From NCBI GenBank assembly GCA_016858145.1, contig JAEHOE010000094.1:372001-436000 (forward strand): a DNA stretch of 64,000 nt, given 5' to 3'. Below are positions 1-64,000 of the stretch, one piece after another. The position numbers and the translations under genes were made by a program. The notes beneath the pieces are model-generated. The model worked only from the letters and a program-made list of their open reading frames with translations, was not told where the DNA came from and made no database searches. Position 1 is the stretch's first letter, and the number at the start of each line of letters is the position of its first letter. This DNA comes from Edaphochlamys debaryana (lineage: Eukaryota > Chlorophyta > Chlorophyceae > Chlamydomonadales).

Positions 1-2935
1 TCCGCCCAGCCCACCCCCGCCCCCTCCCCCCAGCCCCCCACCGCCTCCTCCCCCAGCCCCCACCGCCCCCGCCCCCAAGTCCCCCCTCCGCCCCCGCCCC
101 CAAGCCCCCCGCCCCCGCCGCCCCCGCCCCCGCCGCCCAGCCCCCCACCTCCGCCACCGCCCAGGCCCCCCGCCACCACCCCCCGCCTAGCCCTCCTCCG
201 CCCCCGCCGCCCAGTCCCCCTCCGCCCCCACCCCCCAGCCCCCCCACCGCCTCCGCCTCCAAGCCCCCCGCCCGCCCCCGCCCCCAAGCCCCCCTCCACC
301 GCCACCTCCTCCGCCGCCCCCCAGCCCTCCTCCGCCACCGCCTCCCAGCCCCCCGCCACCACCGCCCCGCCTAGCCCGCCACCGCCTCCTCCCCCAGCCC
401 CCCGCCGCCACCGCCCCCGCCGCCGCCCAGCCCCCACCCCCGCCGCCCCCCAGCCCACCGCCCCCCCTCCTCCCCCCCAGCCCCCCACCGCCTCCACCTC
501 CTAGCCCCCCGCCACCTCCTCCTCCCAGCCCGCCTCCGCCCCCTCCTCCTCCACCGCCCAGCCCCCCCTCCCCCTCCGCCCACCCAGCCCCCCCCACCCG
601 CCTCCGCCTCCAAGCCCCCCGCCGCCCCCGCCCCCAAGCCCCCCTCCACCGCCACCTCCTCCGCCGCCCCCCCAGCCCTCCTCCGCCACCGCCTCCCAGC
701 CCCCCCCCACCACCGCCGCCCTAGCCCGCCACCGCCGCCTCCCCCCAGCCCCCCGCCCGCCCCCGCCCCCGCCGCCGCCCAGCCCCCCACCCCCGCCGCC
801 CCCCAGCCCACCGCCCCCCTCCTCCCCCCAGCCCCCCACCGCCTCCACCTCCTAGCCCCCCGCCCCCTCCGCCACCCAGCCCTCCTCCGCCACCGCCTCC
901 CAGTCCCCCTCCGCCCCCGCCGCCGAGCCCGCCACCGCCTCCTCCCCCCAGCCCCCCACCGCCTCCACCTCCTAGCCCCCCGCCTCCTCCGCCTCCCAGC
1001 CCTCCTCCGCCCCCACCCCCGCCTCCGCCCAGCCCACCGCCCCCTCCGCCAGCCAGCCCACCGCCTCCCCCCCCCACCCAGCCCGCCTCCCCCTCCGCCT
1101 CCTAGCCCCCCCACCCCCTCCCCCGCCGCCCAGCCCTCCACCCCCGCCTCCGCCAGCCCCCCCTCCCCCTCCCCCCCCCCCCCCCAGCCCGCCTCCTCCG
1201 CCGCCGCCTAGCCCTCCTCCGCCCCCTCCGCCCAGCCCCCCTCCTCCTCCCCCCGCCGCCCAGCCCGCCCCCTCCCCCCTCCGCCCAGCCCGCCTCCCCC
1301 CTCCTCCCCCAAGCCCACCTCCGCCGCCGCCACCTAGCCCTCCTCCACCCCCCTCCCCCCCAGCCCCCCACCTCCTCCACCTCCGCCGAGCCCTCCTCCG
1401 CCACCGCCTCCCAGCCCCCCGCCGCCGCCCCCGCCCAGCCCGCCCCCTCCTCCCCCGCCCAGCCCGCCGCCTCCTCCTCCTCCTAGCCCCCCGCCGCCGC
1501 CGCCCCCCAGCCCTCCGCCGCCCCCGCCCCCCAGCCCCCCACCCCCTCCCCCGCCTCCCAGCCCTCCTCCGCCGCCGCCTCCCAGCCCCCCGCCGCCACC
1601 CCCGCCCAGCCCGCCCCCTCCTCCCCCGCCCAGCCCGCCGCCTCCTCCTCCTCCTAGCCCCCCGCCGCCGCCGCCCCCCAGCCCTCCGCCGCCCCCGCCC
1701 CCCAGCCCCCCACCTCCGCCCCCGCCTCCCAGCCCTCCTCCGCCGCCGCCTCCCAGCCCCCCGCCCCCGCCGCCGCCCAGCCCCCCACCCCCGCCGCCCC
1801 CCAGCCCACCGCCCCCTCCTCCCCCCAGCCCCCACCGCCTCCACCTCCTAGCCCCCCGCCCCCTCCGCCACCCAGCCCTCCTCCGCCACCGCCTCCCAGT
1901 CCCCCTCCGCCCCCGCCACCTAGCCCTCCTCCACCCCCTCCCCCCAGCCCCCCACCTCCTCCACCTCCGCCGAGCCCTCCTCCGCCACCGCCTCCCAGCC
2001 CCCCGCCGCCGCCCCCGCCCAGCCCACCCCCTCCTCCCCCCGCCCAGCCCGCCGCCTCCTCCTCCTCCTAGCCCCCCGCCGCCGCCGCCCCCCAGCCCTC
2101 CGCCGCCCCCGCCCCCCCAGCCCCCCACCCCCCTCCCCCGCCTCCCAGCCCTCCTCCGCCGCCGCCTCCCAGCCCCCCGCCGCCACCCCCGCCCAGCCCG
2201 CCCCTCCTCCCCCGCCCAGCCCGCCGCCTCCTCCTCCTCCTAGCCCCCCGCCGCCGCCGCCCCCCAGCCCTCCGCCGCCCCCGCCCCCCAGCCCCCCACC
2301 TCCGCCCCCGCCTCCTAGTCCGCCTCCGCCTCCGCCTCCCAGCCCTCCTCCGCCTCCTCCACCTAGCCCTCCGCCGCCTCCGCCTCCCAGCCCGCCTCCG
2401 CCCCAGCCTCCCAGTCCTCCTCCCCCGCCACCGCCGCCCCCCCGCCCCCCAGTCCCCCGCCCGCCGCCTCCTCCTAGCCCCTCCTCCCCCGCCGCCGCCC
2501 AGCCCGCCGCCCGCCCCCGCCCCCCAGCCCCCCGCCGCCGCCGCCACCAAGCCTCCTCCTCCACCCCCGCCACCGCCGCCCCCTAGCCCCCCCGCCTCCC
2601 AGTCCCCCGCCCCCTCCCCCGCCCCCTCCGCCACCAAGCCCTCCGCCCCCGAGCCCCCCACCTCCGCCACCCCCTCCGCGCCGCCCAGCCCCCCGCCCCC
2701 GAGCCCTCCTCCTCCCCCTCCGCCTCCTCCGCCCCCCGAGCCCGCCACCTCCCAGCCCTCCGCCTCCCCCTCCTCCTCCCCCGCCCCCCAGCCCTCCTCC
2801 CCCGAGCCCGCCTCCCCCTCCCCCGCCTCCTCCGCCCCCGAGCCCCCCGCCTCCTTTCGCCCCAGTCACCCCCAACATCGCATCGCCTCCCCTTGCTCCC
2901 AGCCCTCCCCCGCCGAGCCCTCCTCCGCCCCCTCC
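1..2935 (+). repeat. Pro/Ser-coding minisatellite with higher-order repeats
   Basis: The basic unit is about 24 bp (AGC then seven CCN codons). It is arranged in larger units: blocks containing CCGCCTCCTCCTCCTCCTAG recur near 1460, 1640, 2050 and 2225, and CTCCACCTCCTAGCCCCC recurs near 500, 850, 970 and 1850. Homopolymer C runs vary in length between copies. For example, the copy near 1611 has a 24-nt Ser-to-Ser spacing while its counterpart near 2199 has 23. Recurrent unequal exchange within the array would explain the nested copies. Confidence 0.9.
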
Positions 2936-4159
2936 GCCATGCCAGGGCGATACCATCTGGGCGGCCCCTCGTGAGTCAGATGCGAGGAGTTGCCGTACAT
3001 GCACGCAGATCGGTGTCTGCACAGGCTCTTTTCGAAGTTGCCCTGGGATCTATGCGGTTTGCCGTTATCGTATCGGCCACTGCTGACCGTGACCTGCCCC
3101 TTGCCTGCAGGTACCCCTGGCGAGGCTCCCCCCGCCACCAACACCACCGCTTTCAAGTTCACCTCCTCCGCGCCAACTCTCGTTCCGCTGACCACTCCCA
3201 ACGTCTTCACCTGGCAGCCCATTCAGAAGCTGGTCCCCACCGAGATCAAGTGAGTCCGCCTGCCAGCTACTACACATGCCGGGAAGGGGGCGGGGGGCAT
3301 GGGGAATGAGGCCAGGACCATTGTATTGCGCGGCTAGATAGCTTCCCTCCTGCTTCCATGACTCATTCCTGGCGTCGCTCCTTGCCCCGCTGCTGTGTGC
3401 ATCACTCTTCAGGTGGGGCGGCTACTTCACCATCCCCCCGCCGCCCGTCACCTCGCCTTCCACCACCTACACCACCATCACGCCCCTGCCCGCCAACACC
3501 CCCGTCTTCGGATGCGCTGGATGCGCCAAGAACGACCCACGCAGGGGCTACGACGTTGGAGGCATCGTGCTGCAAGTGTGAGCAGTGCGGCACCTGCCTG
3601 TCCTGTCAGCGCCGTGCGGTCGTTTCTCTGTCAGGTGGTCATCCCTGCTCCTACTCCGAGGGACACGGCATGATCTACTAGTCCCAGCTTGCTCCACCCT
3701 CGGCCAACGCCCCCCTCCCCCTGACCCTGCGTCCCCCGATCGTATCGCCCCACAGTCGTGCGGTCAGCAGCACCTCCTACGTTGCGTCCTGTGCGATGTC
3801 CATCATCAACAACGATAACAAGACCATCGTGGTGGACTCCGGACACTTGTACTCGAGCTTCGCGCCCCTCAGCTCCTTCGCCCCCGGCTCGGTGAGCACC
3901 CTTCTGAATGAGCCTCTCACTCGGCCGAGTGACCCCTGCCGTGTCCCCTAGGCAACGGCACGCATGCGCTCACCCCCTCTTCCCCGCCCCCCCCCCCCCC
4001 CCCCCCTCTCTCCCCCCGCAGTTCCCCACGGCTAACATCACTGGTCTGCCGGGGGCCGAGTCCACCACGGTGACCATGTCCCAGAAGGTGGGCGGCACCA
4101 AGCCCTCGTCCAACCCCCTCGTCTACCTGGCCTGCCACTTCACGGTCAACGCCTGCTGA
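1..4159 (+). CDS. Hydroxyproline-rich extracellular matrix glycoprotein (partial, 5' end outside window)
   Basis: The first 2.9 kb encode Pro-rich modules, mainly one Ser followed by seven Pro, the hallmark of volvocine cell-wall/ECM glycoproteins whose prolines are hydroxylated and glycosylated. A globular C-terminal part follows in five exon pieces: up to 2970 (ending ..CQGDTIWAAP), 3111-3249 (..TNTTAFKFTSSAP..VFTWQPIQ..), 3413-3577 (..GYFTIPPPPVTSP..FGCAGCAKND..), 3756-3891 (..SCAMSIINNDNKT..) and 4022-4159 (..FPTANITG..CHFTVNAC, stop TGA). All have GT-AG borders and joining phases agree. The C-terminal domain carries several Cys and NxT/S sites, as expected for a secreted protein. The shaft-plus-globule architecture is pherophorin-like, but I cannot assign the C-terminal domain to a named family. 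Successive Ser codons in the Pro region are not always a multiple of 3 apart, so apparent frameshifts are present. Start codon and signal peptide are not in the window. Confidence 0.75.
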
Positions 4160-4675
4160 TGAGAGCAGCAGCCGGAGTGGACGACGCACGCATGCCGTAA
4201 CGTACGGCACACTCACGTGTATGTGCCAGTGCGCTGCATGCATGCCTTCGACGCTGTACGACACAGCTAGCCGACGGATGGATTGCTTGAAGGCTCCTGG
4301 GGACTGCTGCCCAGGCAAGACCCCTCGAGCTTGGCTTCCTACCTACGTGTATAGGACTTGACAAGACTGCACATCACACATAGGAATCCCTCTCGTCTTC
4401 GAGCGGAGGGCATAGGGCGGATGCGCGAGGAGATCCGCATCGGTTCACCAGCCAATTGCTGGCAAGGATTTCATATGTAGACAGCAGCAGATTACTGTAG
4501 GGGCCAGGGATGAGTGGTGGCCCCTGTCGCACTTGGGAGCAAGTATGCGTGTGGTGGGAGCTGAAGCATGGGGAGGCAGATGCGCATGACTGAATCACTA
4601 ATGCAGTAGCATGCTCGAGGTTGGGGATAAGGCTAGGAAGCCTGCAGGGCTGCTGCGCATTCACATGTATTGTGT

Positions 4676-4680
4676 TTACA
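4676..4680 (-). terminator. Candidate poly(A) signal (TTACA on +) for the ankyrin gene
   Basis: TGTAA on the minus strand lies about 435 nt beyond the stop of the ankyrin-like gene. It is 25 bp before the plus-strand candidate at 4705, so the two convergent transcripts would overlap at their 3' ends if both signals are used. Confidence 0.35.
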
Positions 4681-4704
4681 GATGACGCTTAGACGAGATC
4701 TGAA

Positions 4705-4709
4705 TGTAA
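4705..4709 (+). terminator. Candidate poly(A) signal TGTAA for the glycoprotein gene
   Basis: TGTAA is the usual poly(A) signal of volvocine algae. This copy lies about 545 nt after the stop codon, a typical 3' UTR length in these genomes. It is a single pentamer match, so support is positional only. Confidence 0.4.
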
Positions 4710-5115
4710 CAAGGAAACCAGTTAATCAATCTCGTCCAATTCGCCCATCCCCGACACCGTACCGGTACCTGGGAGGACCTCTCGACACCCCCAGACCACG
4801 AAGCAGCGGACTCATGAAGAGACTACCAACAATCGGGGACCATGCCTCGGGGGCCGTTGCAGAGTGACAGATGCGTCCTTCAGAGCTTTCAGTCGACTCG
4901 CCCTATCCCATGGCCGCATTCCAGCCGAAGCAACTCAACCATACCCTCGTCCTCCTACACCTACCCCCACAAGCTACCCTCGCCTGCACCACTCGTGCGG
5001 GTGGACGGACTCAGCCCTAGCCCTAACTCTATTGCACCGCTGGGCTTGCCGCGTGATGCAGGGCCGCTTTCGGCTCTTTGACCCCCCGAGTTAAGCCACG
5101 GTAGAGGCCCCCCTA

Positions 5116-7066
5116 CTACTGCGCCCCTTGTTGCGCTTGCTGCTGCGCCGCCTTCTGCTGCCGGAGCCACGTGAACAGCGATCCGCGTGCCGCCTCGTCC
5201 TCAGTCCTGCCCACCAGCATCCTCGCCTCGTCCCAGCGCCCCTCCGCCACGCACCCGAGCTCCAGCAGCAGCCGCAGCAGCGGCACTGACGCCCGCTGCC
5301 GCTGCCCCCCGCTCCATGCTACGTCGTACCACGTGGAGCCGTACAGCGTACGGCACCGCTCCGGGGTCAGGGGCAGGCCCAGGCGCACCAGGGCTCGCAG
5401 CGTGGCTACGTCGCAGGCGGGGAAGGCGGGGGCGCGGTAGAGCTCGCCGCGCTTGTCGTCCTGCGGGGAGGGGCGGCCAGCGGGGGGCTGCGGTTGAGGT
5501 GGGGCGCGGAGAGGACATGCAGGGCGAGAGGCAAACAGGGCGCGCGCAAGAGGACATGGGCGATGTGAGGACCTTTCCCCTACTGCTACTGCTCCCTGCC
5601 CCCTGCTGCCCCTGTCCCACCCGGGCCAAGCCCACCCGGTCGCCCCTTGCAACCCTTGCTCCTTGCTGTACCCCCCCCCCCCCCCGCATCCTCCCCTGCC
5701 CTCGGGGTCCCCGACCAGGACCTGGCCAAGCCCCTTCCCTCCCGGCCCTGCGCACCGGTGGCATGGGGCAGCCGAGGTCCCTCAGCCAACCGAGCAGCGC
5801 CTCGCACCCCGACTCGACCGCGCGCCGCCACAGGCCGGAGTGCAGCTCCGCGCCCCAGCCCCGGACCCACGCCACCAGCTGCACGCTCCCCGCGGCCGCC
5901 GCATCCGCCAGCAAGCCAGGGACCTGCTCCGCCAGCACGCCCGGCGGCTGCTGCGGCGCCGGGAACTGCTGGACCAGCCACGCGACCCCGCGTCGGTCCC
6001 CGGACCGTGCGGCGTGGAGCGCAGACCGGACCCAGTCCACGGGGCAGCCCGCCTGTTGGAGGCCGAGCAGGGTCTTTTGGAGCGTCGTTGCTCGCCCCTG
6101 TGGGCCCTGGAGCTTGACCTCGACGGGCTTGGCTGGTAGCGGCGCGCCCTGCTGAAGCAGCCAAGCGAAGGCGGCGAGGTTGCCGGCGGAGGCGGCGGCG
6201 CTGACGGCGCCGCTGGCGGTCACGGGGTAGCGCCGCTGCTGCAGCCACTGCAGGCGCGCGAGGGCGTCGGCGTCGGGGCACCGTGCAGCGGCCTCGCAGA
6301 TTTGGGTTAAGATCTCTTCTGACGCTGGGCCGCGCTGCTCGAGCCACGAGAGCTTGGCCTGCCAGTCGGGGGTGGGGCTGCTTGCCGCTGGGGCGCGCAG
6401 GGCCGCCAGCTCTGAGGCGTCCTCCGGGGAATAGCGCTCGTACATGCGCTGAAGGGTTTGCATATCGCAACCGTGCGCCACGGCCTTGAGGAGGTCGAGC
6501 TTGTCCCAGGACGCCGGCGACCATGTAGACCTGGAGCACAGCATGTCCAAGACGGCCACATGGCCACCGGCCGCGGCCGCCAGGGCCGCTGCTTTGATGG
6601 GCGAGGCCCCCCGATCGAGGAACCACTCGCACGCGGCCAGCTGGCCTCCGGAAGCTGCAGCTTCGAGGCCGTCCCGAGGGGGACATCCCAGCTCAATGAG
6701 CCGCTGGCAGCAGGCCACCTGCCCCGCCCGTGCCGCCGCGACCAGAGTGGCCGCACATGGCGCGCAGCCCGCTGCCTCAATGACGGGCTCCAGCTGATTC
6801 ACGTCGCCATGGATAGCAACTGCCGCTATGAAGGCTTGTCGCTGCCACAACATGAGATCGAAGCGTCTCGGCGACTGGAGTTCAACCAGGGCTAACTCGC
6901 CGGGCAAACCATCCGCCAGGTTGCACCAGACTTGCTGTTTGAAATGCCGCGCTAGAGCTCGGTCAACGCGTCTCAGCGAAAGTTCAACTTGGTTGGAAGG
7001 CAGCGCAGAGGCAGTGATGTCCAGGGCGAGGCCAAGTTGAGTAGGGAACGAGGGCTGGCATTTCAA
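5116..7066 (-). CDS. Ankyrin-repeat-like protein (5' exon unresolved)
   Basis: Two exons are clear: 5756-7066 and 5116-5460, separated by a 295-bp phase-0 GTGCG..CAG intron; they encode about 551 residues. The protein shows repeated helical units of the decayed ankyrin type seen in large algal families: LVAAARAGQVACCQRLIELGCP, then LEAAASGGQLAACEWFLDRGASP, then LAAAAGGHVAVLDML, with later copies such as AVSAAASAGNLAAFAWLLQQGAPLP and LHAARSGDRRGVAWLVQQ. The N-terminal stretch ..LPSNQVELSLRRVDRALARHF.. resembles the segment that precedes ankyrin repeats in other algal members, but no ATG lies in frame before it; the open frame simply begins at a TTG near 7066. A short upstream exon carrying the start is therefore expected between 7067 and about 7300. 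Such proteins are presumed protein-interaction scaffolds; no specific role can be given. Confidence 0.7.
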
Positions 7067-7460
7067 GTGTGCCCGGCCTCGGCTGCGAGGACGAGTTGCA
7101 GAGAGAGCAGTGAGGGACCGAATAGTGGAAGGAAGGCCTGCAATTGTGGTTAACCACGTAGACAGCGCGAAGTCCCTTGATCAAGCGATCCGAGCGACGC
7201 AGGCCCTCGTAGGCCCACGAAGGCCCCAGAAGCTGGGGCCCATCTCATGCGCTACCCCCCGCTCAGCTGACTGGTTGTAAATCTCCCTTAGCCGTTCCTC
7301 TGCCTTGGTTCATTCTGCAGAGGCACGGCTGATGCATTGCAGGCCAACCCCTGCGCAGCGATGGCGCGCTCTTGGCGATGTGCCTTTTCACGAGGGCCAA
7401 TGGCAGGCTCCCCGCAGACTCGGAGCGGACACATTAAGCGGTGCGTCTTACGACGGCTCC
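7067..7460. other. Intergenic region with the unplaced 5' end of the ankyrin gene
   Basis: No confident coding exon was found. The minus strand has possible acceptors just upstream of 7066, for example ..CCTCGCAG, consistent with a spliced 5' exon for the ankyrin-like gene. The right part should be 3' flank of eL28. Confidence 0.4.
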
Positions 7461-7465
7461 TTACA
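7461..7465 (-). terminator. Candidate poly(A) signal for eL28
   Basis: TTACA on the plus strand (TGTAA on the gene strand) lies 281 nt beyond the eL28 stop codon. This is a plausible 3' UTR length. Confidence 0.45.
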
Positions 7466-7745
7466 ACCCCCGCGACCTCCGCAGCCGCGGCCCTGCGCGC
7501 GCACGTGGCACCGCCCCCGCCGCTTGGGCAGGCGCTCGGTGCCGCGCCGCGCGCCTCTCACGCCTCCCCACCAGGCCATGCCCTGGCCCCCTCGGCCCGG
7601 CCCGACACCCAGCCAGGTTCCAGCCGAGCCCCGAGGCGACGCCTCAGCCTCCGCAACGGGGCGGAGCGCCCTCCGCACACGCGTAGCGAACGGACGCCAG
7701 CCCAGCTCAAGAGGAGCAAACGGCGACACGCCAACGGCGACGAGC

Positions 7746-10073
7746 TTAGGCGGTCTTCTTGGCCTTGCGCACGCGGATGGACTTGGCCACAGCGGCGGCA
7801 CGCGCCTGGGCGGCGGCCTGCAGGGAGGGGGAAGGAGGGGACAGAAAGAGGTCAGAGACTGAGGGCGACGTGGGTTGGCGGGGCAGGGGACGGCGTGAGG
7901 TGGTGCTGATCGCAAAAGGGCACGAGGTCAGCGGCAGTAGCGGGCTTGAGCCACCTTGCAGCCCAGTCTGCTGCTTGCTCCGCCGCCGCCGGACCGAGCC
8001 GACTCAAGTTGCCCTGCACCACCACGCCTCCCTGCGCTCCCCCGCGCCCAGTCCCTGGCCCCTCGCGCTCCTCGCTGGCGTGCGGCCGCGCCCCACCTTG
8101 AGGTCTGGCCGGTAAGAGGCGGCCTGCTTGCCCACGGCCTTGATGACGGCACGGGCGTTCTTCTTGATGACCACGCTACGCGGGATGGACGGGCAAGGGA
8201 AGGGGACCCGAAACGGTCAGCAAAGCCATGCATTTGTGTGTTCAGGTGCCGTCACGGCAGTGCACAGCGTATGGTTGCCGTGCGGTGCAAGTCCCGACAC
8301 CGAACAGCGTGGCATGGCACAGCCCGCCGGGCGCGGCAGCAGCGTCGGCCATCGCATGATGGAGCAACGCTGCAGCGCCGAGGAGGGCCGCAGCGTAGGG
8401 CGAATCGGGCGATACGAGGCACGACCGCAACCCTGGGCATGGGCCCCGCGGGCCCCCGACACGCCAGTGGCTGCGCCGGCCGCCGTGCCCTCAGCCCCGG
8501 CTGCTGCATTCCGGGAGGCGGCTGATGCAAAGGGACATCGGCAGGTCTTGACCGGCGCCCATGTCCCCCGCTACGGCCGCTGCTGTGCGGCGGTTCCAGC
8601 CGTAATCCGCCCCTTCTCTCCATCGGGCGACCACTCCACTGCTGTACACGAGCGCGGCCCCCGCTCGCTTCCAAGGGCTGTTGGCCCGGGCTCCAACCCA
8701 AGGCTGCGCCGCGGCCACTGGCTGGGCTGGGATGGGGCGCGCCCAGGGTCTCTGCTGCCGCCATCAGGCCGGAGCGGTGCGCACGTGCATGCGCCTGCCA
8801 CCACGCCACGCGGAGTCGACTGCGCTCGTCTGGGCTGCTGCTGGAGCACGCGGCCGCCCTCCTTTGCAGCGCCAGCGCCCTCCTTTGTAGCGCCAGCGCC
8901 CGCTCAACATGTGTCCGCCAGGGCTCTGGCCACCAGGCGAGGGGCGGCACCGGCCCAGCGGCCGGCCCAACCTCGGGGCAGAGCGATGCTGTGCAGCCCG
9001 AGGCGCCGCAAGGTGCCGGCCCGCCAAACGACGCCGCCAGGCCATGTTCCAAGCTGGCAACAGGGAGGTTCCTTGGCAATGCAGCCCGCCAGTAAATCAT
9101 GTTGAAGCGCCAGGTGAAGCCGCAGCGATGGCCGGCGCTGCAAGAGCATGGCTGCGCCTGTCCAGCTGCCCCTGAGGATGCCTGGCTCGCGGATGCTTGT
9201 GCCCCGCGACCCAAATCCAGCGATGCTGTTCGCCCAAACCCGGCCCCGCCAGCAGACGCCCCGTCCAAATCAATGCTCCGGGCTGTGTCCTGAAGCGGGG
9301 GCCCGCCTCAAGCCCTGCGCCAGGCTGGCTCCGCGGCTGCCGCCTCCGAGCTGGCTCCTGCACCGCCAGCAGCGTGCTTCCGTCCTCCGATTGGAAATTT
9401 GCTGCGCCCTCCGGGCACCAGCGCTTGCAGGTCCGGAGCTGCCGACCGCTCCAGCAAGGCTCCACGAGGCTCCGTCCGGGCGCAGTCCTCCTGAAGCGGT
9501 GAAGGGTCTGCTCCACACCCGTGCCCCCCCCCGGCCCCGTAAACCACAGCCGGCCCCACCACCGTGCCCTCCCATGATGTCGAAACTCACGCGTGCTTGG
9601 ACTTCTTGGGCTGCTGGGCAGTCTTCACGCGGCCAACCACGAACTTGACGGCATCGCCCTCAGCCTCGACGTGCACGGTCTTGGCGTTAGCCACGCCTGC
9701 ATGCCCGCAAATTGCCCTTATCAGACGAAGGTCTTCACAGGGTGCTCTGGCTGGGTGTGGAGCGCCCAGCCCAGCAGCCGGCTGAGCGCAGCCGCGCCCA
9801 ACTCGCCCCCCTCGGTTCTACGACCCGGCGACCCGCAAAAAGCTCCGCCTTGCAACCAGCTTGTCCAAAAGTTCCTGATCAGCAGGCCCGCAGCGAGGGT
9901 CGTCGCCGCCGACGACCAGGTGCATCGCCGCCGGCGCAGCGCTCACCCGAGTACTTGTAGCTCGACTTGTTGTACAGGTTGCCGGCCTCAGCGCTGAAGG
10001 TCATGCCCTTCACGTTCTTGCGCTGGAAGCAGTTGTGCTTCTTGACCAGCTCCCAAACAAGAGCGGACGACAT
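7746..10073 (-). CDS. RPL28: 60S ribosomal protein eL28
   Basis: Component of the large cytosolic ribosomal subunit. Four exons join in frame: 9947-10073, 9591-9696, 8097-8175 and 7746-7817, giving 127 residues. The N-terminus MSSALVWELVKKHNCFQRK and the following TFSAEAGNLYNKSSYKYSG are the conserved eL28 signature; then come VHVEAEGDAVKFVVGR, ARAVIKAVGKQAASYRPDLK and a basic tail ending VRKAKKTA. Length is slightly below the roughly 137 residues of animal eL28. The start is the first ATG, with an intron-free first 42 codons. Intron 2 is about 1.4 kb, long for this gene. Donors are GTGAG or GTGGG; acceptors are CAG except TAG at intron 2. The family assignment is secure. Confidence 0.96.
8176..9590 (-). 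other. Long second intron of eL28
   Basis: About 1.4 kb between exons 2 and 3, GC-rich, with long open frames on both strands (up to 325 codons on +) but no recognisable protein. Introns of ribosomal protein genes often host small nucleolar RNAs. I could not identify convincing C/D or H/ACA boxes by eye. Confidence 0.5.
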
Positions 10074-10676
10074 TTTTGCAGCCTGTAAGTGCAACAGACG
10101 AGGGGTAATTTGATAAAGCTATTAGGAGGTCGCTGGCTTGGGCTGAACCCCGCTCGACGAGGGGCGGCGGAAATGCTGGGCTTGCTGAAGGCACGCTAAT
10201 CGTGGCCGTGTGGCGCACCTTTAAGAAAGACAGCAGCACAAAGCACACGGGGGGAAAGGGACAGCTTGGCGCGCGGCGACGACCTTCATGCCCTGCCGCA
10301 TCGCCGAGCGTGCCGCATTGGCCCGCTTGCGAGCGACGGCCCTCGCGCTCCCGTTTCCGCACTCCTCTTTGATTGTACAGATGTGCGAAGCGTCTGGCCG
10401 GCCAGCGCTGCGGCGTGGACGAAGGTCGCGTGCCGTTGCCCCGCAGTCCCCGGGGTCGCTGACCGCCATCCCCCGGCATCCCGCTTCCCTCGAGGCCATT
10501 TGCCAGGCCTGCGTACCATCACCAGAATCCGTATCCAACCGGAATCCTGCCGCGCCTCCTCCGCTGTCCTCTGGAGGTCTGAGGTCTGAGCCAAGCAGCC
10601 ATCCTGTGCATTCCCAAGCCCCATCATCGGCGGGGGTTGCTGGGGCCGGCTGCTGCTGCGGGAGGTCTCAGATGAG
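10074..10676. other. Upstream region of eL28
   Basis: No gene seen. It should contain the eL28 promoter and 5' UTR (read right to left). No TATA box or named element could be supported. Confidence 0.4.
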
Positions 10677-11024
10677 ATGGCGGACCGGCTGCGGTCGGGA
10701 GACCTGTCGAGGCTGGGCTTTTCGGGGCGCACTGAGCTCCAGGCTACCGTCCAGCGGAGCTGGAAGGGGGAGGGGGGGTGGAATGTGGTTGTCGGGGTAA
10801 CGGCAGCACAGCGGGCTGAGTTTCGGCGCAGGGCGAAGGAGGTGCGGGTGGTGAGCGGGGTGGTGGTGACGCCCTACCTCAACGCGCTCGGCAGGGCGCT
10901 GAGGAAGGAGCGGAAGCCTATCTTCGATGAGCTGCAAGCCAAGGGCCTGGCGCCTCGCTGGTTTAAAGGGGCGGATATCCTGTTTCGTGAGGGGGGGGGC
11001 TGGATGCGGCAGGGGTACCCTTAG
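10677..11024 (+). CDS. Unrecognised 115-residue ORF, possible repeat-derived fragment
   Basis: A single open frame from ATG to TAG, beginning MADRLRSGDLSRLGFSG and ending ..FREGGGWMRQGYP. Composition is basic and protein-like (..AAQRAEFRRRAKEVRVV.., ..YLNALGRALRKERKPIFDELQAKG..) rather than the Gly/Ala/Pro/Arg noise of GC-rich shadow frames, and it predicts a helix-rich domain. No splice partner, signal peptide or family motif was recognised. It could be a stand-alone gene, the last exon of a longer one, or a remnant of a mobile-element ORF; the last is my guess from its isolation between unrelated genes. Confidence 0.35.
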   Translation: MADRLRSGDLSRLGFSGRTELQATVQRSWKGEGGWNVVVGVTAAQRAEFRRRAKEVRVVSGVVVTPYLNALGRALRKERKPIFDELQAKGLAPRWFKGADILFREGGGWMRQGYP

Positions 11025-12007
11025 GGGATGGGCGGTTCTATGGCCCAGTTACGGGCGGGGTCAAGCCCCAGGCGGTTGATGGTCGCGCTTTGCGCAGTTC
11101 TAGGTCTTGCAGGAGGCAAGGCCCGTGGAGTAGGCCGAACGGCCGCAGCGTCCAGCGCTGTGATTCTTTTGAGGATCCTTCATTGTAAACCCGAGGACTG
11201 GGGCATAGCGGAGACCACGCCGATGGGGGTGGCTGCGGCATACCGGAGACGTAGCTCCCACATTCAAGTGGAGCATCAGAGGTGACATCATGAACCGTCT
11301 CCGAAGGGGAAGGGTTCGGTGAGAGCGCAACCCTTTGGGGCCACTTGCCTTGTTGCAGGGAGCGGCAGTGTCGGCCGGTCGGTCAGCAACCAGTTTGCCC
11401 TTCAGTGCTTCCGACCCAAAAACACGATGCTGGCAAGCGACAGAGACAGATAATCAGGTCCTGCTGCACAGACCCCACCAAAATGCCAACGGTTCCAAAC
11501 GGAACGGTCTTGGATACCCCTTCTCAGATCTCGTGTAAGTACAGCTCTTCCCCCAAGCTGATCATTGCAGCAGTCTTTCGGCCTCAAGCCAGCGCAGCCC
11601 TCGCTCACACATGGGCGAGGGCATTGATCACCATCAAGCCCCTCTCATGTCGGCATCAAAATCTGCAGATCTCAGCTCGGCTCTCGCTCGGCATCAGAAC
11701 ACACAACCCCTGCATACTGGAGGCGGAATCCTCGTGTCTGACGCCCCCTTGCCCGCGCATCCGTTCTCGTAGGGGTCTGAACAGGGCGCTCCTTTTGGTT
11801 GAGTGTAAACCTTGAGTACCCAATCCTAGCCTCCTCCTTTCCACCGGATCTGCTTCATAAATCAGTTCTTGTACGAGGCTGGGGCGCCCACAGCCCAACT
11901 GCTCCGACACAGTGTTGCGCGCCTTGCGCATCCGATCTGCCGTACTTTAAGCAGGCGGCTGGCTGGATGGCTCGACTGTCAGTCTTGTGTATCCCATCTG
12001 CCGTACC
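11025..12007. other. Intergenic region downstream of the cyclase gene
   Basis: No gene recognised. The part next to 12008 is the 3' flank of the cyclase and contains a degenerate copy of its coding end: ATCTGCCGTACTTTAAGCAG near 11932 compared with ATCTGCCGTACCTCAGGCAG near 11997. Confidence 0.5.
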
Positions 12008-15000
12008 TCAGGCAGGCGGCGGGCGGCTGACTCCTGCCGCTGCTCCAGTCCCCGCCCCGCTCCGCGTCAGCTCCCACAGATGTATGGCCCCCCGCACACC
12101 CTTGATCGCCACCTCCCCCAGGCAGTGGTACGACACCGTACGGCGGTCCAGGTAGGGCAGTACGGCATCCAGCACAGAGGCGCTGGCGGTGACCTGCAAA
12201 CACGGCACGATGGGCGTTAGCAAGAGGCGAGCTGCGCTGCGCTTCCACGCTGCGCTGCACTGCACCACATTCTGTCCGGTGGCCATTCGTCACCGGCAGC
12301 TTCCTTGCGAGTACGGACGGCGTGACTCACCCCTGTCGTACGGGCCTTGGCGCAGATGCGCGCCGCCCGGTTCATGGGCCGACCAACATAATCCAGGCGC
12401 GCTGTGCGGGGCACTAGCCGCACCTGCGAAGGGTCGAGAGGCGGCACGAAGGGCTTGGGTGCACGAGGGGGAAAGGCGCTGGGAGAGGGGCAGTGTCGCC
12501 GAATCCCCACACCACACTCCGCTAGGCCACACCCCTCAACGCGGGCTGTCTACGGCGCACTAACACCACGCACGTGTGCCCCCGCCCGCCTGTCGCTGCC
12601 ATGCTCTTAGGTTTTAACCCCTACCACGTTGGGCTTGTCCCGCATTCCCGCCCTCCCCCAGGACCCACCGTGGCCGGGCCCCAGTCAACGTATCCCCCGG
12701 ACCCCGCTCCCCGCCCCCACACGTGCAATGGGTGCTCGTACCGCCCGCGCCCCCCTCCAACCCACCCCACCATGGCCGGGCCCCAGTCCACTCCGATGCG
12801 CAGGCGCAGGCCCCGGCGGAGCAGCGCACCCCCTGCGCATTCCGGGGGCGGGGGCGGGCGGGGCAAAGCAGGAGCTTACGGCACAGAGAAGGGGGCAAAC
12901 CCACACTTGTGCCGTGGGCACGTCCATGCCGCTGGACGGCAGCGTCCCGCCCCTCGGCAGATACAAGTGTACCCAAGCAACCTCCGCAACCGCCCCTCAG
13001 CTAAGTACAACCCCTCCAGCGAACCCACGCCGCCACGCACCCTCCCACTCCTCCTCCGTCAGCTCGTGCTCCAGCAGCCCCGGGGGCCAGTCGGCCGCCA
13101 GCAGGGACTCAGCCATGTCCAGGCCCCACAGCACCGCCTGTGTGTGGGGTGGGAGGGGGGAATGTGGGCGCAGTGAGAGGGGAGGGTTGGAGGAGGTTTC
13201 CAGACCCCACAGCACCGCCTGTGGGTAGGGAGGGGGGGGGGGGCGGATGTGGGCGCAATGTGTGTGGGGGGTGGGAGGAAGGGAAGGCAGAGAAGTTTAT
13301 GAGGTGGATGGCCGGAAGGTAGGGGGGAATGGGGGAGGGAGGGGAAGAGCTGGGGGGGGGGTGCTGGCGTGTACCGATATGGTCGAACGCCGACATGTCC
13401 ACCCCACCACAGGGCCCCCTGCCGCCCCCCCCTGGTCCCCTGCTGCCCCCCCTGCTCCGCGTGCGCGAACACCAGCGGTCAAGCACCCTCTTTCCCTCAT
13501 ATGGCCCACACACAGCCCCTACACGAGCTCATGATTCACCCCCTTGTCCGCGCACCACGACAACAGCAGCAGCACCCCCCCCCCACCTGCTCCGGGTGCG
13601 CGAACACCAGCACCCAGTGGCCTCGGTCCGCCGAGGAGGCCACCACGTAGCCGCCGTGCTTGGCCGCGGCGCGCTGGGCGGCCTGCCGGGGCAAGGGCGG
13701 GGAGCAGGCGGGGAGCAGGGGGTGGGGGCAGGAGCAGGGTGGGGAGCAGGGGGTGGGGTGGTTGGGCGCAGGGCGCGGGTGCGAAGGGATGAGCTCCCAC
13801 GACGGGGCTGCTGCGGAGCTCGGGTGAGGCTGACGTGGCCCTGGCTCAAGTGAACTGTTCTGAGCTACCACACCACAGCTGCAACCACCCGCCACCCCCA
13901 CCCCCACCCCAGTCCTACCTGCGCAAACATTGCCAGCGCGGCCGTCACCCTCCCGACGCCGGCCGGCGCGGAGGGGCTGCCCCGGCCGCTGGCGCCGTTG
14001 CTCAGGAGCGTGCGCAGCGTGCGACCCGCGAGGGAGCCCGCAGCGCCGGAGGAAGCCGCCTTGGGCGTGGGGGCGGGGGAGCCGAGGCGGGAGGGGGGCT
14101 GGGGGGCGTCGAGGCCGGGGCGGGGCCGCGTGGGCGGCTCCGAGGGGGAGCCCGAGGGGCCGTGCCGGGGCTGGGAGGAGGTGGGGGTGCAGGCGGGGCC
14201 GGAGGGACCCTGGGCAGCGGGTGGCTGCTCCGAGGCGGCCCTAGGAGAGGGTGCCAGGGGGGCGGGAGGTGGAGGGCGGGGAAAGACGGATGGGTGACAG
14301 CGCGAGGCTGTGAGAGTATGTGATGACATCAGGAGGCCTGCTGCGACGGTTGGCTCGACGCAAAAGCCTCATTCGAATGGCGCCAAGTCGGTTTAGGTAC
14401 CCGAAGGCGCTGTTTATGAGTCCTCCTGACACACCGAGCTAGCGATCCCCGCCCCGCCCCCGCCAGCCCCGTGCCGCACCTCTGCTCGCGCTGCTCCAGA
14501 ATGCGCTCCCACGCGAGAAGCGTCTCCAGCCCCTGCACCGAGCAGAAGAGCGCCGCCACGCGGCCCGCGGGCGCCGCCAGGCAGCCGGGCGCGAGCTGCC
14601 GGGTCGTGCGCAGCCGTCCCCCCGGCAGCAGGGCCAGGCGGCCGAGGAGGCCGGGGGGCATCGCGGCAAAGAGCTCTCGGCCGCAGTCCAGGGCGTCGGG
14701 GGCAAGGCTGGTGCCGGGCTTGGTACTGGCGCCGTGTTCGGGAGGGGCGCCTGCTTGAGCTGGGCGGCGGGGGAGGGGGGGGGAAGGGGCGGGGAAGGTC
14801 CAGGCGATGGGTGCTGGCGCAGGGGTGGCCCTCCAAGGCAGCGGCGGGTCTGGTCTGGCTCTCCGTCGACGCGGACTGACGACTGATGTGCAAGGCGCGC
14901 CCTGCCCCTACGCTCTGCCCTCTTCGCCTGGTCCTTCTCCACGTCAACCCGGCTCCGCAAACCCTGCTCCGTACCCCCACTCACTCGCCGCCCGCAGCAT

Positions 15001-18000
15001 GTGCTCCCCCATGTGGAGCAGCAGCGCACGGCCCGAGTCCCTCTGGCCCCTCTGGCGCATCTGGGGGTTGGATGGGGGCGCGCGAGAGGGTGAGGGAGGG
15101 GTGGGGGTGGGGGAGCGAAGGCGGGCAGGGTAAAAGTGGGATGGAACGGAGTCAGGCGGGCGTTCGAGGCAAGGCGGGTAAGCACGCAGCGATAGCGCCC
15201 TGGTGATGAGCGCCCTGGTGCATTCTGTCCATAGCTCGTGTGTCACGCCCCGGCCGTCGAGCCCCCCGTCTGACCTGGAGCTGGTAGGCACGGAAGGCGG
15301 CGCCGCTGAGGAGCACCACACCGCCCTGCATCCAAGGAGAGAGGAAGGCCACGGGTTGGGTTAGAAAACAAGAGCGCACTGGACACTGGTCGTACAGCGC
15401 TTCCAAGGAGAGCGGGAGGGTCAAGGGTCGGACCTAGGAAAGGAAGCGGAGGATGGGTGCAAGCTAGCTGGATGAGTGCCTGCCGGCTGGTATATGATGA
15501 TTCAACGCCCGCCCGCCCCCACCCCCCCTCCGCTGCCGCTCACCGCCGCCGCGTCGCTCACAGCCCTGGCGATGGCCAGGAAGGCGCCCCTGTACGACAC
15601 ACACTCCACACCAGCATCACGGAAGTTGTGTACGACCTGCGGCGGTACGGCAATTGCGCGTGTGAGCTCTAGACAGGCCTAGGTGCGGGGCGTGGACTCA
15701 GCAGGCGGACCGGCGCGCACACGGTGGCCCTAACGAGTCTACCCCTTCCCCCCTTTCCCTCCCTACCCATCCACCCGCCCCGCCTCACCTCGTGCTTCTC
15801 CGCCCCCGTGTGCAGCCCCACCCGCACCCGCAGGCCGCGAAACACCAGCCGCAGCTCCCCCTCGCCCCCTCCGCCGCCGCCTCCTCCGCGTCCGCTCTCG
15901 TCGTGGCCGAGCTCCGCCCCGCTGTCCTCCCCCGAGCTCAGGAGGGCGAAGCCGCTTGGGTCGAAGGCGGCGTGCGGGCGGCTGACGCTCCTGCATTAGA
16001 AGGGCGGGGCAGGGGCGCGAGTGGGTTGCATAGCGAACGGAGGGTGAAGGAGCAGGCAGGCCTTGCGTCGTCAACATACGCGTCGGACATAAGAGGGAGC
16101 CCCGGGACCGCCCCGGCTTGATGTATAGCTTGCGCAGAACTACTTAGTGCCCTCCCTTTCCCTCCACCCGCCCTCCCCCAAGCCCGGGCTGTGGTCCTCC
16201 TGCCCCCGCCCCACCCCACCTGCATATGGCCTGAATGACCTCGTCCCCCGGCACCGCCCGGTACAGGGTGCCTAGCACTGAGGCCACCGACTGCGCAGCG
16301 TCCCGGCAGGCGGCCCTGGGGCGGGGGGTGGGGGGGCCCGCGGGGGCCAGGGGCAGGGGGGTTAGGGGCAAGAGGCGCTCGTGAGAGGTCGGGGCTGGAT
16401 GGGGGCAGGCGATGTACCGGTATGTGGCAGTGGACCCCGCGTGGCCTGGCCTGACCCGCCCTGTCCTGGCCCGGCCTCCAGGACGTGCCGAGAGGGAGCC
16501 AGGGCAACACGTTTGTCTTTGCATCGAGCGAGCCCCTTCCCTGTCCCCACGCACCTGACGGCTGGCAGGTGGCTGGTGGCGGCGGTGTTGAGGTCCGACC
16601 ACAGCCCATCCAGCGGCCCACCGGGCCCGCCGCCGTGCGGCGACAGCCGCTGCGCCTCGACGTACGGCACCTCCCGTACAGATCCCGCCGCCGTCATGCC
16701 CGTGTGCGACGCAAATCCGCGTGTCGTACTGAGCCGTGCAGCGAGGGCGGACGCGACGCCAATGCCGCCGTGGTGACTAAGCTCCAATGGGATGGGCATG
16801 CCCATGGCACGTGCCAGCTCGGTCGGAGCCATGTTGGGCGACTCTCGGTCATACCCATCGTCTGTGGTTGGGTCCGTCGGCGGATGGTGGTTGGGCGTGC
16901 CGTACAATGAGTCAGCTAGGCCGCCGTTGGCGGCCGCGCCGCCTGCGGTGAACGGTGAGGCGACCGCGCTGGAGAAGAGGGGGCTCGGCGTGCCGAGGGG
17001 GCTGAGCGGGGTGAAGGGACTGGGCCGGGTTGGCGCTGCTAACGGATTGAGCCAGGTGGGACCCGAGCCCTGGCCCGCTGGGCCTCCCGGGCCCTGGGTG
17101 CTGCCCCCCTTGCTGCCGAAAGGGGAGCCAGCGGCAGGTGTCACGGGGCTGACAGCTCCTGCGACGCCAGCGCTCGTCGCAAGACTGGTCAACGCGGGCG
17201 GAGGTTTGACCGGAAGCGTGTTGAGGCCCGCAATCTCGTTCGAGTCCAGCGTTGTGCAGATGTCCCCGTCGTGCGCGAGATGAGACACTCCCTGAAGTAC
17301 GGTTGGCAGCGGGTTTACGTAGCGTTGGCGTAGGCTTCGCGCGGAGTGGCCCGAGCCGGCCGCGAAATTAGTGAACTGCGCATGGTTCGCGACGTCGGCT
17401 GGGAACGCGCCCGGCTCCAATGAAGAAGCGCGCATCGGGGCGTGCACGAGGAACGAGCGGCTGCCCTCGAGCGTCGCGGGCGAAATTGCAGTGCCGGCCG
17501 TTGCTGCCGCATGCCTCGGCGGCGAGGATGGCACGGCAAGATCTTTTCCCGCCATGGCCCCAGCGGCCATACCAAGCGCGTCGATCATAACCGCGGGCAG
17601 ACCGTTGCTGCTATCGCCCCAGTCGGGCTCCCAGTAAACGAGCCGATGCCAGGCCGCGCTGCCGGCGCCTCCGGCCGAAGATGGAAGGAATTCGTCCGTG
17701 TTAAGTCCTCGCAGCGACGAGGGGCGCCGGACCAGGAGGCCCGAGCCTTGGCGGCTGGGGCACGGGCTGTGGGTCCCAGCGTCACTGCCTTGCACCGTGG
17801 ACAGCTGAGGGTGCGGGAAGAGCGCGCCGCCATTGGGCCCGTTGGGGCCCGCTCGGGCCCACGGCGAGGGCGGGCCGTGCTCTCGCAGGATGGAGGCGGG
17901 GGCCGGGACGGGCAGCGGCGAGGATGCCAGTGGGGCAGAGGCCAGCGGGGCAGAGGCCAGCGGCGCGGAGGGCAGCGGCTGGGAGGCCAGCGGTGGCAGC

Positions 18001-21000
18001 TCGCCGCTACCCCGCGATGTCTCGTCCAGCGCCCCGTGTCTGCGAGCAACGGCAGGGGCCGCGGCTGAGAGCAAGCACTCCAACGCGTCTCCCTCCCAAC
18101 CCCTTGTTCCCCCGCCCCCATCCCCGCCCGGCTCTCGACCCTTACCACTCCGCCGCTTCCAGCCCAACCCTTCCCTCGGTTTCCTTCCGCTCCGTCCTCC
18201 CGTGCCCTGGCGCCCCACTCACGGCAACATCAGAAGCGAGTCCCCGGCCGATGGCGCCGACAGCTGCACCGCCACCGCCGCCGCCGCAGGAGCCACGGCA
18301 TGGCCCCCCGAGGCATGGCCCCCCAGCCAGGGCCCACGGATGGGCGGGACCCGCGGCGGCCTTGACCCCGCCGCACCCAGCCCCTCGCCAACGCCGCTGC
18401 CGCCAACGCTCAACCTCCCAGCGGTCTCTAACGCCGCCGGCTCGCCCGGGCTCTCCCTGGGCTCCCCCGCCTCCGTTGCGGACCCCAGCATGGGCCCCGG
18501 CAGGCGCAGGCTGAACTCCATGGTGTTGGAAGCGCGCATGTCCTGTTGAGGCAGGTGGTAACAAGGGTGGGGCGTCCGCGGTGACCGGGAAAATGATAGC
18601 TTTGTACGACACCCATACATACATGGCCGAGCTTGTGCTACCCTCCAGGTCAGTACGACGGCGTGCAAGCCCTGACTTACACCACTGCGTTGCCCCTGGT
18701 CCTGGTCCTAGCTAGCCCCCGCTCGGCCCCACCCCTTTGCCAGCTCACCGGCCGGTAGCCGTCGTCCGAGGTGTAAGACCCCGCTCTGCCATTACTCCCT
18801 CCCACTCACTCTCCCCCCAAACTCCCCAAGCCTTAGAAGGTCCCCCCCCCGTTCCCCCTTTTGCTCACCGGCCGGTAGCCGTCCTCCGAGGGGTTGGACG
18901 AGCGGTTGCGGCCCATGGACAGAGTGGGCTGCAGCCGCTGAAGCCTGGAGGAGGGGTGTGGGGGTTGGGGTGGGGGGTGGGAGGGGGTCGGGGGTGTGGG
19001 GCTGGGGGTCCGCCCGGCCCCCGCTCTGGCGCCCACCGGCTGGCGCTGCCCGCCAACCGCACCCCCCCCCCCACCCCCCTCTTGGCCTAAGGTGGCAGTA
19101 TGTACCTTCACCGGCGATCCCACTGGCAATGTGACCTCTCCCACTCAGCTTCAAACACCCCCCGCCCCCCCCCCCTCGCCCTGGCGCTCACCGGCTGGCG
19201 CTGCCCACCGATCTGCCGCCCGCCCCGGGCAGGCTGGTCGCCCCCGAGCCACTGACCGCCCGGGCCCTGCTGCGCCACTGCTGCTGCATCAGACCCGGCG
19301 CCCCTCCCGCTCCTCCTCCCCCCGTCGTCGCCCCCCCTCCGCCCCCCGCCCCTCGGTCCACGCTTGCGCGTCCGTACAGGCCCAGGCCGGGCCCGTTAAC
19401 TGGGCCCAGACTGGGCCCGGGCCCGGGCCCGGGGCCGGGGCCCGGGCTGGGCCACAGCAGGTGTTGGGCGGTGGCGGGGGGCGGCAAGCGGGAGGCTTTG
19501 ATGAGCGGCAGGCTCAGGGAGGGGGTGGGACCGGAGCGGCGGTGCCCCGGAGCAGAGCTGCGCCCGCACTGCGTCTCGGCATCCCTGCGGTTGATGGGGG
19601 GCGGAGCAAGCGGGCCATAGATAGATGGGTGAGCGGGGTGCAATGGGCCAAGCCAAGCTCTGCCAGCGGGACTGACGCACGCTCTCCCCACGCACGCACG
19701 AGCCCCGCACCGCACCCCTCGCCCTCCCCACATCCGCCGCCGTATCCTAATGTAGTCTTCTAGCCATCGATCTATTCACATCCCACCGCTCGCCCTCCCC
19801 ACCTCGGCAGCGGGGCCTGCTGGGCGGCCATGGCGGCGGCGACGGACGGCGCCCGCCTGCGCCAGCCGCCGCCGCCCGAGGTGGGCGGCTGCGCGTCCGG
19901 CGCGGCGGGCGCTGGCGGCGGCGGGCGCTGGTAGCGGGCCCAGACCTCGCATGCGTCGGGCTGGCGGAGCAGCTCCGCGTGCCATGGGGCCTCGAGAAGG
20001 TCGAGCTGAGGGGGTTTGGGGGGAAGGGGATGAGGAGGGAGGAAGGGAGGACGGCCGCAGCCCTCAGCTAGCATGGTACCTGCTGCTGGCATTAGCCGCT
20101 GGCCCTCTTGCTACCCTTCCCGCCCCTCTGATCCTCAAGTCGTCAATGATCACCTCCTGCTCAGCCCTTAACCCACCCGCCTGGATGGACACCGCGAAGC
20201 CCAGCCGCCACGAAGGCGTCCCTTCCGGTACACCTACACACACGTCTCCCGCCCCCCGTTTCCCCCCCCCCCCCCTTCCCCCGCCTCCCCACCTGGACGG
20301 ACACCGCGAAGCCCAGTCCGTCATCGGGGCAGTGGAAGGCCGCCACAAAGGCGTCCCCCTCGGTGCTCACCTCCACTCCGTGGTGGAGCGCGATGGCCTG
20401 AGGGGGTGGGGGTCAAGGGTGTCGGGTGTGGGGGGGTGGGTGTTAGGGGCAGGGAGTGGGGCAGGGGAGCGAGTGGGTGACGAAGCGTGAGCAAGGTAGC
20501 AAGGCACGGCTCAGGGGGTTAATAAGTGACGGTGGATTTTGCGGCTCTGTCCGGTCCTGTCCGGTCCGGTCCGGTCCTATCCGGTCCGGTCCGGTCCGGT
20601 CCGGTCCTGTCCATCCGGTCCTCCCCATTCCGCACCTTCCGCATGACTGCGTGGTGGGCGCACAGCGATGCGTCCATGACGTCCGCCGACACCACCTCCC
20701 ACAGCAGGGTGGAGTTCTGGGGAGGAGCGGGCGCGTGAGGAGGGGCGGGTAGCGAGGTGGGTCTTGAGCCGTACCGTACGGCGTGCTGACCAGGTCCCGA
20801 CCCACATCGCTCTGGATACCTACGCCCCTACACCTCGTGCCGCAGCGATGCAACGCCCATGGCGCCCGTGGCAAGTACGTGACCCCGGTCCGCAAGCAGG
20901 ACATTCGGTACGGAAGCTTTGTAATAAACGAGCATGGAGCACAGGCATGCCCGGAAGCCGCCGCAGTACGACGCAGTACGGCACCGCACGCACCTGTATG

Positions 21001-22578
21001 TCGGTCAGCGCCAGCGTGGTCATGGGCCCCGCATCCGGCGGCCGTGACGCCCGTAACGCTCGCTGGTGCTCCCGCAGCGGCGAGCGCCGATGCATAGTGA
21101 ACAGAAAGACCAGCAGCGAGAGTGCTGCCAGGCCAAAGACGAGGCCAACTGCCAGGGAGATGGAGAGCCGCGTGTTGGCGGGCTTGCCGGAAGACGAAGC
21201 GTCGAGTGGGGAGGCGGGCGAGGTGGCCAGGGTGTGCTCGTACAGCGTACGGACGATGTGGGGGTAGGGGAAGCCTGGTGGGCGGGTCGACGCCGAGGGC
21301 GGGCGTGGTTGGTCGGGGCTCAGCTTGAGTAGAGGCAGCTTTGGCATTGGGCCCAGGGAGGTGCACACCCTTTACGCGTTCAGGCGTCTGGCCCCCACTG
21401 CACCCCTCACCGGCTGCAATCGCCCGGACCTCCGCGGCTGCCTGGTCTGCAAGCCGCGCCGCGGCCTCTGCGCTCAGGCCTTCATTACCCGCAGCAGCGG
21501 CGGTGCCGCTGGCATTGGCCGCCGCCCCCGCCGCCGCCTCAACTGCCGCAACCGCAAACCGGTCCAGCAGGGCCCTAAGGGGAAAAGGAGATAGAGGCCA
21601 TGCGTCGGGGACATCTGGAGGTGACTTGGGGGTTACAAAAGGTGTGCGTGCCTTTTCACGAACCCGCCACTCCGGCACACCTGTACTGCCGACTGAACGG
21701 CAGTGTGACGTCGTACGCCTTGTTGGGGTGGGCTAGGGCAGCAGAGACGGCCTGCGAGTGGACACACGCGGGAGGAGGCGAGGTAGGTCACAGTGGAGGG
21801 TCCGCTCCAATCCGCAGCCCGAGGGCTGAGGTCCTGCTCCCGCCATCCCCCAGCAAGCCGGCCCCTAGTTCAGCCATGCAACCCATAGTCCCATGCCACA
21901 CACCCCGTATATAGCAACAACAACAGTACGTTTAGCGCCCCGCCTCACCGCCCTGACGGCCGCCATGTCCGCCGGGTGCAGCCCCAGCACCTCCCGGGCC
22001 TCAGCGCCCGATGCCTGGGCGAACGCCGCCCCCAGCATGGGCACGCCGCCGCCGGCCCCGACGCTGCCGTCGCAGCCGCCGCCGCCGCCACCCCCGCCGC
22101 CGCCCCCGCCGCCGCCTTCGCCCGCCACCACGGCGCTCAGCACGACGGCGGCGCCCCTCAGGACCAGGGCCGAGAGCCCCTCCTGGTCGCCGGAGGCCAG
22201 GAGGCCTGTGCCGGCCGCGGTGCCCACGTGCGTGGGGACGCCCGAGAGGAGCGCGAACGTGTGCGCCAGCTCCAGGCCCACGGTCCTGCAAGGCATCGGT
22301 TGGTGAAGGGCGTGTGCGTGAAAGGCGGAAGGTGCTGGCGCTGGCAGTAGAAGTTGCGGTATGGCATCGTCGCCTACCGCCACCCCCTGCCCGCTCTGCC
22401 GTCCCCAAGCCCGGTACCCCCGCCCTCCCTAGCCCTCATCCCTCCCCGGGGTTCGCAGCCCCCCCCCACCTGGCCAGCCCGTCCACCCTCAGCTGCTGCG
22501 GCAGTGTCAGGTTGGGAGCCATGAGCCACACATCCCCCGCCTCCGCCACCAGCGGCGCCGCGCTGACGCCACCGCTGA

Positions 22579-22613
<35 letters not shown>

Positions 22614-25032
22614 GCGCCGGTGGCGGCGATAGCACCTGGCGGCAGGTCCGTCAGGGCGGCGCCCGGCAGCAGCGCCGCGCCCAGATTGCCGTACATGACT
22701 GCAGTACGGCAGCACCATGCACGTGGGCCACGGGGCAGGGTTGAATTTAGCGACGGCTTGAAGGAGCCCTTTGTCATGTCCTCTCCGGCCCCACCCGGGT
22801 CCTCCGCCCACCTAGCTCGCTACCCACCCGGCGCCACGTCCTCTCGTAGCCACAACGCCGCTGGTGCCCAGTCGATGGTGAACAGGCACCGGCCGGCCGC
22901 GAAGAGCGGGTTGATGGCACCACACTGCGCCGTCGCCGCCGCCCCCGTTCCTCCGCCCGTGCCAGCAGACGCGTTCACGTCGGCGGAGGCGGCGCCGGCC
23001 CAGGCCGCCGCCGCGGCCCTCTGCCCGACATCCTGCAGCTCGGCGTCTGTGATGGGCACGGTGCTGCGCGAGGCCGGGCCCGCCGGGGTGGTGGGGGTGA
23101 AGGGCGCTGCGTTGGCTGCTGCGAGGGAGGCATACAGCTGCAGAGCGGACGCGAGCTCGGGGCCGCCTGGGCAGGGCAGAGAGAGGGGGGCGGCAGGGCA
23201 CGGGGGTGGTGGGGAGGGATGAGCGCATCCGTGGGGACAGGCAAGAGGGCACCATAAGTGCTCAGGGGACCAGACCAGGGGCGTCAAGCCGGGGCGAGGG
23301 TAGCTTACTCCACAAATAATGAGCGAGCCGTAATCAATCATGCTCACCAAGCCGGGGCGTGCCGGTCTCCAGGCCCAGCCACAGGCCCTGCCGCGTGCCT
23401 CGGGTCTGGGCCAGGGAGGCCCACAGGGCAGTGAGCAGGGACCCGCCCTTGCAGCCTGCAGCAGAAGATAGGGCGGTCGCGCAGGGGTTCAAACAGCACG
23501 GAGCGAGGTCAGCAGCCGCCGTAAACCGCCCGCCTGTCGCAGTTTCTGCCCGGGGCAGCCTCCTATCCCAGGCTCCCCCTCACCCGCCAGAGCGTCGACG
23601 CACAGCACGTGGTCCGCCCGGCCGTCTCCGTCCAGGTCCCGATTCAGCAGCTCCCCGACCGCCCCCGCCAGCTCCGCCCACGTCCGCGGCGGCAGCTGCC
23701 AGCCCCGCTGCTGCTCCTTGCCTGCGCCGCTGCCCGCCGCCGCCGCCCCCGCTGCGCCCCCCCCTGTGGCTGCGGCCCCCGCTGCTGTTGCGGCTGCGGC
23801 CCTGGCGCCCTCATCGGCATCCAGCAGAGCCTGCGCTGGCCCCAGCCAGTCGCGCCGGTACAGCAAGAGCAGGGGCGCGGCGGGCGGCCCGCCGGCGGCC
23901 CCGGGGGCGAGCGGCGCCAGCGCCCTCCGCAGCAGCTGCGCCTCCGCCCCCAGGGTCCAGTTGAGGCGGCGCAGCCAGGCGGAGCGGCCCTGCGCGTGAG
24001 CCTGGAGCTGTGGGGGGAGGGGAGGGGAGGAGAGGGAGGGGTTTGAGGGGAGGGAGGGGGTTGGGGTGGGAGGGGGGGTTGAGGTGAGGGGCCTGTCTTG
24101 CAGGGGCTTGCGTTTGGCGGCTGGATGCTGTCTCGGTAGATACCCGTAGGGTTGCTCTTGGGCGGTGAGCGGGTCGTTAGCGCAGTAAATAACGGCGTGA
24201 TGACCACCCGTAAGGCTCGCGCCCGGCTACCCCTGACGCAGCTTCGGCACGCGTGCACAGTCCTCGAGAAACCAAGGGCGTGCCCCTCGCCGTCCCTGCA
24301 GGGTTTCCATGAAGCCCTTCAGTCCCGTCAGGGCTTTCTGCGCGCCTCACCAATGGCTCCTGTGCGAGCTCCGAAGCCCCTAACACGCGCAAGGGAAACG
24401 GTCGATCCCCAGTGCCGCCGCTGCCGGTGATAGGAGCCGACGGCGGGGTGGATGCGTCCGAGGCGCGTTCTGCTGCCACACCGCCCAGCGGCTGTAGCAC
24501 CGGCTGGACGTCCACTGCAGCGCCCCACACAGCCCCCGCTGCGGCCGCCGCCTGGCCCATGTGGTTGGAGCGCATTGCCAGGCTCCGATAGGCGGGCCAG
24601 GAGGGGCTGAGGCCGCAAGACACCAGGAGCTGGGGCGGGGTCGGGGAGCTGCCGCTGGCATTGCCACTGACGGCCTGCGAAGGAGGGGCCAGCGGGGCTG
24701 GGTCTCGAGGCATGGGGAGAGGCTTCGGCATAAAGGCAGTATTATGCTTTCGACACGGTGCCACACTTACTTTGGAGGAAAGCTGGCGCACAGCTTGCTT
24801 GGCGGGAGCGCTGAACACGGAGGGAGCACACGAGTGTGACGGGTTAGACGTGTAGTAAGCGCGCGGAACACAGGCTGGGTCGTTGGGCTTCAACTCTTCG
24901 GTACTCTAGTTCATCCTACCCGAGCTCCTGCGCAGCTCCAAACGCTGCTAGGAGCAGCAACACGAATGCAGCCGGCGGGATGGCCCTGTGTTGTGCAGCA
25001 CGCGGGCGCCGCGCCCTGAACCTGTCAGGCAT
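12008..25032 (-). CDS. Receptor-type nucleotide cyclase with solute-binding-like ectodomain and two class III cyclase modules
   Basis: About 29 exons, roughly 2,200 residues. Exon 1 (24920-25032) starts at ATG and encodes a signal peptide with core IPPAAFVLLLLAAFGAA. The ectodomain (about 21950-24810) resembles periplasmic solute-binding proteins: LLLLYRRDWLGPAQALL, PPRTWAELAGAVGELLNRDLDGDGRADHVLC, GAINPLFAAGRCLFTIDWAPAAL. One membrane helix, LSISLAVGLVFGLAALSLLVF, lies at about 21120-21190 (residue ~730). Cyclase module 1 follows: TLALTDIQ (21000), NSTLLWEVVSADVMDASLCAHH (20640-20716), VEVSTEGDAFVAAFH (20340) with both metal-type Asp, then a roughly 700-residue low-complexity insert (16560-19590), then LRVRVGLHTG (15800) and YRGAFLAIARAVSDAA (15560). 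Module 2: APAGRVAALFCSVQGLETLLAWE (14520), HGGYVVASS (13640), GLRLRIGVDWG (12800), ARLDYVGRPMNRAARIC (12370), and GEVAIKGVRGAIHLWEL (12090). Module 2 lacks the metal-binding Asp (Cys-Ser instead) but keeps the Asn..Arg pair, so module 1 supplies metals and module 2 the transition-state residues, as in C1/C2 pairing. ATP or GTP preference is not secure. Confidence 0.88.
12660..13616 (-). repeat. Decayed exon-edge copies in introns of cyclase module 2
   Basis: Three exon edges each have a nearby copy in the adjoining intron. CACAGCACCGCCTGTG occurs at the 5' edge of the exon at 13118-13142 and again near 13206. CTGCTCCGGGTGCGCGAACA at 13588 has a copy CTGCTCCGCGTGCGCGAACA near 13452. GGCCGGGCCCCAGTC at the exon near 12775 has a copy near 12672. 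Offsets are about 80-135 bp. The copies retain splice-junction sequence but lack a full exon. Confidence 0.75.
18742..20398 (-). repeat. Exon-edge copies in introns around cyclase module 1
   Basis: GCTCACCGGCCGGTAGCCGT, an exon 3' edge with donor on the minus strand near 18863, recurs near 18743. CACCGGCTGGCGCTGCCC near 19188 recurs near 19034. The exon at 20293-20398 (..VSTEGDAFVAAFH..) has a partial copy at about 20178-20230 in which an internal stretch of some 24 bases is missing. All copies lie in introns on the 3' side of the exon concerned. Confidence 0.75.
20541..20626. repeat. CCGGT/CCGGTCC microsatellite in a cyclase intron
   Basis: Tandem units of CCGGT and CCTGT run for about 80 bp in the intron after the exon encoding NSTLLWEVV. 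No coding role. Confidence 0.85.
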
Positions 25033-26223
25033 GTTTATAGTTATGCAGCGACTTGGTGTGGCACGCCCTCGCGGGCTCGCTGGCAACATTCGTGAGTGCG
25101 AACTTGGCTGCCCAGGCTATCCTTAATTGAGGTGCCACTGTACATCCTAGGTTTGCAGCAGGCATCGGTTCAGACTGCGCAGTTGCAGAAGGTAACGTTG
25201 CGGGTGGCCCGTTCTTCGTCACCTCCTTTCCCGCCTTTCGTGGCGACACACAGCTTTGCGCGGGTGATAGAGGTAACGACTGCAAGTAGCATAGGGTAGG
25301 CGCTCTTGCGGTTTCGCCCGCGCCCCAAACCCGCGCTTGTACGAGCAATGGCGGTACTTCGGAGCGCCACACGCTGCGCGGGCTGACCTGCGCCGTGGCC
25401 ATGGTGGCATACTGCTCGACAACGCGAATGGACAGGGCTGCCCGGGATTGGTAACGAAAGCCCCAGCCCCCAGGAAGAGCCTTCCCCAGTCCGAAATGGC
25501 CCTCTCGGGGACAGCCTCGTTTGGCCCTCTCGTTGCTCGGCCGCTCGGGCCGGCCGCCCGCCCTCAACGACAAGAGCGACGCACCGATACAGCCGAGGAA
25601 GTTACAAGGCATGTGGCATCTCTGTTGGGGTACATCCACTCCACCAGACATCAGCCGGGTCATGAGACTTCCACCCAGGCGCTTGGGGGCACACTTTGCC
25701 ACACACCGCAGCTCTTGCGCAGCCGTTCTCGTTCCCTCATACCCGCACGGCTTGTCACGGAATCTCCTTGCGCGCCACCGAACACCGCTCTTGTGTATGC
25801 GCTGTTGCGTTCTCTCATACCACAGACAATGACACAAAACACTTCCTAACCACAACAGGCACGCAAATCAAGCACGCACAAACCCGAATGCGGGATGCGT
25901 CCGAACATGAATCTTATCCTACCCGGAATGCCAAACCTACAGAACACAAACACAACCCGTTATTGCCGTGCGGTGGGGACCACAACCCACGCACGGGCAG
26001 ACTGGCTTCTCTTGCGGCTTCACTGGCCTAGCCGCCCCTCCCCCCTGCCCGATGCCTGCGGCGCCCACTGTGCAGCTCGTGCTTCTGCAGCTACCGCTGA
26101 GATCCACCCTCTCGGGTGACCCGCAGCCTGGCTGGTCCGTGCCCCTTCATGCCCGCCCTGGTCCTGCCAGGGACAACCGCTGTGAAGGTTATGCCGCCCG
26201 CTATGAAGGCCAGGCGCCATGGC
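25033..26223. other. Region between the cyclase start and the SPIRAL1-like gene end
   Basis: No coding exon recognised. It should hold the cyclase promoter and 5' UTR (left part) and the 3' UTR of the SPIRAL1-like gene (right part). Open frames here look like random high-GC frames. Confidence 0.45.
25602..25606 (-). terminator. Candidate poly(A) signal for the SPIRAL1-like gene
   Basis: TTACA on + (TGTAA on the gene strand) lies about 620 nt beyond the stop codon at 26224. Positional support only. Confidence 0.35.
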
Positions 26224-28559
26224 TTAGCCGAAGGAGATCTGCGAACGCCCACCGGGCGGCGCCAGCACCCTGCGGAGGATACGCAACGGCAGACTCAGCC
26301 AACAGACCACGTTGGTGCCTACAATCCCCAACGCCTGGCGCGAAGTGCACAACAGCTCAGGACATGACGTTCGGCAACGACGATTCAGAGCGGTTGAGAG
26401 GTGATTCTGTACGAGCTGTCTGTGCCGCTGCCCAAGCTGATCCTGCCTAACAACCGCACCTGCTCGAGGGCCTGTCGGTGAGGAAGTTGCCCACATTCTG
26501 CTGCCCGCCCGGGCGCGAGTAGTTGTTCGCCTGAGCGCCCTGGGCCGCAGCAGCCGACTTGCTGCCTGCTCAAGGGTGTAACATGGAAGCAGATCGATGG
26601 CAGGCGTGAGAGGTAGGTCGGACAGTTGCGCACATACCGTAAGCATGAGACCTGGCCGTTGCCGTTGCCCACCCGCGCGCACGCTCAAAGCTGCCACACC
26701 CACAAGCTCACCAGCCGTCACGGGCCTGCCCGTCTGCGGGTCGATGTAGCCAGCGGCCTGGGGGATGCCAGCCATGCCCGGGGGCATAGTGCCGTAGGGC
26801 GGGCCCGCCGGCTGCGCCATGGACGGGGGCATGCCGGCCGCGGGCAAACCCGGACCTGGCATGCCGTGCGACGGCACCCCGTACCCATAGCCGCCGGTCT
26901 GCTGAGCCGGCGGCGGAGCGTGATGCTGAGCCGGAGGAGGGGCGCCGTACATGCCGCCAGGGCCCTGAGGGCCGGAGCTGGTACCGTAGCTGGTGGGCTG
27001 CCCGGTGGTGCCGTACGGAGGCGCAGAGGCCACGTAGGGAGAGTCGCGCGGAGCAGTGGGCGGCGGCATGTTGTACTCTCCGAAAGCAATCTGCGCGCCA
27101 ATGGGAGGGAAAGGAGCTCTCACGCCAGAAGGGGGCGGGGGGTCAGGCGTCAAACAGCACGCGCCGCATGCTGCAGGGCCGCCACGCAACCCGTCCCCTA
27201 CATCCCCACACGCAACACCGCCGCCGTCCCACAACTCGCCTGAGAGCCACCTCCTGGGGGCGCCAGCACCCTGCAGCATACACGCAGCACAGCAACAACG
27301 TGAGCACCGGCTACGCGGTCGCTTGCTGCGGCTGACCTTTGCCCGCATCAAAGCCGGTGTATGGAGATACACATGGGCAGTGTGCGGGCCAGGCCAAATG
27401 GCCGGCGCTGGATCTGACCCAGATGGGCATATCGACCACTAAGCATAAACGCCCGGCCTGCCTCTTCACCTGCTCGAGGGCCTGTCCGTGATGAAGTTGC
27501 CCACGTTCTGCTGCCCGCCCGGGCGCGAGTAGTTGTTCGACTGTGAGCCGCCGCGCATGTCCTCGCCATAACCCTGGATACAGGAAGCGCAAGACAGGGG
27601 TTGGGGCTCTGATCACGCGCAGCCAACCGCACAAACATCAACGCAGTAGATGCAGTCAGATTGAGGTCGTTGAACTGCTCATCGTCCCTTACCTGAGGGT
27701 TGGTGGCGTACGGCGCCGGGGCGTGCTGGTACGGCGGCGCCGGGCTCTGCATCAGCACACGAAACGGGTTTGAAGTTCAGATACAGTAGTTGACTCAGGT
27801 ATCCCACGGGCTTGCGGGGTGAGGAGCGTCGCACAAACACCGCACCTGGTACGCGTTGGGCTCTGGCTCATTGTAGCCGCCCAGCTGAATGGTGCTGTGC
27901 CCCCCGGGCGGGGCCATCACGTGGCTGGAGGGCCTGTCCGTGATGAAGTTGCCCACGTTCTGCTGCCCCCCGGGACGGGAGTAGTTGTTGTTGTTGACGC
28001 CAATCTGGTTGCCGGGGCCTGCAAGGTATGACACGCGCACCACACAAGTCAACAATCTTGACTCAGGACAACTAGGGCGTTGCAACTGGAGCACGCACCG
28101 GCAGAGCCGTAGGGCGGGGCTGCGCCGTAGGGTCCGGCGGGTGTGGCGCCCGGTGCTCCGTCAACCGGGATCTGAGTAGAGAAGTTGCCGGTCTGGAGCA
28201 TGTTCTCCTTGATGCGGTCCTCCAGCTGCTCCTTGCCACCTGGGGAAGCGCACGAGGAGCGTCAGGCCAGGTAGAGAGCCGACACGACAGAGACCCGACA
28301 TGTTGCATGCAAAGTACCTCCCAGGCACGCCGCGCGGGCAAGCCTGCCCACACAGGGCCCGCAGCGACACGGTTGAACGCAAAGCCGACGCTTTTGGCCC
28401 AGTCAACGCCGTCTCCTGCTATCCCTGCGCAACCATCCCAATACAAGCCTGTCGGTAAGGCTTCTCACCCGCCGGGTTGAGCCCCCTGACGCGCGCAAGG
28501 CTCCTGAGATCCTTGAGCTGCAGAGGCCGCAGCATACGGTCCACCTCCGTGGGGTTCAT
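26224..28559 (-). CDS. SPIRAL1-family microtubule-associated protein with SAP-like N-terminus and three SPIRAL1 repeats
   Basis: SPIRAL1 proteins bind plus ends and lattices of microtubules in plants. Nine exons (28469-28559, 28099-28239, 27846-28018, 27693-27746, 27470-27573, 27240-27270, 26712-27090, 26460-26565, 26224-26269) join in frame to exactly 374 residues. The SPIRAL1 signature, NNYSRPGGQQNVGNF then (I/L)TDRPSS then a PPGG element, occurs three times: in exon 3 (..MAPPGGHSTIQLGGYN), exons 5-7 (RVLAPPGGGSQIAFGEYN) and exons 8-9 (RVLAPPGGRSQISFG at the C-terminus). The last two are each split by an intron at the same Arg codon, which points to duplication of an exon pair. Residues 1-45 (MNPTEVDRMLRPLQLKDL, ARVRGLNPAGGKEQLEDRI) match the SAP helix-extended-loop-helix pattern. 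Linkers are rich in Pro, Gly, Tyr and Ala. Intron 6 has a GC donor (GCGAGT). Land-plant SPIRAL1 is about 110 residues, so this form is much expanded. Confidence 0.9.
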
Positions 28560-29257
28560 GGCTGCAGGGTGCAGCACATGGCGTTTCGTGTTGGGGCGCG
28601 GGGCTTGGCACAAAGGTCACGCCGTGCAAAGACTCCTGGTTACCATCCGACCACTTGAAGCGCACCTGCGCCTGCGGCTTCACGACTGGGCGGATGCCCG
28701 AGTCTAAACGATCGCTGCGCTGCTGATCAGGGCAAGCTAACACGCTGTTCTAGAAAGGGTAAGTGAAAGTGACAAGGGACGGGGGCGTATGGGCTGTCGA
28801 AGCGCTTCACAGCAAGGGATGTGCCTCAACGAAATGCAAAGTGCACAGCTGCCGTACGAGTAGCAATTTGCTGCTGCTTGCTGGTCCTGACCTCTGAGCG
28901 AGCATCCAGGACTTCCAGCACCCTCGGGCCAAACCTTCCGGACTTCCAGATATCGTTCCGCCTTCTGCTAGCGATTGACCCTTCGCGACTTGACCGAAGC
29001 CAAACTACGCGCCCTGCGGGCCTTCTGCACTGCCTATAACAACAGAGCTCCCATGAATGAACCTGATCGATCCCAGCAACGCGGGCGCCTGTTGTGAACC
29101 AAGGTCACTTCTTTCCGGCTCTGGCGAGCAACGCCGTCTTTGTAAAGTGAGCGAGTGCCTCGCTGGTCACGTGGAGGCTGCCCTGGTGCTCTGCCTGGGA
29201 GTCCGGGGTTCTGGCTTGCGCTGACCGATTCTTCGGCCGATGCTTGGCGACCCACAG
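28560..29257. other. Divergent intergenic region between SPIRAL1-like and MADS genes
   Basis: About 700 bp between the minus-strand start at 28559 and the first recognised plus-strand MADS exon. It must contain both promoters and a 5' exon of the MADS gene, because the start codon of the latter seems to be completed by splicing. No promoter motif could be named. Confidence 0.45.
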
Positions 29258-32200
29258 TGACAAGGAGCCAAGTTCAGCTCCAAAAGATCACTGACGATGC
29301 CACGCGTCAGGTAGGGCATCAGCGTCACAGCAAGGGCGACCACGCGCAGCCAGGGCGGCTTCACGGAGCGGTTGTGGAGGTCACGCTGGTGTGCCCGGGC
29401 TGGGCCGGTGTCTGGGCAGGGCTTGACGGGCTCCGCACCGACGGCAACCCCCCATGACCTGCCCACATGTCGGCAGTCTGTCTAGCGCAGAATCCGCTTC
29501 AGCCCAACGGGCAGACAACACCCGCCCGACCCCCCCCCTTTCAACCCCGGGCCCCAACTCAACGTTTCAGGCTACGTTCGCCAGGCGCAAGCAGGGGCTG
29601 GTCAAACGGGCCATGGAGCTGTCTGTCCTGTGCGACTGTGACGTGGCGCTTATCGTCTTTGCACCCGGAGCTTCGGGGCCCGGAGGCCAGCGGCTGTACC
29701 AGTACAGCTCGGTGGAGATGGATGAGCTGCTAGAGCGATACGCGGCGGCGGTGGCAGAGCCGCACGAGCGGAGGAAGAACGGGGAGGTGAGCGGGCGGCC
29801 AGGGGCACGGCTGCATAGCTTCACAGCTGTCCGGGGATACAGGGTGCTGAAGCAGACTCTGGGCGTGGGATCTGACGGGGCCGCGGCGACGTGGTTGCGC
29901 ACACCCTCGGGGGCTGGAGTCGTTACATCACCACGCCTCCGGCTTGCGATCGCCCTGCAGCTGCTCCGGCATTACTACGAGCTCTCTCCGGACGAGGACG
30001 ATAGCGGCAGCGACCTGGAGGAGCCCACGGGCGCTGAGGCGGGGACGTCAGCGGCGGCCGCAGCGGCCGCCGAAGCCACCATGGCCGCGGTGGACTCGAT
30101 CATCCTGGGACGCGCGGGGCCGCGGAGGGACAGCCGCGACGGCAGCACGCTCAAGCGCGGGGTGAGGCTGCGGGAGGTGTAGGGTCAGGGCTGGGGGGGC
30201 TTGGAACATGCCACAAGTCACAGACGGCCGGTATGCGGGCCCGCCATGGCCCTATGCACCTGCCTTGTTGATCCTCTTCCGCAGAGCCCTGCCCTCCCAT
30301 TCACTCCTGCTCACCCCCTCCCACCCGCTTTCCTCCTGTCCTGCTACTCCCCCTTCTCCTCACAGCGGCACCAGCAGATGCTGCCACCCGGCCTCGGCAC
30401 GCTCGGCGGCGGGCTGCTCCCAGGCGGTCGGGCTCCCATGCTCCCTGGGGGCGGGCTAGCACCCCTCGGGCCCGGGTGGGTGCCGGGCCTCGCCCAGGGC
30501 CTGGGCATGCCCGGCCTCCAGGGCGGGCCGCTGTCACAGCCGCTGCAGCTGCAGGCGGGGCCCGGCCCAGGGTCGCTGGCGGCGGGGGGCCCGGGGACGG
30601 GTCGGATGATGCTCCGGGCTGGCGGCTCCCTGGGGGGCCCGCCCGCGGTCCCGCTCGAGGGAGTCAAGGCGGCGGGCTTTCTGGACAAGAGCCGCTATCC
30701 GGTAAGCGGGGGAAAGGGCCTGCGGGCGGCGGCGGGGTGGGTCGAGTCACTCGGGTGGGCTTGGGCTCTTGGAAAGGTCGCACCGGCGCATGCAGGCGGA
30801 CAGTGGCCGGTGCCGCGGGACCCTACGCCCATACGCCTTTGCCTCTACTCTGCTCCCGCGTGCTCCTCCTCACGACCTGGCGCTACCCTTGTCACCACCG
30901 CACCACAGACTCCACACCCTTTCTTTCCGCTCACTGCTTGGATGCCTCTCTCCCCCCCGTCCTCTCCTTCCCGCGTGCAGCTCTCCCCCCGGTCCGAGAA
31001 GGCCTTCGATGACATTGACGCTGAGCTGGACCGACTCACGGAGCTGCGCAAGCAGGCCACTTCTGGGGGGGCGCAGCAGCAACAGCAGGTGGGGGTCATT
31101 GATAGGCGTGTCGGGACAGGGTTAGGGTCGTAGGCTGTGGGCAGGGGCGCTGCCGTGGTATTGGGCGCCGTGAGAGGGAGCCTGAGGGCATTCAGGCTAG
31201 GAGCGGGTGGGGCGAGTGCGGGCCCCTGTTCGCTTCCCGTCCCTGCCTGCCTAGCCAAGAGCTTAAACAGCGTGCCCAGGGTGCAGGCATATGGGTACCG
31301 GAAGCCGCGGCTTAGCCTTGTGCTCCCTTCTCCACGCGCCCCGCTCGCAGGCCGCGCCGGGCGGGATGCAGCCGATGCCCAACGCCACCCTCGCGGCTCA
31401 GCAGGCGCAGCTGCACCAGCTGCTGCTTGCAAAGCAGGCGCAGCACGCGGCCCTGCAGGCGGCGCAGGCGCAGCAGGGCGGGGCCTCGGCGGCGGGCGGC
31501 GGCGGCATGGGCGGGGGGGCCAAGCGCTTCAAGCCGCTGTCCATCATGGTCCCGGAGAACCAGGCGCACCCCATCCTCTCCGCCAACCTCACTCCGCTCG
31601 AGTCCACATCGGCAGCAGGGGCAGCGGGAGGCGGAGCCGGAGCCGGCGGCGCAGCAGGCGGCGGCGGGCCGCCGCAGGACCAGTCTGCTCCGATGAACGG
31701 TGCCATGCCTCGACCGGGGCAGCCGGGCGGCCTGCCGCCACGAGCTCCCGTCGGGCAGCGACCCACAACACCCGGTGGGGGTGGCGGCGGCGGGGGCGGA
31801 GGCCGGGCCACGCCCCCGATCTCCCCGGCCATGGCCGCAGGGCAGGGCGACGGGGCCGGCGGCGGCAACGGGGGCGGCAACGGGGGCCAGGGGGGCATGG
31901 ACCTAGACAGCGTCAGCGCCTTCGCCTTCCACAGCCGACCCACATCGTCGGGGCTGGGCGGCGGCGGCGTGGAGGACGGCCTGCTGGGCTACCCCATGCG
32001 CCCCTCCCTGGACGGCTCTGCCATCAACCTCCTCACCCTGCCCTCGCCGCCGCCGCACGGCATGGCGGCGCACGCCCTGTTCGGCTCCCTGGACGGCGGC
32101 CCGCTCTCCATCCGTAGCTCGTCCCACGGCATGCTGGGCGCGCTGGGCCTGGGCCTGGGCCTGGAGCGCGGCGCGTCGCTTGGTTTCGGAGCCCTGGGCC

Positions 32201-32943
32201 TCGAGTCCCCGGGCGGGCCCGGCATGGGCGGCGGGTCGGGCTCCGGTGCTCTCGACCCGTCCATCAAGGGCCTGGCTCCCATGGACGTGCTCGAATGGCC
32301 GTCCTCTTCGCCGCGGTCGAGTGCGGGGAACTCGGGGGAGGACGAGGGCGAGGGGGGCATGATAGTGGATGGGCTGGTGGTGACGGGCACAGCGCTGTCA
32401 AAGCTCGGGCCGGAGGCACAAAAGGCCGCCATCGGGCCCTCGCCCGACGTGAGTGGCGGCGGCGCCACGCCCGTCAGCTCGCGGAGCGGCGGCGGTGGCG
32501 GCGGCGGGCGGACGAGCTCGAGCGGGGCGTTCACCAGCCCGGCGGCCGCGGCGGCGGCGGCCGCCGCCGCAACAGCGCAGGGCGGCGCGGGCGAGGGCGG
32601 CGGCGCGACGGAGGGGACCTCGGGCGAGCGGCGGACGGTGACGGCGGCGCGGGTGACGAGCCTGGACATCTTTGCGGCTGCGGCCGATGGGCTCACGCCC
32701 GAGCTCTCCTTCAACGCGCTTCACGGGGGCAGCATGGCTGCGGCGGCAGCGACCGTTGCGGCGCAGGTGCAGCAGCAGCAACAGGAGGCGGGGAAGGCGG
32801 CCGGGGAAGACGGCGCTGGGGGGGAGGGCGGGGCGGGGGCCGGGCTCGGGGGGCTCGAGGTGGTGGGCAGGGCGCTGGCGATACCTGGCGGAGGGGCCGG
32901 CGGCGCGTCGGCAGCGGATCAGGGCGCGGGGGGCAGGAGCTGA
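29258..32943 (+). CDS. MADS-box transcription factor, MEF2-like (type II)
   Basis: DNA-binding factor of the MADS family. Recognised exons: 29258-29310, 29571-29786, 29961-30161, 30366-30701, 30981-31088 and 31351-32943, all with GT-AG borders and phases that keep one frame; about 835 residues. The MADS domain runs through the first two: (M)TRSQVQLQKITDDATRQ joined to ATFARRKQGLVKRAMELSVLC and DCDVALIVFAP, then LYQYSSVEMDELLERY, closely following the MEF2 pattern in spacing. The initiator Met aligns with the first codon of exon 29258-29310, where the genome supplies only TG after an AG acceptor. A preceding 5' exon ending in A would complete ATG. Later parts contain a short acidic segment (HYYELSPDEDDSGSDLEE), a helix FDDIDAELDRLTELRKQ, poly-Gln, and a long Gly/Ala/Ser-rich tail with few motifs, likely a disordered activation or regulatory region. 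Confidence 0.9.
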
Positions 32944-33620
32944 TGCGGGTCTTCAGCGCGTGTGGGAATCGCAAGGCTGGTTCGTGGTCCTGGGCTCGCT
33001 TGGACGGGGTTCTTGTGCGCGGAATTTCGCGGCTGGACTTGTGCTGTTGAAGATCGAGGGGGCAGGGGCCGCCTGGGCTGCCATTACTTCTGCGTGTTGA
33101 CACTGATGCTGCCAAGTACTGGTACCCCACGGCCGTCGAGCAGTGCGTGTGCCGCTGGGTCTAGACAAGTAGCCGCGTGTGCGTGCAATCAATGGCGCGC
33201 GTAGGAAGTGCGTAGGCGGCTGGCCGACCGGGCTGCTGCGTACGATGACGAACTGACGGGGTGGTGCGAGTGCAGGGCGCTGGCTACATAGGACGTGCCG
33301 GGCATGGCGTGCAGCGCTGCTGGTGGATTGGCAGGGTAGAAACTGCAGCGAGCTAGCAACATACAGGGTCAGACCGCGAAACTGAGGCGCTGGCTGGGCT
33401 GCAGCTGCTCGTGTATAGATGCGATGGTGACCTGAAGGTGAACACGGGCTGGTGCGCCCTTCTGACTTTGTTGACGGTGCAAGGCAGCCATAAGGAGAGC
33501 TGTCACGCTTCTCGAGATGTGTGGGCGACGTGTAGCGGTGGCCTGGGTGCGGTTACAGGGGAGGCAATGCAACCAACGACGAGACCTGTCGTCGCCGTGC
33601 TCGACACGTGTGGGCAGCCC

Positions 33621-33625
33621 TGTAA
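33621..33625 (+). terminator. Candidate poly(A) signal for the MADS gene
   Basis: TGTAA about 680 nt after the stop codon. It is the first clear copy I noticed downstream on this strand. Confidence 0.4.
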
Positions 33626-34930
33626 TTCCTGAGAATCCTGTCATGTTTGATCAGTACCGCTGGAGCTGCTAGCTAAGGCTGTCTGCTCATTTCGGCCTGC
33701 CGCTGCCGGGCACAGTGTTGCCTTGCTCCGCCTGCCTGCCTCGTGGCGCAGGGCCTTGCCTTGAGGGTGACCAACGAGGCCAGGGGCCGCATTGGAGGCG
33801 CAGCACACGGCAAGGTGGGGCGGGGCAGGTACGGGGTCGTGGGGTGCAGGATGGGCAGGGACGGGTCTACAGTGTGGAGATGTCGTGGACCGCACTTAAT
33901 TAAGCAACACTTAGCGTTCGTGAGGAAAGCAAGTTCCCTGTCTGCCGAAGTTACCCACCGGCTTGAGGATGATTCCCGAGAGCACCAAAGCCACACTTAT
34001 CCTGACGCTCGGGCTCGTAACAAGCGCTTATATGCTAGGCGAGGCGTACAAGGCAGCAGTTGCAGAATTCGCCAAGGTCCTTCGGTCGGGCGTGAAGGAC
34101 GGACTCCAACACAAGCCGGCGCTAGGAGGTGTTTAAGCTGCCATTGCGCTGGGCCGAAGCTGGCCCCGAGCGCAAGGTTTTAGGCCCCACGTAGCATGGT
34201 AAAAGATGCCCGCCATGTCTGGTGCGCGGCCCCAGTGCTGCTCGGCGCTCTCTGCTGGCGAAGCTACGGGCCGGGCCTTCACTTTCACGAATAGCCTTGC
34301 CGCCCTGCAGGGTTTTGCGTTGGCCAAGAAAATGCAACGCCACGACGAGACGGCGCAGGTAGGGGGCATGCACAACGATGCAGGGGGGTGCAGAGGCACG
34401 GGGAACCCTGACATCAGGGGCCCGTGTAGCAAGATCGTGTAGTGTTTTGGTGGGTGAGAGACGGCGCGGGGGCCGTTAGCCCCGACATCATGGTCATCAC
34501 CGGTCTTGGGCTCGGGGCAGGGCCACCCTACCCGGGTCTGGCTGGGTTGCGCGACGGCTAGAGTTGGCAGGATCTGGCAGCATGCACCGGATCGGTTCGT
34601 CTGCACCCGTGTCGGCGTATCAAGGGTGGGAACCTTGCTTTTATGAGGCTATGGGCTTTTGCAGGCTCTGGCGGGGGTAAGAGGTAGCGGGCAGATAGCT
34701 CCGAGTGAGGGTTCCGGGTCGGGGCCCAAGCCGAGATGCAAGTCAGCCCCACGCGGGATGAGGGTTCGGGGGTCGGGGCCTCAGGTGGGATGATGCAAGT
34801 AAGTCAGCCTAAGTCAGCCTAAGCCGGCTGTCGGGGGGTGGGGGTGCGCGGGCGGGGCGGCGGCTTGTAAGGTGGAGATTTCCCTTGGATAACCCGGTCG
34901 ACCCCTTACCTGGAGCCCCGGGGTCTCATG

Positions 34931-35040
34931 GGCTAGCTGCACGTTGCTTTGACTTCACAGCCACGGGGACACACGCAACCAACCCAGAACGCACAGGCGG
35001 CGTTGCGGGAGGGTAGGGTCAAGGCAACGTGCAGCTAGCC
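34931..35040. repeat. Inverted repeat, 23-bp arms, 64-bp loop
   Basis: Left arm GGCTAGCTGCACGTTGCTTT continuing GAC (34931-34953). The right arm at 35018-35040 is its reverse complement with one mismatch. The outer half (GTGCAGCTAGCC) also occurs once near 63927. It may be the ends of a small non-autonomous element or a stem-loop in the 3' flank. Confidence 0.7.
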
Positions 35041-35291
35041 AGGAGGGTTGGTTCCACGGCATGCTCCGGCGTGCTCGGCCCGGGCCCGGGGCCTTGTTGG
35101 CTGGCAGCTCTCGCGGCCAGGCACGTGCGCTGGCCCGCCCCAGGTTAGAGCTTGCCCGCCCACGCGCACATGCATCCCGTCCCCTCAGAACATGACCACC
35201 CCCTAGTACCATCTGACACGTAGGATCAGGCGCCCCATTCCGGCCCGGTAGAGGTTTGTGTCGGGTCGGACCCACCAACTTGCTGTTGTTG

Positions 35292-35296
35292 TTACA
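35292..35296 (-). terminator. Candidate poly(A) signal for RMD5 homologue
   Basis: TTACA on + lies about 735 nt beyond the RMD5 stop codon. Positional support only. Confidence 0.3.
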
Positions 35297-36030
35297 CGCG
35301 CGGAGGACAGGATAGGAGGGCCACACACGTCGTATCCGCCGGACCCCCCGGACCCTGCCAACGGCAGAGGCACAGAGAATGCGAGGTCAGGACACCTAAG
35401 CCCCCGCCCACGCCTGTACAGTTCAGTCCTTGCGAAAGACGAACGTTCTCATCATGCTACCGACGTAGGGCCAGTGCGCGCAAAGACAACGTCCGGATAC
35501 GCCGGCTGCCCCCTTGCGCCGTCCGTCCACCTCGCTCGACACATGAATGCCTCTGCACAGCACAGCACAGCCCCCATGCATGCATGCCGCCCTAGTGCAC
35601 AACCCCGCCCCTTCTGGAGGCGGCTCCGACTTGGGACCTCCTGCTGTAGCCACTGGCGCCCACTACCGGCTGGCCTGCCTCGCTCCTCCACCTGACCCCC
35701 CGCCCCTCATCCATCCCCCGTGCAAGGGTGAAGGCAAGACGACCCCCACGGGGCTCCCTCAAGTGCCAGGCTGCCGCGGGGCGACGCAGGCGGCGCACAG
35801 GCAGTGCCGCCGCCTCCCGCGCCTCAGCCGAGCAAGGGCTCGTACGTAAGGATACGAGGCACGTGTGGGGCACATTCGTAAGCCTCTCTCTCAGCAGTCA
35901 ACGCCAAAAGCGACATCACGCGGTCACCCAGCTCTTGCCGGCCTCCCACTGCCGCTGCCGCCTCAGCAGTCTCCCGCCTCCCACTGCCGCCTCAGCAGTC
36001 TAGGTCACTCATGCGCCCTCCCCTCCCTGA

Positions 36031-39000
36031 TCAGTCGATGCCCGGGAAGATGAGCGGTCGCAGCGCGTCCACGCGGGCCTCCACGGGGCAGTACGGGCAC
36101 TTGAAGGGCCTGCGGTACGGAAGGCGAAGGGCGTACGGCAGGAGGAGATCTGCATCAGCCTGACAAATCCTGCATGCCTGCTCTTCAGCACAGCCCAAGC
36201 GAGCCCCTCTGCCCCGCCCGTCCCCGCCCACCGTGTACATGTCTGGTCCCGTCCCCATCAACACACGTCTGCCCGTGCGGTCAGGCACGCCCTCCCTCGC
36301 CCCTCCCCCCCCCAGACACACACCGCGTGCAAGCTTGCTAACTGGGCACGTCTTCCGTCCCCAATACCGTCTGCCCATCGACGGCGTGTATGCCAAAGGC
36401 GTACCCTCGCCACCGCGTGCGGCTCTTCGCCAGCTTGCTGACCGACTGCGTCCCTACCGCCCGGGTCGGTGCCGGTGCCATCTTCATCCAAGCAAGCCGG
36501 TCCTCTCCTCCCCCCAATGCCCCCCACCCCACACACAAACACCCACCGCGTGCGGCTCTTTGCGAGCTTGTTGACCGACTGCTCGCACAGCACGTGTCCG
36601 CAGGGCAGCAGCATGGGCGGGTTGTCGGGGGCCGACATGTCCCGCGACACGGGGCAGGCGAATATGGATCGGAACACGAACTCGGGCCCCAGCTCGATCT
36701 CCACGGGCAGCTGCTCCACGGCGCGAAGGTCCTGAGGGGGGCGGTGGGGGGGTGGGGTGGGGTGGGGGGGAGGCAGCTTTCAATCAGAGGTTAGCGCAAG
36801 TAGGGTGGTGTTTTGGAGGTTCAAGGTGTGGCCACCCTTGGTGAGCGGAGGTGGGGACGGGGTCCCACGCGTCACGAAACACACACACGGCCTCCCAGCC
36901 CCCTGCTCCCCCCCGCCCCCACCTGCTGGTTCCGCTCCATGACCGCCGCCAGCTTGAGCAGCACCGGGAGCGCCACACTGCCCGCGGCCACCACCGTGGT
37001 CAGGGGGCTCTCGGAGGCCTGGGGAAATGGAGGGGGGTGGGAGGCCGTGTGTGTGTTTCGTGACGCGTGGGGTGGGGGACCCCTGCCAGTGCTGCCTGCA
37101 GCCACCACCGTGGTCAGCGGGCTCTCGGAGGCCTGCACCGGGGGGGAGGGGAGGGGGAATGGAGGGGGGACGACGGTGAGGGAGGAAGGTGGGTTGTCTA
37201 GAAAGGTAGGAAGAAAGACGGGGGCGGGGAAGGGGAAGGGGCGTCAGGGCATAGGAGTACGCCTGAGGCACTCCACACGGCTCGCAAATAGTTTCCGGGC
37301 GCGAGCGTGCCTTCGCTCCTAGCCTTCAGCCATTCACCAGCAGGGCCCACCGTTAGACGGCCTACTCCCAACCCCAAGTCGCTGAACCGGCCTCATCGAC
37401 ACCACCCACGGGTTGAACAGCTCTCGTGTGTCTTCAACGTTGGCCCGACGCACTGACCCCACAGGGCTCCCGCCCGCTTTCTTCCCATGCCTACTATGTC
37501 TACCCCCCGCCAGCCCCCTCCCCTCAGCCCTTCCTCCTCTACCTCCAACTGGCCCATGACGCTGCACGCTGCGCGAGCACATACACACGCCTTGCCTTTC
37601 CTCCCCCCCCAGTCCCCGCCTTCCCCCCCCCCCCCACCTGGCCCATGAGGCTGCACGCCTGCTTGGCAAACTCCCGCACCGCCGCGTCCCAACCCGAGGG
37701 GGACAGAAGGTCGGCGTACAGCTGCTGGGCCCCCGAGGCCCCACCGCCCAGGACCCCGCCGCCGCCTGCACCCCCGGCTGCGGAGGCGGGGCCAACGGCG
37801 GAGGCCGAGGCGGCGGCGGCGCCGGGCGACGACGCGCCGCCGAGCTGCATGGCTGTGGCGGTGCAGCCTCCGCCGGCCGCCGGGTTGGAGCCCGGGAAGC
37901 TGCCGCCGCCGCCGCCGGCGGGCGAGGGCCCGGCTCCGTCGTCCGAGTGGGGGCGGCGGTCGGCGAAGAGGAGGCATCCCATGAGGCGCTGGATCTGGGG
38001 GGGTGGGGGGGTGGGGGGAGGTCTTTGACGAGTTAGAGGTTTGATAGCCCAGGGGGTGGGGGGGTAGATCGGTAGGGAGAGGACAGGAGAGGACAGGAGA
38101 GCGTTTAGAAGTGACACTTTGCTGGATCTGGGGGGGTGGGGGGTTCGTTGGGGTGAGGCAAGGGGATGAACGTCGGGACTTGACATGCTGCCGCAAGCCG
38201 GGGGAGGTGACGAGGATGCACCGATGGCATTAGGCGAGGACCGTTGGGGTGAGGCAAGGGGAGAGGCAGGGAGGAGGCGGGATCGGCGGAGGGCAGGATT
38301 GGCGGAGGGCAGGCTCATTGCCGCGGCTTCTTTCCCCCCGCCCCCAAAAATACCGGTACACCCACGCACCTGCGGCAGGTGCCTGGCGGCGTGGGGTCCG
38401 AAGTGCTTCTTGGCGTAGGCCAGGGCTGCGGTGCGGCCTGGCGGGGGGGACGGGGGTAAGGGGAGGGGGGGATCCCTGCTTGGTGTGCGCCAGGCTGGGG
38501 GGGTGGAGCAGGGCGGTGCAGGCCGGCGCTGCGGTGCGGCCTTGCCGGTTGGAGTTGGTCAGCCACAGCCGGGACAGCACTCCTGCCTCCACTCTTGGTC
38601 GGGAGCCTGACACCACACCCCTGCCCCCACCCCTCCCTTCCCCTTCAGGCACCAACCCCACAGCCCGCACCCTGCCTCTGCAGGCTGCTGCGGGCTCCGC
38701 TCAGCAGCTCGCCCCCCTCGCCCCCTCCCCCGCTTCCGCCCCCCACCCCTCCCCGGCGGCTGGCCCCGCACCCTTGCTCTGCAGCGTGTGTATGAAGTTG
38801 AGGGAGTGCAGGCGGAACTCGAAGGCCGCGGGGCCCCCCTCGGGGCTCAGCTGGGGCCGGTGCGCCACGGCCCACGCCAGGGCCGGCTCCAGGTTATGGG
38901 CGCGGATCTGGGGGGGCGGTGTGTGTGTGTGGGGGGGGGTTGGCGGGGGGGGGGGGGGGGGTTGAGGCTGGGGATGCCTGTTGCTGGGCGGGAGGAGGCC

Positions 39001-40711
39001 GGATCAGGGCCGGGGAGGATAGGAGAGGGGGGGCGTGTACATGGAAGGAGGCTGCGCGCTGTTTAGGGATGGCCGCATCAAGGCATGTACGTCATTACCG
39101 CATGTACGTCATTACCTTGTCACCTTAGGCACTTCCCTCCCCCTCTGACCACATACCCCCCCCCCCCACACACACACACCTGCTCCAGCACCGTGTGCAT
39201 GGCGGCGTACGGCGCCCGCAGCGCCTCCCCGTCCATCAGCCCCGCCTCAGCGGCCAAGGCGTCGCCCAGCTCGAAGCGGCCCTCCCTGGAGGGAAGGGGT
39301 GGGGGGGGATTGAGGGGGGATGAGGGGGGAGGGGGGGGGATGAGGGGGGATGAGGGGGAGGGGGCGGAGGGCGGATGGGGCGTCGCCCAGCTCGAAGCGG
39401 CCCTCCCTGTGGGTCCAGGACAGGGGGCACGCCAGGAGAGGAGGAGGGGGTGGGGACAAGGGGGGTGGAGCGCCTGTGCTCGGCGGCGGGTGCGAGCAGT
39501 GGGGCGCAAGGGGCTGGGGAACCTGCGTGGGAGCAGCCTCACTGCAGCGTCACGCACCCCTAGTCCCCTACACTCTCGGCGCAACAGGCACGCGTCAAGA
39601 GCCATTCTAGGGACGGAGCGCCCGGGGGACGTCAGGATCCCCAGGGGTGGAACGGATTCACGCTGTAGCATACGTCAGCAGTCATGTGGTACGCAACGGC
39701 CCATGACTGCATGCAGACTGCAAGTTCGACCCTGCTTCCTAGGCCCCCCGGCCCCCGCCCCCGCCCCCGCCCCACACACACCTGTAGAAGTGCTCTGCGA
39801 TTACTCGCGCCAGCAGCAGGCCCGGGTCGTCCCCCTCAGCCGCCGCCCCTGCCCCCGCGCCTGCCCCTGCCCCTGACCCCGCCCCTGCCCCGCTGCTGCT
39901 CGCGGCCCCTGCCCCCGCCCCAGCGGCGCCGTTGGACGCAGCGGCCGCACCCGGCCCGCCGGCCGCCCCCGCAGCTGCTGCTGCCCCCGAAGCTGCCGTA
40001 GAGGGCGCCGGGGCCGAGGGGGCGGCGGGGGCCGAGGGGGAGGGCAGGGCGCCGGGGGTGGGGCGGAGGGCGCGGCAGACGTCCGAGTCCAGGTCGGCAG
40101 CCTTTTCGAGGGCCTGGGGTTGTCGGGATTACGGGTCGGATGTGAAGAAGGGTGGACGTTGGAAAGGAGCGAAAGTGAAAGTCAATGGCGTCACGGACTC
40201 ATTGTGCAGAGCGCAGCGCTGTGCACGTTCCGAGTCGTGGGGCGCCACCTGTCGTAGCCTGCCCTCGACCCCCCCCCCCTCCCCGAGGCCCCGACCCCAC
40301 CCCTCTCGTCTTGCAAGCTGGAGCAGTGCCCCGTCGTGACATCCCTCCGCCCCAACCCGACTTCTTTCGTCTCGCCCTTTTGTCCTCAAGGCCCGAGGCA
40401 CCGGAGGCCCGCGAAGCCGCTCGAGTCTCGCATGCCTTCGCGCGCACCTTGCCCAGCTTTGCAATGGACGAGTGGAAGTCTTTCGTGCTGGAGTTCATCT
40501 CCTTGAAGAGGCCGGCATCCTCAATTGACTTCTGCAGCTTTGCCAAAACAGATTCCGGGTCCAGCGCTGAGCCGGCCTCGAGCTCCCGTTGCGCAGCCTC
40601 CACCATGCCTATCATGGAATCTAGAGCAGAGGCACATTTTGTAGCGCAAAGCTTCTGCCGCTTTATGCATTTCGCGTCCTCCTCCACCGCGGCAGCGAAG
40701 TTGGGGTTCAT
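36031..40711 (-). CDS. RMD5: RMD5/RMND5 homologue, RING subunit of the GID/CTLH E3 ubiquitin ligase
   Basis: Catalytic-core RING protein of the GID/CTLH complex. Nine exons join exactly in frame to 540 residues: 40448-40711, 39782-40113, 39180-39285, 38772-38907, 38370-38437, 37638-37994, 36923-37018, 36547-36731 and 36031-36109. Order: N-terminal helical region (MNPNFAAAVEEDAKCIKRQK..), an Ala/Gly-rich linker, LisH-like LLLARVIAEHFYR, CTLH-like GRFELGDALAAEAGL and IRAHNLEPALAWAVAHRPQL, CRA-like LQSKG..TAALAYAKKHFGPHA and ACSLMGQ, then the diagnostic LPVEIELGPEFVFRSIFACP, NPPMLLPCGHVLCEQSVNKL and FKCPYCPVEARVDALRPLIF. The RING is the degenerate RMND5 form (Cys..CGH..CPYCP). Animal and yeast homologues are about 390-420 residues; the extra length is low-complexity linker in exons 2 and 6. 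It diverges from the ClpB-like gene, with 213 bp between starts. Confidence 0.93.
36322..36590 (-). repeat. Copies of the RMD5 exon 8 donor edge in intron 8
   Basis: The true exon-intron edge (CACCGCGTGCGGCTCTTTGC, 36544-36563) is echoed at 36411-36450 (CACCGCGTGCGGCTCTTCGC, continuing CAGCTTGCTGACCGACTG) and more weakly near 36321 (CACCGCGTGCAAGCTTGCTA). Both copies keep coding and donor sequence. Confidence 0.8.
36863..37137. repeat. Perfect inverted repeat flanking RMD5 exon 7, plus a copy of the exon edge
   Basis: CCCACGCGTCACGAAACACA and the following 14 bases (36863-36896) are the exact reverse complement of 37037-37070. The arms sit on either side of exon 7 (36923-37018). The exon's 5' edge, CACCACCGTGGTCAG and GGCTCTCGGAGGCCTG (36988-37021), is duplicated at 37103-37134, outside the right arm. 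Confidence 0.85.
39261..39410 (-). repeat. Copy of the RMD5 exon 3 acceptor edge in intron 2
   Basis: GTCGCCCAGCTCGAAGCGGC then CCTCCCTG at 39261-39288 (exon 3 edge) recurs at 39382-39409, about 120 bp away in the upstream intron. The copy even keeps an AG in acceptor position but has no donor. GGGGGGATGA units lie between the copies. Confidence 0.8.
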
Positions 40712-40924
40712 TCTCTCTGTTACCACTTCGTTTCCATCCCTATGCAGTGTGCGGGTTGACGCATAGCAAGGGCACGCGGGTGGGGGCGGGGGGGTGAGGC
40801 CCCGCCATGTCACTGCCCGCTGCGATCCCGCCTTTGCCCCTGCTCCGTGTGGTCGCCCCCCGCTTCCCCCGCCCACTCAGCAACTCTCCCCTTCCTTCCA
40901 CTGCGCTGCGATGAAGTAAGCACT
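40712..40924. promoter_or_regulatory. Short bidirectional promoter between RMD5 and ClpB-like genes
   Basis: Only 213 bp separate the two opposed start codons, so promoters and both 5' UTRs must be shared or overlap. On the ClpB side, ATGAAGTAA at 40911-40919 is either a two-codon upstream ORF or, read as GTAAGC, a donor in the 5' UTR. No TATA box is evident. Confidence 0.6.
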
Positions 40925-43900
40925 ATGACAAGCACAATGGACCCTATGGACTTCGGCGAGGTCAAGCGACCATCCGATGCCGCAGACACAGCCAAGCTCA
41001 CCTGGGTCGACCTGCTTTACAAGCACGTAGGGCAGCTAGCAGTATGGGGCCTGCTGTTCGTCTCTGTGACGCAGCTGCTGGACTGGTGGACAAAGAAGCA
41101 AGCGGCCAAACGGCAGCAGGCGCTCGCTGCTGCGGCAGCGGCTCCAGCTTCTGCCGCGACATCGTCTGCGGCCGCGGGGAAGGCGCAGCCCGCGGAGCAC
41201 CCCGCGTTCGATGAGGTACGCGAAGCGTCGGGGCTTTGGCGGCCGTGCGCGTCTCTGCGCCTTGCAGAGCACCGTTACCCGCTTGCACGAGTAACTAGGC
41301 ACCTTAGGCCTCGTAAGTCCGCGATCTAGGCCTCGCGCGGCAGGCCTTCTGGTCCGATCACCATGTGCAGCCGATGCCGCTCGGCGTAGTGGCCCGAGCC
41401 TTAACTCGAGCCCTCGGGGCGACGCAGCTGCTTGTTAGCGTGCGAGGGGGTACGTCGGTGACGACTCCCAAGTGCTTCGAGAGCGGAGGGGGGGGGGCTA
41501 GGACGTAGGAGGGGGCGAGGGGCCGGAGGCCCAGCTCCCACCCCACCGAATGCAGCTGACCCTGACTCAGCAGGTACCGCTCTGAACGAGAAGGCCCCGA
41601 AGCCTGCTGGGGGGGGCACCTGAGCGTGGGGCAGCACCGAGGGCGAAGGGCCAAAGGCCCAGACCACACCCCACCGAGTCATCAATGCGACTAACCCTGA
41701 ATCAGCACGTAGCCAGTGCTGCTCAGCTGCTTGTCAACCCCCACCTCCCTCTCTAGCTGGTACTGGTACCTCCGGTTCGGTTGGGCTCCGATGGGGGACC
41801 CGGCACCAGAGTCAACGCCGGTCGGTCCTCCCTACCCTGGCACATTCCCCCAGAGCTCGCACAAGGCGGAGGTGGAGGCGCTGCTGGCGCGGGCCCAGGC
41901 GCAGGCGGCCAAGAGCGGGGAGGGCAAGATGACCCTGGAGCACATGGTGCTGGCGCTGGCGGAGAACCAGAGGTGGGGCCGGGGGCTGGAGGGGGGTGTC
42001 AAAGGCAGCGTGTGTGTTTGTGCGTGCCGGGGTCAGAGGGAAATGACTCTGGAGCACATGGTGCTGGCGCTGGCGGAGAACCAGAGGTGGGTCCGGGGGG
42101 CGGAGGTGGGTGTCAGGCGGCAGTCGTGTGTGTATGTGCGTGTCGGGGTCAGGGGCATGACGCACAGCGCTGGCGGAGAATCAGAGGTGGGGCCCGGGTT
42201 TGAGGTTGGAGAGGCTGGATGGGGGGACGTGTGGCGGGGGCGGGGCTGCAGCGGCGGGTTCTGGTGGGAGAGCACGAGAGGCGGGGTGGGTAGGGGCGGG
42301 ACCGCTGGGCCCAGAGAGCGCGGCCAGGTCATTACGATACGCCCCGTCTCGAGACGTGACGCGACCCGGTGCGTAGTGTTGTGTGCGTAGTCGGGAGTGC
42401 GTAGTCGGGAGTGTTGGCGCTAGAGCGCATTCTGACATGGGGGGACGAAGCGGGTGGGAAGGGAGGTACGTGAACACAGGCGGCCCGAGGTGCCAATGCT
42501 GGGTGGAGGGTGGGGGCGGGGGATGGCGCGGCGCCCCCAGCCCTGGCCCTGGGGCGGCAGCGGTGGTGCGGCAGGGGGGGCTGGGGCGATGGAGGGGAGG
42601 AGCGAGGTCGGTGTGGGGGAGCAGTGATGGGGAAGAGATGAGGGGTCAGTGATGGGGAAGGCGCGCCAGGCCAGGCCCCGCTGGGCCCTGCTGGAGCGGC
42701 AGCGATGGGCCAGTGATGGGGTGGCAAGGCCTCGGGGGCAGCCCAGCAGGGATGAGGGGCAGCAGATCAGGAAGACACAGTTCAGGGCTTGGGCGGTCCA
42801 GAGAAAGCACGATCGCGATGAGGCGCCTTCCTAGCATCCCGCCGGATGAGGGCATGGGCGCGACGGGCGGCCCGGCGCCTGCGCCTGCCGCTTGACGCCC
42901 CATCAGCCGCTGTGAGCCTTACTCCCGGTCACACACAAACCTGACCTCTCGCTCTGGACCTCGGGGCGCATCGGGCTCGCTGTGAGCCCAACTCCCGGTC
43001 GCACCAGCCCCCCTAGCCACTCGCTGGCTGCCGCCACGCCTTTCCTCTCCGGTCTTCAACTCGTCAGAGACCACCCCAACCCGACCCCTCTCCCCTCCCC
43101 CATCCCGGAGGGTGGCATGCGCCAGGCACTGATCCGCCCCACACCCAAACCCGACCCACCGACCCATCCATCTGACCCCATCCGCCCCCCATCCGCCCCC
43201 CCAGGTTCCAGGAGATCCTGTCCTGCGCCGACTCGCTCTCCGAGGACGACCTGCGCAAGGCCGTGCGCAAGTCGCGGCTCATGTACAACCACCCGGAGGG
43301 CAGCCTGGTGCGTTGGCGGTTGGGAGTTGGAGGGGCGGGGTTTGGGCACCGCCCCTGACCGCAAGCCCACTGCCTGCCGGCCCCCCTGCCCCAGCTTCCC
43401 GGATAGCCCGCACCCCCCTGCCCCGCTCAGCAACAGACACCCCTTTCCCGACCCGCCCACCCCCGTCCCTGCACCTCGTCCGTACGCCCCCCACCGCATG
43501 CCCCCTCATCTCTCGTCCCCTTTGTCCCCCACCCCAAACTCCGCCCTCCTCCCTCCCCTGCCAGGAGATCACCGAGGCCCCCCCAACCGCCCTCATGCGC
43601 TACGGCCGCGACCTGACCGCCCTGGCTCGGCAGGGCAAGCTGGACCCCCTCATCGGCCGCACGGACGAGCTGCGCAGGTGGGCGGCGGTTGGGGCAGTTG
43701 GGCGGTTGGCTGTTGGGTGGGCCGCGAGCGATGGTGGGCGTGTGGACGAAGAGGCAGCCCACCCTTGCTGCTGAGACTGGCACTGGTGGCTGGGCCGTAC
43801 CGTACTTGCACACCGGGCCCTTTCCATCCAACCACCCCAAACCACCTTCCAACCACCTCCCAACCACCCGCAACCACCTCCCAACCACCGCCCCAACCAC

Positions 43901-46900
43901 CAACCACCTCCCAACCACCACCGTCCAGGCTCTTCAACGTGCTTTCCCGCCGCACCAAGAACAACCCCGTGGTGCTCGGGGAGTCGGGGGTGGGCAAGAC
44001 CGCTCTCATCGAGGGCCTGGCGCAGCGCGTGGCGGCGGGGGACTGCCCGCCCGCGCTCAAGGGGGCGGCCATCATCGCGCTGGACATGGGCATGCTCATG
44101 GCGGGTGAGCGGTTGGAGCGGTTGGTGGTTGGGCGGTTGGATGGGTGGTGGTGACAGCTTGTGGAAGCCTCGGCGTGCAGCCTCGGCGTGCAGCCTCGGC
44201 CCCCCGCTTGTATCCCCCCCGAACTTCTCTCCGTCTCGCTCCAACCGCCCCCCCCCCCAGGCGCCACCTTCCCCGGCGAGTTCGAGCAGCGCATGTCTGC
44301 CGTACTCAAGGAGCTCAATGACCTGCCCAAGCAGGTACGGCACCGTACTGCACCGTACAACATCGTACAACACAGCAGGGGTGGAATGCACCTTCTCCCG
44401 GTTGCACACCGTGGCTTTACTCTCACTCCGACGCATGCTGCCGTTAGCTCTCCTTCGTCCTTTGAACCTCACACTCCGCGCCCCCCCCACTCCAGCCCCC
44501 CCTCCGCGGACCCCCCACTCCAACCCCCCCTCCGCGCCCCCCCCCCAGGCCGCCCAGGCCAAGGCCTCCGCCCCGGGCGCCCCCCCCGAAGCCCCCGGCC
44601 CCGACCCCCCCTCCTCCTGCATCCTCTTCATCGACGACATCCACAACGTCACGGGGCCCAACGCGCAGCAGGTACGGCACGGTACGGCACGGTACGGCAC
44701 GGCGCGGTCGACCCACCCACCTAATAACTACCACATCTGCCCAACCACCTCACCAACCAGCCTCTCAACCGCCCCAACAACCTCACTAACCACCTTACCA
44801 ACCGCCCCAACCGCCCCAACCAACCAACCAACCCCAGGGCGGCGGCGTGAACGACGCCTCCATGCTGCTCAAGCCGCTGCTGGCGCGCGGGGAGCTGCGC
44901 TGCATCGGCGCCACCACCCCGGACAAGTACCGCCGCTTCATCGAGAAGGACCCGGCCCTGGAGCGCCGCTTCCAGACGGTGGGTGGGGGGAGGCCGGGGG
45001 GGGGGGAGGGGTAAGGGCTAAGGGAAGCCAGACGGTGAGGGTGAAGCACGGAACGAGCTTTGTGGAGCACGGTGGAGGCGGTAACGGTTGATGCACGTCG
45101 ACCCCTCACCCGTCGGCCCCCTCACCCGCTTTGCCCCTCCACCCCCGACATCTCCACCCTCCACCCTTTCACCCCCCCCCTCCACCCCTCCACCCCCCCC
45201 ACCCAGCTGCCCATCTCCCAGCCCTCTGTGCCCGAGGCCATCTCCGTTCTGAGGGGGCTGCGGGCGCGGTACGAGCGCCACCACGGGCTCAAGATCACGG
45301 ACGCAGGTGCGGGGGAGGGGGGGAGGGGGCGGAGGGGGGTGTCAAGGGGGCTGCGTGTGTGTTTCGTGGGGGGTACGAGCGCCACCACGGGCTCAAGATC
45401 AGGGACGCAGGTGCGGGGGAGGGGGGGGGAAGGTGGTATGCGTGTGTGTTTCGGGACGCGGGGGAGGGCCCCGTGAGATCCACGAGCGTGCGACAGCAGT
45501 GCAGTGCGGGCTACCATTCTGTGAAACCCTGTCGCGCGGTCAATACTTGCCCCTCTCTCCCCTGCAGCCCTGGTGGCGGCTGTGGAGCTGTCGCACCGGT
45601 ACACGGCCGACCGCTTCCTGCCGGACAAGGTGGGGGGGGGGGGGGCGGCGGGTCTGGGAGGGGCTTGGTGGGGGATACGGACGCGTTCGGGTCGAGTAGC
45701 ATTTTAGGACTGACTGGGCTGGGATGAGGAGGGCTGACAGCTCCCGGGGGCATAATTTGTGGTTAACGTGGTGTCGTCCACGATACGTAGATACGTAGAT
45801 GAAATGCAACTTTCATGCCCGCTACCCCTCGTTCCTCTCGTTCCTCGGCGGCGGGGGCGGCTGCGGGGGCGTGTGGGCGGGCCAGTGGGACGACGGACGT
45901 CCCCGCCGCGGGGTCCCGCCAAGCAAGGCAGGCTGTGCTTCCCTGGTGCAGGCGGTGCTGAGCAACAAACACCCACCCACCCCATCCCCCGCATCCCCTT
46001 CCCCCCACCCCCACCCCCCCAGGCCATCGACCTCATCGACGAGGCGGCCGCCCGCGTGAAGCTGGACCTGGACCAGCGGCCGGCGGTGAGGGGGCGGGGG
46101 GGAAAGCGAGGGAAAGGAGGGGGTGGGAGAGGGGGCGTGTGTGTTTCGCCCACGCGCTCCTGCTGGTCCGTGGCACTGGACGTGCGCAGGAGGGGCACCA
46201 GGCATCAGGCTGCACGTGCACATTATTGACCAGGTGGTCACATGCACTCGCACATGCACATGATCTTGATCTTGATCTTGATCTTCCAACCTCCCCCCCC
46301 CCCCCGCAGCAACTGGACCGTATCGTCCGCCGCATCGCCCAAATGGAGGCGGAACGCAAGCTGCTGAGGCGCAGCGCCAGTGAGCCGCGGCGGGGGGCGG
46401 GGGGGGGCGTTGAACGGACTGGGCTAGCCGCAGGAGCCTCGCGAGGTCGCGCGAACCGCTCAGCCCGAACGTGACGTGGACAAGCGGAAACGGATTGGGC
46501 TACGAAAGGGAATTGGAAGCTGAGCTTCCACTCCCGTCAACCCGCCCCCCCCCCAGGCGTGGACAAGCGCGACGCACTGCGCCTGTCGGAGCTGGAGGCG
46601 GAGCTGTCGGCGCTCAAGACGCAGCGGGACGAGATGACGGCGCGGGTGGACAGGCAGCAGACCGAGGTGGGGGGGCTGGGTGGGTTGGGGTTACTGGGGG
46701 GGGGGGGGGGGGGCAGTGGGGCCCCGACCCTGCCCCGCTCTGTCGTCGCCGACCCGCAAGCTGCCCTCGCCTGTCCTGCAATGTGTTCGCTGCCCCAACC
46801 GCTGCTGGCCACACCGCACCGCTCCCCCACCCAGGCCCGCGAGCGTCAGCAGCTGGGCCACGAGCTGGAGGCACGCGCGTCAAAACACACCCACATTTCC

Positions 46901-49900
46901 CCCCCTTTACCCCCTTCACCCCCCCTTGTCCCCCCCCCCCAGGCCCGCGAGCTGCAGCAGCTCAGCAGTGACCTGGAGGCGCTGCACGAGGAGGTGGAGG
47001 CGGAGGAGGCGGGGCGCAGCGAGGCGGCGCAGGCCGAGGCCGCCAACCGGCCCAAGAGCGACGCGGAGCGGATCAAGTGAGGGGGAGGGGACTGGGAATG
47101 GGGTGTTCGAGTATGGCCGTACAGCCGTACAGCTGCGTGTCGTACAGCTCGGGAGGCCGTACGCCAGAGAGCGGTGCAGGGGATCAAGTGGGGCAGGCGG
47201 GTTGGTGGCAGTGGGGCATAGCACCTCCGCGCCACACAGCACCCACACGTGACCCTGCCCCTTCCCTCCCCCCCCCGCCAGGGCGGACCGCGAGCGAGTA
47301 CGGCGGCGCGAGGAGCTCCTGGCCAAGCTCAAGGCGGCGCAGGTGCGTCACGTGCCTGCCGTACGTGCTGCGTGGATGCTTGTCCGCACCGATTGCGGAG
47401 GCCGTACATGCGCCAGGTCGCAAGTTTGGGCCTGCGCCCTTGGAGCCTCCGTTCCAGTTCGCAGTACTGCCGTACTGCCGTGTGCTGCCTGAACCCGCTG
47501 GTCCTGCCGCCCCGTCTCGCACCACCCCTGCAGGAGGCGGCGCGCAAGCGGCGAGCCAACTCGGAGGCGGTCAAGTCAGGCGGCCTGGGGGGCGAGGTGA
47601 GGCTGTGCGGGTGCTGGCGGTAGTACCTCTGCCCATCCTCCGCCTGCCTTTCCGGCAATGCTCTCCCATTTACGGTATAGCGGGCGTCGACACAGACCGG
47701 ACAGGTTTGCTTGCTCTGTCGGTGTAGACCCGTTGCAGGCCCCCATGCCCCTCCAGCAACCCCCCCACCGTACAGCCGGCCGTACCGCCTCTCGCCTTCC
47801 CTCTCGAACCTGCACTGCGCTGTGCTACCGCCAGCCTGCCATCCACCCCTGCCCCCCCACCGACCCACCCGCCCCGCACCTCCCCCCCCCCTTCCCCCCC
47901 CCCCCCTCCCCCCCTCCCCCACCCCAGGTGAGCGAGGCCGACATCGCCTCCGTCATCTCCTCCTGGACCGGCATCCCCCTGACCAAGCTGGTGGCTTCGG
48001 AGCGGGACAGCCTTCTGCGCCTGGGGGACGAGCTGCACAGGTGGGTGGGGCCAGGGGCTGCGGAGCCGTTGCGACGGGTCCCAGGGGCCCGGCCTCACCG
48101 GTTGCGCCCCCACCCCCGCCCTCCTGGCGCGGCTTGCGGGCTCGGGCTGGGGTATGTCCTACTGCGTTCGGTCGTCTTCTCGCCGACTTCTCGCCGTCTC
48201 GTCACGACTAGTCCTAGGGGCCAGGCCTCCGGCTGACAGGCCTGGGCTCGGGGTGACTAGAGGACCCCGCCTGTGGGGCCGGGCTCCCGAGTCCAGTGCT
48301 GACAGCTTGGAACGGGCCCCTACAACAGCAACGGCAGCGGCGGCGGTAACAGGGCTGGGCTCCGGGCTGGAAAGGACTGGGTCGGGGTGACGAGTGGACC
48401 CCACCGGGCTGCGTTGCGGCTGTGGGCGAGACCGGGCTCCAGCAATCTGCACCGGGGCTTGGAAGGCTGCGCCGTCCACTTACTAGCCTCACGCCGGCTT
48501 GTTTCCGCCCCTTACGCCCCCGCTTCACCCCACCCCTCCCCCCAGGCGCATCATCGGCCAGGAGGAGGCTGTGTCGGCGGTGGCGGACGCCATCCACCGC
48601 TCCCGGGCGGGTCTCAAGGACCCCAACGGCCCCATCGCCTCCTTCCTGTTCCTGGGGCCCACCGGTGGGGGGGATCGTTGGCTCTCCCCCAGGGCAGCCG
48701 CCCGCGCGAGCGGGTCGCACCTTGCGGCTCCTGCCGTGCACTCATGTTCTCGCCTGACCGGACCGAGCTGGTCAAGGCTCTCATCACTCCGCTTACCGCG
48801 CACTGTCCGTTGACCGTCGACGACCGTTGACCGTTGCCCCCCCACCCCCAGGCGTGGGCAAGACGGAGCTGGCCAAGGCGCTGGCCTCCCAGCTGTTCAA
48901 CGCGGAGGACGCCATGGTGCGGCTGGACATGTCGGAGTACATGGAGAAGCACGCGGTGTCGAAACTGATTGGAGCGCCACCGGGTAAGGGGCACATCTGA
49001 GGGATTACCTATGAGGTTCTGCAGATAGGCAGAGGGGAAGGGCGTGATAGGGTGAGCTTGCTCCTAGCTTGTTGTTGGATAGGGCTGTATCGAGGGACAA
49101 GGGACCAGCGGGGTCTAGTGCGCCTAGGGGGGCCCAGGCCCTCTGTGGGAAAGGCCATGCCCCCCGGCAGCCGCGTGCTTCTGCTCCGCCTCAGCTCCTT
49201 CCGTAACGCTTCAACCCCTCCGCCTCCTTTCCTTCCCCCCTGCCCCCCCTGCCCCCCCTGCCCCGCCCCCCCCCCGCAGGCTACATTGGCTTCGACGAGG
49301 GCGGTCAGCTAACGGAGGCCGTACGGCGGCGGCCGTACACGGTGGTACTGTTCGACGAGGTCGAGAAGGTGGGCGGACGCGACGCAGCGGTTGGTTTTGA
49401 GAGCAGCACCCAACCGCCATCCACTATGCAAGGCCCTCGTACCGCCCGCGTGTCAAAACACACACGTTTCCCCCCTCCCCCCCTTCCCCCCAGGCCCACG
49501 TGGACGTGTTCAACCTGCTGCTGCAGCTGCTGGACGACGGCCGCCTGTCGGACGCGCAGGTGGGGAGGGGGCGGGGGGGAGGGGGGAGGGGGACCGCGAG
49601 GGGAGAGCGGGGAAGAAAGCGGGGGAAGGTGTGTTTCGGCACGCATGCCGTCAGGGGGTAGCACTGCAGCTGCTGGACGAGTGCGGTTGGCCGCCTGTCG
49701 GACGCGCAGGTGGGGAGGGAGAGAGGGTGAGAAGGCGGGGAAAAGGTCCTTTTCGGCGTGCATGCCGTCGGGGGCTGAGGTCGCGGGAGTTGGGGCCGAC
49801 GTTTGTTGCACACCTGCCTTTGCAGCCAGCCGTCAGGGGGCCCCGCGGTCGGCCTTTTGTCGCCATGCCTCCTCTGCCCCAACCCGCTCCTGCCCTCCCC

Positions 49901-52480
49901 CAACTCTGTCGCCCCCCACATACTATACCCTGTATCCCCCCTTGTCCCCTCCCCTCGCCCCCCCCCCCAGGGCCGCACCGTGTCCTTCAAGCACACCATC
50001 ATCATCATGACGTCCAACCTGGGCTCGGGTGCGTGGATCTGTACGGAGATCTGCACGGGAGATCCGCGAGATCTATACGCTGGAGGCCCCATGACGCCTG
50101 CTCGACGGCCTGACTGCAAACCTCAGGGTGTGCCACGCCTTCTCACTGCGCCATATACGCCCCCCCACACGCACCATCCCGCCCCTTCCCATCCCGCCCT
50201 CACCCCTCGCCCCATCTTCCCCCCTCCCCCCCAGCTGAGATCTACCGCGCCACCGCCGGCAAGGGCGCCGCCGCCGCCGCCGCCCCCGTGGACACCCGCA
50301 TCCGCGAGCTGGTCATGGACCAGGTGGGGGGAGGGGGGACGGGGGGGAAAACAAGGCGTGTCTATGGGTTGGGGCACGCATGTGGTAGTACGGCATCCCA
50401 GAGCTGGTCGTCGACCCGCTGAGGAGGTCCGGGGGGGGCCGCGGGTTGCGCACAGATGGCTTTCACATGAGGGATCAGCGTCACAGACGGCACTAGAGCA
50501 GTGGCGAAGTTGCGTGGAAGGGAGGCTCTCCTACCCTCCCTTGAACCTTCCTCCTCCTGCTCCCTCTCGCTTACCTCCCCCCCCACCCCACCCTACCCCC
50601 GCAGGTCCGCAAGCACTTCCCGCCCGAGTTCCTGAACCGGGTGGACGAGTTCATCATCTTCGAGCCCCTCACGCAGCACCAGGTGGGAGGGTTTCGGGTG
50701 GTTGGAAGAGCGGTTGGCGGGTGGTTGCAACAGCGGTTGGGACTGGCTTTAGGCAGCCTGTTGGTTGGATGGTGGAGGGGCGACACCTGGGAGCATGCCC
50801 CTGGACCGGCCCCACAACACCTTACTGGTACCTGCACCTCTCCTCCCTGCTCCGTCGCCACCCACCCATTCACCCCGCACTACTGCACAGAGCCATGACC
50901 CACGCAACCCCCTCCCCCCCTTACCCCCCCTTACCCCCCCCCTAGATCCGCTCCGTGGTCCTCCTCCGCCTGGTGGGCCTGGTGCAGCGGCTCAAGGACA
51001 AGAAGATCCGCCTGGTGCTGGCGGACAGCGCAGTGGGGCACCTGGCGGGTGGGTGATGGGTTGGTGGGGGGGGGAGGGGGAAGGCCAGGGGTGCCTGGGG
51101 GGGGAGGGCCTGGTGCTGGCGGACAGCGCAGTCTAGGCAGGCAGCGCTTAGAGGGCACAGGGCCCCACGCTCCAAGGCTCGGGTTTGGGCGGCTTACCTC
51201 TCCCTGCCCCTCCCCCTCCACTCCCCACTCCCCCCTGTACCGGGGCGCCGCACGCGTGCCCTGACCCGCATACACACGCCCTGTTTCCCCCCCGCCCCCC
51301 CCCAGCTAAGGGCTTCGACCCCATCTTCGGCGCCCGCCCCGTCAAGCGGGCCATCCAGCGGGAGGTTGAGACGCCCCTGGCGCAGGCGCTGCTGAGGGCG
51401 GACTTCGAGGTGGGGGGCTGCGGGGGGGGGGTGGAGAGGTGGGGGGCTGGGGGGGGAAGAGGAAGGGCGGGGGGGAAGAGGGAGGGCGGGGGGGAAGAGG
51501 GAGGGCGGGGGGGAAGAGGGGGGAGGGCGGGTGTGTGTGGAGCCCGTGGCGCAGGCCCGGCTGCGCAGTCTCAACGTTTCTTTCTTACCTTGACTCCCTC
51601 GCTTGACACCATCGTTGTCCCCCAATCGCGGAACGGGGGTGTGTAGGGGGGGAGGGGGGAGGAAGACACCGTGCTTGTCCCCCTTTCACGCTTTGCTTCC
51701 TTATGCCCACGCCACCCCGCACCCCAAACCACCCCTCAGGAGGACGACACCATCTTCGTGTCCGCATCGGAAGACGGAGAGTCGCTGCTCTTCCGCCGCG
51801 TACGCCCTGGGGAGGACACGCCCAGCGCCAACGACACCCCCGCCGCCACCCCGCCCGACGCCGACATGCCCGCCCTGGAGGACGACTTCACGGGCCCAAC
51901 CGCCGCGATCTCGTCAACCGCCTCAACCGCCAACGGCTCAACCGCCGCGCCAACCGCCGCCAAGGCGCCCGGCGGCGGGCCCTCGCTGCCGCCGCGCAAG
52001 GGCCGCTTCGATGCCACCAAGGCTCTGTCGGCCAAGCACGCAGCGGGTGGGTACTGGGGGCTCGGGGGAAGGGGGCTTCGGGGGAAGGGGGCTTGGGGGA
52101 AGGGGGCTCGGAGGAGGGGGGGGGTGAGGGGGGGCGGAGAAGGGGGTAAGCCGGGAGCGCGTTATGAAGCCTCAGCGAAGCTTGCGAAGCAGCGGGGGGC
52201 TGCGGTGGAGGCTCAGGAGGCGGTAGTACCGTAGTGGGGAGGGGCGCGGCTTGGGAGGTGTATGGAGTGCGCGGGTGCAATCTGCCGTTGCTAGACTCAA
52301 GGTCAGGGCTCTGACCGCCGTCAACCGAACCCACCTACTGCGCTCCTGCCTTCCTCCTCAGCCCCCTTTCCCCTCCCTCCCTCCCTCCCGCTCCACCCTT
52401 CCCGTACAGGCGAGGATATCAGCCAGGACGGGGCAGAGGCCAACCGTGACGACTTTTCCCTCCCAACCAACTGCAACTAA
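40925..52480 (+). CDS. Hsp100/ClpB-family AAA+ chaperone with N-terminal membrane helix
   Basis: ATP-driven disaggregase-type protein, about 1,077 residues in 28-29 exons. Exon 1 encodes a membrane helix ([16 protein letters not shown], residues ~37-52), then an Ala-rich linker; the membrane location is inferred. Clp-N part: [30 protein letters not shown]1: [20 protein letters not shown], Walker A GESGVGKT (43979), pore loop [11 protein letters not shown], Walker [11 protein letters not shown] (the catalytic Glu is Asp), Arg fingers PALERRF. Coiled middle domain about 46310-47596. AAA2: [26 protein letters not shown] (48850), [15 protein letters not shown], Walker [46 protein letters not shown]. 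The middle domain and lack of a ClpP-binding loop favour ClpB over ClpC/A. The acidic, Thr/Ala-rich tail ends LPTNCN. Exons 1 and 2 do not join in phase directly; an 11-nt microexon at 41439-41449 (flanked by TAG and GTACG) would fix this. Confidence 0.92.
41929..42210 (+). repeat. Triplicated ClpB exon 2/intron 2 junction
   Basis: ATGACCCTGGAGCACATGGT through the donor and about 70 bp of intron (41929-42041) is repeated at about 42042-42155 and partly at 42156-42210, with a period near 113 bp. The second copy still encodes [15 protein letters not shown] and keeps a GTGGGT donor. Each complete copy includes the intron core with GTGTGTTTG or GTGTGTATG. Confidence 0.92.
45268..45462 (+). repeat. 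Duplicated ClpB exon 9/intron 9 junction
   Basis: GTACGAGCGCCACCACGGGC TCAAGATCACGGACGCAG plus donor and G-rich intron start (from 45268) recurs from 45370 with one coding difference. Both copies end in a GCGTGTGTGTTTCG core. Period about 102 bp. Confidence 0.92.
46833..46981 (+). repeat. Duplicated ClpB exon 14 acceptor edge
   Basis: AGGCCCGCGAGCGTCAGCAG (46832) precedes the true exon start AGGCCCGCGAGCTGCAGCAG (46941) by about 110 bp. The upstream copy has a good acceptor but no donor. Between them lies the complementary form of the intron core (GCGTCAAAACACACCCAC) followed by a C-rich tract. Confidence 0.85.
49520..49775 (+). repeat. Duplicated ClpB exon 21/intron 21 junction
   Basis: Exon end GCTGCTGGACGACGGCCGCC TGTCGGACGCGCAG with donor GTGGGGAGGG and a downstream TTTCGGCACGCATGCCGTC (49640s) is repeated from about 49670, including a second GACGCGCAGGTGGGGAGGG (49698) and TTTTCGGCGTGCATGCCGTC. 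The copy carries a small insertion (GTGCGGTTGG) in the coding part. Confidence 0.85.
51012..51138 (+). repeat. Duplicated ClpB exon 25 end
   Basis: CTGGTGCTGGCGGACAGCGC AGT (51012) is repeated at 51111, inside the following intron. The copy stops before the donor. Confidence 0.8.
51448..51530 (+). repeat. G-rich tandem repeat in ClpB intron 26
   Basis: Units of about 23 bp (GGGGGGAAGAGGGAGGGCGG) occur three to four times. Non-coding. Confidence 0.8.
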
Positions 52481-53565
52481 CTGCAACCTTAACTGACAAC
52501 CGGCGACTGGCGCGCGGCGGACTGGACTCCAGGCGGGGACCCAGCGTGATTGGCGCTGACTGATGCAGTGGGGGAGGGGGGGAGATGCTGGGCCACGCGC
52601 TGACTCGCACTGGTGGTGGTTGCGCCATCGGAGGGTGGTGTCTTCGATGTGGGTCGGGATGGGGTGTGGAGGGGAGTGTTGGTGGGCGGGCATTCAAGCA
52701 GCGGGCTAGGGCCTAGGGGAGGGAGCGTAGGTAGGCATGCGGTGGTACCGTCCCGGCAGAGGCAGGGAAGCCCTCGCATGCGGCGGAGGTTCCGAGGGGG
52801 GAGGGGACGAGGGGCACGGACAGGGGGATGGGGTCATCGCAGGTCATGGGGGATGGGAGCATGATGCCGGTACGGAGCAGGTGGGGCGCAGGGAGGGGCG
52901 GGGAGCCAGGCCGTCGCGTGGGCTGCAGTGCATGGAGCCTGCTGCCTGCGGAGTGACACATACGAAGCATGGGAAGCAAAACGGCCGCGTCGTGCGGGCG
53001 GATCATAACCTCGCCGGTTTTAACCTCGGGAGCTTGGAGGCTTTGAGACCACTACTGAGCAGGGGCTGCATGGGGGCGCTGAGCCGGGGACGGTGTGAGA
53101 CAAGGGTTGGCACGCTGGCTGACCGTACCATGTGGGGTCGTGTGCGCGGCGCGCCTTCAGGCCTCGCAGGCAAGGGATGCTTCAAGAGCAAAAGCCATCT
53201 GCGTCAACTGGCTGTGGGCTCGTCCGCCCTTGTCAGCCGGGGCGGTCAGCGTTTCCCCCAAGGTCCTCCAATTACTATTCGGAGGCATCCCGGAGGCCAC
53301 TGCCGGTGTGCCGTACAGGAGTTGAGCAACGAAGGTTGCGGACTCACTTAGGGGATGACGGATCAGACTGAGGCCAGTGGCCCCTTGCTTGCCCCTGCTA
53401 GCCGATGGAGCTAGGTTAGGCCTCACCACCAGCTGGGACAGACCGACAGGCTAAGGCGCTAAGCAGCAGCACGCAGAAGCAGCACACGCTGAGCCGGCCC
53501 GGGCCCGGCGGCACCGGCGCGGTTGACCCGCTTGGCGCGCTCACGGCCCACAGCTCCCCATTCCT

Positions 53566-53672
53566 CTTTCTGTTGCGTTGCGCTCAGCCTAGTTTCGTTC
53601 AGCTGCATCCCCCTTCATCGCCGTCCGGACTACGCTGCACGGCCCCTGCGAGCACAGAACCCCATTCCTCTG
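53566..53672 (+). repeat. Dispersed direct repeat, copy 1
   Basis: CTTTCTGTTGCGTTGCGCTC through GCCCCTGCGAGCACAG matches 57628-57725 (in PDK1 intron 3) at roughly 85-90% by eye, same orientation. Shared blocks include CAGCTGCATCCCCCTTC and CGTCCGGAC. Probably a short mobile-element remnant. Confidence 0.8.
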
Positions 53673-54115
53673 TTTCAGCTTACATCCTTCCACAGTTACG
53701 CCTCGTCAGCCCGCCTCGTCTGCCTCGCCTCCCCATTGGCGCATTGGACACGTTGGTAAGCCGTACCCCGATCGAAGCCTTGCGCCTTTCATTCCCACAC
53801 CGCACACCGGCCACACCCGTCTACCTGCACGCTGCATTCCACCGCACACCGCACACTGCATCGGCGGTGCAAGGGAGTCGGGTCGCCACAGCTCGCCTCA
53901 GCTTCCGGGGGCCCGCAGCAGCACCGGTGCACCACACACAGCGCTTACGGTACAAGGGGACCCCATCCGTTCTCAACCACACCCACGCCGGGCCGGCTCG
54001 CACGAGCAGCTGTTCACGCACGCCGGGCCACCTCAGCTCGAGGCCCCCTCGCGGCACCGCGCCACCCCCCGCATCCCGACACGCGGACGGCCAGCTCGGG
54101 CCTACGCCACCCCCG

Positions 54116-54540
54116 CCTCCCCGGTGGGCCCGCCGTGGCCCCTCCCCGGTCCTGGTGTGGGCCTCCTCCTCTAGCGGCCGCTGAGAGGGCCAGCTCGGGC
54201 CTCCGCCACCCCTGCCTGGGCCCCACAGGCTCCCTCGGCTCGCAAGAGCAGGGTTGCGGGTAGTTCCTCGCCAGTGCATTCGTCGCACTTTGCTGGCCTT
54301 GCTTTTCGCGCACCCTCGTCGCCCGTTTCTCCTTCCCCACAGGCTCCACGGAGCACCGCTCGCCACACCGGTGGCAGCGTGGGGCTGTCAGCCAAGCTGC
54401 CCAGGCCAGCCTCGCAGTAATGCTTTACTGGGACGGGGTGGGGGGTGCGGCGCCTCCCCGGTGGGCCCGCAGTGGCCCCTCCTCGGGCCTGATGTGGGCC
54501 TCTCCGTGGAGCCGGCTCTAGCGGCAGCTGAGAGGGCCGC
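54116..54540. repeat. Local duplication rich in GGGCC motifs
   Basis: GCCTCCCCGGTGGGCCCGCC GTGGCCCCTCC (54117 on) recurs at 54453, both followed by GTGGGCCTC and by GCTGAGAGGGCC. Offset about 336 bp. Confidence 0.75.
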
Positions 54541-54554
54541 CCGTCCTCCGCGTC

Positions 54555-54740
54555 CCGTGCGAGGGAGGTCAGCTCCCGGCCCAGGACCCCCAGCCTGCCC
54601 TGGGCCTCTCTTGGGCCTTTGCTGGGCCTCCCCTGGGCCCATAGCTGGGCCTACGCTGGGCCTGCGCGGGCCGCTAGGAGGACCGCTCTGCTGCGTCACG
54701 TGCGAGGGAGGTCAGCTCCCAGTCCAGTCCCTCCGCGTCC
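54555..54740 (-). repeat. Copy of the PDK1 coding end in its 3' flank, with GGGCCT tandem repeats
   Basis: CGTGCGAGGGAGGTCAGCTC CC at about 54698 (last PDK1 exon, encoding ELTSLARD) recurs at about 54567, 130 bp downstream of it on the gene strand. Between them lie about seven GGGCCT-type units. Confidence 0.75.
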
Positions 54741-57700
54741 CCCCCCGAGCCGGGCGGGGTGGGGGCCAGGTACTCGGGGGCAGGGCCGCTGGGGACGGGC
54801 GGGGGGGGGGGTTCACAAGGGGGTGCGGGGTGCAGGGTAGGTGAGGGGGCTGGGAGGCGGTGAGGGCGCAGGAGGACGGAACGCGTGGTGGGTTGCGGAC
54901 AGACCCCTCCTGCGCTCTCCGCAAACATTTCATCATGTGTACGACATCGCTGCATGTGTACGGCACCGTCACATGTGTACGGCACCGACCCCCACCTGCG
55001 CACGTGATCCCAGTCGATGCCGGCGAAGAAGGGGTGAGCCATGAGCTCGGCCAGGTCCGTGGCACCTTAGGGGGGGGGGGGGGGTTAGGAGGGGGGGGGG
55101 AGGATGAGATTTAGGGACGGATTGGAGAGGGAAGGGAGAGGGGGAGCGGCAGCCAGGGAGCCCGGTGCGCACCGAGGTTCCGAGGGGGAGGCGGCGGGTG
55201 GTGAAGGCGGAACCAACTCGCTACCCGGTCGGATCACGGCATCAACAGCCCGTCTGGTCCGCATCCGGACTGCCGGCCCCCGTGCCGACATGAAGGCACC
55301 GCCTCGCGGTGTGTACGGCCACACAATCCCGTACAGTACGGCAGCCGCTCACCGATCCGGGCCGCCGGATTCGACGCCAGCAACCGCTCCGTCAGGTCCC
55401 GTGCGTCCGCCGGGTACTCGACCGCCGCCCCCTTGTCCGCCGCCCGCTTGGCGGCCGCCGCGCCGCCGCTGCCCCTCTCCCCCCCCTCCCCCTCCCCCTC
55501 CTCTCCCTCGGCCTCGGCCTCGCCTTCGCCTGCCGAGCAGTATACAGCCGGAATGGAGAGCAGGGTCCGGGCGGGTCGAGGGAAGGCGGGGTCAGGTAAG
55601 GTCGTAAGGAGGTTACGGGCACGCAAGCCGGTCCAAAGGTCGCGGTACGGTTCCCAACACAGAACGACCATGCATGCCCGATCGAGCGTGTACGGCCACA
55701 CGTGCACCACATGTACGACAGCACCTGGGTACGAGAAGTCCCGATCCGTGATCTTCTGCATGGTCAGGTACTCGGAGGCCGCCTTGAAGGGGGGCCGGCC
55801 TTTAGGGTTTAGGGGGGAGGGGAGAGGGGAGAGGGGAGAGGGGAGGGGGGGACGGAAAGAGTGGGGCGGTAAGCGGGGGAGGAAAGGTGCACCGTAGGCC
55901 TGCATTTCCATGGCCCCCATAGCGGCCCCCACACAGCACGCGGGCGCATTGCGCACCGCCCTCCCGCCTGCGCCCTCTCCCCCTGTGCACGCGGCCGCAC
56001 CACCATTCGGCGGTGGCCTCATCCGTGAAGTGCCCCCTCCCCATACACACACGCGCAAACGCAGGTGCATGCCTTGGCCGTCGCCTCATCCTTGCAGAAA
56101 TAGGTCAGCATTCCTTACGGTATGCCATAGTATACGTGTGTGTGATTATAGTCTAATCATAGGCGGGGCCGTGCGGCGTTCAGGCATGCAGGTGCGGGAA
56201 GGGCACGGCAGGGGGCAGCGGGCCGCCAGTGCCGCTTTGCTGCCCTCCAGGCCCAGTCGCTTTCTAGCTCCAACCAAACCAACAAGGAGGGGAGAAGCGG
56301 CACGCTAGGTGCGTCGCAAGCTCGGCCGCCGCCCGGGGTTGGGGGGCAGCGGACCGGCACGCAGACCACACGCCAGAGAGGCACAGCCTGTGCCCGTACG
56401 GCACGTACGGAGCGCGCCGGCGCTCCCAGACAGACTCAGGAGGGCCCAGGTGCTCACCGACGATCATCTGGTACAGCATGCATCCGAGCGCCCATAGATC
56501 CGCCGGGTACGACAGCGGTTGGTTTAGTAGTACCTCTGGCGAGACGTACTCGGCGGTGCCCACAAAGGACGTGGCCCTGTCAGGGGGGGCCAGGAGGGAG
56601 GGGCCAGGGGGGAGGGGGGGATGGGTTGGAGAGGGGGTTTGCCATGGGAGCACGGCAGTCAACCCTCTGTTCACCCCGCATTAAACCCCAACACGCCCTC
56701 CCCAACCCCGTGCCACCCCCCGCCCCCATCCCCATCGCCCTGCATCCCCCCACCCCCCTTGCCCACCCCCATCGCCACCATATCGGGTCACAAGTGGCCG
56801 CCAACCGTGGCCCCAACCCTGGACCCCCCCACCTCCCCCCCACACCTATTCTTGCCCGGCGGCTTCTCCACGTCGGGCAGGAACAGCGCCTTGGCCGAGC
56901 CAAAGTCAATGAGCTTCAGGTGGCCGTCCTTGGAGAGGAGCAGGTTCTCGGGCTTGAGGTCCCTTGGGGGGGGAGGGGGGGACCGGTAGAGGGAAGGGGG
57001 TTGACCGTTGACGGTTGGGAAAGCGGAGAAGAAAGGTTTGGGCGCGCGTGTGGCGGCAGCCAGGGAGCTGGGGAGGGAGGCGAAGGGTGTGGGGAAGAGG
57101 GCGGACGAGGGAAGAGTGGCACGTGGCCATGACCGCCCCTTCCTTGCCGGCCCCTTCGGCCGCTTCCTTGCCGACCCCTTCCTCCTCCCTTGAAACCAAA
57201 GGCTGTAACAGGTACTCCCACCCAGCTCGCTCTTCCCAGCCCACCCCTTCCGTCCCTCCCTTGCAAACCCTCTCACGTGTGGACCATTTAATCCCTCGCC
57301 AGGTACCTCAGTCCGCGACCCGCCCCTTGCTCGCCGGCCTGTTCCCCCCCTTCCACTCCCCCGGCCCTCTCCCAAGCCCAACCCCACCCAGCGCACCCCT
57401 ACCCAATCCACACACGCCAGGCCCCGCATCATCCCCCCGTTGTTCCCTCTCTCCAGCACCCACCACCACCGTCCCTGGTGCTCCCCCCTCACCATCGCAC
57501 CACCTGCACCGCCCCCCCTGCACCCACCCTGCCCCTATCCCTCCCCCCCTCCCCCCGTGGTGCGGCCCCTTGGGTCCAACCACGTGGTTGCTTTGTGTTG
57601 CCTGTCGCTCGGCCTCTCTCTCTTTCTGTTGCGTTGCGCACAGCCCAGTTGCGGTCAGCTGCATCCCCCTTCGTCGTCGTCCGGACATCGTTGCCCGGCC

Positions 57701-59209
57701 CCTGCGAGCACAGTACCCCCTCCCCCCGCTCCCCCCCCTCCCCCTCACCTGTGCACCACCTGCACCCCCCGCAGATACCGCAGTATAAGGACCACCTCTG
57801 CCGTATAGAAGCGTACGGCATCCATGGGCAGCGGCCCGCGCTGGTAGTGAGATGGGGAGAGAGGGGGGGCCGTGGGAGCGAGGGGACAAAGAGATCAGAA
57901 TGAAGCGTACGGCATCGTTGGGTAATAGCCGCCAGGCCCCTGACCCTGGCGCCTCCTTCTCCCAGCCAGCCCTCGCCTCGGCGCCCTGTGTCCCCTGCGT
58001 CCTATCTTCCCCCGTCGCTTCGCAGCTGCCACACTCCCCACAGGCCGCACCCGGCCCCGGCCCCGGCTCCCAACTCGGCACCCCTCCAGTCCTTGCCCAC
58101 CACGATCCCTCCCAAGATCCTCTCCTAACGCCCTTACCAAAGCCGCCTCTCCAACCCGCCATTGCTTGCCCTCACCCCCCGAACACAACTGAACACGTTC
58201 CCACATTCCCACGCCGCCCCAACCCCAACTCGTGCCCATACACGCATAGCCCTTGGCCTCCATCCCATCCCCCACCCCCCAGGGCCCCCACCCCCACCCC
58301 CACACACACACCCCACCCCACACTCACACCCCCCCCACACCCCACCCCACCTTGTTGATCTGCTCAAACAGCTCCCCACCGGCGCAGTACTCCATTCCCA
58401 TGTCTGGGGACAGGGGTAGAGGGGAGCAGGGACAGGGAGTGCGAGGAAGTGAAAGGATGACGGGTAGATGCTGACAGCGGGGTACCGGGCAGTGGGGCCA
58501 AGGTGGGATGAATGGGAGAAAGTTGAGGCACTGCAGAGCGGGGAGGAAAGGATGGCGAATGCATTGCACATGCCCCGCTGTCCAGGACCATGGATGTGCA
58601 ACGTCCACATCTTGGGGAGGAGGGACCCGGACGACACAAAGCAGCGTGGACCGCTGCACCACACCCGGGCACATTCCCTGGCCCACACGCAGCCCCATAC
58701 CGTGGCACTTACCCTGGCCAGCAGGCGCGGTACTTTCTTCGACAGACTTATGAACCCCCGATTCCCCACGCACCTCCCCTGGACCCCTCTGCCCGAGGCC
58801 CAGCCCTTGCCTCCCCCCCTCCCCTACCTGACAACCTCATTTCCCAGCCCTCCTCCTCGCACCACACCCCCCCAATCCCCCCTCCACAGTCTGGAGCCAA
58901 CCTACACAGGTTGTCCGGGTCCTGGAAGGTGAAGTGGAGCTTGGCGATGCCCGCATCGTCAAACTTGTCCAGGATTAACCGCTCGTTCTTGATGTATTCC
59001 ACCATCTTATTGCGCATGATGAGGTGTTTGTTCATCATCTTGATGGCATACTGCTTGCCGGTTGCCTTCTGACGGGCCAGGAACACGGTGGAGAAGCTGC
59101 CATCCCCGATGCGCCCCACGATGTCAAAGTCCCGGATGGTGAGGGTCACACGCGGCGCCCGGTAGCCCTCCTGCCGCTCCCGGTCGTGTAGCTCCGGCTC
59201 CGCAGACAT
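54674..59209 (-). CDS. PDK1: PDK1-like AGC protein kinase without PH domain
   Basis: Master kinase that phosphorylates the activation loop of other AGC kinases. Nine exons (58906-59209, 58351-58403, 57749-57840, 56846-56962, 56458-56576, 55725-55799, 55353-55529, 54996-55065, 54674-54788) join in frame to exactly 373 residues. Kinase elements in order: [14 protein letters not shown] glycine loop, YAIKMMNK lysine, [19 protein letters not shown] hinge region, [49 protein letters not shown] (activation loop with the Ser of PDK1, near Ser241 of the human protein), [66 protein letters not shown]. An acidic Glu/Gly repeat of about 35 residues interrupts the C-lobe. The protein ends soon after the kinase domain, so the PH domain of animal and flowering-plant PDK1 is absent. 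ATG at 59209 is the first in frame. Confidence 0.93.
55895..56330 (-). repeat. Dispersed repeat, copy in PDK1 intron 5
   Basis: Almost the whole intron 5 is reverse-complementary to 62700-63340. Long identical blocks include the stretch around GGTATGCCATAGTATACGTG (56120s), GATTATAGTCTAATCATAGG (56145s) and AACCAAACCAACAAGGAGGG (56270s). This copy is shorter: the other has an extra block of about 130 bp and an internal duplication. No ORF with element functions; probably a non-autonomous mobile element. Confidence 0.85.
57628..57725 (+). repeat. Dispersed direct repeat, copy 2 (PDK1 intron 3)
   Basis: Partner of 53566-53672. Starts CTTTCTGTTGCGTTGCGCAC and ends GCCCCTGCGAGCACAG. Confidence 0.8.
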
Positions 59210-59653
59210 GTTGCAGCCCACTTTCCTAGCCCTACACGCGCATTCCCGTGATAGCGAGAACGCGCGCAGGCCGACAGCTCTGGACTTAAAGGATTTCGGT
59301 GCTGCCTAAAATACGTAACGATCAATGTGCGGAGCTGGAGGTAACCGAGGAGGCAGGGCGACGCTCGGTGCGCCTGGGCATGCGGCACTGGCTCTTGCAC
59401 AAGAGTCCTTGTTTGGTGCAGGTTGCGAGTGAGAGTCTACGAGCGTTGTGAGTGTACTCTGCATGCTCATGAACGCTGTCTCGGAGGTGCTAAGCGACGA
59501 GATCGATTCGGGCACGCGCGGGAGACAAGCGGGGCGCCCCCATGGGGGCGGAAAAGGGCTGAGCCCCTCACCCATCTGCTACGCGACCCATTCCCCGTGG
59601 TAACCGTGGGCGCACTATACTCCGGGGAACGGGGAACGGGGATAACATCTGCC

Positions 59654-60001
59654 GCGTGGCGGCCGTGTGCCTCCTGCCCGCCTTCGCGGACAAGTACCCG
59701 GAGGCGAGGGTGTGGGTGGACGGGACGGGGGGCAAGGCGGGGTCGCCGGTGTGCTACCGCCTGGTCAAGCAGGGGCAGGTGCTGGCCATGGTGGAGCCGG
59801 TGTGAGCCCTCCACATATCTGCCCCGGAGTGTGTGTACCTGGTGAGGTGTAAGTCGTGGAGCATGTGGAGTTTCGGTCATTCGGTCAAGCCGAGCCTGAT
59901 GAAGTGTGGGACGGCACATGCCATGCCTTGTTCCCCGTGCAGATGCCCCCGGCCGCCGCCAGGATGATGGTTCGTCTCTTGCTGAATACCCCTGGTTCCT
60001 G
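59654..60001 (+). CDS. Possible terminal exon pair of an unrecognised gene
   Basis: At 59654-59799 one frame reads ICRVAAVCLLPAFADKYPEA then RVWVDGTGGKAGSPVCYRLV and KQGQVLAMVEP, which has normal protein composition unlike the surrounding frames. It runs into GTGTGAGC, a possible donor. An acceptor GTGCAG at 59940 would join either to MPPAAARMMVRLL..NTPGS stop or, with the GTGAGC donor at 59802, to a short tail. No upstream exon or family was recognised. It could be the end of a gene whose 5' exons I missed, or a gene fragment. It lies head-to-head with PDK1. Confidence 0.3.
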
Positions 60002-61334
60002 AAAGCTGGGCCTTACCGTACCCTCAAATGGTACGCGCGGGCAACTTCTACTCGTGTGCCTGGCACGGCCCGTGCCCCCATGCCCTTCGCTTCCTTGTTC
60101 TCCCCATCTATAATATTCCCGTAGCCAGCATGCCGCGCAACAGGTGTACAAGCCGAAACACCCCACGTCCCTAAAATGACTGGGTGTCCCTGACTCCTGT
60201 GATATTGGCTACAGCCTTCACGCTTCTGGGGCTCAGGTACGTGGCGCAGGCGACAATCTGCTAGCTCCAGCTCGCTTGTCAGCTCCAGCTGGCAGATGAG
60301 GAGGGCCGGTCCAGTAATGGGAGGGTACAGGAGCACGAGCTAGGGCCAGGAGATCTGCGCCAGCGCTGCAGACGGTTCAAGGACGGCTGGGTGCGGACGG
60401 CGGGGCGGGGATTAAGGGGATCACCCGAGCGAGGGTGCAGGAGAGGCGGCACAAGGGCCACAAAGCGCCAAGGGCAACGTCAAGACCACGTGCAAGAGGC
60501 ACAGGCATCACGGCTCGGATGTGCGAGGGCCAAGACTAAGTGCCGAAAGGGCTGGCAAGGACAGAGGGCGGACTTTGCAGGCTGGACTGAAGTGGGCTAG
60601 GCAGGGGCTGGGAGGCATCCTGAGGGCTGCACAGGATAGATCAAATAGCTGGGCTTCGGACGGAATAATGGACACCTGAGGTGACGACGGCTGCCCTCAT
60701 ATGGCGAAGTCAGCGTGCACCTCGGCTACCCAGGCCTCAGTTCAGCGAGACGAGCTCTGGAGCTGGCAACACAGCGCAGCTGACTTCCCCTGAAGCACCG
60801 ACGCCATCTGCCACCCTCGCATGCCACGACAGTGGCACGGCACATTAAAACAGGACTGCAAGCGCTTGCGTTACATCCGCCAGATACCACCTCGGATCGC
60901 CTCCCGGCCTCCCTTCGAGCATCCCGGCAACGTCATACGCAAGGACCATAGTCTTCAAGGCGCCGGGCTGATAGCAGCCCAAGGCAATAGCACTCGTCAG
61001 CGCCAGCGCCGACGCGCTCCAAAATTGGGCTCACTATGGACCCCGTTGTGGTCTCTTCTCAAGTATGCATGGCAACATCCGACCATGGCCATGGCCGCCT
61101 GAGCCTCAGCGCAGGCCCCCGCCGCATATTCGGTCACCCCACGGCATCAGCGCCGTGCGGGAAGACCTCCCACCGCTGCTGCCTACGTCCCATGTTCCGC
61201 CGGCCCGCCGCGCGCCGCTCCCGGCTCGGCCGCCCTGGCACTGCTGGGCGCGGGTCGCAAGCGCCAGCCCTCCTCAGTATCCCCCTGCCGCCGCAGTCGG
61301 CAGCACCACCGCCGCTGTAACTCCGGAAGAACAC
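60002..61334. other. Intergenic region downstream of AtpD
   Basis: No coding exon recognised. It should include the 3' UTR of the ATP synthase delta gene on its right side. Confidence 0.45.
60871..60875 (-). terminator. Candidate poly(A) signal for AtpD
   Basis: TTACA on + lies about 460 nt beyond the AtpD stop codon. Positional support only. Confidence 0.35.
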
Positions 61335-62422
61335 TTACGCCTGAGGAGAAAGGGAGCAGGAGCGGGGGGGAGGCGGAAGGCGTTAGAACCTCGAGTGTGT
61401 CAGGTGCGGGCGTTCGGGCGTGTGCGACTCCGTGCCGAGCGCACGTGTGACCCTCGCCCGACTTGTGTTCCGCCCGATTTGGGTGCAGTCGCGCCCCCTC
61501 CTATAAACCACCGGGAAGCCCCTGCGGCCCCTCCGCGACCCAGGGAACCCGTCGCGCCGCCCATCGAGAATCCGTGCCAGACGATCGGTCGCGGCACGCT
61601 GTGCCACACCCTCCGCGCAAGCCCGCAGTGAATCCACGCACCAGCTTGGCGGTCATCTCCTTGGTCAGCGACTCGGTCACGCGCTCAATCTGAGTGCGGA
61701 CCGACAGGTCAATCTGGCTGCTGCCATACTCCACAATGAAGCCGGCCAGCAGGCTGGAGTCGATCACGGGCTTGAGCTTGATGTTCTTGCTGCCGGTGAG
61801 CTCCTGCGACCACAATTGCGACCGAATTCGTGAAGCGGCCCCACCAAGCGCCGCGGCGTCCCAGCGCAGCGCTGAGCTCATGAGCCACCCAAAGTCCCCT
61901 TAAGCCCATCATTCGGGTCTGCGGGCGCACCTGCAGCTTCTTGGCGATGAGGAACTGCTGCTCCTGCTCCAGCTTCACAGCCGAGCGGAGAGTGGCCACC
62001 TGGGTGTCAGTCATGCTGCAGTAGAGGTCCTCGAAGACCTCGCAAATCTCCGGCACCAGGGAGAGGCGGTCCTTCTCCACCAGCAGGTTCAGCCAGTTGA
62101 TGGTGTATTGCTGGAAGCCCGCGTCCTTGGCGATCTTAGCCAGCACGGCCTTCTTCTTCTGGCCCTCCACAACGGGGTTCATGATCAGCTCGGCGAGCTT
62201 CTTGTTCTCCTTCATCAGCGCGGCGACGGTGTCCACATCGGCGTGCACGGCCTCCAGCTTGCCCTTCTCGTCGGCAAGCTCCACCAGGGCCTTAGCATAC
62301 GACTCGCTGACCTCGTTCTTGCGGGCCATCACCACGACGGCGCCGCGGCGGGCAGCCCTCGGCGCGGCGCGAGCCGACGCCTTGAAGGCGCGCTGGCCCA
62401 CAACGGACTTGGCGGTCAGCAT
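61335..62422 (-). CDS. ATPD: Chloroplast ATP synthase delta subunit (CF1 delta), nuclear-encoded
   Basis: Peripheral-stalk subunit joining CF1 to CFo in the thylakoid ATP synthase. Exons 61931-62422, 61642-61803 and 61335-61340 join to 219 residues. Residues 1 to ~32 (MLTAKSVVGQRAFKASARAA, then PRAARRGAVVVM) are an Ala/Arg/Ser-rich chloroplast transit peptide of algal type, with cleavage probably before ARKNEVSESYAKAL. Family features: SYAKALVELADEKGKLEAV, FQQYTINWLNLLVEKDRLSLV, AVKLEQEQQFLIAKKLQ, and the C-terminal KPVIDSSLLAGFIVEYGSSQ and IDLSVRTQIERVTESLTKEM then TAKL. The final exon is only GCG TAA (Ala-stop) after a CTCCTCAG acceptor; reading through the intron instead would add an implausible Arg/Gly-rich tail. 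Length fits the family. Confidence 0.94.
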
Positions 62423-62699
62423 GGTTGCTAGGTAGGTGCTCGGCGCGTAAGGCGACCGAGGGCGGCAAGCGCGGGGTAGGGCAGGCGCAAGCAAAAGCAC
62501 CGGTCTTCTCTTGGCCGGCCGGCTGAGACCCCCCCGCCGTACAGGATAGAATTGGCTTTGGCGTCTTTTGGGAGCACCCTCGCCCCTACCCAGCCCATTC
62601 GCTAGCCTTAACAAACGCTTCTTTGAAGCGTAACAGCGATCAGACGCCTGCCCACACCGCCGAGTACCTGCGGCACCGCCGCTCGCGATTCCTGTTTTG
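62423..62699. promoter_or_regulatory. Promoter and 5' UTR region of AtpD
   Basis: Sequence directly upstream of the AtpD start, bounded by the dispersed repeat at about 62700. No named light-responsive or TATA element could be supported by eye. Confidence 0.4.
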
Positions 62700-63340
62700 C
62701 GACGGCGGCCGAGCTTGCGACGCCCCTAGCGTGCCGCTTCTCCCCTCCTTGTTGGTTTGGTTGGAGCTAGAAAGCGACTGGGCCTGGAGGGCAGCAAAGC
62801 GGCGCTGGCGGCTCCCTCGGCATGCGATGCGCCCTCGCGAGTTGGCCTACCCTTAAAGCCCCGCTGTGTTGCTGGATGTGAGGTCACCACTGCTATGCCC
62901 CCTGGCCAGCGCATTCCATTCCCTCTGTGTCCCCCTGTGTGTGCCGGTCTCCCCGCTGCCCCCTGCCGTGCCCTTCCCGCACCTGCATGCCTGAACGCCG
63001 CACGGCCCCGCCTATGATTAGACTATAATCACACACACGTATACTATGGCATACCGTAAGGAATGCTGACCTATTTCTGCAAAAATGAGGCGACGGCTGA
63101 TGCACGCACCTGCGCATGTATGGGGGAAGGGGGCACTTCACAGATGAAGCCACCGCTGAGTGCAGGGCGCGTGCATTTGGGGAGAGGGCGCGGGCGGGAG
63201 GCCAGGCGAAGGGAGGTGCGCACGCAGGCCTGCGCTGCAGCACGGTACGGACGAGGGCGCAGGCGGGAGGGTGGTGCGCAGTGCGCACGCGAGCTGCGGG
63301 CCGCGGCTGGGGGCCGCGTTGGAGGCCTTGGAGATGTGGG
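62700..63340 (+). repeat. Dispersed repeat, longer copy upstream of AtpD
   Basis: Reverse-complementary counterpart of 55895-56330. It begins in GGCGGCCGAGCTTGCGACGC and includes GATTAGACTATAATCACACA and GGCATACCGTAAGGAATGCT. Two differences from the other copy: an additional block at about 62820-62945 and a duplicated GGGCGC(A/G)GGCGGGAGG segment around 63185-63270. No coding capacity recognised. Confidence 0.85.
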
Positions 63341-64000
63341 CAAGGACCTACCCCCAACAAGGCGCCTCGCGCTACGTTGATGTCTTCTACCTACCCCCAG
63401 GTCGAGACACAGGCACACAGCGGGTGCCCCGTCTGCTTCCTGCCCTTGCCTGATTCCTGTACTATGTCACCGCGGGGCTTGGGACTGCAGTACGCTGGCT
63501 GTCAGTCACATCATACCAGAATTGCCTGATGCGCTGCTACGGTTGGTGCCCTGTGCATCCTCAAAGCCCTGCCCTGTTGCATTGGACCGGGCCCAGTCTG
63601 ACCGTAATGTAGCTATGGAGCCGCCCTCAGGGCCCGGATATGGCAACATGCTTGAGTGTGCGCATGACGTACACGCCAAGCGAGCGCACTGGGCTGTTGT
63701 GGCTGGCCGGTACGGCCTGCGCTGTGTCCCCTGGGGGCCAAGGGGGCGTGGGCCGGCGCATGCAGAACACAAAAGCTCGGCCGCTCAGCACGATGCCCGC
63801 GCCCCACGTGGCTTCTGAGCATGACGCGTCTGACCGTCAGCACCCACCGATCCACCAGGCCAGCACGTGGATCACGCGGCATGTCTGCCCCAGGCTGTGC
63901 AGGCGGTCAGGACGGGTCAAAGAAATGTGCAGCTAGCCGGGTCTGGCCCACCAGCCGGATGCGACGAGTCAGGACGGGTGACTGGCACCGCACGGTTCTA
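63341..64000. other. Right end of the window, nothing recognised
   Basis: No exon, RNA gene or clear repeat supported, except a GTGCAGCTAGCC near 63927 shared with the inverted-repeat arm at 35029-35040. Confidence 0.4.

Follow-up and report, generated by a model that had tools for sequence, protein, structure and literature searches.

Partial copies of exon edges inside introns of Edaphochlamys debaryana: probable relics of recurrent short-range duplication across exon-intron junctions

A tandem duplication in a potato RdRp gene that spans an intron-exon boundary, copying an exon edge together with its splice site (PMC4974935), is the closest precedent found for the partial copies of exon edges ("echoes") that occur inside introns of Edaphochlamys debaryana. 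The potato event is described as having produced a new intron in one gene, whereas in E. debaryana existing introns seem to have been lengthened, in several genes and on both sides of the intron. Models of intron gain by tandem genomic duplication and by break repair with direct repeats have been reviewed (PMC3443670). Tandem genomic duplication resembles the present case in that exon sequence comes to lie in an intron through local duplication (PMC3443670, PMC2891723), but the E. debaryana copies lie mid-intron, include an existing splice site and occupy introns much longer than the unit. Intron length therefore does not equal the duplicated unit as such a gain would have it, the echo-bearing introns measuring 247-1232 bp against a median unit of 112. 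Intron gain at staggered breaks in Daphnia likewise leaves direct repeats around inserted DNA (PMC3443670); the E. debaryana repeats differ in holding 18-53 exon bases and in lying in introns that need not be new.

In mouse cells, breaks with protruding ends are joined by non-homologous end joining (NHEJ) or polymerase theta to give tandem duplications, and some inserts derive from flanks within 250 bp (PMC5730883). These small duplications are similarly local, with inserts sometimes drawn from nearby flanks (PMC5730883, PMC8355091), although they have been observed in mammalian cells and the E. debaryana case is known from sequence alone. The core-Reinhardtinia are reported to have long introns and to lack the usual short-intron peak, a trait whose advantage the genome authors describe as unknown and whose mechanism they consider likely ancient (PMC8226300). 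No description of recurrent exon-edge copies in existing introns was found among titles and the openings of abstracts, a search that left subscription journals mostly outside. The type of event is thus a known one, and what is new is its density and the lengthening of existing introns.

The window is a stretch of 64 kb (C94:372001-436000) from the 142-Mb, 502-contig assembly of E. debaryana, which was built from PacBio reads, polished with Illumina data and annotated by BRAKER under the guidance of stranded RNA-seq (PMC8226300). A hidden Markov gene finder was trained on the window and on 25 stretches of 10 kb each, taken from other contigs at fixed offsets. It yielded 66 gene pieces with 493 exons and 439 introns, of which 427 introns had both flanking exons present and were testable (90 in the window and 337 in the other stretches). 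The median intron length in these models is 191 bp, close to the published 198. The ClpB model matches protein HYH03_013784 at 100% and is identical to the annotated protein from model residue 9 onwards, a check that rests on the annotated protein sequence and not on the exon coordinates of the annotation. The RMD5 exons adjoining echoes are backed by four relatives in tblastn searches. Six gene models outside the window bear echoes, and a Pfam scan of four of them returned strong domains in three and none in one. The gene finder also erred, calling parts of echoes as mini-exons (37109-37132; 13216-13218) and thereby splitting both introns. Among the model introns of at least 160 bp (n=287), the G fraction after the donor is 0.55 in the 20-nt bin that begins at +6, and the C fraction before the acceptor is 0.62; the two trends cross mid-intron, so that the two intron ends could pair, judging from base composition. 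At its start (5-2848), the window holds a degenerate C-rich tandem array with a 24-bp unit in about 116 copies.

The original prediction held that introns of ClpB, RMD5 and a cyclase-type gene contain partial copies of the adjacent exon edge, and all 14 coordinate pairs that it listed align on scoring. Its guess of a volvocine lineage is correct as well. Their local scores range from 28 to 77 and their matches from 14/14 to 40/41 bases. Against about 1450 random intron windows for each pair, half of them reverse-complemented, the p values are 0.0007-0.002, and these are conservative because the null pool still held the same introns.

A systematic edge test set each 40-bp exon edge against the intron that it borders and against 300 introns from other genes, matched for length. 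The lowest p was reached by 12/79 donor-side (5') and 6/80 acceptor-side (3') edges in the window, where about 0.3 would be expected, and by 6/313 and 8/316 elsewhere, where about one would be expected; both kinds of exon edge are affected, as had been proposed. At an edge score of at least 36 there were 7 donor-side and 1 acceptor-side matches in the window and 5 and 2 elsewhere, against a null rate of at most 0.00002. The controls stayed low at the lowest p: exon-interior segments gave 1/55 and 0/53 in the window and 1/232 and 2/238 elsewhere, reverse complements 2/79 and 0/80, and 3/313 and 0/316, and the next intron 0/70 in the window and 2/272 elsewhere. Non-adjacent ends therefore do not match as often as adjacent ones, the next intron and the introns of other genes lying far lower at the lowest p. 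At the looser threshold of p<0.05, two window controls rose above expectation (6/55 for the interior and 8/70 for the next intron), and weak matches in the window therefore mean little. Edges shorter than 30 bp, and introns too long to have 20 matched controls, are outside the reach of this test, and because of these limits introns 41973-43204 and 39286-39781 are absent from its matches despite clear echoes. When dinucleotide-shuffled introns served as the null, scores of at least 30 were observed in 12/86 donor-side and 4/86 acceptor-side cases in the window (0 and 0 expected) and in 7/319 and 5/323 elsewhere (0.5 and 0 expected). Comparison of the terminal 40 bp of exons with flanking introns thus gives, over the 427 introns, an excess over both nulls. 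The echoes and sources located in the three gene regions of the window are collected in Table 1.

Table 1. Exon edges (sources) and their copies (echoes) in the window; positions are those of the window.
Gene	Feature	Position	Strand	Details
ClpB	exon edge + donor + intron start, source	41929-42001	+	exon end 41972; TRF unit 114 bp x2.1; HSP d=114, score 121; spacer duplicated too
ClpB	first echo of 41929 edge, donor GT retained	42043-42115	+	extension to echo donor in frame, open
ClpB	decayed further copy of 41929 edge	from about 42156	+	TRF x2.1
ClpB	exon edge + donor, source	45268-45323	+	exon end 45306; HSP d=104, 98% identity
ClpB	echo of 45268 edge, donor GT retained, spacer duplicated in part	45372-45427	+	HSP
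ClpB	echo of acceptor-side edge, upstream of real acceptor	46824-46872	+	HSP d=108, 82% identity
ClpB	real acceptor + exon edge, source	46932-46980	+	exon start 46943
ClpB	exon edge, source	49521-49559	+	exon end 49559
ClpB	echo of 49521 edge with 7-bp insertion, donor GT retained, spacer duplicated in part	49664-49709	+	
ClpB	exon edge, source	51010-51034	+	exon end 51048; HSP d=98, 25/25
ClpB	echo of 51010 edge, ends ~14 bp before donor, no spacer similarity	51108-51132	+	HSP
RMD5	echo of donor-side exon edge	36410-36449	-	HSP d=133, score 65
RMD5	source of 36410 echo	36543-36582	-	exon 36547-36731, confirmed by RMD5 relatives
RMD5	acceptor-side exon edge, source	36978-37021	-	HSP d=114, score 73; exon confirmed by relatives
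RMD5	echo of 36978 edge	37092-37135	-	part miscalled as 24-bp exon by gene finder
RMD5	weaker echo	37542-37569	-	source 37631-37658, d=89
RMD5	echo of acceptor-side edge 38417-38445	38520-38548	-	d=103
RMD5	acceptor-side exon edge, source	39258-39288	-	HSP d=121, 31/31
RMD5	echo of 39258 edge	39379-39409	-	HSP d=121
Cyclase-type gene 1	echo of donor edge	12664-12689	-	source 12766-12791, d=102
Cyclase-type gene 1	acceptor-side edge, source	13118-13160	-	echo 13199-13241, d=81; intron split by 3-bp model exon
Cyclase-type gene 1	echo of donor edge, same intron as 13118 pair	13446-13476	-	source 13581-13611, d=135; echo donor GG
Cyclase-type gene 2	echo of donor edge	18743-18774	-	source 18863-18894, d=120
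Cyclase-type gene 2	echo	19010-19054	-	source 19165-19209, d=155
Cyclase-type gene 2	echo absent from the originally predicted pairs	20176-20204	-	source 20288-20316, d=112; echo donor GC

Should the 3-bp model exon be wrong, both exon edges of intron 13138-13586 are echoed within it (13118/13200 and 13452/13588). Partial DNA matches to the two adjoining cyclase-type genes (window 12000-24600) are numerous elsewhere; they form local clusters on C172, C134 and C31, and some are recent copies.

A scan that ignored annotation returned 108 repeat pairs at distances of 20-600 bp, 39 of them in the window; two control ranges at far distances returned 5 and 3. By class, the near pairs comprise 28 exon-intron or junction pairs, 26 within introns, 36 within exons (30 of these at a distance that is a multiple of three), 14 intergenic and 4 mixed. 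A few of the 28 exon-intron or junction pairs, for example those at distances of 452 and 546 bp, are probably of another kind. Given the intronic and intergenic pairs, the duplication process is not specific to splice sites. Echoes are found genome-wide in a few percent of introns and are about four-fold denser in the window, with 12/90 introns bearing them there, in line with the dozen or so predicted, and 11/337 elsewhere (Fisher p 7e-4), a comparison in which one window event was added by hand and the window itself had been picked because echoes were noticed in it.

Twenty-three events, selected by edge-test scores with cuts of 33 (donor-side) and 28 (acceptor-side), describe the anatomy of the echoes; the one in 41973-43204, an intron too long for the test, was added by hand. 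The cuts are uneven, five of 27 candidates with scores of 26-29 having been dropped and acceptor-side ones of 28-31 kept, and the set omits 13118/13200, 36988/37103 and 39261/39382, which were missed by the gene models or the test. Of the acceptor-side events, three (L004, L014:2932 and L021:7511; scores 28-31) are weak and may be chance matches.

The copied part of the exon spans 18-53 bp, with a median of 27. A ceiling of 44 bp on this part was considered and dropped: three of the 23 events exceed it, and the echo of 20006-20292, inspected by eye, runs further upstream past a gap. Source and echo are separated by 42-284 bp (median 112, quartiles 102-127), and 19/23 distances fall at 80-160 bp (P 5e-5 against uniform placement), which agrees with the predicted spacing of about 80-155 bp. 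The junction lies inside the copy in 19/23 events, so the splice site is often included, as had been claimed; the remaining four copies end 9-14 bp short of it. Over 634 aligned bases, copy and exon differ at 39, a mean divergence of 6% with a range among events, and on this ground the events look recent and repeated. The predicted graded decay, recurrence and lack of full-exon copies are borne out by this divergence and by the size of the copied part. The events are clustered by gene (permutation p 0.002). A slight excess of G at the intron start marks the echo introns of the donor side (p 0.01) and is absent from those of the acceptor side.

Introns with echoes are longer than others (median 335 vs 188 bp; Mann-Whitney U, MWU, p 1e-9), and still measure 219 bp after subtraction of one unit, although this link is partly one of ascertainment because short introns cannot show an echo about 110 bp away. 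The idea that echoes are the way introns grow is therefore sustained in part: the tie to length holds, but only about 3% of introns (11/337) outside the window carry an echo. This suggests that detectable echoes are one source of intron length, and a role as the main source is unsupported.

The echoes are probably relics of recurrent short-range duplications across exon-intron junctions, which would lengthen the introns and then decay. Under such a process, a stretch around a splice site, comprising about 20-50 exon bases, the site and a little of the intron, or sometimes a unit of about 110 bp, would be copied, placing a second splice site about 110 bp inside the intron. The outer, original site would stay in use, leaving the protein the same and adding at most one unit to the intron; the inner copy would decay. 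The cause is probably error-prone repair at staggered breaks, or else a switch of template, often with filler DNA. Junction-crossing duplications would be the easiest to detect, as exon-internal ones would mostly be selected out and intron-internal ones would have no conserved partner. From the observed pattern we infer that the echoes originate in repair, that they decay neutrally and that introns grow on balance. The proposed direction of duplication is read from a single genome; in the C84 and C172 paralogue copies, used as empty sites, intron-internal differences were found and no polarised junction echo. Some observations speak against duplication across junctions: simple slippage would not lead one to expect so narrow a distance mode, sources confined to exons are few beside those that span a junction, and the clustering by gene is not expected of a uniform process. 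Short-range duplication across junctions is nevertheless held more firmly than either of the two mechanisms by which it might arise; repair with filler or template switching is favoured for most events and duplication of a whole unit for some.

The first of these mechanisms, break repair with filler or templated insertion, would double only about 25-75 bp around the junction and leave unrelated DNA in between; it is a tentative choice, judged to fall somewhat short of an even chance. Its test lies in the spacer, the intron part of the unit, which a plain tandem duplication should have doubled as well. Significant spacer duplication occurs in 4/23 events (41973, 45307, 49560 and L025:3344), and under a third scoring 41973 alone of these four remains below 0.05, with two weak events reaching significance. 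In the other 18 events tested, the resemblance within a spacer pair is about that between spacers of unrelated introns (median p about 0.4; combined p under three scorings 0.20, 0.16 and 0.05), as filler would predict. Filler is also consistent with short, near-identical intronic pairs that show no further similarity (L021:7545, 41 bp at 98%; L022:8756, 33 bp at 97%), with an intergenic pair of 27 bp at 100% (L010:2944), and with the gap-filling direct repeats described for intron gain in Daphnia (PMC3443670). An insertion in intron 2 of the ClpB paralogue L029, missing in two paralogues, has the same form, a 24-bp repeat (22/24) around 15 unrelated bases as judged by eye, in an intron that differs from its paralogues elsewhere as well. 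Against filler, some intron-internal pairs extend like tandem repeats (L015:3130, L025:1325), the starts of spacers resemble normal G-rich intron starts, which is odd for random filler, and no filler source was found for the two spacers searched.

Plain tandem duplication of the whole unit of about 110 bp, followed by much faster decay of the G- or C-rich intron part than of the exon copy, is the more doubtful of the two, though a serious possibility. It draws on the four events with significant spacer duplication, on splice-like flanks at both copies, and on 45307 and 49560, where a G-rich spacer with large gaps stands beside an almost intact exon copy; since these spacers have changed far more than the exon copies, faster decay of simple sequence stays a live alternative. 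The 18 events with no clear spacer similarity oppose it, as does a neutral-decay simulation based on exon-copy divergence, with tripled indels, which rejected the whole-unit model in 15 of the 20 testable events, 49560 included, on the assumption of equal mutation rates and with three of the 23 events outside the test. The recent ClpB paralogues on C84 point both ways. Among them, intron 1 differs by 10-22%, more than the four-fold sites of its flanking exons pooled, as rapid intron decay would have it, but introns 2, 4 and 5 of L028 and L030 differ by only 3-5%. Introns of these paralogues may have been gene-converted, which confounds the test of intron hypermutability on intron 1 and on introns 2, 4 and 5 alike.

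Among L028, L029 and L030, most intron interiors are either about 95-100% or about 45-67% identical, with intron 1 and L029 intron 2 intermediate, although the exons on either side show little difference at four-fold sites. Gene conversion in patches or replacement of whole interiors may account for this uneven similarity. L029 intron 3 (1336-1922) is about 440 bp longer than its L030 counterpart and possibly holds a mobile element.

A broader conjecture, considered unlikely, is that a lineage-characteristic repair process repeatedly inserts unrelated DNA, about 60-100 bp long, into or next to splice junctions, with duplicated flanks of 20-55 bp at a set distance of about 110 bp, adding or replacing intron interiors in single steps. 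This process would be a main driver of the unusually long introns of core-Reinhardtinia, and would show itself again in the nearly all-or-none similarity of introns among the ClpB paralogues on C84.

Retention of the echoes as decoy or alternative splice sites, a role the original prediction had raised, found no positive support and is improbable. GT or AG is kept in 16/23 echoes, and 14 of these 16 intact sites score above the 5th percentile of real sites; in ClpB, moreover, the extension to the echo donor of intron 41973 is in frame and open. Use of that donor (41973-42086) would insert 38 in-frame codons with no stop, repeating part of the protein. The annotated ClpB protein, however, uses the outer, original sites, and the RNA-seq-guided annotation ignores the ClpB echoes; no insertion appears in the ClpB proteins of Pleodorina, Volvox and C. 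reinhardtii at any of seven junctions examined, of which two bear weak echoes only. The dinucleotide has been lost in 7/23 echoes, and the unit length is a multiple of three in 9/23, with no clear frame preference. Predicted use of the 16 intact sites would leave an open stretch in 11, five of them in frame, and meet a stop in 5. Many echo sites are still well formed, for which youth alone would suffice; a mean divergence of 6% can account for intact sites with no selection. Flanks of the echoes are splice-like in comparison with mid-intron DNA, being G-rich after donors (p 0.014) and pyrimidine-rich before acceptors (p 0.002). Such flanks could hint at function, but they are expected if the flank was copied along with the site or if the echo is the older site. 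Nothing in the data requires a function of the echoes.

Insertion of introner-like mobile elements with target duplications is still less probable. Direct repeats around apparently unrelated DNA of similar size would fit it, but neither the spacer of 41973 nor that of 36455-36546 matches anything else in the genome (in a search that may skip common words), no complex 11-mer is common to six or more introns, and the exon parts of the echoes exceed the target duplications of 3-9 bp described for some introner families (PMC9860276). The motif GTGTGTGTTTCG, present in several ClpB spacers, proved uninformative, with six copies in 314 kb. Chance or assembly artefact can be practically dismissed: many weak matches do occur in G/C-rich DNA and three of the 23 events are weak, but the excess over other-gene introns, shuffled introns and far distances, the graded decay and a PacBio assembly polished with Illumina data (PMC8226300) all stand against it.

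For the biology of this lineage, the value of duplications across junctions lies in the fact that one of the two copies is under coding constraint, which makes each junction echo a marker for local duplications with a built-in clock. Such a clock would allow the rate at which introns grow by duplication to be measured within a single genome. With the echoes come many pairs of nearly identical splice sites, spaced by about 110 bases, on which the choice made by the spliceosome may be tested.
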